Source of the DNA: a virus
DNA length: 36,445 nucleotides
Reading direction: 5' to 3' (one strand)
Virus record (IMG/VR): IMGVR_UViG_3300021197_001846
Span: 1 to 36,445 of that record
The translations under genes were made by a program, and so were the position numbers. The notes under the pieces were generated by a model that made no database searches, was not told where the DNA came from, and saw nothing but the letters and a program-made list of their open reading frames with translations. Each line of letters starts with the position of its first letter. Within the stretch, counting starts at the first letter, position 1. Shown one piece after another: positions 1 to 36,445 of this stretch.

Positions 1-247
1 CTTGATAAGCCTTCTTAAATAAGAGTTTATACAAATCATCACTAATTAAGTCTTCCTTATCAGCAACATTAGCACCTACTACTCCATCTATTATAAAGTG
101 GATGCTGTAATCTTCAACTAAAATGTTGTTCTTTTCTTGATTATATTTGTAATAAATATGAACTAGAGTTCCAGCATTCTCCATTCCAGGATCACTAAAT
201 ACCTTCCTGTGTATGAAGGTCATATCGTCTAAAGTCTCATTCATCAT
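1..247 (-). CDS. Hypothetical protein, 3' end outside window
   Basis: The frame is open from ATG at 247 (minus strand) to the window edge, giving at least 82 codons, so the C-terminus is missing. The start overlaps the stop of the gene at 244-714 in an ATGATGA arrangement, which suggests translational coupling. A second in-frame ATG lies 3 nt further in. The visible protein begins MMNETLDDMTFIHRKVF and includes a strand-like stretch (LVHIYYKYN) and later EDYSIHFIIDGVV, so it looks like a small folded alpha/beta protein. I recognise no family. The gene belongs to the block of short minus-strand genes with early-type promoters. Confidence 0.6.
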   Translation of the reverse strand, partial: MMNETLDDMTFIHRKVFSDPGMENAGTLVHIYYKYNQEKNNILVEDYSIHFIIDGVVGANVADKEDLISDDLYKLLFKKAYQ

Positions 248-714
248 CCTAGTTTAGTTAAGCCATACTCCTTATACAACTTCTTAGCCTTCATCGCATT
301 ATCATACATCTTGATAACAATCGCGGTCATCTTCTCAGCCTTACGAGCATCTTTCTCCTCTTTCGAATCCCAATAGTCATCGAACGTCTTGAACTTAGCA
401 GTATCGTCGCACCAGTAGTTCCAGATATTAAGCTGGCAACAATGCCGAAGCTCATGTAGAATAGTACCAAAGATAAACTTACGAGTAGGTCGAGTAGTTT
501 GATCGAGCATCATCTCAAACCTAGATCCAGACTTAGCATCATCAGAGTAAGTTACTTGACTGACACCAGGATCTCGACTCTTATGTATCTTACATACAAA
601 GTCAACCGGCTTGCGATGACAGTTCATATAGAGCATAGAGATAACATCACCTAACACATCGAAGTCGATGCCGGTATATTTCTTGATGCCTTGTGACGGT
701 TCTAGTATTACCAT
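244..714 (-). CDS. Putative HExxH metallopeptidase-like protein
   Basis: 156 aa. The segment TILHELRHCCQ (HELRH at residues 87-91) is a zinc-binding HExxH motif. About 30 residues later comes YWDSKEEKDARKAE; a Glu followed by DAR at this distance (E119 or E120) is the layout of the third zinc ligand in small gluzincin-like phage and bacterial proteins. There is no signal peptide or membrane segment, so it should act in the cytoplasm. The substrate is unknown. The ATG at 714 lies 20 nt after a TATAAT box of the AAGGAAC class, so this gene has a short leader, unlike most here. The motif is seen directly; peptidase activity is inference. Confidence 0.6.
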   Translation of the reverse strand: MVILEPSQGIKKYTGIDFDVLGDVISMLYMNCHRKPVDFVCKIHKSRDPGVSQVTYSDDAKSGSRFEMMLDQTTRPTRKFIFGTILHELRHCCQLNIWNYWCDDTAKFKTFDDYWDSKEEKDARKAEKMTAIVIKMYDNAMKAKKLYKEYGLTKLG

Positions 715-734
715 AATAGTTTCTCTCTACCCTA

Positions 735-752
735 ATTATATCAGAGTTCCTT
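735..752 (-). promoter_or_regulatory. AAGGAAC-N5-TATAAT promoter motif, copy 1
   Basis: Minus strand reads AAGGAAC, TCTGA, TATAAT, followed by TAGG. It overlaps the last codons and stop of the gene at 736-936 and drives the metallopeptidase-like gene starting at 714. No TTGACA-like element lies 17 nt upstream of the -10. Confidence 0.55.
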
Positions 753-936
753 TAGATGTCTTCAAGTCTCTAATGAATTCATCCTTCTGGATGTGAAGCT
801 CAATCAACTCAGAGCATTCCTCTTCTTTCTCTCTAAGCTGTCCTAGAACCTCTACGAGCTGCTTATTAAGTATCTGAATGAGCTGTGCATCAGTAGTAAC
901 TACTTCATGCTCCTGATGGTCAATGTCATTGTTCAT
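736..936 (-). CDS. Small coiled-coil hypothetical protein
   Basis: 66 aa, acidic and rich in Glu, Leu and Gln. Residues about 17-60 have heptad-like spacing (QLIQILNKQLVEVLGQLREK), so most of the protein is probably one coiled coil. There is no catalytic motif. The ATG at 936 stands 5 nt after the TATAAT of an AAGGAAC-type promoter, which fixes the start. The last codons (GTLI and stop) form part of the next promoter motif. A small regulator or phage-host interaction protein is possible, but nothing shows which. Confidence 0.65.
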   Translation of the reverse strand: MNNDIDHQEHEVVTTDAQLIQILNKQLVEVLGQLREKEEECSELIELHIQKDEFIRDLKTSKGTLI

Positions 937-941
937 ACCTA

Positions 942-959
942 ATTATATCAGAGTTCCTT
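942..959 (-). promoter_or_regulatory. AAGGAAC-N5-TATAAT promoter motif, copy 2
   Basis: Minus strand AAGGAAC, TCTGA, TATAAT, then TAGGT and ATG (936). The T of the element merges with the TAA stop of the gene at 958-1188. The gap from -10 to start codon is 5 nt, implying a leaderless transcript. Confidence 0.6.
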
Positions 960-1188
960 AAGTGAGAAACGCCATCGTTCCATCATGCTTCCTCTCTCCA
1001 ATGTAGAAGCCGTCAACTCCAGGACCCCAGCCTCGAAGATAGTCTCGCGTGACGCGGTTAGCCTTCTTAGGATTGCGCTCATATTCTTCCCAGACTTTAG
1101 CACATTCATCAAAATCAGTACTCTCAAATAGAGCGACTCTCTCGTTTGCTCCGCCAACAAAACAATACACTTGGTACGTCTTTTTCAT
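958..1188 (-). CDS. Hypothetical protein
   Basis: 76 aa, starting MKKTYQVYCFVGGANERVALFES. It has strand-like ends around a charged middle (CAKVWEEYERNPKKAN) and closes with FYIGERKHDGTMAFLT. I recognise no family. This frame was chosen over the overlapping 948-1160 frame because its ATG (1188) sits 5 nt after a clear TATAAT box with the upstream AAGGAAC element, and its product looks like a folded protein. It lies in a run of three small genes, each with the same promoter type, so each may be transcribed on its own. Confidence 0.65.
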   Translation of the reverse strand: MKKTYQVYCFVGGANERVALFESTDFDECAKVWEEYERNPKKANRVTRDYLRGWGPGVDGFYIGERKHDGTMAFLT

Positions 1189-1193
1189 ACCTA

Positions 1194-1211
1194 ATTATAT
1201 CGGAGTTCCTT
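1194..1211 (-). promoter_or_regulatory. AAGGAAC-N5-TATAAT promoter motif, copy 3
   Basis: Minus strand AAGGAAC, TCCGA, TATAAT, TAGGT, ATG (1188). It overlaps the TAA of the gene at 1210-1398 and differs from copies 1 and 2 by one base in the spacer. Confidence 0.6.
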
Positions 1212-1398
1212 ATCCGATCTGCTTTACAGTCACCTTAACCTTACCTTCTTCTTCGAGCTTAGTAACTGCAGCATCTGCATCTTCTTCAGTATTGATTTCT
1301 TCTTTGAGAAAGTGAACAGGACTCTTTGCCTCGTCACGATATTCTACAACAAACTTGCCAAACTTAAATGGCTTTGTAGGAAAACTCTTCTTACTCAT
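1210..1398 (-). CDS. Small hypothetical protein
   Basis: 62 aa, Lys- and Glu-rich: MSKKSFPTKPFKFGKFVVEY followed by a short helix (TEEDADAAVTKLEEEGK) and a final strand (VKVTVKQIG). This is a compact beta-alpha-beta-like pattern that I cannot assign. The ATG at 1398 is preceded by CATAAT-ATATGT and a TTGATT -35, a host-type promoter. Start confidence is good because no other ATG lies nearby. Confidence 0.6.
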   Translation of the reverse strand: MSKKSFPTKPFKFGKFVVEYRDEAKSPVHFLKEEINTEEDADAAVTKLEEEGKVKVTVKQIG

Positions 1399-1404
1399 AC
1401 ATAT

Positions 1405-1432
1405 ATTATGGCTGCTTTCAGAGACTAATCAA
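1405..1432 (-). promoter_or_regulatory. Sigma70-like promoter (TTGATT-N16-CATAAT)
   Basis: On the minus strand AGTTGATTA, 16 nt, CATAAT, then 6 nt to ATG 1398. The -35 overlaps the last codons of the dehydratase gene. The same AGTTGATT word recurs before four other genes. Confidence 0.5.
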
Positions 1433-2369
1433 CTAGTTTTTTCAAGTAATATTCTACAGTATCAGTTAAATCAAAGGATCGTTGATCTTTAACAGATCTT
1501 AATGAATGTTTAGTGCTGACAGAGTATTTGAAATCATGACCAGCTCTATCTGATACAAACTCAATTGATGGATTAATCTCTGGTTTAAACACGAGAACCT
1601 TCTCAATAATCTTATCAACAATCTCGAGATTAGTAAGGTGAAGGCTACCAGGAATGTTATAAACAGTTCCACTCTCTCCTTCATGCAACACCTCTAAGAT
1701 TGCTTTAGCATGATCAGTAACATGAATCCACTCTCGAATATTCTGACCATTACCATAGATAGGAATAGGTTCATCTTTGAGCAGCTTGCCAATCACAGTA
1801 GGGATGAGCTTCTCATTAGCTTGTCTTGGTCCATAGTTATTACAGCATCGAGTAATGGATGCATCGATACCAAAGGTTGTAATATAAGACTGAACTAATA
1901 GATCAGAACCTGCCTTAGTAGCAGAGTAAGGGCTCCGTGGAGCAAGGTTAGTGTCTTCGGTAAAGGCTGGCTCGTCTAACTGAAGGTGGCCATAGACTTC
2001 ATCGGTTGAGATATGAACGAGTCTTGCTTGATCGACACGCGCTAGCTCGAGAATCTTTCCAGTTCCCATAACGTTGCTAGTAATACAAGCAAGCGGGTCA
2101 GTAATAGAACGATCAACATGAGACTCAGCTGCGAGGTGAAGGATGTAATCTATCTTTGGAAGATACTCATACGCACTATCCAAAGCAATATCCTCGTGAA
2201 TAAACTTAACACGTTTATCGAGAGAGACGTGCTCTATATCTGAACCCATACCAAGTTTGTCAATGATGTAAACATTAAGTATGTCTTCACGCTTGAGTAG
2301 TTCATCTACAACATGCGAGCCAATAAAACCAGCAGCGCCAGTTACTAAGTAATTTTTTTTATGTTTCAT
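1425..2369 (-). CDS. rmlB: dTDP-glucose 4,6-dehydratase-like (extended SDR)
   Basis: 314 aa, slightly shorter than bacterial RmlB (about 350). The N-terminus carries the NAD-binding GxxGxxG (TGAAGFIGSH, residues 10-19). Family signatures follow in order: AAESHVDRSI (80-89), the catalytic Thr-Asp-Glu in STDEVYG (T122, D123, E124), YxxxK as YSATK (Y148, K152), and NNYGPRQ (177-183). The DRAGHDFKYS near the C-terminus is the sugar-nucleotide-binding motif. In the family the enzyme converts dTDP-glucose to dTDP-4-keto-6-deoxyglucose. The ATG overlaps the stop of the upstream nucleotidyltransferase by 4 bases, so the two are co-translated. An NDP-sugar other than dTDP-glucose is possible. Confidence 0.85.
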   Translation of the reverse strand: MKHKKNYLVTGAAGFIGSHVVDELLKREDILNVYIIDKLGMGSDIEHVSLDKRVKFIHEDIALDSAYEYLPKIDYILHLAAESHVDRSITDPLACITSNVMGTGKILELARVDQARLVHISTDEVYGHLQLDEPAFTEDTNLAPRSPYSATKAGSDLLVQSYITTFGIDASITRCCNNYGPRQANEKLIPTVIGKLLKDEPIPIYGNGQNIREWIHVTDHAKAILEVLHEGESGTVYNIPGSLHLTNLEIVDKIIEKVLVFKPEINPSIEFVSDRAGHDFKYSVSTKHSLRSVKDQRSFDLTDTVEYYLKKLVD

Positions 2370-2941
2370 TTTTCTATCGCTTCGAAGTTACCCTCGAGAA
2401 TTCTATTAGCAAACCACGAACCAGGCTCAATACCTTCTAAGGTCTCTCTTAGTTCATCATTCTGCAAGAAGGTCATTGCAGCGATTCTATTTTTAAACTT
2501 TGTTGTACTCCACTCATGCGATCTTGTAGTGTAAATAACCTCATGCAGAAGTTTATCACCTGTGAAGGGCTTACCAAGATAATCTTCTCCTAAGATACGA
2601 ACATCAAGCTTAAAGGTCTTCATAAGCTCTAAGAGCTCTTCTTCTGTCTGATACATATAGACCTCATCAATATGCCTAATAGACATGAGCATCTTATAAC
2701 GATCATAGTAAGGTACTACTGGCTTGTACTTTGTATTACGTGTAGAGGATGGATCACCATGCAAGAAGACAATGAACTTATCGCAATGTCTTTTAGCCTC
2801 TTCGAACGTAGCGGTATATCCTGGATGGATAATATCAAAGTTACCTGCTGTAAATGCAACTACTTCCTTACCGAAATTAACAGACTTAATCTGCTTATAC
2901 ACATTACTCTTATGGGAGTCGACTAAAGGGCTGTATCGCAT
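2366..2941 (-). CDS. Cytidylyltransferase-like nucleotidyltransferase (TagD/RfaE-C type)
   Basis: 191 aa. GNFDIIHPGY (residues 33-42) is the HxGH nucleotide-binding motif of the nucleotidyltransferase alpha/beta-phosphodiesterase superfamily; here the second His is Tyr42. Further family features are HGDPSS after the second strand, YYDRYKML (78-85), ILGEDYLG (116-123), and YTTRSHEWSTTKFKNRI (137-153), which takes the place of the RTxGISTT motif. Relatives join CTP or ATP to glycerol-3-phosphate, heptose phosphates or similar alcohols. The exact substrate is not visible. The gene starts the two-gene unit with the dehydratase and has its own sigma70-like promoter ending 6 nt before the ATG. Confidence 0.7.
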   Translation of the reverse strand: MRYSPLVDSHKSNVYKQIKSVNFGKEVVAFTAGNFDIIHPGYTATFEEAKRHCDKFIVFLHGDPSSTRNTKYKPVVPYYDRYKMLMSIRHIDEVYMYQTEEELLELMKTFKLDVRILGEDYLGKPFTGDKLLHEVIYTTRSHEWSTTKFKNRIAAMTFLQNDELRETLEGIEPGSWFANRILEGNFEAIEK

Positions 2942-2947
2942 ACATAT

Positions 2948-2976
2948 ATATTAATGTATGATCACACAATAATCAA
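2948..2976 (-). promoter_or_regulatory. Sigma70-like promoter (TTGATT-N17-TAATAT)
   Basis: Minus strand AGTTGATTATTG, 17 nt between hexamers, TAATAT, then 6 nt to ATG 2941. It drives the nucleotidyltransferase-dehydratase pair. The -35 overlaps the stop codon of the hub-like gene upstream. Confidence 0.55.
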
Positions 2977-4451
2977 CTGATTTTATTAGCTAAAAGAGCC
3001 TTTAATGAAGTATCACCGAAGATCTTATTAGCTACAATCTTTGTTCTGTACTGACCATCTTTAAACTTATGGCTAACGCTATTGACATACCAAAGCTTCT
3101 TATAGTCTTCCTCCTCTTCACCACGCTCAATCCAAATGAACTTATTTGGCTCTCTATATACAGCACCCTTAACAGTAAAGGTAATTGACTCGTTGAGAGT
3201 TATAAAGCTCTTCATTACTATATTAGATATCTTCTGATTAACCTGCTCGATAGATGATTGTGCGTTAAGCTCAGTAGAGAGGGTATTGGCATCGAAGTGA
3301 AAGTCTCTGAGTTCTGCACCAGGTAGAAGTGGTAGGTGACACTCTAGATCTTCACCACCAAGCTCTCTTTCAATGAACTCAATTTGTAGATCAAAGAAAG
3401 ACTTATGTACAATAGCAACACGACCCGGGTCAGTAATTGGTAAAGAGTTATTAACATTATAGTCACCCCACACTTTTTGTCTCAACGCTGAAATATCAGC
3501 TCTTACTATGTTATAGTCCTCAATTCTATTATTGATTGAGGCGTTAGGGTCTGTTGATAAAGCATCTGCAAATGGTCCTAGGAAAAACTTCTCTGTATAT
3601 ACATCAGAATAGTCGCCAGTTGTAGAGCCGGCTTTAACAGCTGTAACAAACTCAACGTGCTTATCAGTTAGAAAGGCATCAAACTTAAGCAATCTCTTAA
3701 CATCACCATCAGTACCAATAGCATTAGCAAAGCGCATATAAGGCGTTCTACCTACTTCACCGACGAAGCTTGTCTGACCAAACGCACCAGACTCCTTAAC
3801 CATTTTTTGTAATGCATCATACACAGATACATTATGCTTGTCTTGAATCTTAATATTGTGACGTGTGCTAGGCTGATTTGAACCAGGAGCTACAATTCTC
3901 TCTTCTGACTTAAGCTTATAAATCTGTCTATTAAACGCTTCCGCTAATTCAAAAGCAGTTGTATCATTAAGAATCTCACCTAAGCCAATATCAGCTCCCT
4001 TACCATCATAGTATTGGCATTGTGTTAGTTTAGTTGCTGCTACAAAAGCTTCCTCAAATTGGAACACAACAGCATTCTTAATAGGTCCATTTGATTTAGC
4101 GACTGTACCAGATACAAGACAGATTGCTTTACTTACTTTTTGTTCTTCTGGAAAGTCTATTTCTGCTAGCTCTAGATCATTAATCTCAAAAGCTACATAT
4201 AGATCATCAGGGCTATTTGTAGTGATATCGAAACGGTCAAGTATCTTGTTATCATTAGATACTGCAATGGCACCTTTAATGCCCATAGAGAGAGAACTCT
4301 CTGAAAACTCTAAGTCTAATATAGATCCATTATTAAGCTCAATAACATCTTGAACAACCTCTTTAATACGCTCACCATCTAGCTTGCGTCGCATCTTAAT
4401 CAAGGAGACCTTGAAGTCAAGATTGTGATTTTCAAATGTTATTAGGCTCAT
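2973..4451 (-). CDS. Putative baseplate hub protein (gp27 / late-control D-like)
   Basis: 492 aa. The N-terminal part is beta-rich (SLSMGIKGAIAVSNDNKILD, then DLYVAFEINDLELAEIDF), as in the first barrel of phage hub proteins. The C-terminal end KLWYVNSVSHKFKDGQYRT resembles the closing strands of gp27/gpD-type hubs, where a W-x-V-x-x-V-x-H stretch precedes a final strand. T4 gp27 is 391 aa, so this one is longer. A late box (ATTAAATA) 7 nt before the ATG separates it from the neighbouring early-type sugar genes and supports a virion role. The assignment rests on pattern memory and position, not on a decisive motif; another baseplate protein is possible. Confidence 0.5.
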   Translation of the reverse strand: MSLITFENHNLDFKVSLIKMRRKLDGERIKEVVQDVIELNNGSILDLEFSESSLSMGIKGAIAVSNDNKILDRFDITTNSPDDLYVAFEINDLELAEIDFPEEQKVSKAICLVSGTVAKSNGPIKNAVVFQFEEAFVAATKLTQCQYYDGKGADIGLGEILNDTTAFELAEAFNRQIYKLKSEERIVAPGSNQPSTRHNIKIQDKHNVSVYDALQKMVKESGAFGQTSFVGEVGRTPYMRFANAIGTDGDVKRLLKFDAFLTDKHVEFVTAVKAGSTTGDYSDVYTEKFFLGPFADALSTDPNASINNRIEDYNIVRADISALRQKVWGDYNVNNSLPITDPGRVAIVHKSFFDLQIEFIERELGGEDLECHLPLLPGAELRDFHFDANTLSTELNAQSSIEQVNQKISNIVMKSFITLNESITFTVKGAVYREPNKFIWIERGEEEEDYKKLWYVNSVSHKFKDGQYRTKIVANKIFGDTSLKALLANKIS

Positions 4452-4458
4452 ACATACT

Positions 4459-4466
4459 TATTTAAT
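4459..4466 (-). promoter_or_regulatory. Late promoter box ATTAAATA
   Basis: Minus strand ATTAAATA followed by AGTATGT and ATG 4451. It abuts the stop codon of the reductase gene. It is the only late box among the sugar genes. Confidence 0.55.
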
Positions 4467-5317
4467 CAAGCAGTAATGGCACCAAGAGCCTTTTTAAGTG
4501 CTTCTGCTTCAGTAGAGAGAATATAACCATACTCTTCTTTAACCTTTGTAGTATCTAGAATACAATTAGATCTACCAGCAGCAAGATCAAGCTCTTCAAT
4601 ATCAACCCAAGACCAGTTAAGGTTCTCAAGCTCGAAGCTTCTCATAAGATCAATCACTCCTCCTGTATCGAGAGGCTCTGGATTGGTAAAGTGAACAACA
4701 TCATGACCTATACGACCTTCTTCAACAATACACTCAATAAAGTCTACAAGCTCAGGAATATAAGTCTTTGAATTGACTGCGGCAATAAGGTTATCATACT
4801 TATGAATCTTAGTAAGGTAAGACCTATCGTGAAGTATATCACAGAAGGGCATACGAATACGAATAGTGATACCATTATCACTTACCGACTCAAATGCATG
4901 CTTACTTGTAGAGTAGAAGGATGAATCAGGATTGAATACTCCGAAGTTAGGCTCATCAATCTCACTCCATGCCTTATCGTAGCCGGTAAAGATACAACCA
5001 GAAGTAATATGAATAGGTTGTACATGAAGCTCTCTACAGATAGTATTGAACATCAATGGAACTTGAACGTTATACTTCCAACAAGCTTCTTTCTCTTCTT
5101 CGGCTTGATCTACATTAGGTCGACCAGTAAAGCCTTGAGCGTTGATAAGGTAGTCAACTCTATTCTCCTTCATGTAATCACGAAGGTAGTACTCATCGGT
5201 ATAATCTAGCTCAGCCTTAGATAGAGCTTCTACATCAATACTAGGATTCAGAGCCATGTTAGCGTAGACATAGCTACCGACATAACCTTTACCTAAGATA
5301 AGTACTTTAGTTTTCAT
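4466..5317 (-). CDS. dTDP-4-dehydrorhamnose reductase-like (RmlD-type SDR)
   Basis: 283 aa, close to the usual RmlD length (about 290). LILGKGYVGSYVY (residues 6-18) holds the GxGxxG dinucleotide-binding motif. ITSGCIFTGYD (104-114) corresponds to the active-site segment before the YxxxK motif, seen here as YSTSK (Y135, K139). NAQGFTGRPNVDQAE (59-73) matches the family's NxAAYTxVDxAE region. RmlD reduces a 4-keto-6-deoxy sugar nucleotide with NAD(P)H. With the dehydratase 2 kb away it could complete a 6-deoxyhexose route, though no 3,5-epimerase (RmlC) is in the window. The start is 6 nt after a TACAAT box. Confidence 0.75.
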   Translation of the reverse strand: MKTKVLILGKGYVGSYVYANMALNPSIDVEALSKAELDYTDEYYLRDYMKENRVDYLINAQGFTGRPNVDQAEEEKEACWKYNVQVPLMFNTICRELHVQPIHITSGCIFTGYDKAWSEIDEPNFGVFNPDSSFYSTSKHAFESVSDNGITIRIRMPFCDILHDRSYLTKIHKYDNLIAAVNSKTYIPELVDFIECIVEEGRIGHDVVHFTNPEPLDTGGVIDLMRSFELENLNWSWVDIEELDLAAGRSNCILDTTKVKEEYGYILSTEAEALKKALGAITA

Positions 5318-5323
5318 ATACGA

Positions 5324-5351
5324 ATTGTATACTAGTCAAGAGCTTTATCAA
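5324..5351 (-). promoter_or_regulatory. Sigma70-like promoter (TTGATA-N16-TACAAT)
   Basis: Minus strand TTGATA, 16 nt, TACAAT, 6 nt, ATG 5317. It lies over the 3' end of the gene at 5332-5535. TATAC/GTATA arms around the -10 form a short inverted repeat (5319-5333). Confidence 0.45.
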
Positions 5352-5535
5352 TAGCCTCGATAACCTTTTCAGCTGCATCAGCGATTTCAACTTCAAGGTC
5401 TTCAACCATCTCGTTTACAATCTCATCAAGCTCATAGTCATCTGTAGTGGCTATTACATCACGAACTTCATACAAGGCATCAAGTGTTGAATCAATTTTA
5501 TTTTCAAACTTATTAATTAAGGTGCTTTTCTTCAT
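5332..5535 (-). CDS. Small acidic helical protein
   Basis: 67 aa, mostly Glu, Asp, Ala and Ile with an early Lys patch (MKKSTLINKFENKIDSTLDA). The rest reads as two amphipathic helices (VNEMVEDLEVEIADAAEKVI), probably a helical hairpin or coiled coil. I recognise no family. A perfect TATAAATA late box lies 16 nt before the ATG, so it should be made late and may be a minor virion or assembly protein. The leader between box and ATG shows no clear Shine-Dalgarno sequence. Confidence 0.6.
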   Translation of the reverse strand: MKKSTLINKFENKIDSTLDALYEVRDVIATTDDYELDEIVNEMVEDLEVEIADAAEKVIEAIDKALD

Positions 5536-5551
5536 TAGTCTATTACGGTTT

Positions 5552-5559
5552 TATTTATA
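5552..5559 (-). promoter_or_regulatory. Late promoter box TATAAATA
   Basis: Minus strand TATAAATA, identical to the T4 late -10 consensus, 16 nt before ATG 5535. It is one of only four late boxes whose spacing clearly leaves a leader or departs from 5-6 nt. Confidence 0.65.
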
Positions 5560-5579
5560 CTCCATTCGCTCTTAATCAA

Positions 5580-6284
5580 TTACTTCCTACCATTATAATA
5601 GAAATGCTTGAACAACTCCTTTACTTCTGCCTTCATATAGTTAGGATGATGAGCTACAAAGCGGTCTTTATTAAGATAATAGATAACAAGCTTACGACAT
5701 TTCATACCAGTCATCTGCTCATATAGATATGCATAGATGGATAACTGCATACCGTAAGTAGAATGCTCACATACAGGAAGGTGATCGAGAGGCTCGAGCA
5801 TCCAATCCTTATAGTTAGAACTGAAACGGTAGCGCTTATTAGTCTTGAAGTCTCCGATAGTAAATGTATTATCAGAGTGAATGTAGAATAGATCAGCAAG
5901 ACCGGAGATCTTAAACTCTTCACTCCATACTAGCTGCTCACAAAGAACCTTCTTATACTTATCTACATTCCAACCTGCACACTTATCGTAAGTCTTAAAC
6001 AACCAACCCCAATCTGCCTGCTCTTCACCAAACGAGATATAGTCCTCAAGCAACTTATGAATCTCTGTACCTCGATCACATGCGCGATTCTTTTCCTTCT
6101 CCCACATCTCAAGGACACATTCCTGCGATACTCCTTCACGTTCTGCAACTCGTAACGACGTTGCTTCAGAGTCAAATGGCTTCTTGTACTTACCTAATAG
6201 CGTAGTAACAGATGTATACCTCTCACCGGTCTCATTATGAGTATATGTATGCGACGGTTCGTCGAATGTAATTGGAGCTTTCAT
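5580..6284 (-). CDS. PD-(D/E)XK nuclease, RecB/Cas4-like exonuclease
   Basis: 234 aa. The motifs of the RecB-type nuclease family appear in order: RGTEIHKLLE (71-80, metal-ligand His76), SGLADLFY (127-134, Asp131), IGDFKTNK (143-150, Asp145 and Lys147), and YGMQLSIYAYL (177-187, Gln180 and Tyr184). All catalytic positions are present, so it should be active. Such phage nucleases usually act as 5'-3' or 3'-5' exonucleases in recombination, replication or host DNA breakdown. I see no Cas4-type cysteine cluster. It is transcribed from a promoter having both a TTGATT -35 and the AAGGAAC element, divergent from the fibre gene. The ATG lies 15 nt after the -10. Confidence 0.85.
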   Translation of the reverse strand: MKAPITFDEPSHTYTHNETGERYTSVTTLLGKYKKPFDSEATSLRVAEREGVSQECVLEMWEKEKNRACDRGTEIHKLLEDYISFGEEQADWGWLFKTYDKCAGWNVDKYKKVLCEQLVWSEEFKISGLADLFYIHSDNTFTIGDFKTNKRYRFSSNYKDWMLEPLDHLPVCEHSTYGMQLSIYAYLYEQMTGMKCRKLVIYYLNKDRFVAHHPNYMKAEVKELFKHFYYNGRK

Positions 6285-6299
6285 TATTTTATTAATTTA

Positions 6300-6328
6300 A
6301 TTATAGCTATGTTCCTTACAATAATCAA
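6300..6328 (-). promoter_or_regulatory. Combined sigma70-like and AAGGAAC promoter
   Basis: Minus strand TTGATT, 17 nt, TATAAT. Inside the 17-nt spacer lies AAGGAAC followed by N5 (ATAGC), so AAGGAAC-N5-TATAAT occupies 6300-6317. It is the only copy combining both elements and shows that AAGGAAC sits between -35 and -10. Confidence 0.6.
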
Positions 6329-6338
6329 CTGCTTTTTG

Positions 6339-6346
6339 ATTAAATA
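6339..6346 (+). promoter_or_regulatory. Late promoter box ATTAAATA
   Basis: ATTAAATA followed by AAGGT and ATG 6352 (5-nt gap). It lies back to back with the nuclease promoter, so 6285-6351 is a divergent early/late control region. Confidence 0.65.
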
Positions 6347-6351
6347 AAGGT

Positions 6352-8157
6352 ATGGCAGGTATTAAAATCAGTGAACTTCCGGAAGCTAGTAGCATATGTG
6401 GCAACGAGCTTGTACCAATCGTGCAGGGTAGCTGTACTAAATATGTGAGTGCTTCTGCGATCGGTGGCACCGCTGAAGGTAACATTACAGGTATAACAAC
6501 AGGTAGCGGCCTTGTTGGTGGTGGTACATCAGGCAGCATTAACATTGCAATGGATAACAATTGCTTTGATGCTTTTAATGGTGCACATTCTACTCTTGCA
6601 GCAACTAGTGCTTGCTGGGATGGTAACTACACTACAGTACAATCCAATAGTGGTAGCTGGGATCAAAGCTCATGTGCTGGTCTTAATTGTGTAGGTGATG
6701 TTGAAGGTATTTGTGTTGGAGTAGGAATAACAGGTGGTGGTTCGTCTGGAACAGTTTGTGTATGTCTTGATGCTGTTTGCACTACAGCATGGAATGGTAC
6801 AACTACAACAGTAGCAGCCAATAGTGCTTCATGGGGCTCAGGTGGTGGAGGTAGCAGCTACGACCAAGATCTTAACACAACAGATTCACCTGAGTTCGTC
6901 GCGTTGTCTGCGCAAGGTGCTATATTCGACACGCCAACTGTCGGAAGTCAATACGCGTTAGAGGTGCAAACTAATGGCGCTAGGAATTTCTCTGTCGATG
7001 GATTTGGAGTTGCTGAGAGCAAAACTATTCTCCCTCGATCCGCTGACGCATTTAATATCGGCGCTTCTAGTCAACGATGGGCAGGGGTATTCACAGGAGA
7101 TGTAGACGCAACAGGAAACATTCTCTCTGGTGGAGTTAACATCGATCAGCTATTCGATACTGATAGTGCTGAAGTTGTTACCGTTGCTGATGTATCAGGT
7201 ACAAGTTCAACATTCGGTAGCTCAGTTTTATATTTTAGTGCGGATGCTGTTACATATGGTCCTGTTGAAGCTTCCGTTCAAGGTAACTATTATAAGCCAA
7301 CTTCTGGTAATTCTACTGATGAGCTTTCAGTTGCTTTCTATTCTGATGCGGATGAGATTGAAATTAAGATTGAGCGCTCTCAATCATCCATTCAGTTTTA
7401 TGTTGACGATGTTCCAGTTCATGAGTTTGCTGTTGCTGGTTACAGTAACAGACTTCTTAAGCTAAGTCATACTACTGCTAAGGTTCGTAAATATGAGATT
7501 CGTGGTAAGAGTTATGGCTTCGGTGGTGTTTATACTAATACAAGTGTTAGTGACTATCAGGTATGGCCTTATGAGACAAGAAGAGAACGTCCATTGCTTC
7601 TAGTTATGACCGACTCTTTTGGTACTGCAGTTAATAGTACATATGGTGTTAGCTTCGTAGAGAAGTTAGCTGATTTGCTTGATATGGATGTTCATTCTGA
7701 TTCTCTTAACTCATCTGGTTGGTCAAGTACTGGTAGTAGTGCTACAACAGATAGAGCGGCTAACCAAATTGTACTTACTCGTACCCCAGCTGTAATCTTA
7801 GCTTGCTTAGGCTATAATGATAAATCTTCCCCTAACCAGACTAATATCGAAGCAGGTATTAACAATTGGCACTCTACTGTAACTGGTACATTTGGTTCAG
7901 CAGCAGTTATGCTTGCAAGTCCATGGACTCCTGTAGGTGTTGAGAGTAACTTAACAACAGTATCCGGATATATTCAAGGTCGTGCAACAGCTCTTGGAGC
8001 AGACTTCATTGATATAAATGGAGTTGTTACAGCAAACAATCAAGCTGCATATACAAGTAGTGACAATACGCACCCTACAGCAGCTGGTCATGATTATCTT
8101 GCACGCCGTTTACAAGCACTAATGTTACGTACTAATAACGTACCAACTACTTACTAG
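6352..8157 (+). CDS. Tail fibre protein with C-terminal SGNH/GDSL esterase domain
   Basis: 601 aa. The N-terminus (MAGIKISELPEASSICGNEL) is the attachment-type start seen in many marine phage fibres. Residues about 43-165 contain a Gly-rich segment in two diverged copies and ten cysteines (16-143). Residues about 178-265 form a fibre stalk module. From about 413 an SGNH hydrolase domain follows: block I TDSFG with nucleophile Ser422, block II Gly456, block III GYND with Asn489, and block V DNTHP with Asp571 and His574. All four signature residues are present. The likely role is receptor binding plus removal of acyl groups from a surface polysaccharide. A late box stands 5 nt before the ATG. 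Confidence 0.85.
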   Translation: MAGIKISELPEASSICGNELVPIVQGSCTKYVSASAIGGTAEGNITGITTGSGLVGGGTSGSINIAMDNNCFDAFNGAHSTLAATSACWDGNYTTVQSNSGSWDQSSCAGLNCVGDVEGICVGVGITGGGSSGTVCVCLDAVCTTAWNGTTTTVAANSASWGSGGGGSSYDQDLNTTDSPEFVALSAQGAIFDTPTVGSQYALEVQTNGARNFSVDGFGVAESKTILPRSADAFNIGASSQRWAGVFTGDVDATGNILSGGVNIDQLFDTDSAEVVTVADVSGTSSTFGSSVLYFSADAVTYGPVEASVQGNYYKPTSGNSTDELSVAFYSDADEIEIKIERSQSSIQFYVDDVPVHEFAVAGYSNRLLKLSHTTAKVRKYEIRGKSYGFGGVYTNTSVSDYQVWPYETRRERPLLLVMTDSFGTAVNSTYGVSFVEKLADLLDMDVHSDSLNSSGWSSTGSSATTDRAANQIVLTRTPAVILACLGYNDKSSPNQTNIEAGINNWHSTVTGTFGSAAVMLASPWTPVGVESNLTTVSGYIQGRATALGADFIDINGVVTANNQAAYTSSDNTHPTAAGHDYLARRLQALMLRTNNVPTTY

Positions 8158-8161
8158 TGAG

Positions 8162-8189
8162 TTGATTTTCCTCATTATCATATTAAATT
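8162..8189 (+). promoter_or_regulatory. Sigma70-like promoter (TTGATT-N16-TAAATT)
   Basis: AGTTGATT directly after the fibre stop codon, 16 nt, TAAATT, then 8 nt to ATG 8198. The -10 is weak, but the -35 word is the one shared by the other early-type promoters. Confidence 0.35.
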
Positions 8190-8197
8190 ATATGGTA

Positions 8198-9148
8198 ATG
8201 AGCGTTAAATCACCTGAGTTTGCAGTCTTTAACATTGAGGGCGGCATAGGTAAGCATGTAGCTTCCACTGCCGTTGTTAAAGCATATAAGAAGGCACACC
8301 CTTCTACTAAGATTGTTGTAGTGTGTGCATGGCCAGAAGTATACCTTATGAATAAGAATGTTCATAGAGTCTATCGATTAGGTAATGTACCTTACTTCTA
8401 TGAAGATTATATCTTAGGTAAGAACACTGAAGTATTTGCTCAAGAGCCTTATAAGCAGACATCACATATTGGTAAGAAGCAGTCACTTGCTAAGACCTGG
8501 TGTGAGATGATTGGAGTACCTTACAATGGAGAGATGCCTGAGATGAACTTCAACATGAGAGAGAAGGCTTATATTGATCCAGAGGTTGCTAAGATTCAGA
8601 AGGTAAAGCCTATTCTACTCTTCCAACCGTTTGGTGGTCCTGGTAAGAATCATCAAGCTGAGAACTACTCTTGGGCAAGAGACATTCACCCTGAAGTAGC
8701 TCAAGCTATTGTAGACAATCTTAAAGAGCACTATCAGATCATTCACATCTGTTATGACTTTCATACTAAGCTTAATGATGTTATTCGTTATGAAAAAGAA
8801 GTACCTAAGAAGCAGCTCTTTAATATGATGCGCTTCGCTGATCGTTGCCTCTTTGTTGACTCTTCTCTTCAGCATGCTGCGGCTGCTCTAGGCAAGCCTT
8901 CAACTGTTGTATGGGTAGCTACTGAACCTGAGCTGTTCGGTTGGAATATTCACCACAACATTACTCCACCAGTTAAACTACCAAAGGGTACTATTGACTC
9001 TTACTTGTTTGATTATACTTTCACAGGCGCTATTCATGAGTGTCCTTATAATGATGTTAGTGAAATGTTTGATGTAAATGCTATCGTGCAATCGCTCTTA
9101 CAACCAGCACGCGAGCAGGTACAGACTAAAAAGAAGAAGGGTAAGTAA
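8198..9148 (+). CDS. Glycosyltransferase family 9-like (heptosyltransferase fold)
   Basis: 316 aa from ATG 8198; ATG 8192 is in frame and also possible, while a TTG at 8162 is unlikely because it lies in the promoter. NIEGGIGKHVASTAVVKAYK (residues about 10-29) matches the N-terminal Gly-rich loop of ADP-heptose:LPS heptosyltransferases, followed by KIVVVCAWPEVY. The C-terminal half has LFVDSSLQHAAAALGKPSTV, the donor-binding xDSxxxHxAAAxG motif of GT-B family 9 enzymes. It should transfer an activated sugar to a glycan or other acceptor. With the sugar enzymes at 1425-5317 it may form one pathway. Acceptor and donor are unknown. Confidence 0.75.
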   Translation: MSVKSPEFAVFNIEGGIGKHVASTAVVKAYKKAHPSTKIVVVCAWPEVYLMNKNVHRVYRLGNVPYFYEDYILGKNTEVFAQEPYKQTSHIGKKQSLAKTWCEMIGVPYNGEMPEMNFNMREKAYIDPEVAKIQKVKPILLFQPFGGPGKNHQAENYSWARDIHPEVAQAIVDNLKEHYQIIHICYDFHTKLNDVIRYEKEVPKKQLFNMMRFADRCLFVDSSLQHAAAALGKPSTVVWVATEPELFGWNIHHNITPPVKLPKGTIDSYLFDYTFTGAIHECPYNDVSEMFDVNAIVQSLLQPAREQVQTKKKKGK

Positions 9149-9161
9149 TCCTTACAAAAGA

Positions 9162-9195
9162 AAGCCTGATGATCGAAAGACCATCAGGCTTTTTT
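9162..9195 (+). terminator. Rho-independent terminator, probably bidirectional
   Basis: AGCCTGATG...CATCAGGCT stem with one A/C mismatch and a GAAA loop, followed by T6. On the minus strand it is preceded by A6 and followed by a weaker T run, so it may also end the converging gene at 9208. Confidence 0.8.
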
Positions 9196-9207
9196 ATCTT
9201 TTAAATT

Positions 9208-9981
9208 TTAGTAATAGTCTCCATAGACGTCATTATCATTAGCGTCCATATCGTAAACATCATTCTTAGAGTCTTCATCTACATCATATACATATGACTT
9301 AGGATCAGATACATCAGCACTAAGCATCTGTTGAATATTAGAACTAAGAACACCGAACTGTGAGTCATCATAGACTTGCTCATTAGCACACTCTTCAGGA
9401 GCATTAGGCTCAAAGGAGTTTTCGTAGCGCTTAGCACGTACTCTATAGACATAATGACCAAGCAAAGGGTTGATGGAGCTTACATCTTCTTCTCTACGCT
9501 CTGTAATCTCATATACATTAGCGCATCGACCTCCAGGACGATCACAACCCATACCAACTACTTCAATAAGGTCACCTGACTTAGGTTCAGCATCATCAAT
9601 AGAAGCATAAGCTTCATTAGAGCTCATCTGTCTTTGGAAAGTATCAATGTGAACATAGCCAGTAAACTCATCACCTGGATCGAATCCAAATTGCGATAGA
9701 GCTAAAGCCTCTTGTGATAGTTCTACATACATTTGCATACCAGAAGCAGCAGAATAGATTGCTGTTGGATGCTCTCCATAAAGTAAGTTAGCTTTAGTTA
9801 AGTCAAACGGCTTAACATAGTAGTTAATCTCTACACCAAAGTTATTAATTAGGTCATTATATGCCATATCAAAGACAAGCTTCTCTGCTTGCTGATTATC
9901 GGCATTCATAAATTGACCGCATGGAGCTGAAGCAGCTGCCATGATGTCTTCCGGCTTACAATTTACATCTCCACAACCCAT
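9208..9981 (-). CDS. Virion structural protein, possibly neck (gp14-like)
   Basis: 257 aa; T4 neck protein gp14 is 256 aa. FGVEINYYVKPFDLTKANLLY (about 49-69), a middle barrel-like region (SGDLIEVVGMGCD) and HYVYRVRAKRYENSFEPNAP near 186-205 give the order of elements I would expect in gp14-like neck proteins, but no single motif settles it. There are six or more Cys (two near the start in CGDVNC, then CDRPGGRC). The tail of about 50 residues is very acidic and Tyr-rich (DVYDMDANDNDVYGDYY). The start overlaps the upstream stop (TAATG), so it is coupled to the 9981-10319 gene and follows its late promoter. Confidence 0.45.
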   Translation of the reverse strand: MGCGDVNCKPEDIMAAASAPCGQFMNADNQQAEKLVFDMAYNDLINNFGVEINYYVKPFDLTKANLLYGEHPTAIYSAASGMQMYVELSQEALALSQFGFDPGDEFTGYVHIDTFQRQMSSNEAYASIDDAEPKSGDLIEVVGMGCDRPGGRCANVYEITERREEDVSSINPLLGHYVYRVRAKRYENSFEPNAPEECANEQVYDDSQFGVLSSNIQQMLSADVSDPKSYVYDVDEDSKNDVYDMDANDNDVYGDYY

Positions 9982-10319
9982 TACTCAGCCTTTCTTTGAA
10001 TCTTACCTGCAGGGCGACCTTCTTCATCCTCGAACATTACAATCTCAACATCAGAGTTACCGATGCCGTTTGTTTCTCCTGGCTTAAACTCCATACCGTA
10101 CATCTGAAGAGCACTAATAAGAGGCTGACCTGCTAGAGTAATAGGTGCACCATTATGCATACAGTTTCTAACATGAGGGCATTTATGCTTATACTCTTTG
10201 CGTAGTAGATTCTCATGCTTACGACCGGTTCTCATGATGCTCTTACCACCTTGCTTAACGGAAACAGCATTAGAATTCATCATGTTATCACCATTGTAAT
10301 ACTCTCGGAATGTCTGCAT
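9981..10319 (-). CDS. Hypothetical late protein with Cys/His cluster
   Basis: 112 aa from ATG 10319. A longer reading to 10364 is rejected because it would run through the late box. The N-terminus MQTFREYYNGDN resembles the short aromatic N-termini of other late proteins here (MKTFKEFF at 28132). The central HKCPHVRNCMH has two Cys and three His and could bind a metal. SDVEIVMFEDEEGRPAGKI near the end looks like a beta hairpin. I recognise no family. It is the first gene of a two-gene late unit with the possible neck protein, so a head or neck role is plausible. Confidence 0.6.
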   Translation of the reverse strand: MQTFREYYNGDNMMNSNAVSVKQGGKSIMRTGRKHENLLRKEYKHKCPHVRNCMHNGAPITLAGQPLISALQMYGMEFKPGETNGIGNSDVEIVMFEDEEGRPAGKIQRKAE

Positions 10320-10324
10320 ATATA

Positions 10325-10332
10325 TATTTATG
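10325..10332 (-). promoter_or_regulatory. Late promoter box CATAAATA
   Basis: Minus strand CATAAATA, TATAT, ATG 10319 (5-nt gap). It lies just downstream of the terminator of the preceding minus-strand gene, so this is an independent unit. Confidence 0.65.
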
Positions 10333-10350
10333 CCCTTTAGTTCGGAATAC

Positions 10351-10383
10351 AAAAAAAGACTCATGGTTTCCCATGAGTCTTTG
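10351..10383 (-). terminator. Rho-independent terminator
   Basis: On the minus strand AAGACTCATGG, GAAA loop, CCATGAGTCTT, then a T run: an 11-bp perfect stem. It ends the acidic-protein gene at 10402. Confidence 0.85.
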
Positions 10384-10401
10384 TAAATTGTTTAGAAGGA
10401 A

Positions 10402-10944
10402 TTAACCTGCTTTAACTTCTTTGTTCTTAGGAGTAACTTTAGTAGTTGGAGCTTCAAGCTTCGCGTTAACCTTTTGGTCACCTACGTGCTTATCACCAAG
10501 CTTGGACTGATCAGCGGACTTACCACCGTCAGCAGTACCTTTGCCTTCACCACCGAGACCTTCTGGAGAGCCAACTTTGTTGTTCTCACCCATGTCAACA
10601 TGTGTAGTGTGTGCTTTGTACTCACCTTCGTTATCTTCTTCAGCGTGCTCTTCGTCACCGTGAACGGCGCAAGAACCATCTTCTTCAGCGTCAGCGTCTT
10701 CGTCAGTTTCTTCTTCACCCATTGCAGCTTGAAGAAGGTCGCAAAGTGTCTTTGCAAGCTCTTTATCAAGAGTAACGGTTACTTCACCTTCTTCGCTAGC
10801 ATCGTCGTCGCCTTCTTCGCCGAGTTCAGCGTCAGGAGTTGCGTCTTCGATACCAAGAGCGTTAAGGTCGTCTTGTTCCTCCATACCAAAGTCTTCGGAA
10901 ATAACTTTAGCAAAGAGTTCATCAAATGCGGATTTTTTGGCCAT
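10402..10944 (-). CDS. In-frame internal isoform of the acidic protein (predicted)
   Basis: 180 aa from ATG 10944, sharing frame and stop with the 282-aa gene. The minus strand reads AAGGAGG, then CATAAATA, ACTAT, ATG. Box, 5-nt spacing and the MAKK start all match independent late genes in the window. A short protein identical to the C-terminal two thirds is therefore predicted, comparable to lambda Nu3 nested within gene C. The product has not been shown; the evidence is only sequence layout. Confidence 0.45.
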   Translation of the reverse strand: MAKKSAFDELFAKVISEDFGMEEQDDLNALGIEDATPDAELGEEGDDDASEEGEVTVTLDKELAKTLCDLLQAAMGEEETDEDADAEEDGSCAVHGDEEHAEEDNEGEYKAHTTHVDMGENNKVGSPEGLGGEGKGTADGGKSADQSKLGDKHVGDQKVNAKLEAPTTKVTPKNKEVKAG

Positions 10945-11250
10945 ATAGTTATTTATGCCTCCTTGTGCATCTTTCAATGCGTTTTCTTCATCTTCTTCAG
11001 AAATAGTTACTTCTTCAGTGGTCTCTTCATCCTCTTCTTTTACTTCTTGAACTTCATTAGCTGTAGCACAATCAACTTCTTTAGGAGCTTCACAGTCTAC
11101 ATCACAGTCGCCACCATCTTCAAGAGGAGCTTCACCTACAGTCATGTCTTTATCACCAACTGTCATATCATTCTTCTCAGAAACTACAACCTCTTCACCG
11201 AGCTTGCTATAAACGTCACCAAGATCTTTAAGGTCTTTTTTCTTAGCCAT
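10402..11250 (-). CDS. Very acidic protein, candidate prohead core/scaffold, with internal start
   Basis: 282 aa, dominated by Glu, Asp, Gly and Lys. The N-terminus is MAKKKDLKDLGDVYSKLGEE. At residue 103 the frame contains a second N-terminus-like sequence, MAKKSAFDELFAKVISEDFG, preceded by its own late box. The rest alternates acidic runs with one ordered-looking helix (TVTLDKELAKTLCDLLQAAM, about 158-177) and ends in a Lys-rich tail (TTKVTPKNKEVKAG). Such a composition fits a scaffold, a head core or a disordered virion protein; no homology is certain. A perfect TATAAATA lies 5 nt before the ATG, and a strong terminator follows. It is divergent from the terminase. Confidence 0.6.
   Translation of the reverse strand: MAKKKDLKDLGDVYSKLGEEVVVSEKNDMTVGDKDMTVGEAPLEDGGDCDVDCEAPKEVDCATANEVQEVKEEDEETTEEVTISEEDEENALKDAQGGINNYMAKKSAFDELFAKVISEDFGMEEQDDLNALGIEDATPDAELGEEGDDDASEEGEVTVTLDKELAKTLCDLLQAAMGEEETDEDADAEEDGSCAVHGDEEHAEEDNEGEYKAHTTHVDMGENNKVGSPEGLGGEGKGTADGGKSADQSKLGDKHVGDQKVNAKLEAPTTKVTPKNKEVKAG
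10950..10957 (-). promoter_or_regulatory. Internal late promoter box CATAAATA
   Basis: Minus strand CATAAATA inside the acidic-protein gene, 5 nt before the in-frame ATG at 10944. Confidence 0.5.
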
Positions 11251-11255
11251 ACAAT

Positions 11256-11263
11256 TATTTATA
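11256..11263 (-). promoter_or_regulatory. Late promoter box TATAAATA
   Basis: Minus strand TATAAATA, ATTGT, ATG 11250. It matches the T4 late consensus and has the standard 5-nt gap. Confidence 0.7.
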
Positions 11264-11310
11264 GCGGTTGATAGAAAAAACCATTAAAAGTTGAAACTTT
11301 CCAGGTCTAG

Positions 11311-11322
11311 ATTAAATAAATA
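11311..11322 (+). promoter_or_regulatory. Late promoter box ATTAAATAAATA (double)
   Basis: Two overlapping late boxes; the second (AATAAATA, 11315-11322) lies 6 nt before ATG 11329 of the terminase. Confidence 0.6.
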
Positions 11323-11328
11323 CTGACT

Positions 11329-13032
11329 ATGGCTGATAAAAACGATGGTAGTTACTATATGGGTAACGAGAACTTACCTAACAGAAACTGGAAAGGTGAG
11401 TATACTCCGGAGAAGATAGCTGATCTTAAGAAGGCAAAGAAGAATATTCTATACTTTGCTGAGAACTTCTTCTATATTGTTAGTTTGGATCATGGTAAGC
11501 AGAAGATTAAGCTTTACCCGGCACAGAAGAGAGCATTAAGAAACATGCGTGATAATAGATTCTATATTCTATTAGCTTCTCGTCAGATTGGTAAGTCTAC
11601 TCTTATGACAATCTACCTTCTATGGCAAGCATGCTTCCAGAAAGATCAGCGCATCCTTCTTGTAGCGAACACAGAAGCTACTGCTATTGAGATCTTCTCT
11701 CGTGTTAGAATGGCTTATGAGGAACTTCCTAACTGGCTTAAGCCCCCTGTAAAAGAGTATGCTAAGACATCTATGACTCTTGAGAATGGATCTCGTATTG
11801 GTATTACAACTACAACCGGTACAGCTGCTCGTGGTCAGTCCGTTAACTGTCTTGTTATTGATGAGATGGCTTTCATTGAGAACCATTTGGTTGATGAGTT
11901 CTGGAAGTCAGTCTATCCTATTATCTCCTCATCTAAGAAATCTAAAGCATTCATTTGTTCTACTGCTAATGGTACACAGAACCTCTTCTATAAGATTTAT
12001 AATGAGGCAGAGACTAATCCTGATAGTGCTTGGGACTGTGGTAAGATTATGTGGAATGAGGTTCCTGGTCGTGATGAAAAATGGGCTGCTGATACTAGAG
12101 CATCTATTGGTTCGGAAGAGGCTTGGCGACAGGAGTTCTGCTGTGAGTGGATTAACTCTGGTGAGTCTTCTCTTGATGATGAGCTCTATGAGAAGATGGA
12201 AAAGACTATATGTGATCCTAAAGTAGTGCTTGATGATGGTTGCTATAAGATTTGGGAAGAGGCTGACTCATCTAGAATTTATGCTGCTGGTGTTGATACA
12301 GCTGAAGGTGTCGGAAAGGATAGCTCTGTAGTTCAGGTATTGGATGTAACAGATCCTGCTGAAGTTAGACAGGTAGCAGTATATAAGAATAATAAAATCT
12401 CTCCGCTTGAGTTTAGTAATAAGGTTCATCAGATACTTCGTAACTATGGCTCGCCTCTAGCTCTTATTGAGCGTAACAATTGCGGTGCACAAGTAGTAGA
12501 TAGATTGCTACATGATATGGGCTATCCTAAACTTGTTAGTTATGGTAATGCTAAAGCACATCGTAAGAATAGAATGTATGGTATGATTGCTCATACTAAT
12601 ACTAAGCATAAAGGTATCATGAACATGCGCTATTGGATGAATGATCTACACTCTATTGTTATGCGTGACCAAGACACCTTAGATGAGTTTAGAGACTTTG
12701 TTCGTTATCCTAATGGTACATGGAAAGCTCAGAAAGGTAAGCATGATGATATGGTCATGGCTATCATGTATGCATATTATGTTCTTGATAATGATATTGC
12801 TGAGCAGTACTTTGAGATCATTGAGAAAGATGATACAGGTAGACCTAAGATTATTGAGCCTATGGACTTTGGTTTGCAGCTCTTTGAAGACCCGACATCC
12901 ATTTATAATAATGAGAATATGGGCGGTGGTAGTCCTGATCTTAATCCTGTCTATTGGGGTATGAGTGATGGTAATGAAGAGATGGGTGATGATTATTATG
13001 ACCTAATTGATGCTGGATTCACTCCACTATAG
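11329..13032 (+). CDS. 17: Terminase large subunit (gp17-like)
   Basis: 567 aa; T4 gp17 is 610. It is the ATPase-nuclease motor that packages DNA into proheads. Walker A is ASRQIGKST (83-91), Walker B CLVIDE (174-179) with catalytic Glu179, and the coupling motif is STANG (211-215). The C-terminal RNase H-like nuclease has its acidic residues at GVDTAEG (Asp323), ALIERNN (Glu381) and KHDDMVMA (Asp473/474), matching the three metal-binding acids of gp17. Both domains look intact. It opens the plus-strand late block behind its own late box, and the next gene's box overlaps just beyond its stop. Confidence 0.97.
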   Translation: MADKNDGSYYMGNENLPNRNWKGEYTPEKIADLKKAKKNILYFAENFFYIVSLDHGKQKIKLYPAQKRALRNMRDNRFYILLASRQIGKSTLMTIYLLWQACFQKDQRILLVANTEATAIEIFSRVRMAYEELPNWLKPPVKEYAKTSMTLENGSRIGITTTTGTAARGQSVNCLVIDEMAFIENHLVDEFWKSVYPIISSSKKSKAFICSTANGTQNLFYKIYNEAETNPDSAWDCGKIMWNEVPGRDEKWAADTRASIGSEEAWRQEFCCEWINSGESSLDDELYEKMEKTICDPKVVLDDGCYKIWEEADSSRIYAAGVDTAEGVGKDSSVVQVLDVTDPAEVRQVAVYKNNKISPLEFSNKVHQILRNYGSPLALIERNNCGAQVVDRLLHDMGYPKLVSYGNAKAHRKNRMYGMIAHTNTKHKGIMNMRYWMNDLHSIVMRDQDTLDEFRDFVRYPNGTWKAQKGKHDDMVMAIMYAYYVLDNDIAEQYFEIIEKDDTGRPKIIEPMDFGLQLFEDPTSIYNNENMGGGSPDLNPVYWGMSDGNEEMGDDYYDLIDAGFTPL

Positions 13033-13040
13033 ATTAAATA
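13033..13040 (+). promoter_or_regulatory. Late promoter box ATTAAATA
   Basis: ATTAAATA beginning at the base after the terminase stop, then AGTAT and ATG 13046 (5-nt gap). It decides the start of the next gene. Confidence 0.65.
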
Positions 13041-13045
13041 AGTAT

Positions 13046-13618
13046 ATGGCTGCTAATACCAACAATCAATCCTTCCTTAATAAGAGTAGAGCAGATAAGT
13101 TTAAGCTTGTCTTCTCTCTACCTCCTGCATTGAGAGAGATTGACTCTAAGAATAGTAGAAGTACTTTTAATGTTAATCAGAATGCTATGCAGTTCTCTGT
13201 ATATGGTTCTGTTGTACCTCAGATTACTGTACCGGCAATTGAGATTGGCTATGGTGGTTCTAATCTATTTAACTCTTCACATGCTAAGGCTCCATACGAT
13301 CCTGTTACAGTAGACTTTACTATTGATAATGGATACAATAACTACTGGGTAGTTTATAAGTGGCTTGATCTTATGCATGATGAGAAGGAAGGTGTTTTAG
13401 ATGCTAGTAATATTGTTACTGATGAAGCATTTAGTCAGTATCAAACTGATATGACTCTATATGGCTTGGATGAATATAATAAAGAACGTATTAAATTTAC
13501 GTATACAAAAGCCTTTCCAATTTCTGTAGGTGCAATTAATTACAGCTATAGAGATGAAGACGAGATTGCAAGTTCTCTGTCATTTGTCTACTCTCAAATA
13601 CATACAGAATTATTGTAG
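13046..13618 (+). CDS. Tail-tube-like structural protein
   Basis: 190 aa from ATG 13046; an upstream in-frame ATG at 13007 is rejected because it overlaps the terminase and the late box. The sequence DKFKLVFSLPPALREI, then VPQITVPAIEIGYGGSN, then PVTVDFTIDNGYNNYWVVYKW has the strand order of phage tail-tube folds. The last part, KFTYTKAFPISVGAINYSY, matches the closing strands. It sits between terminase and sheath, where T4 has no gene. It may be the tube or a tube terminator or initiator; the 16843 gene looks more like gp19 itself. Confidence 0.6.
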   Translation: MAANTNNQSFLNKSRADKFKLVFSLPPALREIDSKNSRSTFNVNQNAMQFSVYGSVVPQITVPAIEIGYGGSNLFNSSHAKAPYDPVTVDFTIDNGYNNYWVVYKWLDLMHDEKEGVLDASNIVTDEAFSQYQTDMTLYGLDEYNKERIKFTYTKAFPISVGAINYSYRDEDEIASSLSFVYSQIHTELL

Positions 13619-13644
13619 AGAAGATAGATTTAAGGTCCAAATGC

Positions 13645-13652
13645 CATAAATA
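13645..13652 (+). promoter_or_regulatory. Late promoter box CATAAATA
   Basis: CATAAATA, TATGT, ATG 13658 (5-nt gap), in front of the sheath gene. Confidence 0.65.
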
Positions 13653-13657
13653 TATGT

Positions 13658-15991
13658 ATGGCTAAACGTACAATTCAAAGCCCTGGAGTTGAGATTCGTG
13701 AGAGTGACTTATCACTACGCACTGCTCAAACCGGGACTACCACTTATGTAGCTGGTTTTGCGTCTGAAGGACCTACTGATGAGGTTGTCGGGCTTGGAAG
13801 TATTTCTGAGTTTGAACAAATCTATGGTACTCCAAAGACAGCAGCCGAACGCTACTTCTATCACACTACACGTGCTACACTAAACTCTTCAGGTTCAGTT
13901 CTTGTTAACCGCTTGCCTTATGGTGCAAATAACGGACAAGGCTTCGGTTCTAAGATTAGTGTATTGGCATACCCTGCTATTGTTTGGGATCGCACTGCAG
14001 CTGCTATTACTACAGATGCTACTAAATCAGAAGCAACTTACCTTCTAGGTGCACCTACTCAGTTCGAAATGACTGATGCAGAGTACATGCAGTATAAAAA
14101 CGGTTCATTATTCGAACAGAGTGAAAGCTTGAGTGCTTCATTCGATGCTCTTTCCTCTTTGGGTAGCGCTGCTCTTGTTGTTGTTAACAAAGGACAGACT
14201 GTTATTGATGGTCAGTTCAATGGTTACTATGTTGGTGTTTCTGATAACACTAACCTTAACCCAGCAACAGACTTCGACGCTATCGTTAATGTTAAGACAG
14301 CAACAGCTGCTCCAGCTAATACTGGTCTTTCTACTTTCACAGATGTTCCTGCTTCCCGCTTCGAGTTCGCTCTTACAGCTACTCCAGAGTTTGGTACTAA
14401 CCCTGCTACTAATTCCGTTTCACAAGTTATGGAAGATCGTATTACTGGTTATGACACATCTGATACAGAGTTTGACGATACATTGAACATTGGTGTATTT
14501 AAACTTCGTCAGTCAGTATTCTCTAAGGCAGCTAACAAGCTTGATTATCTTCTTGAAGAAGGTTATAATGGCTCAATTGGTCAGTACCGTCAGCGTAATG
14601 CTGAGAATGGTGGTGCACCAGTTAACTTCTCACTTGATACTGTAAACGATCAATCACGTAACATTGATATTGTTGTTAACCCTTTCATTGCTGATGCTCT
14701 TGACGGTGTACAGCTTAATGCAGACGGTACACCAAAGAAGAAGATTCGTGTTTATACAGAAGCTCTTAAATCAGGTCTTCAAGGTGGTTCAATCTCACCT
14801 GCTGCTGCTGGTCTTCCAGTTGACTTCTTTACAACTAACTTCGCTGATGAGGTTGCTAAAGCTGATAGCCTTCTTCCACTTGGTTCTTATGGTGAAGTAA
14901 ATCTCTCTACAAAAGAGATTGGTTCTATTCCATTGAAACTTGATCGTGCTCTCGATCGTGTTCGTAACGATCGTAAGTTTGATATCGACTTGATTGCTGA
15001 AGGTGGTCTTGGTACTATTCACACTTACATGGAGACAGCAAATGCTACTCTTAGTGCTCGTGGTTTTGATGACACACGTACAACTGACGCTATCGAAGCT
15101 CTTCGTACATCTGGTGACATTGATGCTACCGGTGAAGAGGCTCGCACAGCTTATACAACAGTATTCAACCGCTTTGCAACATTTGCAGGTCCTGTTAAGG
15201 ATGGTGGTCGTGGTGATATTCTTTTCATTGCTGATCCAATCCGTCAGATTCTTGTAGCTGGTAAGTCACAGAAGGTTCAGAAAGATCCTACTAAGAACTT
15301 CTACACAGACATTTACTGGGCAATGCGCCACCAGTTTGAACTTGCTAATACTTCTTATGCAACAGTATACGCTAACTGGATGAAGGTATATGATAACTAC
15401 ACCGGCCTTTACTGCTATGTTCCATCTTCTGGATTTGCTTCCGCTAAGATGGCTTCTACAGATGCTCAGATCGGACCATGGGGTGCACCTGCTGGTTTCA
15501 ATCGTGGTGTTATTACTGATGCAGATGATATTGCAATCAGCCCTAACCAACGTCAGCGTGATGACCTTTACACTGTTAACCTTAACCCTATTGCAAACTT
15601 TGCTGATCAGGGTAATGTATTCTTCGGTCAAAAGACTCTCCTTAAGAAGCCAAGTGCATTCGACCGTATTAACGTTCGTCGTACTTTCCTCTACCTTGAG
15701 AAGATCACTAAGAAGACTATGCAGTTCTTCTTGTTCGAGAACAACACATTGTTCACACGTACAAGAGTTGCTAATACTTTGACACCATTCTTTGAGCGTG
15801 TTAAAGCTGCTGATGGTCTTCATGACTTCATGATTGTTTGCGATGAGCGTAACAATACAGGTGAGGTTGTTGATCAGAATGAGCTTGTTGTTGACATCTA
15901 CTTGAAGCCAGTACGTACTGCTGAATTCATCCTTGTTAACTTCTATGCTACTCGCACTGATACAAACTTCGAAGAGCTTTTGGGCAACTAA
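13658..15991 (+). CDS. 18: Tail sheath protein (gp18-like)
   Basis: 777 aa, longer than T4 gp18 (659). The N-terminus SPGVEIRESDLS followed by TYVAGFASEGPTDEVV (about 30-45) is the standard sheath beginning. The C-terminal part KKPSAFDRINVRRTFLYLEK and the final FILVNFYATRTDTNFEELL are the conserved sheath core that interlocks subunits. The region around residues 120-400 has no obvious conserved motif and probably forms the surface-exposed inserted domains that vary between phages. The protein makes the contractile outer tail. A strong terminator follows, so this gene with its own late box may be a single-gene unit, fitting very high expression. Confidence 0.93.
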   Translation: MAKRTIQSPGVEIRESDLSLRTAQTGTTTYVAGFASEGPTDEVVGLGSISEFEQIYGTPKTAAERYFYHTTRATLNSSGSVLVNRLPYGANNGQGFGSKISVLAYPAIVWDRTAAAITTDATKSEATYLLGAPTQFEMTDAEYMQYKNGSLFEQSESLSASFDALSSLGSAALVVVNKGQTVIDGQFNGYYVGVSDNTNLNPATDFDAIVNVKTATAAPANTGLSTFTDVPASRFEFALTATPEFGTNPATNSVSQVMEDRITGYDTSDTEFDDTLNIGVFKLRQSVFSKAANKLDYLLEEGYNGSIGQYRQRNAENGGAPVNFSLDTVNDQSRNIDIVVNPFIADALDGVQLNADGTPKKKIRVYTEALKSGLQGGSISPAAAGLPVDFFTTNFADEVAKADSLLPLGSYGEVNLSTKEIGSIPLKLDRALDRVRNDRKFDIDLIAEGGLGTIHTYMETANATLSARGFDDTRTTDAIEALRTSGDIDATGEEARTAYTTVFNRFATFAGPVKDGGRGDILFIADPIRQILVAGKSQKVQKDPTKNFYTDIYWAMRHQFELANTSYATVYANWMKVYDNYTGLYCYVPSSGFASAKMASTDAQIGPWGAPAGFNRGVITDADDIAISPNQRQRDDLYTVNLNPIANFADQGNVFFGQKTLLKKPSAFDRINVRRTFLYLEKITKKTMQFFLFENNTLFTRTRVANTLTPFFERVKAADGLHDFMIVCDERNNTGEVVDQNELVVDIYLKPVRTAEFILVNFYATRTDTNFEELLGN

Positions 15992-16010
15992 AAAATCTTT
16001 TAGCTAATAC

Positions 16011-16043
16011 AAAGAGGGGGTCTGCGGACCTCCTCTTTTTTTT
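16011..16043 (+). terminator. Rho-independent terminator
   Basis: AAGAGGGGGTC, TGCG loop, GACCTCCTCTT, then T run: an 11-bp stem with one G-T pair. The loop is of the UNCG type. It follows the sheath gene. Confidence 0.85.
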
Positions 16044-16064
16044 GTTGAAAAGTAGCCTGGTTGA

Positions 16065-16072
16065 CATAAATA
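16065..16072 (+). promoter_or_regulatory. Late promoter box CATAAATA
   Basis: CATAAATA, ATGTT, ATG 16078 (5-nt gap). Confidence 0.65.
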
Positions 16073-16077
16073 ATGTT

Positions 16078-16764
16078 ATGGCACATAGTAATTACGCTGA
16101 AGACAGAGACCTTATGCAGGAAGCTTATAGCTCTGTTCAAGGTACTATTCCACCAACACAAAGTACAGCACCAGCACGTATGCTTAATGAATCTGGTTGC
16201 GCTTCTCACTCCGATGAAGAGAAGATCACTGAGATTGAGCTTGGTGGTGATCTTTATGAAGTTGGTGGACCAGATCCATCTAACGAGAGTGAGCTTATCA
16301 TCTCTATTGAAAAACATTCTAATGGTTACATGATCACAACTGGTGAATTTAGTTCTCCAGAAGACTTTGTAACAAAAGGTCCAGACAGTGCAGTTGAAGC
16401 TGGTGGATATGCCCTTTCTCTTGATGGTAAGCTTATGGAAGAGGATGATCTTGAAGATGGCTTAGGTCATGTTGAAGATGCTGAAGATAATGAAGGTGAA
16501 TCTGGATTTACTAGCGCACAAAAAGAAGAATTGGAAGATATTGTACATGCCGTTCTTAATAAGCGTGAGCATGAAGAGCGGGTCGCTAGCCACGAAGATG
16601 CTGAAGGTGAGCATGCTGGTTATAGTGTAGGTGATATGATTGACGGCCATGATGGTGAAGAGATTGTTACAGATGTAGATGTAGATGGTACTATCTTTAC
16701 TAGAGAGTTAGGTGCCGGCGGTAATAAATATACTCCAGAAGAAATTAACAATCTTCCAAGTTAG
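16078..16764 (+). CDS. Acidic hypothetical late protein
   Basis: 228 aa from ATG 16078; an in-frame ATG at 16042 is rejected because it lies between terminator and late box. The N-terminus MAHSNYAEDRDLMQEAYSSV is followed by a beta-like region (SELIISIEKHSNGYMITTGE, about 77-96) and a very acidic second half with a helix (TSAQKEELEDIVHAVLNKRE). Glu and Asp dominate, as in the protein at 10402. Placed between sheath and tube and flanked by strong terminators, it is expressed alone. It could be an assembly factor or minor virion protein; I recognise no family. Confidence 0.6.
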   Translation: MAHSNYAEDRDLMQEAYSSVQGTIPPTQSTAPARMLNESGCASHSDEEKITEIELGGDLYEVGGPDPSNESELIISIEKHSNGYMITTGEFSSPEDFVTKGPDSAVEAGGYALSLDGKLMEEDDLEDGLGHVEDAEDNEGESGFTSAQKEELEDIVHAVLNKREHEERVASHEDAEGEHAGYSVGDMIDGHDGEEIVTDVDVDGTIFTRELGAGGNKYTPEEINNLPS

Positions 16765-16786
16765 AAACTTTAAATAACTTTTTACA

Positions 16787-16814
16787 AGAGAAGGTCGAAA
16801 GACCTTCTCTTTTT
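16787..16814 (+). terminator. Rho-independent terminator
   Basis: AGAGAAGGTC, GAAA loop, GACCTTCTCT, then T4: a perfect 10-bp stem with a GNRA loop. Confidence 0.85.
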
Positions 16815-16826
16815 ATGTGCTATAGG

Positions 16827-16834
16827 CATAAATA
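16827..16834 (+). promoter_or_regulatory. Late promoter box CATAAATA
   Basis: CATAAATA, 8 nt, ATG 16843. The wider gap would leave about 2-3 untranslated bases. Confidence 0.6.
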
Positions 16835-16842
16835 ATAGAGTA

Positions 16843-17382
16843 ATGCCAGTAAACCAAAATATCCAAAACTTCTATCGTATCGCTGCTGATAAAGACTTCA
16901 GTCGTGACTTTCTTTTCCGCGTGACTCAGATGCAGTTACAAGGCGTACCTGCTCTTGAAGAGGGTGACCTTGTCTATGTTAAGACAGCTGAGCTTCCAGG
17001 CCGTACAATCGGTAACGTTGCTGTACCTTATATGGGTCTTAACTTGAATGTTCCTGGTGCTGTTACATATCCTGGTTCTGAGGGCTACAATCTTGACTTC
17101 TACCTTGATGGTGAGAGTTCACTTCGTAACTACTTTGAGACAGCTTCTCGCTCACTCTTTGATGATCAGACTTCTACTGGTGAGTATGGTACTCCGGATG
17201 ATGACTTCTTTATTCAACTCGCACAGCTCGACAAAGACCTTGAGCCAATTGCTGAGTATAAGCTTGTAGGAGCTTCTCTTCGTAATGTTGGTGGTATCGG
17301 TTATGATATTGCTGGTGGTACAGGTGCTACAGTAAGTATTAATGCTACTGTTTCTTACCACTTCTACACAAAAGAGCGTTAA
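16843..17382 (+). CDS. 19: Tail tube protein (gp19-like)
   Basis: 179 aa; T4 gp19 is 163. VKTAELPGRTIGNVAVPYMG (about 46-65), then GYNLDFYLDGESSLRNYFET (86-105) and AEYKLVGASLRNVGGIGYD near the C-terminus are the typical order of gp19-family tube proteins, ending in a strand (TVSYHFYTKE). It polymerises into the inner tail tube inside the sheath. The gene lies downstream of its own late box and directly before a second tube-like gene 5 nt away. Confidence 0.88.
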   Translation: MPVNQNIQNFYRIAADKDFSRDFLFRVTQMQLQGVPALEEGDLVYVKTAELPGRTIGNVAVPYMGLNLNVPGAVTYPGSEGYNLDFYLDGESSLRNYFETASRSLFDDQTSTGEYGTPDDDFFIQLAQLDKDLEPIAEYKLVGASLRNVGGIGYDIAGGTGATVSINATVSYHFYTKER

Positions 17383-17387
17383 TATAA

Positions 17388-18113
17388 ATGCCTAATAACA
17401 TTCGAAAGCGTCTTAGTCTACACCAAGACTGGACAAACGACATCCCTCTCAAGAACATTTGGGGGATTAACTTCTCAGCTCGTACTGGCAGTGGAGCTAT
17501 GGTTAATGTCGGGGACGCTATTGAGTATTATTTAGACATGTACAGACCTCAGACTTATAAGGTTGATAAAGACCTATTTGATAGAGTGTCAGACTTTGAA
17601 GCTGGATTTCTTCTTGCACAAGATGTAAGTTTACCAGGTATTCAATTAGGCGTATCAGAACAAGACGTAGCTGGTTCAGGTGGTATGCAAGCTATGCAGT
17701 ATTCTGACCGTATTGGTGAAAGTCATAACATGACTGTATCGTTTCTAGAAACTAATAGAGATGTATTCTCTTTCTTTATGCAACCTTGGGTTGTTGCTTG
17801 CTCATATGCTGGTTTAATTGAAGATGATTCAGAACCAGATATCAAATGTAACATTGACGTTATACAGTACTCACGTACAGCTGAGAGATATGCTGATAAA
17901 GTTGGTGAGTCTAATAAAAAGAATCGTAGTAATGAAACATTAGAGTATGGTATTCGTAAGATGCATACTTTCTTTGACTGTGTGCCAACTAATGTCGATG
18001 GTGATAACATTAGCTACGGTGAACAGTCCCTATCTGATATAACTAGAACAGTTGGCTGGAACTTTGCACATTACCAATTAAATACTCCTAGAGGAGTGTT
18101 AAATGGAATTTAG
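17388..18113 (+). CDS. Tube-like baseplate protein (possible tube initiator, gp54-like)
   Basis: 241 aa. VSLPGIQLGVSEQDV (about 80-94), then MTVSFLETNRDVFSFFMQPW (116-135) and a closing strand region (TRTVGWNFAHYQL) follow the tail-tube beta-barrel pattern, with extra sequence at the N-terminus. In T4 such tube-fold proteins at the baseplate are gp48 and gp54; because the 21356 gene looks like gp48, gp54 is the likelier match. It starts 5 nt after the tube stop without a clear late box and is probably co-transcribed. Its 3' end overlaps the next gene by 11 nt. Confidence 0.55.
   Translation: MPNNIRKRLSLHQDWTNDIPLKNIWGINFSARTGSGAMVNVGDAIEYYLDMYRPQTYKVDKDLFDRVSDFEAGFLLAQDVSLPGIQLGVSEQDVAGSGGMQAMQYSDRIGESHNMTVSFLETNRDVFSFFMQPWVVACSYAGLIEDDSEPDIKCNIDVIQYSRTAERYADKVGESNKKNRSNETLEYGIRKMHTFFDCVPTNVDGDNISYGEQSLSDITRTVGWNFAHYQLNTPRGVLNGI
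18077..18096 (+). promoter_or_regulatory. Late box ATTAAATA plus Shine-Dalgarno GAGGAG
   Basis: ATTAAATA (18077-18084) lies inside the previous gene, 18 nt before ATG 18103. GAGGAG (18091-18096) ends 6 nt before that ATG. A start at about 18090 would make a leader carrying the ribosome site. Confidence 0.5.
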
Positions 18114-18912
18114 TATTGAAGTAGACTTACCATCAGGTAAAACAGTTAGAGTTAGAGAGCTTAAGAACTCCGAGTATCTCACTATCATTAAGTTCGCACA
18201 GAATAAAGACTTTAAAGGTCTTGGCGACTTCTTCGACGCTCACTTCATAAGACCTGACTTAAATATAGTCGATAGAATATACCTTCTTATCTATCTTAGA
18301 ATGTCGTTTATCGAGCCTGATATTAATATGACTATTGATAATAAGTCTATTACTGTTAGTGTAGCTTCTATGCTTGATAAGATTGAGGAGAGTTATGTTG
18401 ATCTTGAAACTAAATTAGATGTAAATGGTATTGAGATTACTTTAGATCTACCATGTATAACTTATTACGACGCAGTAGATGATCTACTTATTGCTACAAT
18501 TAAGCATATACAGATTGGTAATGAATCAATTAACTATAATGAACTTGATGAAGAGGTGTGTGATGAGATATTGAGTAACCTACCATCTGCTGTATTTAAA
18601 CATGTTAATAGCTTCTTGCATACAATACAAGAGAACCTACTAAACGTTGATCTTATTGATGAGAATAAGTCAATAGGTCTTGAAGCAACTCGTATTAATC
18701 TATTATCAAATAATGTACTAGAGTTTATATCTAGCTTATACGGTACTGATCTGCAAGGCTTCTATACAATGATCTATTCTTTCCAGAATACAATTATGCC
18801 TGGCAGTAACTTATTCTTTGACATGTCACCTATTGAGACGCGTATCATTATGAAAGCTCATCAGAAAAGGGTTAAAGAGGAGAATGACCAGTTGAAAAAG
18901 AAGCAGCAGTAA
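18103..18912 (+). CDS. Baseplate hub assembly protein, gp26/gp51 family-like (A)
   Basis: 269 aa. The start EVDLPSGKTVRVRELKNSEY (about 6-25) and LNIVDRIYLLIYLRMSFIEPDI (about 54-75) match the layout of the T4 gp26/gp51 baseplate family: a beta start with a PSGK turn, then a helix with an LR pair. The C-terminal end is a charged helix (KAHQKRVKEENDQLKKK). In T4 this group helps assemble the central hub. It overlaps the previous gene by 11 nt and has the only strong Shine-Dalgarno sequence I see in the late block. The next gene shows the same pattern, so the two are probably paralogues. Confidence 0.55.
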   Translation: MEFSIEVDLPSGKTVRVRELKNSEYLTIIKFAQNKDFKGLGDFFDAHFIRPDLNIVDRIYLLIYLRMSFIEPDINMTIDNKSITVSVASMLDKIEESYVDLETKLDVNGIEITLDLPCITYYDAVDDLLIATIKHIQIGNESINYNELDEEVCDEILSNLPSAVFKHVNSFLHTIQENLLNVDLIDENKSIGLEATRINLLSNNVLEFISSLYGTDLQGFYTMIYSFQNTIMPGSNLFFDMSPIETRIIMKAHQKRVKEENDQLKKKQQ

Positions 18913-18919
18913 CTAAATA
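18912..18919 (+). promoter_or_regulatory. Late promoter box ACTAAATA
   Basis: ACTAAATA starting in the stop codon of the previous gene, then AGTGT and ATG 18925 (5-nt gap). Confidence 0.6.
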
Positions 18920-18924
18920 AGTGT

Positions 18925-19665
18925 ATGAGTTCGAATGCTAAAAGCTTCTTGAATAAGCTTAAGGATCTTAATGATGCTAATACTGTTACAGTTCAGATAC
19001 CTTCTACAGGTAAGAGTGCTGAGTTTAAACTTGCTAGTGTGATGCAGCAGAAAGACCTTATTCGTACAGCATTCGATGGGGTTGATGGTGTTATTACTAG
19101 AACAGCGGCTGCTAATGAAATTATACTCAATAATAGTGTTGATGATATTGAGTTTCTTATTATTGATAAGCCTGCTATTTTTATTGCTCTTCGTAAAGAG
19201 GCTATTGGCTCAAAGATTACAATCGAGGATAAAGAGTATGATCTTAATGATATTAAGCCTATTAAGAAGACAGATGTAAAGCTTAAACATACAGTCGAGC
19301 AGGATGGTATTGTAGTTGAACTTAAAGTACCAACCTTAGCTATCGATAGTGAAGTATCAAAGAAGCTAGCTAAAGAGTTTGCTAAGCTTACTACAACAGA
19401 AGATAAGATTAAGCAGAGTGTTGATGTTGTTGTTGCTTATGAATCAACTAAGTACATCGACACAATAACAGTTGATGAAGATGTTATTAGGTTTGAGGAC
19501 ATTAGTGTGCATGAGAGAAAGGATATTGTAAATCAATTACCTCTCACTGTCAACAATCTAATAGTCGATTATATTGGTGGTATTAAAGAGGCAACAGACA
19601 AAGCTATGACTGTTGCAGAGGAAGTAGTTGTAGAAATTGATGCTGGCTTCCTGTCTACTGATTAA
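18925..19665 (+). CDS. Baseplate hub protein, gp26/gp51 family-like (B)
   Basis: 246 aa; T4 gp51 is 249 and gp26 is 208. VTVQIPSTGKSAEFKLASVM (about 21-40), then QQKDLIRTAFDG and KPAIFIALRKEAIGSKI (about 88-104), fit the T4 baseplate hub family: PS-x-G turn, QQK-D, and a later LR helix. A predicted helical end with VNQLPLTVNNLIVDYIG mirrors LSNLPSAVFKHVN in the neighbouring gene, supporting a shared fold. It probably acts in hub assembly before the tape measure gene that follows. The late box 5 nt upstream fixes the start. Confidence 0.55.
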   Translation: MSSNAKSFLNKLKDLNDANTVTVQIPSTGKSAEFKLASVMQQKDLIRTAFDGVDGVITRTAAANEIILNNSVDDIEFLIIDKPAIFIALRKEAIGSKITIEDKEYDLNDIKPIKKTDVKLKHTVEQDGIVVELKVPTLAIDSEVSKKLAKEFAKLTTTEDKIKQSVDVVVAYESTKYIDTITVDEDVIRFEDISVHERKDIVNQLPLTVNNLIVDYIGGIKEATDKAMTVAEEVVVEIDAGFLSTD

Positions 19666-19668
19666 ATA
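19661..19668 (+). promoter_or_regulatory. Late promoter box ATTAAATA
   Basis: ATTAAATA overlapping the previous stop, then ATAAT and GTG 19674. The standard 5-nt gap is what selects the GTG start. Confidence 0.6.
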
Positions 19669-19673
19669 ATAAT

Positions 19674-21356
19674 GTGGCTGAAGATTCAACTAACCCATTT
19701 GCCAGTATATTAGGTGCCCTCTCAAGTAAGGGTGGCCGTAAAGGCGTGGTTAAAGATAGTGACGGTAAAGTAGCCCCACACTTAACTCCTGCCGAACAGG
19801 CTCGTTACGAGAAGATCTTCGGTATAATGAAGAAGGTGGTCAACCCAGGACCTGAAACTGGTAAGCTTGATAATAAGGCAAGTAAAGTTGGAAGTACAGA
19901 AGCAATGCAAAAGGTTGCTGAGAAGGGTGGAAGTAGTAAAGATTTTGAAATGCCTGGTCTGGGTGCTCTTGCTGCAATTGGTGGTGCAGCTGCTATTATT
20001 GGTGCTGCACTCACTACAATGAGTGAAGATTTCATAGAGAAGATTGAAGGCTATGCTACCTCCTTTATTGAGTTTGGTGACAATGCAGGTGATGAGTTTG
20101 GTAAGCTTGGTGTTATGGCAGCAAAGCTGGCAAAGTTTCTACCTATTAAGTTACTAAAGGGATTACCACTTATTGGTGCGTTATTTAACTTTGGATTTGC
20201 ATTTAGCCATTTTAAGAAGGGTGAATGGTTTGATGGTGGTTGGGAACTCGTATCTGGTTTAATCAACTTCTTACCAGGTGGTGCGTTTATATCCCCGTTA
20301 ATGGATGGTTATAAAATCTATGCTGAAGTACTTGCCAACAAAGAGGAAGCAGAAACTGGTAAGAAGCCAACATTCGCAAATATACTAGGACGACAGTTAA
20401 AGCAGCTTGGTACATATGTTATGGACCAGATTGCGGCTGGTAAAGTTCCTATTCTTAGTACATTCTTTAAGTTCGGTGAAGGTATTGGTCTTATGATCGG
20501 TGGTGATCTAGATGGTGGTTTAGAGGCTTGGAGTCACATTCTTCCTAGTCTATTAGGTGGTAAAGATTCACCAGTTTATAAATATGTTTCTCAAGGTTTG
20601 GGAATCATGTGGGAATTGACAAAGGATGGTGCTGGTGTTGCAATGGAAAAGGCTGGTGAATGGGCTGGTAATGCATGGGGTTGGATAACAAGTTTTCTTG
20701 AACCAGTTGGTGAAGTGCTAAGTGGCTTCTTTGATGGTATAGCTAATTGGTTTAATGGTGCAGTTAACGGAGCTATTGATGGTATTAATAAGTTTCTACC
20801 AGGTGATTGGCAGATACCTAAGTTTGGAGAAAGTGGACCATCTGTTGCAGAACAACGTGCAGAGATGGATAAACGAGCTTCCGGTCGTAAGGCTTTTATT
20901 GATTCTTATAGAGCTCGTGTTGGTGAAGAAGCCTTTGAACAAGGTAGAGCTGCTGCGAAGGCTTCAGGGAAGATGAATATTGATTACATTAATCAAATAA
21001 TTGCTGATGAACAGGCATTCCAAGCAGGAAATCAAAGTGATTGGATAAAGGGCCAACTTGCTGGTAAAACAAATGCCGAGATGGGATACCAAAACCCATC
21101 TATTAAGGATGGTATTGTTCATCAGAATGGTAGAGCAACTCGTATTGATGGTAATGATGCCGGTCTCTTTGCTAAAGCAGGAGGTCCAATTGATAAGATG
21201 CTTGATCAAAACTCTGCGGTAATGAAGTCCATTCAGAGTATTAACACACAACAACTTAATGTATTAGTAGAGATTCGTGAAGGCATTAAATCTCTTAGCC
21301 AGAGTGGTGGCTTATCTTTTAGTAATACATCTTTAACCCAGGAATTTTTTGAATAA
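19674..21356 (+). CDS. Tail tape measure / baseplate hub protein (gp29-like)
   Basis: 560 aa with a GTG start; T4 gp29 is 590. The ATG at 19672 is out of frame, and the GTG is 5 nt after a late box. After a polar N-terminus come hydrophobic Ala/Gly-rich helices (GALAAIGGAAAIIGAAL, about 97-113; LKGLPLIGALFNFGFAF, about 159-175) and a Trp/Gly-rich amphipathic region to about 380, typical of tape measure proteins that are ejected or span the membrane. The last 50 residues form a coiled-coil-like helix (QNSAVMKSIQSINTQQLN). Its place before the gp48-like gene repeats the T4 order 29-48. It should set tail length. Confidence 0.75.
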   Translation: MAEDSTNPFASILGALSSKGGRKGVVKDSDGKVAPHLTPAEQARYEKIFGIMKKVVNPGPETGKLDNKASKVGSTEAMQKVAEKGGSSKDFEMPGLGALAAIGGAAAIIGAALTTMSEDFIEKIEGYATSFIEFGDNAGDEFGKLGVMAAKLAKFLPIKLLKGLPLIGALFNFGFAFSHFKKGEWFDGGWELVSGLINFLPGGAFISPLMDGYKIYAEVLANKEEAETGKKPTFANILGRQLKQLGTYVMDQIAAGKVPILSTFFKFGEGIGLMIGGDLDGGLEAWSHILPSLLGGKDSPVYKYVSQGLGIMWELTKDGAGVAMEKAGEWAGNAWGWITSFLEPVGEVLSGFFDGIANWFNGAVNGAIDGINKFLPGDWQIPKFGESGPSVAEQRAEMDKRASGRKAFIDSYRARVGEEAFEQGRAAAKASGKMNIDYINQIIADEQAFQAGNQSDWIKGQLAGKTNAEMGYQNPSIKDGIVHQNGRATRIDGNDAGLFAKAGGPIDKMLDQNSAVMKSIQSINTQQLNVLVEIREGIKSLSQSGGLSFSNTSLTQEFFE

Positions 21357-22516
21357 TGAGTACAGTATTAGTTAACACGGATGGATTATCCAAATTTCAG
21401 AATGGTACACAATTGGCTGATTTTGGTAAGAAGGATACTGCTCTTAAGCAATTAGGTATTCAGCTTGAGGATACAGATAGCAAACCAATCCTCGTTCCGA
21501 CAAGGAAGGTCATTGATGTAGTTAATGACTTTAGTTGGTATGCTGGACCTAAAGCAACTTCAGCAGCTCTTAATAAAGTACCTTGTTGTTTTATTACTGA
21601 GAGAGAGCAGCTTCTAAGCTCTCTTATTAGTGGTGGTATGTACTATCTAAACGCTGGTGCTAAAGCAGCGAATGCATTCTCTCAAAGCGGCTTTGTAAAA
21701 TCACTGTTAGGTAAAGCGACAGACGATGGTAATGTTAGTGGCTTAATTAAAGGTATGCAGAATACAACAAGCAGTGCACTAGAAGCTATTAATAGTATTG
21801 CTGGTACAGAGGTAGATAGATTATTATTAGATCAACATAACCTTAAGTCACTCGAAGGTATTTACTTTACTAAACCAACAGGATTTAATTATAGACTTCC
21901 ATTGTATAGTGCTCCAGAAGGTGTCACAAGTAGCGGATTTGGTAGTGACTCAGCTGGTCAGGTTGGAGAGCTTCTAGGCGGGGTTATTGATGCAGCAACA
22001 GACATTGCTGATGGTCTTGCTAAAAGTGTTAACTTTGCACAACCAGGTGTTTTTATTGAGAAACCTCAATACTTTCAAGGTGCTGGTTATAGAACAGAGT
22101 CAGTTTCTTTCCCTCTATCTAATACAGTTAGACGAGGTACAGTATCTCCTATTCAACAGAACTATGAACTCTTATGGTTATTAGCATTTCAGAATAGACC
22201 ATATAAGACTTCTTTCGCAAGGACACCACCTCCAAAGCTTTACTCAGTTAGTGTACCAGGTCAATTTTCTATGCCATATTCTTACATATCAGGTATGTCT
22301 GTTGATTTTAAAGGTACTGTAAGAAAGACTAATGTAACCGTACCATCTGGTAATGGGGAAGGTGTTATTGGTAGTAAAGTAATTAATACAAATGTACCTG
22401 AAGCATACCAGGTGACGCTTGAATTTACATCTTTGATTGGTGAGTATGGTAATACGATGGTTTCAGATGCTTTCAGTACACGTGTTGATGGTAATAAAGT
22501 AACAATAGGTAAGTGA
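21356..22516 (+). CDS. 48: Baseplate tail-tube cap protein (gp48-like)
   Basis: 386 aa; T4 gp48 is 364. The C-terminal half contains FPLSNT and NYELLWLLAFQNRPYKTSF (about 266-284), then PPPKLYSVSVPGQFSMPYSY and NVPEAYQVTLEFTSLIGEY (about 347-365), a tube-like fold with the VPEAYxVxLxFxxL signature of this family. The N-terminal half has an Ala/Gly-rich helical part (AGAKAANAFSQSGFVK). It starts the tube on the baseplate. The ATG overlaps the previous stop (TAATG), so it is translationally coupled to the tape measure gene. Confidence 0.8.
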   Translation: MSTVLVNTDGLSKFQNGTQLADFGKKDTALKQLGIQLEDTDSKPILVPTRKVIDVVNDFSWYAGPKATSAALNKVPCCFITEREQLLSSLISGGMYYLNAGAKAANAFSQSGFVKSLLGKATDDGNVSGLIKGMQNTTSSALEAINSIAGTEVDRLLLDQHNLKSLEGIYFTKPTGFNYRLPLYSAPEGVTSSGFGSDSAGQVGELLGGVIDAATDIADGLAKSVNFAQPGVFIEKPQYFQGAGYRTESVSFPLSNTVRRGTVSPIQQNYELLWLLAFQNRPYKTSFARTPPPKLYSVSVPGQFSMPYSYISGMSVDFKGTVRKTNVTVPSGNGEGVIGSKVINTNVPEAYQVTLEFTSLIGEYGNTMVSDAFSTRVDGNKVTIGK

Positions 22517-22893
22517 TGAGTACAGTAATTAATGGATCAAAGCAGAATGAAGTAGATGAGTTAGTATCTCTTTCTAATGATATGTATGAGAATATCTTTA
22601 AGGTTAATCTTATAGATACAAATGGCACAGATTTATACTTCTACAATCTACTTAATAAGGTTGTCTTTCCTGATGATATCTCAGATGACGTTGTAGCTAC
22701 TATTACACTTCAAAATGATATGCCATGGACAACATTATCTTATCAGCTGTATGGTACAATTAATTTGTGGTGGACAGTTTACCTTTTGAATAAACCTGAC
22801 TATATATTTAAGGCACAAGCTGCTACTGAGTACAAGTACATTAAGCCAGGTGCTATGGGTGCAGTACTTCAACAAATTACAATTAACAAATAA
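22516..22893 (+). CDS. 53: Baseplate wedge protein (gp53-like)
   Basis: 125 aa from ATG 22516, overlapping the previous stop as TGATG; a GTG at 22513 is less likely. T4 gp53 is 196 aa, so this is a short version. MPWTTLSYQLYGTINLWWTV (about 74-93) is the hallmark: W-xx-LSYxLYG-xxxxWW, followed by LLNKP, as in LysM-like gp53 proteins. In T4, gp53 joins wedges to the hub. It is part of the coupled run tape measure-gp48-gp53. Confidence 0.75.
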   Translation: MSTVINGSKQNEVDELVSLSNDMYENIFKVNLIDTNGTDLYFYNLLNKVVFPDDISDDVVATITLQNDMPWTTLSYQLYGTINLWWTVYLLNKPDYIFKAQAATEYKYIKPGAMGAVLQQITINK

Positions 22894-22896
22894 ATC

Positions 22897-25287
22897 ATGG
22901 TAGTATACGGAAATAATCTTCATGAGAAGTTGCAGGGGCTTGCTATAAGTAGAGATTACTTAAAGTATAATACTCCTTTCTGTGACCTTGTTGATGCCCC
23001 TGAATGGCAGGTTGATATCAATCTTGCCCTAGACTTTAATAGTGCAATCAATGGTAATGAAGATGCTGCTACTAAGTTTGTACAGGACCTTACTCTCAAC
23101 TCCAGTGTATTAGACTCTTCAACAATTGAATTCTACATTCATAAGATAACTTATAACCCAATCTTCTCTTCTGCTATTAAAGAGATGAGAATTAGATGGG
23201 ATAACCTCGATGGTATTGATGATGATTTTCAAAAGACTCTTAAAGATGCTCTTAAGGATTGCTTAAACTCTCCTTGTAATTTATTCCAAGAGACGTCTGA
23301 TAGTATGGGTCGTATGGCTCAGTCAGCTTCTACTAAGACGTCAGATAATTCTATGGGCTCTTTAGTATTTAGAGAAGGTAGTACAGCTGGTCAAGGTGAT
23401 GATGTAGATAATAATCCTTCAACATCTATCTCTAATATGATTGATGGTATGGATCAGACCATTACTAATAAGATACCAGGTATCTTTAAGGATGCTTTCA
23501 CAGAGGTAGTAGCTATAGCTAATAAGTCATTTGAAAATACTCAAGATGTATTAGCTGGTAAGAAGAACTTAGAGGACTTTGCAACTCAAGCACAACAAGG
23601 TAAATCATTTAGAGATCCAGCTAAATCATTTAGATATAGTCCTGATGTTAAATCTTATTTTGATTACTCAGCTGCTTCTTCTAATGTATTAGCTAAGATC
23701 AAAGAGGATATTGGTGGTTGCTTTAATAGATTTGAGTTTAAATATAGATATAATCCTTATGAGAATAACATGTCTCGTCCTATTGGTACAAAAGTAAGTG
23801 CTGTTAATGGTAAGAGGTATGATTCTAATGCTACTGGTACTCCTGATAGATCAGGTCAATCCAATAGTTATAAATTAGATAAACAGACCACTACAAGTAA
23901 TGCTGGAGACAATCTTAGATCTAACACTATTACATTAGGTAAGGGTATATCCTCCGGTGACGTTAAAGTATCTAAGTCATATATTCTTGATGGAAAGACA
24001 GCATCTAACAGACAGAACTACTCTGTATTCTCTTCTCTTATTGATGAGAAGACAAAGACCTTATGGTATGAGTCGTATAATGCTACTCCTGATGATGAGT
24101 TAACTCTTCAAGGTGTTGCTAATGTTGGTCAGAACTACCGTATTGGTACATCCACATTTGGTCGTGATAAAGACTTTATTAAACGCGCTCTCAATAATGA
24201 AGAGATATCACTACAAGAGAAACAAAAGTATGGTACTACCACTCAACCTGGTAACTACGCTGCACAATTTAAGCATCAGCTTGATGATGAAGGTATGGAG
24301 ACTCTCTTCAATACACCGGAGACTAATATTGTTAATGATGGTGTTGCTATTAGTAAAGCTCTATTCAGAGAGTTTGTAAATGATCCATCTATTGGGGTAG
24401 GTAGCTCTACCTATAAAGGCCCACAAATAGCTAATGAGTTCTTTGTTGCAGCAAGACCTGCTAAAGCATCAAAAGGAAGATCACGTGAGTTTAAGTATTA
24501 TAAGGTTATCGATAGTAATCAGCAAGACAAGCTTAACGTTGACTTTACTGTTGGTGCTTGGAGTCACTTTCTTGAGTCATACGGTTATGGTGAGCTAACT
24601 GCTGCTTCTTCAGGTGCTGCTAGAAGACGTCCTATTGATGATACATCATGGAGTAGGGTGCAGAAGATCTTTACTGAAGATATTGGCGGTCCTATGGAAA
24701 TTAGAATTTGTACTGGACCACTTGAGGATATTAAAGCTGCTATTAACGAAGATACGACAGTTGTAACTGCTGAAGAGACAGAGGATGCATTTGACAAACT
24801 CTTTGGAACTGTGGATGGTGAGGTGCCAGGTGCTTCTACTGCAAATGCTAATGTTGTTTATGAACTTGGTGGTGCAACTCGTAACCAACCTATTCAACCT
24901 AAGCTTGCTAAGATACTTGAACAGGCGAGTGCTGCATTCGATTATAAGATTGTAGTGTTCTCAGGCGGTCAAGATGTAAAGGGACAAGGTACAAGACGAA
25001 CTGGTTCAACTAGACATGATAGAGGTTATGCTGCTGACATTAGAGTATATACACCTGATGGTACTAGATTGAGCTCAGAGAATTCAGCTCATCATGTTAA
25101 GTTAGCTATATTTGCTAAACAATGTAAGATGTTAGGTATGGAAAGCTTCGGTTCAGGTCCAGGCTATATGGGTGGTAATCACCATGTTGACATTGCAATT
25201 AGTGCTGGTCAAGGAACTGCTACTGTATGGGGTGTAGGTGGCAGAAGTGCTAATACACCTAAATGGTTGAGAGACGCTTTCGTTTAA
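22897..25287 (+). CDS. Baseplate protein with C-terminal M15 peptidase domain
   Basis: 796 aa. Residues 1-640 are of unknown fold with long Ser/Asn/Gly-rich linkers (about 130-190 and 300-350) and look like a structural baseplate or hub part. From about 645 an M15 (D-Ala-D-Ala carboxypeptidase/VanY) domain follows: FDYKIVVFSGGQD, then STRHDRGYAAD with zinc ligands His707 and Asp714, and GNHHVDIAIS with zinc ligand His763 and catalytic acid Asp765. The whole zinc site is present. It should cut peptide bonds in peptidoglycan during infection, taking the place of the gp5 lysozyme of T4. The gene follows gp53 by 3 nt and converges with the gene at 25284. Confidence 0.8.
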   Translation: MVVYGNNLHEKLQGLAISRDYLKYNTPFCDLVDAPEWQVDINLALDFNSAINGNEDAATKFVQDLTLNSSVLDSSTIEFYIHKITYNPIFSSAIKEMRIRWDNLDGIDDDFQKTLKDALKDCLNSPCNLFQETSDSMGRMAQSASTKTSDNSMGSLVFREGSTAGQGDDVDNNPSTSISNMIDGMDQTITNKIPGIFKDAFTEVVAIANKSFENTQDVLAGKKNLEDFATQAQQGKSFRDPAKSFRYSPDVKSYFDYSAASSNVLAKIKEDIGGCFNRFEFKYRYNPYENNMSRPIGTKVSAVNGKRYDSNATGTPDRSGQSNSYKLDKQTTTSNAGDNLRSNTITLGKGISSGDVKVSKSYILDGKTASNRQNYSVFSSLIDEKTKTLWYESYNATPDDELTLQGVANVGQNYRIGTSTFGRDKDFIKRALNNEEISLQEKQKYGTTTQPGNYAAQFKHQLDDEGMETLFNTPETNIVNDGVAISKALFREFVNDPSIGVGSSTYKGPQIANEFFVAARPAKASKGRSREFKYYKVIDSNQQDKLNVDFTVGAWSHFLESYGYGELTAASSGAARRRPIDDTSWSRVQKIFTEDIGGPMEIRICTGPLEDIKAAINEDTTVVTAEETEDAFDKLFGTVDGEVPGASTANANVVYELGGATRNQPIQPKLAKILEQASAAFDYKIVVFSGGQDVKGQGTRRTGSTRHDRGYAADIRVYTPDGTRLSSENSAHHVKLAIFAKQCKMLGMESFGSGPGYMGGNHHVDIAISAGQGTATVWGVGGRSANTPKWLRDAFV

Positions 25288-25787
25288 ATATCAATAACGT
25301 CTTCACCCTTTTTATCAGCTTCTGGCTCAGGAGCCTTCAACATGGCCTCCATAAGCTCTTCACGAGACATTACAAGCTTTGTCTGATTATCAGCTAGGTT
25401 GAGTTGCTTCTTAGAGTCAATATCCATCTCCTTGAGCTCTTTACGTGCTTCATTATTAGCTTTGTTAGCATGAATCTTCTGCATTGTCTCAATTGAGCTA
25501 TTTGCAGATCTCATAAGCTCAGCCAAGGAAGCAACATCTCTGTTCTCTGGTGCAGATGAGATATAGTCTTTAACATTATCAACAGCATCTAGAGTAGTAT
25601 CAATAAGCTTAGCAGTCTTCTTAATAAGATACTCTTCAAGCTCTTCAACTTCAGGAATCTCTTCTTTAGACTTCTCTTGCCTAGTAATGGAGTGATGTTG
25701 TGTAGTCAATTGAGATAGGATGTCATCAACTGCACCATCAACTTCATTACCTCCATTAGGGTCAAATGCTGGATCATACTTTTCCAT
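25284..25787 (-). CDS. Possible terminase small subunit (gp16-like)
   Basis: 167 aa; T4 gp16 is 164. The protein is almost all helical: LEEYLIKKTAKLIDTTLDAV, then NRDVASLAELMRSANSSIE (residues about 83-101) and a helix ending in TKLVMSREELMEAMLKA. A helical core with a coiled coil and a short acidic tail (KKGEDVIDI) is what small terminases of this group look like, but there is no diagnostic motif. A scaffold or other helical assembly protein is possible. The start at 25787 is 5 nt after a late box; ATGs at 25793 and 25820 are less likely. Its stop overlaps that of the M15 gene. Confidence 0.4.
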   Translation of the reverse strand: MEKYDPAFDPNGGNEVDGAVDDILSQLTTQHHSITRQEKSKEEIPEVEELEEYLIKKTAKLIDTTLDAVDNVKDYISSAPENRDVASLAELMRSANSSIETMQKIHANKANNEARKELKEMDIDSKKQLNLADNQTKLVMSREELMEAMLKAPEPEADKKGEDVIDI

Positions 25788-25792
25788 ATACA

Positions 25793-25800
25793 TATTTAAT
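25793..25800 (-). promoter_or_regulatory. Late promoter box ATTAAATA
   Basis: Minus strand ATTAAATA, TGTAT, ATG 25787 (5-nt gap). Confidence 0.6.
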
Positions 25801-25827
25801 CTACAAACATTACTTTGCAACCTTTAG

Positions 25828-25855
25828 TTGATTATTGCCATTCTTATGCCATAAT
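25828..25855 (+). promoter_or_regulatory. Sigma70-like promoter (TTGATT-N16-CATAAT)
   Basis: AGTTGATTATTG, 16 nt between hexamers, CATAAT, 8 nt, ATG 25864. It is divergent from the late box at 25793. Confidence 0.5.
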
Positions 25856-25863
25856 ATGATTAT

Positions 25864-26286
25864 ATGTTACTACAATTTGAAAAGACTCATGTAGACGCTG
25901 TGCTACCTGGTAAGAATCATGATAGTGATACTGGTATGGATGTTACCTGTATTGAGGACTTTACTATTCCAGCTAACGGCTCTGCTGTAGTTGGTGTTGG
26001 ACTTAAGTTTGCCTTTATTCAGCCTGGATATTGGGTTAAGGTTGAAGGACGTTCTGGTCTTGGCTTTAAGCATGGTATTATGCCTCATCCTGGTATCATT
26101 GATAGTGGCTATCGTGGTGATGCTGGCGTTAAGCTTTATAACCTGACTGATAAAGATTACGAAGGTAAGGCTGGTGACCGTATTGCTCAGTTTGTTGTAT
26201 ATACTAACCATGATGTTATTGTTACTGAAGGTGAAGTAGTTGACTCTGATAGAGGTGAGAAGGGCTTCGGATCATCTGGTAAGTAA
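25864..26286 (+). CDS. dut: dUTP diphosphatase (dUTPase)
   Basis: 140 aa, the normal length of a trimeric dUTPase subunit. All five motifs are present: DTGMDV (22-27), GRSG (62-65), GIIDSGYRGD (77-86, catalytic Asp80 and uracil-stacking Tyr83), GDRIAQ (104-109) and RGEKGFGSSG (130-139). It hydrolyses dUTP to dUMP and pyrophosphate, keeping uracil out of phage DNA and feeding dTMP synthesis. It has a host-type promoter and is followed by the clamp loader, so these two form an early or middle replication pair between tail genes. Confidence 0.95.
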   Translation: MLLQFEKTHVDAVLPGKNHDSDTGMDVTCIEDFTIPANGSAVVGVGLKFAFIQPGYWVKVEGRSGLGFKHGIMPHPGIIDSGYRGDAGVKLYNLTDKDYEGKAGDRIAQFVVYTNHDVIVTEGEVVDSDRGEKGFGSSGK

Positions 26287-26302
26287 GGAACACTTGTATA
26301 AT
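26285..26302 (+). promoter_or_regulatory. AAGGAAC-N5-TATAAT promoter motif, copy 5
   Basis: AAGGAAC merging with the dut stop, ACTTG, TATAAT, then 5 nt to ATG 26308. It is the only plus-strand copy. Confidence 0.6.
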
Positions 26303-26307
26303 TAGTT

Positions 26308-27234
26308 ATGGTAGATTTTGATAAGATTTGGGTTGAGAAGTATCGTCCTGCTAAGCTAGATGATCTTATTCTCGACGAAGGTTCTCTTAGAGTTGTTAGT
26401 CAGTTTAAGGATGAGATTCCTAACTTGCTATTCGTAGGAAGTCCTGGTACCGGTAAGACTACTCTTGCTCGTATCATTGTTAATGATATTCTAGGATGCA
26501 ACTTCCTATACATTAATGCTTCTGATGAGTCTGGTATTGATGTCATTAGACATAACATTACTAACTTCGCTCAGACCAAGTCATTTGATGGTGGTATTAA
26601 GGTAGTAGTTCTAGATGAGGCTGATGGACTCACCCCTCAGGCACAGGCTGCGCTACGCAATACTATGGAGACGTACGCTAAGTACTGTCGCTTTATTCTT
26701 ACTGCTAACTACAAGCATAAGATTATTCCAGCTCTTCAGTCAAGATGTCAATCAATCGATCTTAAACCTGAGATCAAGCAAGCAGCTAAACGTTGCTTCA
26801 ATATATTAAAAACAGAAAACGTAACAGTAAGTGATGAACAGAAAATTAAATTTGGTCAGTTGGTTAAAAGAACATTCCCTGACCTCCGAAAGACTATCAA
26901 CGAGCTCCAAAAGTCGGTTGTTGATGGGGAGTTGTATATTGATAGCAGCGGGAGTGACAGTGAACTTCTTAAGGCAGTCACGGAAGGACTCAAAGAAGAC
27001 TCGATTAAGGTAAGAAGATATCTTATCGAGAATGAAGATCGCTTCCAAGGTGACTATGATACTCTTCTCGCTAACCTACTTGACTACCTTTATGAGCAGC
27101 CTATTGATGAGTTCAAGAAGAAGCAGATGATTACTATCATTGCTGATCATTTATATAAGTCTGCCTTTATCGTCGATAAAGAAATCAATGCTTTTGCTTG
27201 TATAGTTGCTTTAGAATTAGCTCTTAAAGCATAA
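26308..27234 (+). CDS. 44: Sliding clamp loader subunit (gp44-like AAA+ ATPase)
   Basis: 308 aa; T4 gp44 is 319. WVEKYRPAKLDDLIL (8-22) is the typical start of clamp loader subunits. Walker A is GSPGTGKTT (44-52), Walker B VLDEAD (101-106), and the arginine finger is in SRCQ (145-148). It loads the gp45 sliding clamp onto primed DNA with ATP. The C-terminal third is the helical collar domain. In T4 it works with gp62, whose gene normally follows; here no such gene follows within the window, and a late gene begins 8 nt downstream. Confidence 0.93.
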   Translation: MVDFDKIWVEKYRPAKLDDLILDEGSLRVVSQFKDEIPNLLFVGSPGTGKTTLARIIVNDILGCNFLYINASDESGIDVIRHNITNFAQTKSFDGGIKVVVLDEADGLTPQAQAALRNTMETYAKYCRFILTANYKHKIIPALQSRCQSIDLKPEIKQAAKRCFNILKTENVTVSDEQKIKFGQLVKRTFPDLRKTINELQKSVVDGELYIDSSGSDSELLKAVTEGLKEDSIKVRRYLIENEDRFQGDYDTLLANLLDYLYEQPIDEFKKKQMITIIADHLYKSAFIVDKEINAFACIVALELALKA

Positions 27235-27237
27235 ATA
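27230..27237 (+). promoter_or_regulatory. Late promoter box CATAAATA
   Basis: CATAAATA overlapping the clamp loader stop codon, TATAC, ATG 27243 (5-nt gap). Confidence 0.6.
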
Positions 27238-27242
27238 TATAC

Positions 27243-28130
27243 ATGAAGTTTGACGACTCCTTCGATAAGTACATGAGCCTCTATAATGAGGCAAAGGAAG
27301 CTCCAAAAGGTAAGCATTACGATAAAGCTGGCAGACTCCAGTCAGGTGATGCTGATTCAGATGGTCGAGGCGGTCCTAAGTTCCGTTCAGATCCTACTTA
27401 TAAGAATCCTAACGAAAACGAAGAAGGTAAGAAGAAAAAGGGTCTTACAGGTCTTGCTTTGCTTGCTCAACAAGAGCAGGGTGAAAAGATTGGTAGAGAT
27501 GGTAAAGGTTTAGGTCCTGACTCTAGAGAAGAGAAGTCAGAAGATAATGAAACAGCTAAGAAAGTTGCTAAGGTAGCTGGTAAAGCTATTAAAGGTACTG
27601 CTAAGTTGGCTGGTAAGTCTGCATTAGCTTTTGCTGATTACATGACTGGTGGTGATGTAAGTAAGGGTATTGATTTTGTTAAGAGTTCATATGAAGACTG
27701 CGAGACATGTGGTTGTGAAGAGAAGCCAGAGTATGGTCACTTAGATGATACTTACTCTAACTACATTGATCAGTATAAAGAGCCTGCTGAAGATGCTGAA
27801 GGTAAGCGTTGTGACTATGTTCCTTGTGAAGATGGTGAAGCAGGTTGTGAGTGTGGTAATTGCCCTGATTGTATGCCCGCAGAAGATGGTGAGAGAGTAG
27901 ACAAAGATCGTATGAAGTGTAATAAGCCTCGTCGTACATCTGGTGGTTCTAAGAAGTTTGTTGTTAAGGCTTGTGAGAATGGTAAAGAGAAGGTTGTTCG
28001 CTTTGGTGATCCAAACATGAAGATCAAGAAGAGCAATCCCAAGCGTCGTAAGTCTTTCAGAGCACGTCATAAGTGCGACCAGAAGAAGAGTAAGTTCTCT
28101 GCTGGTTACTGGAGCTGTAAGAAGTGGTAA
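27243..28130 (+). CDS. Cys-rich late protein with conserved basic C-terminal module
   Basis: 295 aa. The N-terminus MKFDDSFDKYMSLYNEAKEA is followed by a charged linker, an Ala/Lys/Gly helix (AKKVAKVAGKAIKGTAKLAG, about 104-123), and a Cys cluster (CETCGCEE, then CDYVPCEDGEAGCECGNCPDC, ten Cys within about 60 residues) that could bind zinc. The last 60 residues, with KEKVVRFGDP, RRKSFRARHKCD and AGYWSCKKW, form a basic module that I have met in other marine T4-like phage proteins of unknown function. A late box 5 nt before the ATG suggests a virion or DNA-associated role. No function is claimed. Confidence 0.65.
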   Translation: MKFDDSFDKYMSLYNEAKEAPKGKHYDKAGRLQSGDADSDGRGGPKFRSDPTYKNPNENEEGKKKKGLTGLALLAQQEQGEKIGRDGKGLGPDSREEKSEDNETAKKVAKVAGKAIKGTAKLAGKSALAFADYMTGGDVSKGIDFVKSSYEDCETCGCEEKPEYGHLDDTYSNYIDQYKEPAEDAEGKRCDYVPCEDGEAGCECGNCPDCMPAEDGERVDKDRMKCNKPRRTSGGSKKFVVKACENGKEKVVRFGDPNMKIKKSNPKRRKSFRARHKCDQKKSKFSAGYWSCKKW

Positions 28131-28131
28131 T

Positions 28132-28458
28132 ATGAAAACCTTTAAAGAGTTCTTTACTGAAGGCCTGTGGGCTAATATCAACGCTAAGAAGAAGCGTGGA
28201 GGTAAGAGTGCTCGTAAAGGTAGTAAAGCCTATAAGGCAGCTAAGAAAGCTGGTGATAAGCTTAATAAGAGTAAGCACTCTGATGAAGAGTGTCATTGCG
28301 ATGAGGATGCTGAGAGTAGTCCAGGTCGTGTAAAGCGTGCAGGTGCTAGTTGTAGAGGATCTGTAACAGAGCTACGTAAGAGAGCTAAGAAGTACGGTGG
28401 TGAGAAAGGTAAAATGTATCACTGGTGTGCTAATATGAAGTCTGGGAAGAAGAAGTAA
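28132..28458 (+). CDS. Small basic protein with Cys/His C-terminal module
   Basis: 108 aa, strongly basic. MKTFKEFFTEGLWANINAKK is a start common to small proteins of marine T4-like phages, followed by Lys/Ser-rich sequence, a short acidic Cys/His patch (SDEECHCDED) and a C-terminal module with SPGRVKRAGASCRGSVTELR and MYHWCANMKSGKKK. The Cys and His could bind a metal and the Lys content suits nucleic-acid contact, but function is unknown. It starts 1 nt after the previous stop, so the two genes are probably co-expressed and may work together. Confidence 0.65.
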   Translation: MKTFKEFFTEGLWANINAKKKRGGKSARKGSKAYKAAKKAGDKLNKSKHSDEECHCDEDAESSPGRVKRAGASCRGSVTELRKRAKKYGGEKGKMYHWCANMKSGKKK

Positions 28459-28465
28459 ATAAAGT

Positions 28466-28511
28466 ATACACTTCTATTGTAATCTACCGGTAGGTGATTA
28501 AATAAGTGTAT
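28466..28511. repeat. Centred dyad: 8-bp arms around a 10-bp palindrome
   Basis: ATACACTT, N10, CTACCGGTAG, N10, AAGTGTAT. The outer arms are exact reverse complements and equidistant from the centre of the perfect inner palindrome. The right arm overlaps the late box end and start codon of the 28510 gene. It could be an operator or recombination site; chance is not excluded. Confidence 0.4.
28497..28504 (+). promoter_or_regulatory. Late promoter box ATTAAATA
   Basis: ATTAAATA, AGTGT, ATG 28510 (5-nt gap), inside the dyad at 28466-28511. Confidence 0.6.
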
Positions 28512-29895
28512 GGTTAAAACACTTAATACTGAGTTTCCAGTAGAGCATTGTAATGATAACGTTAATATCATCTATGTTGAGTCACTTAATAACGTCTATA
28601 AAGACCTCTACCATGCTACTACAAATGGTGAGAAGTCGGTATTGAAGGCTATTGAAGAGGGTGATGATTTTATTGTAGCATCAACACAGCTCACTATTAA
28701 GGGTAAGACTTCAAAGCAGCTTGTAAGGGTTGAGGAAGGTACGGCTCCAAGAGTTTGTCTCAGTGACAGTCTCTATAGTGTTATTGAAGAGGCAAATAAA
28801 GCAGCTGAAGTAAAGGTTGTTGAGGAAAATAAAGCTGCTAAGCAAGCAAAGACCGATGCTGTAACAAACCTTATTGTAGGAGCACTCGATCAGCAAGTTA
28901 AAGCAATAGCTGAGAAGGCTAAGATGGATTTTGATGAGGTTGTAGAGGAAAGTAATAAAAGAGTAGAAGATGCTAAGAGTAAAGTAACTAAGGAAGAGGT
29001 TATTAAAGAAGATGGAGTAGTTGTTGAGAAGGCTGAAGAAGCACATGTAGAGGTTCAAGAGGAACTATCTGAAACAGCTAAGTATCTTGAACGCCAGCTT
29101 TTAGAAGATTACAACCCAGAGCAGGGTGATAAGGAATTCCAAGGAGACATGGTTGCTCTTAAGTCTGAGTTAGAGGCTAAGATTAAAAACCTCTTTGAAG
29201 GTCAGACAAGAGACATTCGCAAGATTGCTGAGATGTCTTCTGGTGGTGGTGGTAATGAATCACGCTCTATCCAGAATGCTACTGACATCGCTACATTGAG
29301 TGCTGATGTTGGTGAGTTTGAGAATGTTACAGTTAATCAACGTGAACAGTTTCAAGGTTATCTCGCTCTTCTATCTGGCATTTACTTTGGTGGTAGTGCT
29401 ACAACATTTAACATTCCAGTAGAAGATGTTAATACTTGGCTTGATGTTGAGCTTACTATTGATCCTGCTGGTGAGTTTGATTACCGTGTCACATCAATGA
29501 AGACAGCACAGCTTAGTGGTTATACAGGTACAGGCGCTACAGGTGATCCTATTATCTTTAGCCTAGAAGGGCTTGAGTTAACATCATCAGCTGACATTCG
29601 TGTATCAATGAGCTTTAACCCTGATGATGATGGTGGTCGACTTGATAGTAGACTAAACTTCTTCCGTCATAGTGGAACTACACCAGCCACTAACTTCCAC
29701 ATCGAAGCTTCTTCCTTAGCTATGGAATCTGGTGCTGATGAAGCTTATGCTTATACACCAGACATTAAGTTCTTCGTTGGTGATACAATCGACACAAACG
29801 GTCCGGGTGATGCTGGTCGTGTAAGCTTTCAAGTCAAGTCTGACGTTCCAGGCACAGTAACAATGAACGAAATAGCAATGTTCATCCAGAAATAA
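28510..29895 (+). CDS. Fibre-like virion protein (coiled coil plus beta C-terminus)
   Basis: 461 aa. The N-terminal 85 residues are a mixed domain (NVNIIYVESLNNVYKDLYHA). Residues about 90-240 are a long helical, Ala/Glu/Lys/Val-rich region with coiled-coil spacing (EVVEESNKRVEDAKSKVTKE). A Gly hinge (SSGGGGNESRSIQNATDIAT) leads into about 200 residues of beta-rich, Gly/Thr-rich sequence ending in GTVTMNEIAMFIQK. This head-stalk-beta layout fits a fibre or fibre-attachment protein, and the giant fibre gene starts 46 nt later. No exact T4 counterpart is evident. Confidence 0.6.
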   Translation: MVKTLNTEFPVEHCNDNVNIIYVESLNNVYKDLYHATTNGEKSVLKAIEEGDDFIVASTQLTIKGKTSKQLVRVEEGTAPRVCLSDSLYSVIEEANKAAEVKVVEENKAAKQAKTDAVTNLIVGALDQQVKAIAEKAKMDFDEVVEESNKRVEDAKSKVTKEEVIKEDGVVVEKAEEAHVEVQEELSETAKYLERQLLEDYNPEQGDKEFQGDMVALKSELEAKIKNLFEGQTRDIRKIAEMSSGGGGNESRSIQNATDIATLSADVGEFENVTVNQREQFQGYLALLSGIYFGGSATTFNIPVEDVNTWLDVELTIDPAGEFDYRVTSMKTAQLSGYTGTGATGDPIIFSLEGLELTSSADIRVSMSFNPDDDGGRLDSRLNFFRHSGTTPATNFHIEASSLAMESGADEAYAYTPDIKFFVGDTIDTNGPGDAGRVSFQVKSDVPGTVTMNEIAMFIQK

Positions 29896-29897
29896 CA

Positions 29898-29925
29898 TTG
29901 ATTTAATTTAAATTTACAATATAAT
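29898..29925 (+). promoter_or_regulatory. Sigma70-like promoter (TTGATT-N16-TATAAT)
   Basis: TTGATT, 16 nt, TATAAT, then 16 nt to ATG 29942. ATATAAAC at 29924-29931 could be a poor late box. No consensus late box precedes this gene. Confidence 0.4.
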
Positions 29926-29941
29926 ATAAACATACAATACT

Positions 29942-32900
29942 ATGGGACAAATAAGAATATTCTCCGATACTAAATCAGGTAAAGTTACCTTTGATGGATC
30001 TACTATCTCTGATAAAGAAATCGGTTCTGTCGAGGCGTTAGCTCACCCAACAGAGTCAAATCGCATAATCATTAAATCTACAAGAATCTTTAAACGTGGT
30101 TCAACCACAGAGTATAGGGTGTTCTTGAAGCGCTTAAATGCTAATCGTGTTCAGAATGAGGCTGGTGAGACATTACAAGATGCTCCAAATCTCTTCACAA
30201 GAGATCAAGTTGTTACCTACTTGAATGAGCAGATGTCAACCCCAATCATTACTGAATACTTCGAATACAATCCTACTACTGATAGACTTGTTGCTCAGAG
30301 AGATGTACAGGTTGATAAGAATGGTTTCTTCTTAGGTGAGAAGCATAAGATGGCTTCAGGTGGTTCTAACATTTACTTTGAAGATCTTGATAACAAAGCT
30401 AACTCCTACCCTGTATTTGGTGAAGTTCTTGACCAGTCTCTTTCAGCTAACCAACAACCTGGTGCAGGTGTAACACTTCCAAAGAGTCGTATCTTCCAAG
30501 ACTTTAATCCAGTTCCACTTGGTGGTAATCCAGTTGATGATACCTCTATTCCTTATGATGGTAATAACTTCTTCCCATTCAATATTAGCGGTCAAGGTAT
30601 TACTACAAGAGCAGGTGAAGCTCTTCTTGCTACACAGCAGTTGAAGTATGAGATTATTGTTAATGGTATTTCTGTTTATGTTCAGTATCTTACTCCAGGT
30701 GCTTTGGCAATCAATGATCCTATTACTTGGTACTTCGATCAGCCACTTGACATTGAAGCAGGCACAACTCTCCGTGCTACAATCTATAAGATTTCTATTG
30801 TTAATAACCAGGAAGTTATTGATGGTATCTTCAATGTTAACGAAGGTGATGCTGTTCCTACTCGTTACCAGACACAAGTGCTTGCTCGTCTCTTCACTGA
30901 TAAAGACATTGCTCTTAAAGAGGATGTTGATCAGCTCTTGAATGGTTCTATTTACAAAGGTGCTTATGATGCTACTGGTACTGGTACACCTGCACTTCCA
31001 ACTGGTAGTGATATTCTTGGTGACTTCTACCGTGTTACTACTCCAAATGCTTTGAGTGGTTATAATACAGGTGACATTCTTGTATATAACGGTACTGATT
31101 ATGATCACGTTGCAGAGCAACAAGCTACACAATCAGACATTAAGAACTCTGCTCTTCGTATCTACGACATCTATGTTAAGGCTGCTTATACAGGTGCTGT
31201 TTCAGATGGTTCAGTTCTTTACCCTTACACAAACCTTGAGACAGCAGTTGCTTCTGCTAACGATGGAGATCAAATTTACATTGAAGGTACTTGTGAACTT
31301 TCCGGTGAGATTACACTACCTAATAAGTCACTCTTCTTCTATGGTGCTGATGATGCTGTTATTAAATTTACTAGTTATGATGCTGCTAATGCTAACTTGA
31401 TGAGATTTACTGGTACAGATAATACCATAGAGTTTAAGTTTAAGAACATCACATTCATGAATGCTGGTGGTTATGCTCTATACATTCAAAAGACTGCTAA
31501 GGTTGAAATTGATGATTGTTTGTTTACTAACAATGGTTGGAATGGTACAGCTCTTAATACAGTCCTTCCTTCTACTACCACAGCATTACTTGGTTATGAT
31601 TCTACTAATACAGACCTTCAAGCTTTCTATGCTGGTGCTAATGCTTCTAATGGTGGTGCTATGCGCATTGAAGAAGCAACACAGCTACTTGTTACAGGTA
31701 ACACAGTAACAAAGAACCTTAGAGGTATTCGTGTTTCTGATTGTGGTATTAATGGCGGTGGTGTTATTTCACGTAACCAATCATCACAGAACATTGAGTC
31801 TGGTATTTACCTTTCCGTTGGTTCACTTGGTGGTTGTCAAAACATTACAGTAGCTATTAACACATCTACTTACAATGCTAACAACGGTCTTCTTATTATT
31901 GGTGGACTTAATAACAAGTTCAGTCAGAACGAAGTTAATGGTAACTGGAATGCTGGTTTCTGCGCATGGGGTGCTGGTAACTCAACTCTCCGTGATAGTG
32001 GTTTGTATGATAACAACCGCTCTGCTTTCAATGGTATTGGTAACTCAGGTGATGCTAAAGCTTCTATTCAGATTAACGAAGTTTACAATCTTCTTGGAAC
32101 TACAATCTCTTTGAACCCAGCTGCTCGATTCATTGCTGAGATTCTTGATACACAAGTTCATTACACTGGTCTTGGCTCTAATACAGAGAAGATTGGTTTC
32201 CTTATTAGTAGTGCAGTTGGTGGTCTTGCTGATAATGATAAGAACATTATTAAGGTTGATGATGTTGGTTTCATTGGTCAAGACTATGCTATTGACTTAA
32301 GTGAAGTTGATGTATCTAACTTGAGACTTTCTCTCGGAGATAACTCCTACCAGTCAATTGGTATTGCTGCTGTTAAGCCACCTTCTACTGGTGATTATTC
32401 TGAGCTCCCTTTCAGTAACCATGTTATGAGCATTCCTTCAGTTAATGTTGAGGTTGATGTTCTTAAGCAGAGTGTTAAGTTGAAAGAGTATGTAAGTGGT
32501 AATGTTATTAATGTTTATGCAATCAATGAGCTTGCTGCAGTAGATAGAGGAACAACAGCTGACATCATTCAGAGAGATTCTGATAAGATTCAGCTTCGTG
32601 GCCTTACCCTTAACAATGTCTATGTAAATGGTGTTGTTGCTGGTAATACAGTTAGCTCAATGGTTAATACATTGAACTCTGCATTCAATATGGATCTTGT
32701 TCAATATAAAGACTTCCTTACATCTGAAGTTGGTCTTAATGGTGATGATGCTACCGGTGGTATACTTCCAGCACTTGCTGATAACTGGTATATTTCTTAT
32801 GGTTCACTTTCAGGAACACAAGTAACTTCAGCTGATATTACTACTGAAATTAAAGACAGGCAGCCATTCTACAATGGTAACCTTCTTGATAAGGGTCGTG

Positions 32901-35900
32901 AGTTTACATTTACTCATGACAATACTGGTAACTATATGATTGGTGTTTGGTCTGGTGCTGAATCAGAAACACTTGAATCAAACGTTCTTAACTCTACTAA
33001 CTGGAGTTCAGCTTTCCGCTTTGTAAGAAGTGCTAACCGCTTTAGTGGTTCTTCTTCCGTTGGTGTTGATATGACGACACGCTTAACCGCTGGTGATAGT
33101 TCAAGTGTTGTCACAGATGGTAACTATAACGTTGTCAATAACAGCTCTCTTCTCTCACTTCGCTTTGGTAATGATGGTTACTTATACCTTCTTGATATAA
33201 CAGATAGTAATAACTTCATTATTGGTCGTTCTAACTCACCTATTATTGGTACACAGGTTGCTGTTTCATTCGGTGGTGAGAATCAGCCAAATGCTAAACT
33301 TCCAGTAATTCAGGAAAGAACAGAGCTTTGGACAATCGTTCATGACCGTGACTTATCTGAGAATGGTGAGTGGCGTGATGGTATTGAAGCTGAGACAGTT
33401 CTTAAGTCTAACATGGAGATCTACCCAGGTCAGAAAGTTACAATGAACTTCGACTTCTTTGGTCGCTTTGAGAATATTGGTTTTAACTATACCCTTTCTT
33501 CTTCTAACGTTGCTAATGCACATGATCAGATTGAAGATGCTCTCTTCTACAACACAGCAGAAGCTCTTAAAGCTAAGCAAGATGGTGATTGGACATGGAA
33601 TACAGCCGCAACATACTACTACAACCCTAACGGTGATGGTACTGATGTTGGTTACCACCTCGGTAACGGAGTTAATTTAGGTCTTATCTCTTGGAGATAC
33701 GGTACTGATAATTCATTGGAGATGTGGCATGAAACTAACAATGAGTTGATTGCTACTAAGACAACTCCTCTTGATGGTAATCCGTTTAGCATCTATCATG
33801 GTCACAATGAAGATGAACTTACTACACCAGTAAGAGTTCCTGAGATTCTTAGATATGCTCTTTCAGGTGCTGCAGTAAATCGACAGACTTGGTACTACAT
33901 TGAGTCACCTGATGGTACATTTATTTATCCATTGTTTGCTTCTGATGGTGAAGCTAATACAGTTGACCTTACTTTAAGTGGTACAGGTAATAGTGTTGGT
34001 TATACCTTCCCGGATGAGCCAACAAATACAACTTGGTATGGTCCAGTATCTGGCTTCATTAATAATGGCACTAGTGCACCTTCACATGGTATGTTTGGTT
34101 CAAATACAAATGTTATCTGGAATGAGATTCCACAAGATGCAGATAGTGGTTCTGTTCCAGCACAATTTGGTGCTACATCAATTACATTAGATGAGTTAAC
34201 AGCTCTTAATTCACAGACACACCCACTAGGTGCTCAGTGGACTACTACTATTGCTAATGCTCCAGCTTGGATAACACAAGCACAGACAAATGGTAACATT
34301 ACTGGTACTGCTCCTGAAATTCATGGTGATAATACTAACTTCCCTAGCGTATCATATACAGTAGATATTGTTAGAACGAATGACTATGGTTCATCAACAG
34401 GCACACTTACAGTAGTTGTTAATAACTTAAATACATTAACTTCCCTACCTGGAACACTACATACAGGTAGTGTTACTGACTCATCTGCTACTAACTCTGC
34501 TGGTAAAATCTTCTTAGGTGAAGCTGGAACAACATCAGGTAAGTTTGTTTATGATATTGAAACACTTGAAGATGGTGATAAGATTGAATGGTATCATCAA
34601 GATGGTGCAATGGGATTCGGTATTGTTGCTTCTGGTGTTGATAAGACTACTGACATTCTTGAGTATAATGTTGATAATAGTTCTAAATGGGATCTACTTG
34701 CTCCTATTACTGGTGCTGTAACAAATACCAATGGTCAGAACTTCGGTAATAACTTTACTCCATCAATTTGGACTGGTATGGTTCCTCTTGGTTGGGATGA
34801 TAATACTAACCCACAAGTAATACCAACACGTCCAGTTTATGCTGCATCTGATGTTTGGAAGCTCTATAACAATGCTGGTACAATTGAATTGTATCTTAAT
34901 GATGTATTGTTCAGAAGTAGTTCATCTACTCATACAGACCCAGTAATTACATTTGCTATCCCAAATGCTTCAGGATCTGGTAGTAGTACTGCTACTGCTG
35001 AAATGCCATCATTCACTCATACTGCTGATGCTGCAAGTGTTCCATCTGGCTTTACTTTAGTTAATGGTAGTATGGATACAACAACTGAACTTGCTGGTGA
35101 TTCTGCTGTTAGATTTGATAACCTTACTCTTAGCCCTGGTCAGCGTTTGATCATTCCTAAGTCTTATGCTAATACAAACATCCTACCTTCTCTAGATGGT
35201 GCTAGTGGTGAAGATAATAAAGCATTCATTGGTATTCCTAAGTTTACTGCTGATTATACAAGTATTGGTTTACAGGATGACTTCTTTAGTGCTCATAGAT
35301 GGGAAAACAATGGTGCAAATACAACTGGTATGACAATGTGGCATGCTGGTTCTGCTTCACATCAAGGCACAGTTAACCACGCAAGTGATACAGATACTAA
35401 CTTCCACATGGCTATTGAATATACTCGTGGTGGTGATATTGCAATCATGAGAGCTACAGATGCTACTGCTTCATTAACTACAGAGCCACTTGTTGGTGGT
35501 ACATTTGCTATTACACCTCGTACATGGACAGATGCTCAGTATGTTATTGGTCTTAGTGCTCAGCCATTGGTAGCTGCTACTAAAGGTGCTGAAGCTGGTA
35601 TTATTCTTACAGAATCTGGATTGTCTATTGTTGATGCTCCTCTTGCTGCTAATGAGTTTAATGTTACAGAGAATAGTAGTAGTGAGCCATTGTTTAGCTT
35701 ATCAGCTGCTAGTGCTATTACTTTAAATGCTGGTCAGACTTATAAGTTCTGGATGACTGATTCATCTATTGAATCTACTGATGCTTTAGGTTTCTGCTTA
35801 GTAAGTGATAGTTCTGATTATACAACAGGTGTAACCATGGTTGGAACACCAGGTACATTTGGTGCTTATCTTGAGTTTGCTATTCCAAGTGATGTTCCAC

Positions 35901-36445
35901 CTATTAAGGTTAATTGGACATCTGGTGGTAGTAAAAATCATGGTGTTGGTACTCCTACAGTAGCTGGCTCTACTTACACTGCTAACCCTACTGGAATTGA
36001 TTTAGAAGGTCCAGCTGCTAACCAAACAGGTACTAACATTACAGACAATGGTGACTATGGGTGGATGTCAATTGACGAACCTCTCGGAGCTGGTCAAAGG
36101 ATTGTAATGGACAATGCATTCTTTACAGACCTTTTTGATGAGTATCCTAATGCGTATGAGATTCGCATTGGACTTAGAGGAGACAATTGGGATAATGGTG
36201 ACCAATCAACTAATGCAACAACTGGAGAAGTATTCAAAGGTGATTTACAACTTAAAATTTCTGGAAGTGTTCAGAGTAAGTCTTTTCAGTTATTTAAACC
36301 AGGAACAAGTTATAACTCAATGCTTGTAAACACACCAGCATTACAGGATACAACTTGTGCCTTTATTGAAATTACTGCAGATGGTAATAACATTAGAATG
36401 GGATTTGGTAGAAATGGCAACATTGGTGTTTCTCAAGGAGATGAA
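29942..36445 (+). CDS. Giant tail fibre/adhesin-like protein, 3' end outside window
   Basis: The frame stays open from ATG 29942 to the window edge, at least 2,168 codons. The N-terminus is MGQIRIFSDTKSGKVTFDGS. Residues about 415-810 look like a right-handed beta-helix: AVASANDGDQIYIEGT, then many short Asn/Gly-rich turns (FKNITFMNAGGYALYI; GVISRNQSSQNIESGIYL). Residues about 1405-1495 resemble an immunoglobulin/cadherin-like domain (NAPAWITQAQTNGNITGTAP, later SVSYTVDIVRTNDYGSSTGT). A GQ-x-hydrophobic strand recurs near residues 1162, 1732, 1931 and 2050, and WR/MWH modules near 1255 and 1790, so the distal part is built of repeated beta modules. It probably recognises the host surface. The stalk/tip boundary and C-terminus are not visible. 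Confidence 0.75.
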   Translation, partial: MGQIRIFSDTKSGKVTFDGSTISDKEIGSVEALAHPTESNRIIIKSTRIFKRGSTTEYRVFLKRLNANRVQNEAGETLQDAPNLFTRDQVVTYLNEQMSTPIITEYFEYNPTTDRLVAQRDVQVDKNGFFLGEKHKMASGGSNIYFEDLDNKANSYPVFGEVLDQSLSANQQPGAGVTLPKSRIFQDFNPVPLGGNPVDDTSIPYDGNNFFPFNISGQGITTRAGEALLATQQLKYEIIVNGISVYVQYLTPGALAINDPITWYFDQPLDIEAGTTLRATIYKISIVNNQEVIDGIFNVNEGDAVPTRYQTQVLARLFTDKDIALKEDVDQLLNGSIYKGAYDATGTGTPALPTGSDILGDFYRVTTPNALSGYNTGDILVYNGTDYDHVAEQQATQSDIKNSALRIYDIYVKAAYTGAVSDGSVLYPYTNLETAVASANDGDQIYIEGTCELSGEITLPNKSLFFYGADDAVIKFTSYDAANANLMRFTGTDNTIEFKFKNITFMNAGGYALYIQKTAKVEIDDCLFTNNGWNGTALNTVLPSTTTALLGYDSTNTDLQAFYAGANASNGGAMRIEEATQLLVTGNTVTKNLRGIRVSDCGINGGGVISRNQSSQNIESGIYLSVGSLGGCQNITVAINTSTYNANNGLLIIGGLNNKFSQNEVNGNWNAGFCAWGAGNSTLRDSGLYDNNRSAFNGIGNSGDAKASIQINEVYNLLGTTISLNPAARFIAEILDTQVHYTGLGSNTEKIGFLISSAVGGLADNDKNIIKVDDVGFIGQDYAIDLSEVDVSNLRLSLGDNSYQSIGIAAVKPPSTGDYSELPFSNHVMSIPSVNVEVDVLKQSVKLKEYVSGNVINVYAINELAAVDRGTTADIIQRDSDKIQLRGLTLNNVYVNGVVAGNTVSSMVNTLNSAFNMDLVQYKDFLTSEVGLNGDDATGGILPALADNWYISYGSLSGTQVTSADITTEIKDRQPFYNGNLLDKGREFTFTHDNTGNYMIGVWSGAESETLESNVLNSTNWSSAFRFVRSANRFSGSSSVGVDMTTRLTAGDSSSVVTDGNYNVVNNSSLLSLRFGNDGYLYLLDITDSNNFIIGRSNSPIIGTQVAVSFGGENQPNAKLPVIQERTELWTIVHDRDLSENGEWRDGIEAETVLKSNMEIYPGQKVTMNFDFFGRFENIGFNYTLSSSNVANAHDQIEDALFYNTAEALKAKQDGDWTWNTAATYYYNPNGDGTDVGYHLGNGVNLGLISWRYGTDNSLEMWHETNNELIATKTTPLDGNPFSIYHGHNEDELTTPVRVPEILRYALSGAAVNRQTWYYIESPDGTFIYPLFASDGEANTVDLTLSGTGNSVGYTFPDEPTNTTWYGPVSGFINNGTSAPSHGMFGSNTNVIWNEIPQDADSGSVPAQFGATSITLDELTALNSQTHPLGAQWTTTIANAPAWITQAQTNGNITGTAPEIHGDNTNFPSVSYTVDIVRTNDYGSSTGTLTVVVNNLNTLTSLPGTLHTGSVTDSSATNSAGKIFLGEAGTTSGKFVYDIETLEDGDKIEWYHQDGAMGFGIVASGVDKTTDILEYNVDNSSKWDLLAPITGAVTNTNGQNFGNNFTPSIWTGMVPLGWDDNTNPQVIPTRPVYAASDVWKLYNNAGTIELYLNDVLFRSSSSTHTDPVITFAIPNASGSGSSTATAEMPSFTHTADAASVPSGFTLVNGSMDTTTELAGDSAVRFDNLTLSPGQRLIIPKSYANTNILPSLDGASGEDNKAFIGIPKFTADYTSIGLQDDFFSAHRWENNGANTTGMTMWHAGSASHQGTVNHASDTDTNFHMAIEYTRGGDIAIMRATDATASLTTEPLVGGTFAITPRTWTDAQYVIGLSAQPLVAATKGAEAGIILTESGLSIVDAPLAANEFNVTENSSSEPLFSLSAASAITLNAGQTYKFWMTDSSIESTDALGFCLVSDSSDYTTGVTMVGTPGTFGAYLEFAIPSDVPPIKVNWTSGGSKNHGVGTPTVAGSTYTANPTGIDLEGPAANQTGTNITDNGDYGWMSIDEPLGAGQRIVMDNAFFTDLFDEYPNAYEIRIGLRGDNWDNGDQSTNATTGEVFKGDLQLKISGSVQSKSFQLFKPGTSYNSMLVNTPALQDTTCAFIEITADGNNIRMGFGRNGNIGVSQGDE

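Follow-up and report, generated by a model that had tools for sequence, protein, structure and literature searches.

The window and its phage lineage

The window analysed here, a stretch of 36,445 bases from an IMG/VR virus record, carries genes for a terminase, a tail sheath, a tail tube family, a baseplate hub, a clamp-loader and a dUTPase, together with nucleotide-sugar genes. No Rfam families were found in the window, and a tRNA search across the lineage found none. Compared with cultured phages, the terminase reaches no more than about 36% identity (30-36% with cultured T4-type phages), but it is 54-99% identical to those of 80 metagenomic contigs. In the terminase tree the lineage groups with L197, a 376-kb T4-type jumbo contig from a Paludibacteraceae (Bacteroidota) MAG, and the two are split from the cultured T4-type phages with a support of 100/99. 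On this tree and the identities, the lineage is a member of the T4 superfamily that falls in none of the Near-, Cyano- and Exo-T4 groups, as is expected of Far-T4 phages. Far-T4 phages have been described as uncultured, aquatic and T4-type, with Bacteroidetes as predicted hosts (PMC4360716; PMC7198788), and the present lineage is likewise uncultured, aquatic and T4-type.

Late boxes in the window

The window has, over both strands, 12 TAAATA boxes that are separated by exactly 5 nt from the start codon of a long ORF downstream (Table 1). These are the 12 genes to which the first-pass annotation had assigned a 5-nt gap, and all of them proved exact. The GTG start that it had chosen in this way, that of the tape-measure-like gene, is shared by 5/5 orthologues. 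For TAAATA-N5-RTG there are 15 matches in the window, where 1.5 were expected and the maximum in 100 shuffles was 5. Among hexamers of the same composition (n=15), TAAATA reached 12 at gap 5 and no other exceeded 6 at any single gap. The box consists of the TAAATA core, which is the sole core element at the -10 position, preceded by two bases of the type H (A, C or T), with A/T preferred at -12 and -13. The earlier count of 17 boxes was a selection, as HHTAAATA has 35 matches in the window, the additional ones lying in coding sequence or distant from starts.

Table 1 Putative late, middle and early promoter elements in the window, with their gaps to the start codon
Element	Coordinates	Strand	Start codon and gene	Gap (nt)	Orthologues and remarks
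Late box ATTAAATA	6339..6352	+	ATG 6352; gene 6352-8157 (head-decoration-like / SGNH hydrolase)	5	gap 5 in 3/3
Late box CATAAATA	10319..10332	-	ATG 10319; gene 10319-9981	5	gap 5 in 13/14
Internal late box CATAAATA	10944..10957	-	in-frame ATG 10944 within ORF 11250-10402; 180-aa C-terminal product	5	
Late box TATAAATA	11250..11263	-	ATG 11250; gene 11250-10402 (acidic protein)	5	gap 5 in 22/24
Late box	11311..11329	+	ATG 11329 (terminase large subunit)	10	gap conserved; exception, short leader predicted
Late box ATTAAATA	13033..13046	+	ATG 13046 (tail tube)	5	gap 5 in 25/29
Late box CATAAATA	13645..13658	+	ATG 13658 (tail sheath)	5	gap 5 in 31/31
Late box CATAAATA	16065..16078	+	ATG 16078	5	1/1
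Late box CATAAATA	16827..16843	+	ATG 16843 (tail tube family)	8	gap 5 in 11/13
Late box ACTAAATA	18912..18925	+	ATG 18925 (baseplate hub family)	5	gap 5 in 12/14
Late box ATTAAATA	19661..19674	+	GTG 19674 (tape-measure-like)	5	gap 5 and GTG in 5/5; box TAA doubles as upstream stop codon
Late box ATTAAATA	25787..25800	-	ATG 25787	5	gap 5 in 3, gap 6 in 1
Late box CATAAATA	27230..27243	+	ATG 27243	5	3/3; box TAA doubles as upstream stop codon
Late box ATTAAATA	28497..28510	+	ATG 28510	5	1/1
Late box ATTAAATA	4451..4466	-	ATG 4451	7	gaps 7-9 kept in 8/8
Middle-type GGAAC + TATAAT	1188..1209	-	ATG 1188; same at 936	16 (GGAAC), 5 (TATAAT)	
Middle-type GGAAC + TATAAT	26287..26308	+	ATG 26308 (clamp loader)	16 (GGAAC), 5 (TATAAT)	
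Early-type TTGATT + CATAAT	25828..25864	+	ATG 25864 (dUTPase)	30 (TTGATT), 8 (CATAAT)	
Early-type TTGATT + TAATAT	2941..2976	-	ATG 2941	29 (TTGATT), 6 (TAATAT)	
Early-type TTGATT + CATAAT	1398..1432	-	ATG 1398	28 (TTGATT), 6 (CATAAT)	

The terminase, listed with a gap of 6, had also been counted among the genes with the 5-nt gap, which was not borne out, since its closest orthologues conserve a box 10 nt from the ATG. A second TAAATA that overlaps this box and gives a gap of 6 was rejected as accidental.

Gap distribution in related and cultured phages

The first-pass annotation had named the distribution of box-to-ATG distances over related phages as the check on its reading, and this distribution peaks sharply at 5. 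Gap 5 accounts for 423 cases in the 80 contigs related by terminase, against 70 at gap 6 and 1-34 at the other gaps, and every contig (80/80) has one or more boxes at gap 5 or 6. All ten longer relatives peak at gap 5. Among 693 non-redundant unambiguous starts, 116 have the box at gap 5 and shuffles reach 8, so that the arrangement is far above chance; gap 6 forms a secondary peak (35), and gaps 7-9 total 40. Operon-internal genes, which adjoin the gene before them or overlap it, mostly have no box.

Late transcription of the T4 type is a textbook system, in which the late mRNAs have leaders bearing a Shine-Dalgarno (SD) sequence. It depends on the sigma factor gp55, on the co-activator gp33, a small and poorly conserved protein, and on the sliding clamp gp45 as activator, and it is coupled to replication. 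The lineage resembles T4 in the core hexamer TAAATA, in having boxes on both strands ahead of genes for head and tail, and in a gp55-family sigma factor encoded by a relative. A homologue of the late sigma factor gp55 is present on a 110-kb relative, G002 (E 4.8e-18; phrog_234 E 5.5e-23), which also has 21 gap-5 boxes, and gp55 homologues occur on hundreds of viral contigs. Matches to the gp45 sliding clamp in G002 and a further relative, G003, were weak (E about 2e-6). No gp55 was found in the window, which is a fragment. The first two box bases are loose (A/C/T) in the lineage, unlike TATAAATA in T4. The main difference lies in the distance to the start codon. In T4, Syn9 and other cultured T4-type phages the box TATAAATA is mostly 14-40 nt from the AUG, with a cluster at 14-32 in T4 and an SD in the leader, whereas in the lineage the distance is 5 nt and there is no SD. 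The box-to-start distances of T4, Syn9 and phiM9 show no gap-5 peak, and gap-5 cases numbered 1 in Mosig, 1 in Melnitz and 3 in HTVC008M. None of the cultured T4-type phages examined showed the fixed box-to-start arrangement; this contrast, like the arrangement itself and its conservation, is a direct observation.

Predicted position of the transcription start

It has been reported that the T4 late box begins at -13 (PMC2988020). It therefore ends at -6, and counting six bases on from the box gives +1, as the first-pass annotation had correctly assumed; with a 5-nt gap, this geometry would make the A of the AUG the first transcribed base. A purine, as expected for +1, stands six bases after TATAAATA in 83% of the boxes in T4 and in 100% of those in Melnitz, both cultured T4-type phages. 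In the lineage, the base at -1 is a pyrimidine in 109 of the 116 non-redundant box genes (94%), compared with 274/507 of the others, which is as expected for a transcription start site. A point against this reading is that the T before +1 is weaker (46%) at boxes away from an AUG.

Upstream of the box, A/T is present at -28/-27 in 0.91/0.90 of the box genes versus 0.70/0.74 elsewhere, and a smaller A/T rise is seen at -18 to -16. These AT steps, at -28/-27 and near -18, are absent from T4. A main promoter feature of Flavobacterium johnsoniae are AT-rich motifs with their centres at -18 and -28 relative to the predicted transcription starts (PMC6847099). The numbering of the AT steps in the lineage matches that of F. 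johnsoniae, which supports both a start on the A and a polymerase of the Bacteroidota type.

SD-like motifs were found at 20/356 lineage starts, which is at or below background, versus 125/234 in the cultured T4-type controls. A missing SD signal is a Bacteroidota trait. The idea that the absence is confined to box genes, which would separate leaderless from leadered ones, was rejected, as the whole lineage is without SD. A host in Bacteroidota is likely. The carried sugar epimerase was uninformative as a host clue, since almost all genomes sampled from the phylum have a homologue with 40-48% identity. No enrichment of the Bacteroidota -7 element TAnnTTTG was seen upstream of lineage starts, and F. 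johnsoniae, a possible model for the host phylum, has mostly leadered mRNAs, 87% of them with leaders over 10 nt (PMC6847099); both points speak against a simple account.

Proposed early and middle promoters

In an unbiased 5-mer scan of the genes without a late box, AGTTGATT peaked about 28-31 nt and AAGGAAC 16-17 nt from the AUG, each accompanied by TATAAT near the AUG. The TTGATT peak at gaps 28-31 corresponds to the -35 position, and TTGATT/TATAAT was taken as the early and GGAAC/TATAAT as the middle promoter class. In the larger start set, TATAAT is most frequent at gap 6 (24 genes) and gap 7 (21 genes), while shuffles reach 8, and the -1 base is a pyrimidine in 22/24 of the genes with gap 6. 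The sigma-70 -10 box ends at -7. Since the T4 late box ends at -6, gaps of 6-7 for TATAAT and of 5 for TAAATA are both as predicted if the A is +1 in each case, and boxes acting as translation signals would not readily account for such agreement between promoter classes.

Interpretation and alternative explanations

These results very probably mean that the lineage boxes are T4-type late promoters registered on the start codons, that the late mRNAs are leaderless or nearly so, and that the early and middle promoters follow the same rule. We infer promoter function for the box, a +1 on the A, and acceptance of 5'-terminal AUGs by the host ribosome. In the proposed mechanism, the host RNA polymerase with a phage gp55-like sigma factor would recognise the box, the sliding clamp would probably activate the late promoters, and transcription would begin at the first base of the AUG (or GTG) or within one nucleotide of it, giving a leaderless late mRNA. 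With early and middle promoters placed alike, leaderless mRNA would be the usual output and every transcription unit would open at a start codon, while genes overlapping the preceding stop codon, or lying almost against it, would have no promoter and would presumably be translated by coupling. Leaderless late mRNAs, as first proposed from the window, are thus supported by the sequences, although that proposal was too narrow in leaving out the AUG-tied early and middle promoters and was wrong for the terminase. For the lineage as a whole, we infer strongly that leaderless or nearly leaderless mRNAs are most likely. By the same geometry some genes would have short leaders (5 nt at the terminase and, probably, about 2-4 nt in the 4451 family), and those of 6284 and 714 would be longer.

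The boxes might also be late promoters from which initiation is displaced by a few nucleotides, in either direction, relative to the T4 position. Leaders would then be 1-5 nt long, and the fixed gap would result from genome compaction. The secondary peak at gap 6, the genes with gaps 7-9 and the 10-nt gap of the terminase would agree with this. However, compaction alone predicts a spread and not a single dominant gap, the pyrimidine at -1 together with A at +1 suits initiation on the A, and the late and sigma-70 boxes peak at 5 and 6-7, respectively, matching their known distances to +1. This explanation is therefore considered unlikely.

Still less probable is that the box is no promoter and serves as a translation-initiation signal on a leadered mRNA, an A/T-rich, Kozak-like substitute for the SD in Bacteroidota. 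The lineage is without SD, and initiation in F. johnsoniae uses the upstream adenines A-3 and A-6 (PMC6847099), the latter being the position at which the box ends. Yet position -3 of the box genes is not A-rich (A 0.37), and -1 is T or C in 94% of them. Operon-internal genes also need translation and are mostly without a box, the distant upstream elements TTGATT and GGAAC are locked to the same AUG, and the AT steps at -28/-27 would fall outside the ribosome-contact zone. Moreover, the hexamer is that of the T4 late core and the late sigma factor is encoded. A chance origin, in which AT-rich intergenic DNA or upstream TAA stop codons (as in the boxes at 19674 and 27243) yield TAAATA near starts, has a negligible probability and is refuted by the shuffles and same-composition hexamers, which fail to reproduce the gap-5 boxes, and by boxes at divergent and internal positions that are conserved across orthologues.

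Comparison with related systems

Zheng et al. 2011 defined as leaderless, 'TA-led' genes those that have no SD and a -10-like signal roughly 12 bp ahead of the start codon, and reported leaderless genes in 1/37 of the Bacteroidetes/Chlorobi genomes surveyed (PMC3160421). The lineage likewise has a -10-like signal (TAAATA at -11 to -6; TATAAT at gap 6-7) and no SD. The difference is that TA-led genes use the sigma-70 -10 box of cellular genomes, whereas the lineage has a phage late-sigma box and two other promoter classes.

Among the Far-T4 phages, the Rhodothermus phage RM378 is the only cultured one, and its terminase forms a very long branch in the terminase tree. It has a box TATTTAA near the AUG, at gap 6 in 11 genes and at gaps 8-9 in 9, and differs from the lineage in the box itself, in its many leadered genes and some SDs, and in a sigma factor of another family (phrog_1740). 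L197 shares with the lineage a sister terminase, a gp55 homologue, the absence of SD, TATAAT at gap 6 and GAACT at gap 16-17, but its late TAAATA boxes peak at gaps 6-9 and not at 5.

For the Far-T4 contigs of Roux et al. 2015, no T4 core transcription regulators were reported and promoters were not mentioned (PMC4360716). Three promoter classes can now be proposed for a lineage described earlier as being without recognised T4 transcription regulators. In the literature searched, which did not extend to subscription journals, no earlier report of leaderless T4-type late mRNAs or of Far-T4 promoters was found. A T4 promoter type with the leader removed, in a widespread aquatic lineage, would indicate how phages of this type can function in hosts that do not use SD. 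It is conceivable, if somewhat short of an even chance, that the whole T4-type lineage dropped its leaders and runs a genome-wide leaderless programme across early, middle and late promoters, possibly in a mostly leadered Bacteroidota host; the phage may then favour or alter initiation at a 5'-terminal AUG during infection. The lineage would also provide a natural set of several hundred predicted leaderless genes for the study of leaderless initiation.

In practice, the box rule offers simple start-codon calling in these genomes, GTG starts and nested genes included, and would predict transcript 5' ends to the nucleotide.

A probable nested gene with an internal late box

The late box inside ORF 11250-10402 (Table 1), which would give a short form beginning with Met 103, is such a nested case. 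The internal TAAATA-N5-ATG was found in 45/46 orthologue hits (several of them near-identical), always in frame 0, and the identity of the proteins is as low as 28%. The codons before the internal box vary between Leu (TTA, CTA) and Ile (ATA), always spelling TA-AAT-A. That this string stays constant despite the codon switches suggests selection on the DNA, and gene 11250 would probably give one long and one short protein.

Gene starts in the window and second codons

The internal late box on the minus strand (see table) lies with its in-frame ATG inside the acidic-protein gene, and both were kept in 45 of the 46 orthologue hits, at protein identities of 28-79%. 10944 is probably the start of a nested gene, which would give a 180-aa C-terminal product of the acidic protein. 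For the terminase large subunit gene at 11329, a distance of 10 nt between box and ATG was retained among close relatives. Unlike its neighbours, this gene would then have a conserved leader of 5 nt. The ATG at 18103 has a late-type box at a distance of 18 nt, with a short palindrome after the box, and this arrangement is conserved in some relatives; it may form a hairpin, or it may belong to the few Shine-Dalgarno (SD)-like sites.

Around half of the genes preceded by a late box (TAAATA) have GCN (Ala) as second codon, and other genes differ. Base frequencies in the box genes were 0.57 for G at +4 and 0.61 for C at +5, which could reflect N-terminal processing or an initial-transcript preference. 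In the repeated early/middle element, GGAAC occupies positions -21 to -17 and may be a site for a middle activator or sigma factor.

Coordinates of the sites in the window
Feature	Position	Strand	Context
Internal late box and in-frame ATG	10944-10957	-	inside ORF 11250-10402
ATTAAATACTCCTAGAGGAG	18077-18103		precedes ATG 18103
Repeated early/middle element AAGGAACTCTGATATAATTAGG	942-1209; upstream of 714; 26287-26302		precedes short genes

Probable promoters near the AUG in other phages

The T4-type jumbo phage contig within a Paludibacteraceae MAG (G013 contig 113, 375,692 bp; L197 and L205-L212) encodes a homologue of gp55, the T4 late sigma factor, and has promoters locked to the AUG, without SD. 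In the cultured Rhodothermus phage RM378 (L213-L215), a TATTTAA box was located at gap 6 from the start codon in 11 genes and at gap 8-9 in 9 genes, apparently a previously undescribed late promoter.

Follow-up and report, generated by a model that had tools for sequence, protein, structure and literature searches.

A probable gene nested in frame, under a late-type promoter of its own, within an acidic protein gene of uncultured T4-like phages

The DNA analysed here, referred to as the window, is a viral fragment of 36,445 nucleotides (IMG/VR record IMGVR_UViG_3300021197_001846). Its minus strand carries an ORF for an acidic protein of 282 amino acids. This ORF adjoins the large terminase gene, in relatives too, and is near a head-closure-like gene. 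The features of the locus are as follows.

10402 to 11250, minus strand: long product, the acidic 282-aa protein, which starts MAKKKDLKDL, contains 30% D+E and is mostly predicted to be disordered.
11263 to 11256, minus strand: late-type box of the long product, TATAAATA, 5 nt (ATTGT) before the ATG at 11250.
10402 to 10944, minus strand: putative short nested product, which begins at the in-frame ATG at 10944 (MAKKSAFDELFAKVISEDF...) and has 180 codons before its stop.
10957 to 10950, minus strand: internal late-type box, CATAAATA, 5 nt before the ATG at 10944; TAAATA is found here in 74 of 75 relatives.
10949 to 10945, minus strand: 5-nt spacer ACTAT, by which the A of the start codon becomes the predicted +1 (leaderless).
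10964 to 10958, minus strand: AAGGAGG, similar to a Shine-Dalgarno (SD) sequence, not conserved and lying within Gln-Gly-Gly codons.
11329 to 13032, plus strand: large terminase, the divergent neighbour, which served as anchor and codon control.

At the internal site the minus strand reads AAGGAGG-CATAAATA-ACTAT-ATG (10944-10942)-GCC AAA AAA. This confirmed the original prediction that a second MAKK start, 5 nt past a box of its own, is present at 10944 within the 282-aa ORF. The ATG encodes Met residue 103 of the ORF, in the same frame, and 180 amino acids remain.

The arrangement of box and start codon is not confined to this gene. The window contains 43-44 copies of TAAATA, 13 of them followed by an ATG after exactly 5 nt; any other TAAATA-to-ATG spacing within 30 nt gives only 0-2 ATGs each. 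Against these 13 occurrences of TAAATA-N5-ATG, 300 order-2 Markov sequences averaged 0.66 and never had more than 4. Ten of the 13 mark the start of a gene, two lie antisense and the remaining one is the nested site, and one more gene start in the window has the box with GTG as the start codon. The spacing rule picks real starts as the tail sheath (13658, plus strand, MAKRTIQSPGVEIRESDLSLR) and tube-like proteins begin at such sites. It also corrects the starts of two ORFs over-extended by longest-ORF calling, 16042-16764 to 16078 and 13007-13618 to 13046, both on the plus strand. The in-frame sites at 10319 and 25787, both on the minus strand, were considered as nested genes and rejected since they are likely to be the true starts of the over-extended ORFs 9981-10364 and 25284-25820.

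On the minus strand at 14488-14501, TAAATACACCAATG lies antisense within the tail sheath gene and recurs in the relatives G004, G005 and G006; it probably arises from a conserved sheath peptide and is not a start. Three genes (936 and 1188, minus strand, and 26308, plus strand) begin with TATAAT-N5-ATG (TATAATtaggtATG, TATAATtagttATG) and have GGAAC 5 nt upstream of the hexamer. These are early-type promoters, which may also yield leaderless messages.

Across eight related contigs the forward pattern was found 114 times against 14 for the reversed control, and in a 150-kb relative TAAATA-N5-ATG was found 41 times against one control. The corresponding counts were 10 against 5 for T4 and 2 against 1 for cyanophage S-SCSM2R. 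The late box of T4 mostly precedes the ATG by 21-28 nt, that of S-SCSM2R by 28 nt. The cultured pelagiphage HTVC008M (NC_020484) has 14 TAAATA-N5-ATG sites against 4 controls, many starting TAAATAG, which is a weak sign of leaderless starts. Judging from these sequences, the clade as a whole seems to place its late promoters so that messages begin at the ATG. Among the contigs examined, the site in the 282-aa ORF is the only convincing nested one.

Relatives of the locus were gathered from IMG/VR stepwise, as 6 close relatives, 22 loci, 80 terminase-linked loci and 80 loci obtained via a profile of the short form. Removal of identical stretches from -60 to +90 left 75 distinct loci. TAAATA was found exactly 5 nt before an in-frame internal ATG in 74 of the 75, which amounts to fewer than 74 independent events because the loci are related. 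Earlier rounds had given conservation of the internal site in 22 loci, in 60 of 61 ORFs and in 54 of 54. Given the 13 sites where 0.66 are expected and the retention of the site in 74 of 75 relatives, the internal site is not due to chance. The sole exception, L107, is the most distant relative (L107:3-680) and has its box, TATAAATA, inside the gene 21 nt upstream of the nested ATG, a spacing as in leadered T4 promoters. The nested start lies anywhere from about residue 94 to residue 205 across the relatives, so the linker before it varies freely in length. The first start has a TAAATA-N5 box in 66 of 74 intact relatives while in the other 8 this box is missing and the internal start retains its own. 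Thus the internal start is the better conserved of the two. The conservation among 75 distinct relatives therefore supports the original prediction of a second gene nested in frame, which has a promoter box to itself and would encode a C-terminal isoform of 180 aa.

The boxes found, which include TATAAATA, CATAAATA, AATAAATA, ACTAAATA and others, agree with the late consensus of T4 or with variants of it already described. The T4 late box is 8 bp long and begins at -13 relative to the transcript start, thus covering -13 to -6 (PMC2988020). Published T4-type variants have A at -13 or, in the Aeh1 form, a/gC at -13/-12 (PMC2988020), and cyanophages have the late-type box NATAAATA (PMC2984593). 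With this T4 geometry and a 5-nt spacer, the A of the start codon becomes the +1 position. The mRNA from the internal start is therefore predicted to be leaderless, on the basis of box geometry and with the +1 carried over from T4. The AAGGAGG noted in the original prediction is indeed present, 13 nt from the ATG at 10944, but does not represent a conserved ribosome site. The predicted transcript would begin downstream of it, and an SD-like sequence just upstream of the internal ATG was found in only 19 of 75 loci, with no conserved Shine-Dalgarno. Initiation at the internal ATG led by such a sequence was rejected on this count. With +1 on the A of the ATG and AAGGAGG not conserved, a leaderless late transcript is the indicated reading, not an SD-led one.

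Conservation of the internal motif might reflect the long protein needing Ile/Leu-Asn-x-x-Met, with the box being incidental. The residues [IL]-N-x-x-M are indeed partly constrained. In a 26-row alignment, Asn100 is conserved in more than 90% of rows and Met103, found in all, is one of 11 invariant columns. However, the residues at the site vary (GINNYM, GLNKYM, GLNIFM, SINNFM, SININM) while the hexamer is constant. The internal box types ACTAAATA, CATAAATA, CCTAAATA, TATAAATA and others encode either Ile or Leu, hence it is the DNA that is kept and not the residue. As a codon control, 15 terminase representatives were used, namely the window's own and 14 with 54-87% identity to it. Neither the 32 all-Ile/Leu columns nor the 11 all-Asn columns of these terminases contained a single case with an invariant third base. 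At the nested site XTA-AAT was found in 14 of 14 divergent representatives with N5 spacing, the third base being A for Ile/Leu and T for Asn throughout, which has p ~3e-8 when calculated from each phage's own codon usage with lineages treated as independent. ATA makes up just 11% of the Ile codons in the window, and the internal spacing agrees exactly with that of the other gene starts. The start signal is conserved beyond the protein constraint, as is looked for in an in-frame nested gene, and a purely protein-based origin of the motif is extremely improbable. A relic of the fusion of two once separate genes, in which the second promoter and start were simply left behind, would account for the conservation of both ends, with a highly variable linker between them, and for both parts beginning with a short helix and a late box. 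The original prediction had offered a recent fusion as an alternative and this was rejected, as the gene is a single ORF throughout a clade whose terminases are 54-99% identical to that of the window. None of the 75 relatives encodes the two parts as separate genes. The one deviation, L013 (1929-2975), carries an in-frame linker stop, TAA in place of the GAA of its neighbour L017, with the short frame and its promoter intact; this single contig may represent a natural allele or an assembly error. An ancient fusion is conceivable, yet it leaves the retention of the site unexplained, and a relic would not retain the hexamer at synonymous sites across a clade with terminase identity down to 54%. 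The relic explanation is accordingly very unlikely.

It might also be supposed that TAAATA-N5-ATG is a translation-initiation element, with promoters located upstream and the AU-rich motif recruiting the ribosome, so that the short protein is made from the long mRNA. The tying of the spacing to the ATG, and the occurrence of the motif before genes inside same-strand runs, would be in keeping with this. Against it, the 8-mer matches the T4 late consensus together with the A(-13) variant, the Aeh1 type with C at -12 and the cyanophage box, all cited above. The motif is also present at the first genes of divergent pairs, several of which have sites on opposite strands about 10-25 nt apart. In addition, gp55-like late sigma factor genes are carried by three related contigs, with none in the 36-kb window fragment, and the 21-nt spacing in L107 is what a promoter would allow. 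A translation element is consequently improbable as the explanation. The reading favoured here, which is very likely to be correct on the evidence of sequence conservation, is that a conserved gene is nested in frame here under a late-type promoter of its own, and hence that one late gene gives two isoforms.

The proposed sequence of events is then as follows. A T4-type late promoter, TATAAATA, 5 nt before the ATG at 11250 would produce the mRNA of the acidic 282-aa protein, without a leader. Another late promoter, CATAAATA, within the coding sequence and 5 nt before the ATG at 10944 would give a separate leaderless mRNA in the same frame, from which the 180-aa C-terminal protein would be translated. 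RNA would thus start at the ATG, ribosomes would initiate there and both proteins would be made. Selection would hold the internal hexamer and the Met while leaving the upstream linker free to change.

The function of the protein was approached by homology and structure prediction. The 282-aa protein has no PHROG or Pfam match, and a tblastn search of 50,697 phage records, with this protein and two distant relatives as queries and the low-complexity filter on, gave no match. No homologue of the window protein was found in T4, HTVC008M, phiM9 or S-SCSM2R and no detectable homology to T4 gp22, gp67, gp68 or the IPs. Bacterial genome contigs contained no relative of either the 282-aa protein or the terminase, and psbA is absent from seven larger relatives. 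AlphaFold2 run on 26 sequences gave a low-confidence model (pLDDT 49.7) with helices at 7-19, 85-105, 108-118, 125-131 and 163-176 and the rest disordered. According to this model a short helix, probably amphipathic, is exposed at both starts. All 26 long forms have an [ILV]xE motif between residues 15 and 30, where the background is 19%, although these rows are not independent and Glu is abundant in the protein. In the short forms ISE, INE, VNE or VSE is found directly after the helix in about half of the rows.

Internal head proteins of T4 have N-terminal capsid-targeting propeptides of 10-20 residues, which are cleaved after Glu (PMC9026906, PMC5694885). A role in the prohead core or as an internal head protein is suggested because the short N-terminal helix and the [ILV]xE motif after it may be the counterpart of these propeptides. 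The two differ in that sequence homology is lacking, V is common at the first motif position and, among the short forms, only about half carry the site. As the rows are related and the protein is rich in Glu, this is weak evidence, and the idea of two forms of a prohead-core or internal head protein, with a separate targeting end on each, is put forward tentatively. In such a case the second start would give the C-terminal acidic domain an exposed N-terminal targeting helix of its own. N-termini resembling capsid-targeting sequences (MQTFREYYNG, MKTFKEFFTE, MITFKEYLVE, MKSFKKFFEYY, MKDFKSFYVE), as if a common head-targeting tag, were noticed in genes starting at 10319 (minus), 28132 (plus) and 27243 (plus) of the window and at L112:2580 (minus), L119:4884 (minus) and L019:12592 (plus). 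The C-terminal part of the product of window 27243-28130 matches phrog_7595 (unknown function, E 4e-18) and, weakly and below the cut-off, Pfam DUF5754.

Several known systems resemble the one proposed. The T4 record NC_000866 annotates the gene 17 products gp17' and gp17'' with 'internal transcription and in-frame translation', and lists internal products gp21' and gp26' for genes 21 and 26. As in these cases, a T4-type phage would make shorter products in the same frame from one late gene. The protein concerned is a different one, however, and T4 messages have leaders, with a distance from box to ATG of mostly 21-28 nt, whereas here the distance is 5 nt clade-wide. The likeness to the T4 late promoter (gp55/gp33/gp45) lies in the 8-bp TATAAATA-like box, including its A(-13) and a/gC (-13/-12) variants (PMC2988020), and the difference lies in the box abutting the start codon, for which a leaderless mRNA is predicted. 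The 282-aa ORF also invites comparison with genes outside the T4 group. In phage lambda, the scaffold gene Nu3 is nested in frame within gene C and its product is the C-terminal part of the C protein. The present gene is like C/Nu3 in its in-frame nesting and its putative C-terminal product, and the likeness is one of arrangement. To our knowledge, no late promoter of its own has been described for Nu3. A literature search reaching few subscription papers turned up no description of late promoters of this leaderless kind in T4-like phages. As far as could be found, therefore, the apparent clade-wide leaderless design and the conserved internal leaderless promoter would be new, nested late-gene products being already known.

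Taken at its broadest, the picture would be of a marine T4-like clade in which many late genes are leaderless through the fusion of promoter and start, and in which one gene uses this to produce a second in-frame protein with a capsid-targeting helix, the acidic domain entering the prohead in two forms. This picture as a whole is possible but doubtful. If the nested gene is real, a phage promoter that abuts the start codon has a double function, and a signal so compact fits inside a coding sequence and yields a second protein. Gene finders based on SD sequences would overlook such a gene, and they can place other starts wrongly, in the window for example those at 16078, 10319 and 25787. It would become testable whether T4-type late transcription feeds leaderless translation genome-wide and which hosts permit this, and the alignments would offer a route to nested genes in uncultured phages.
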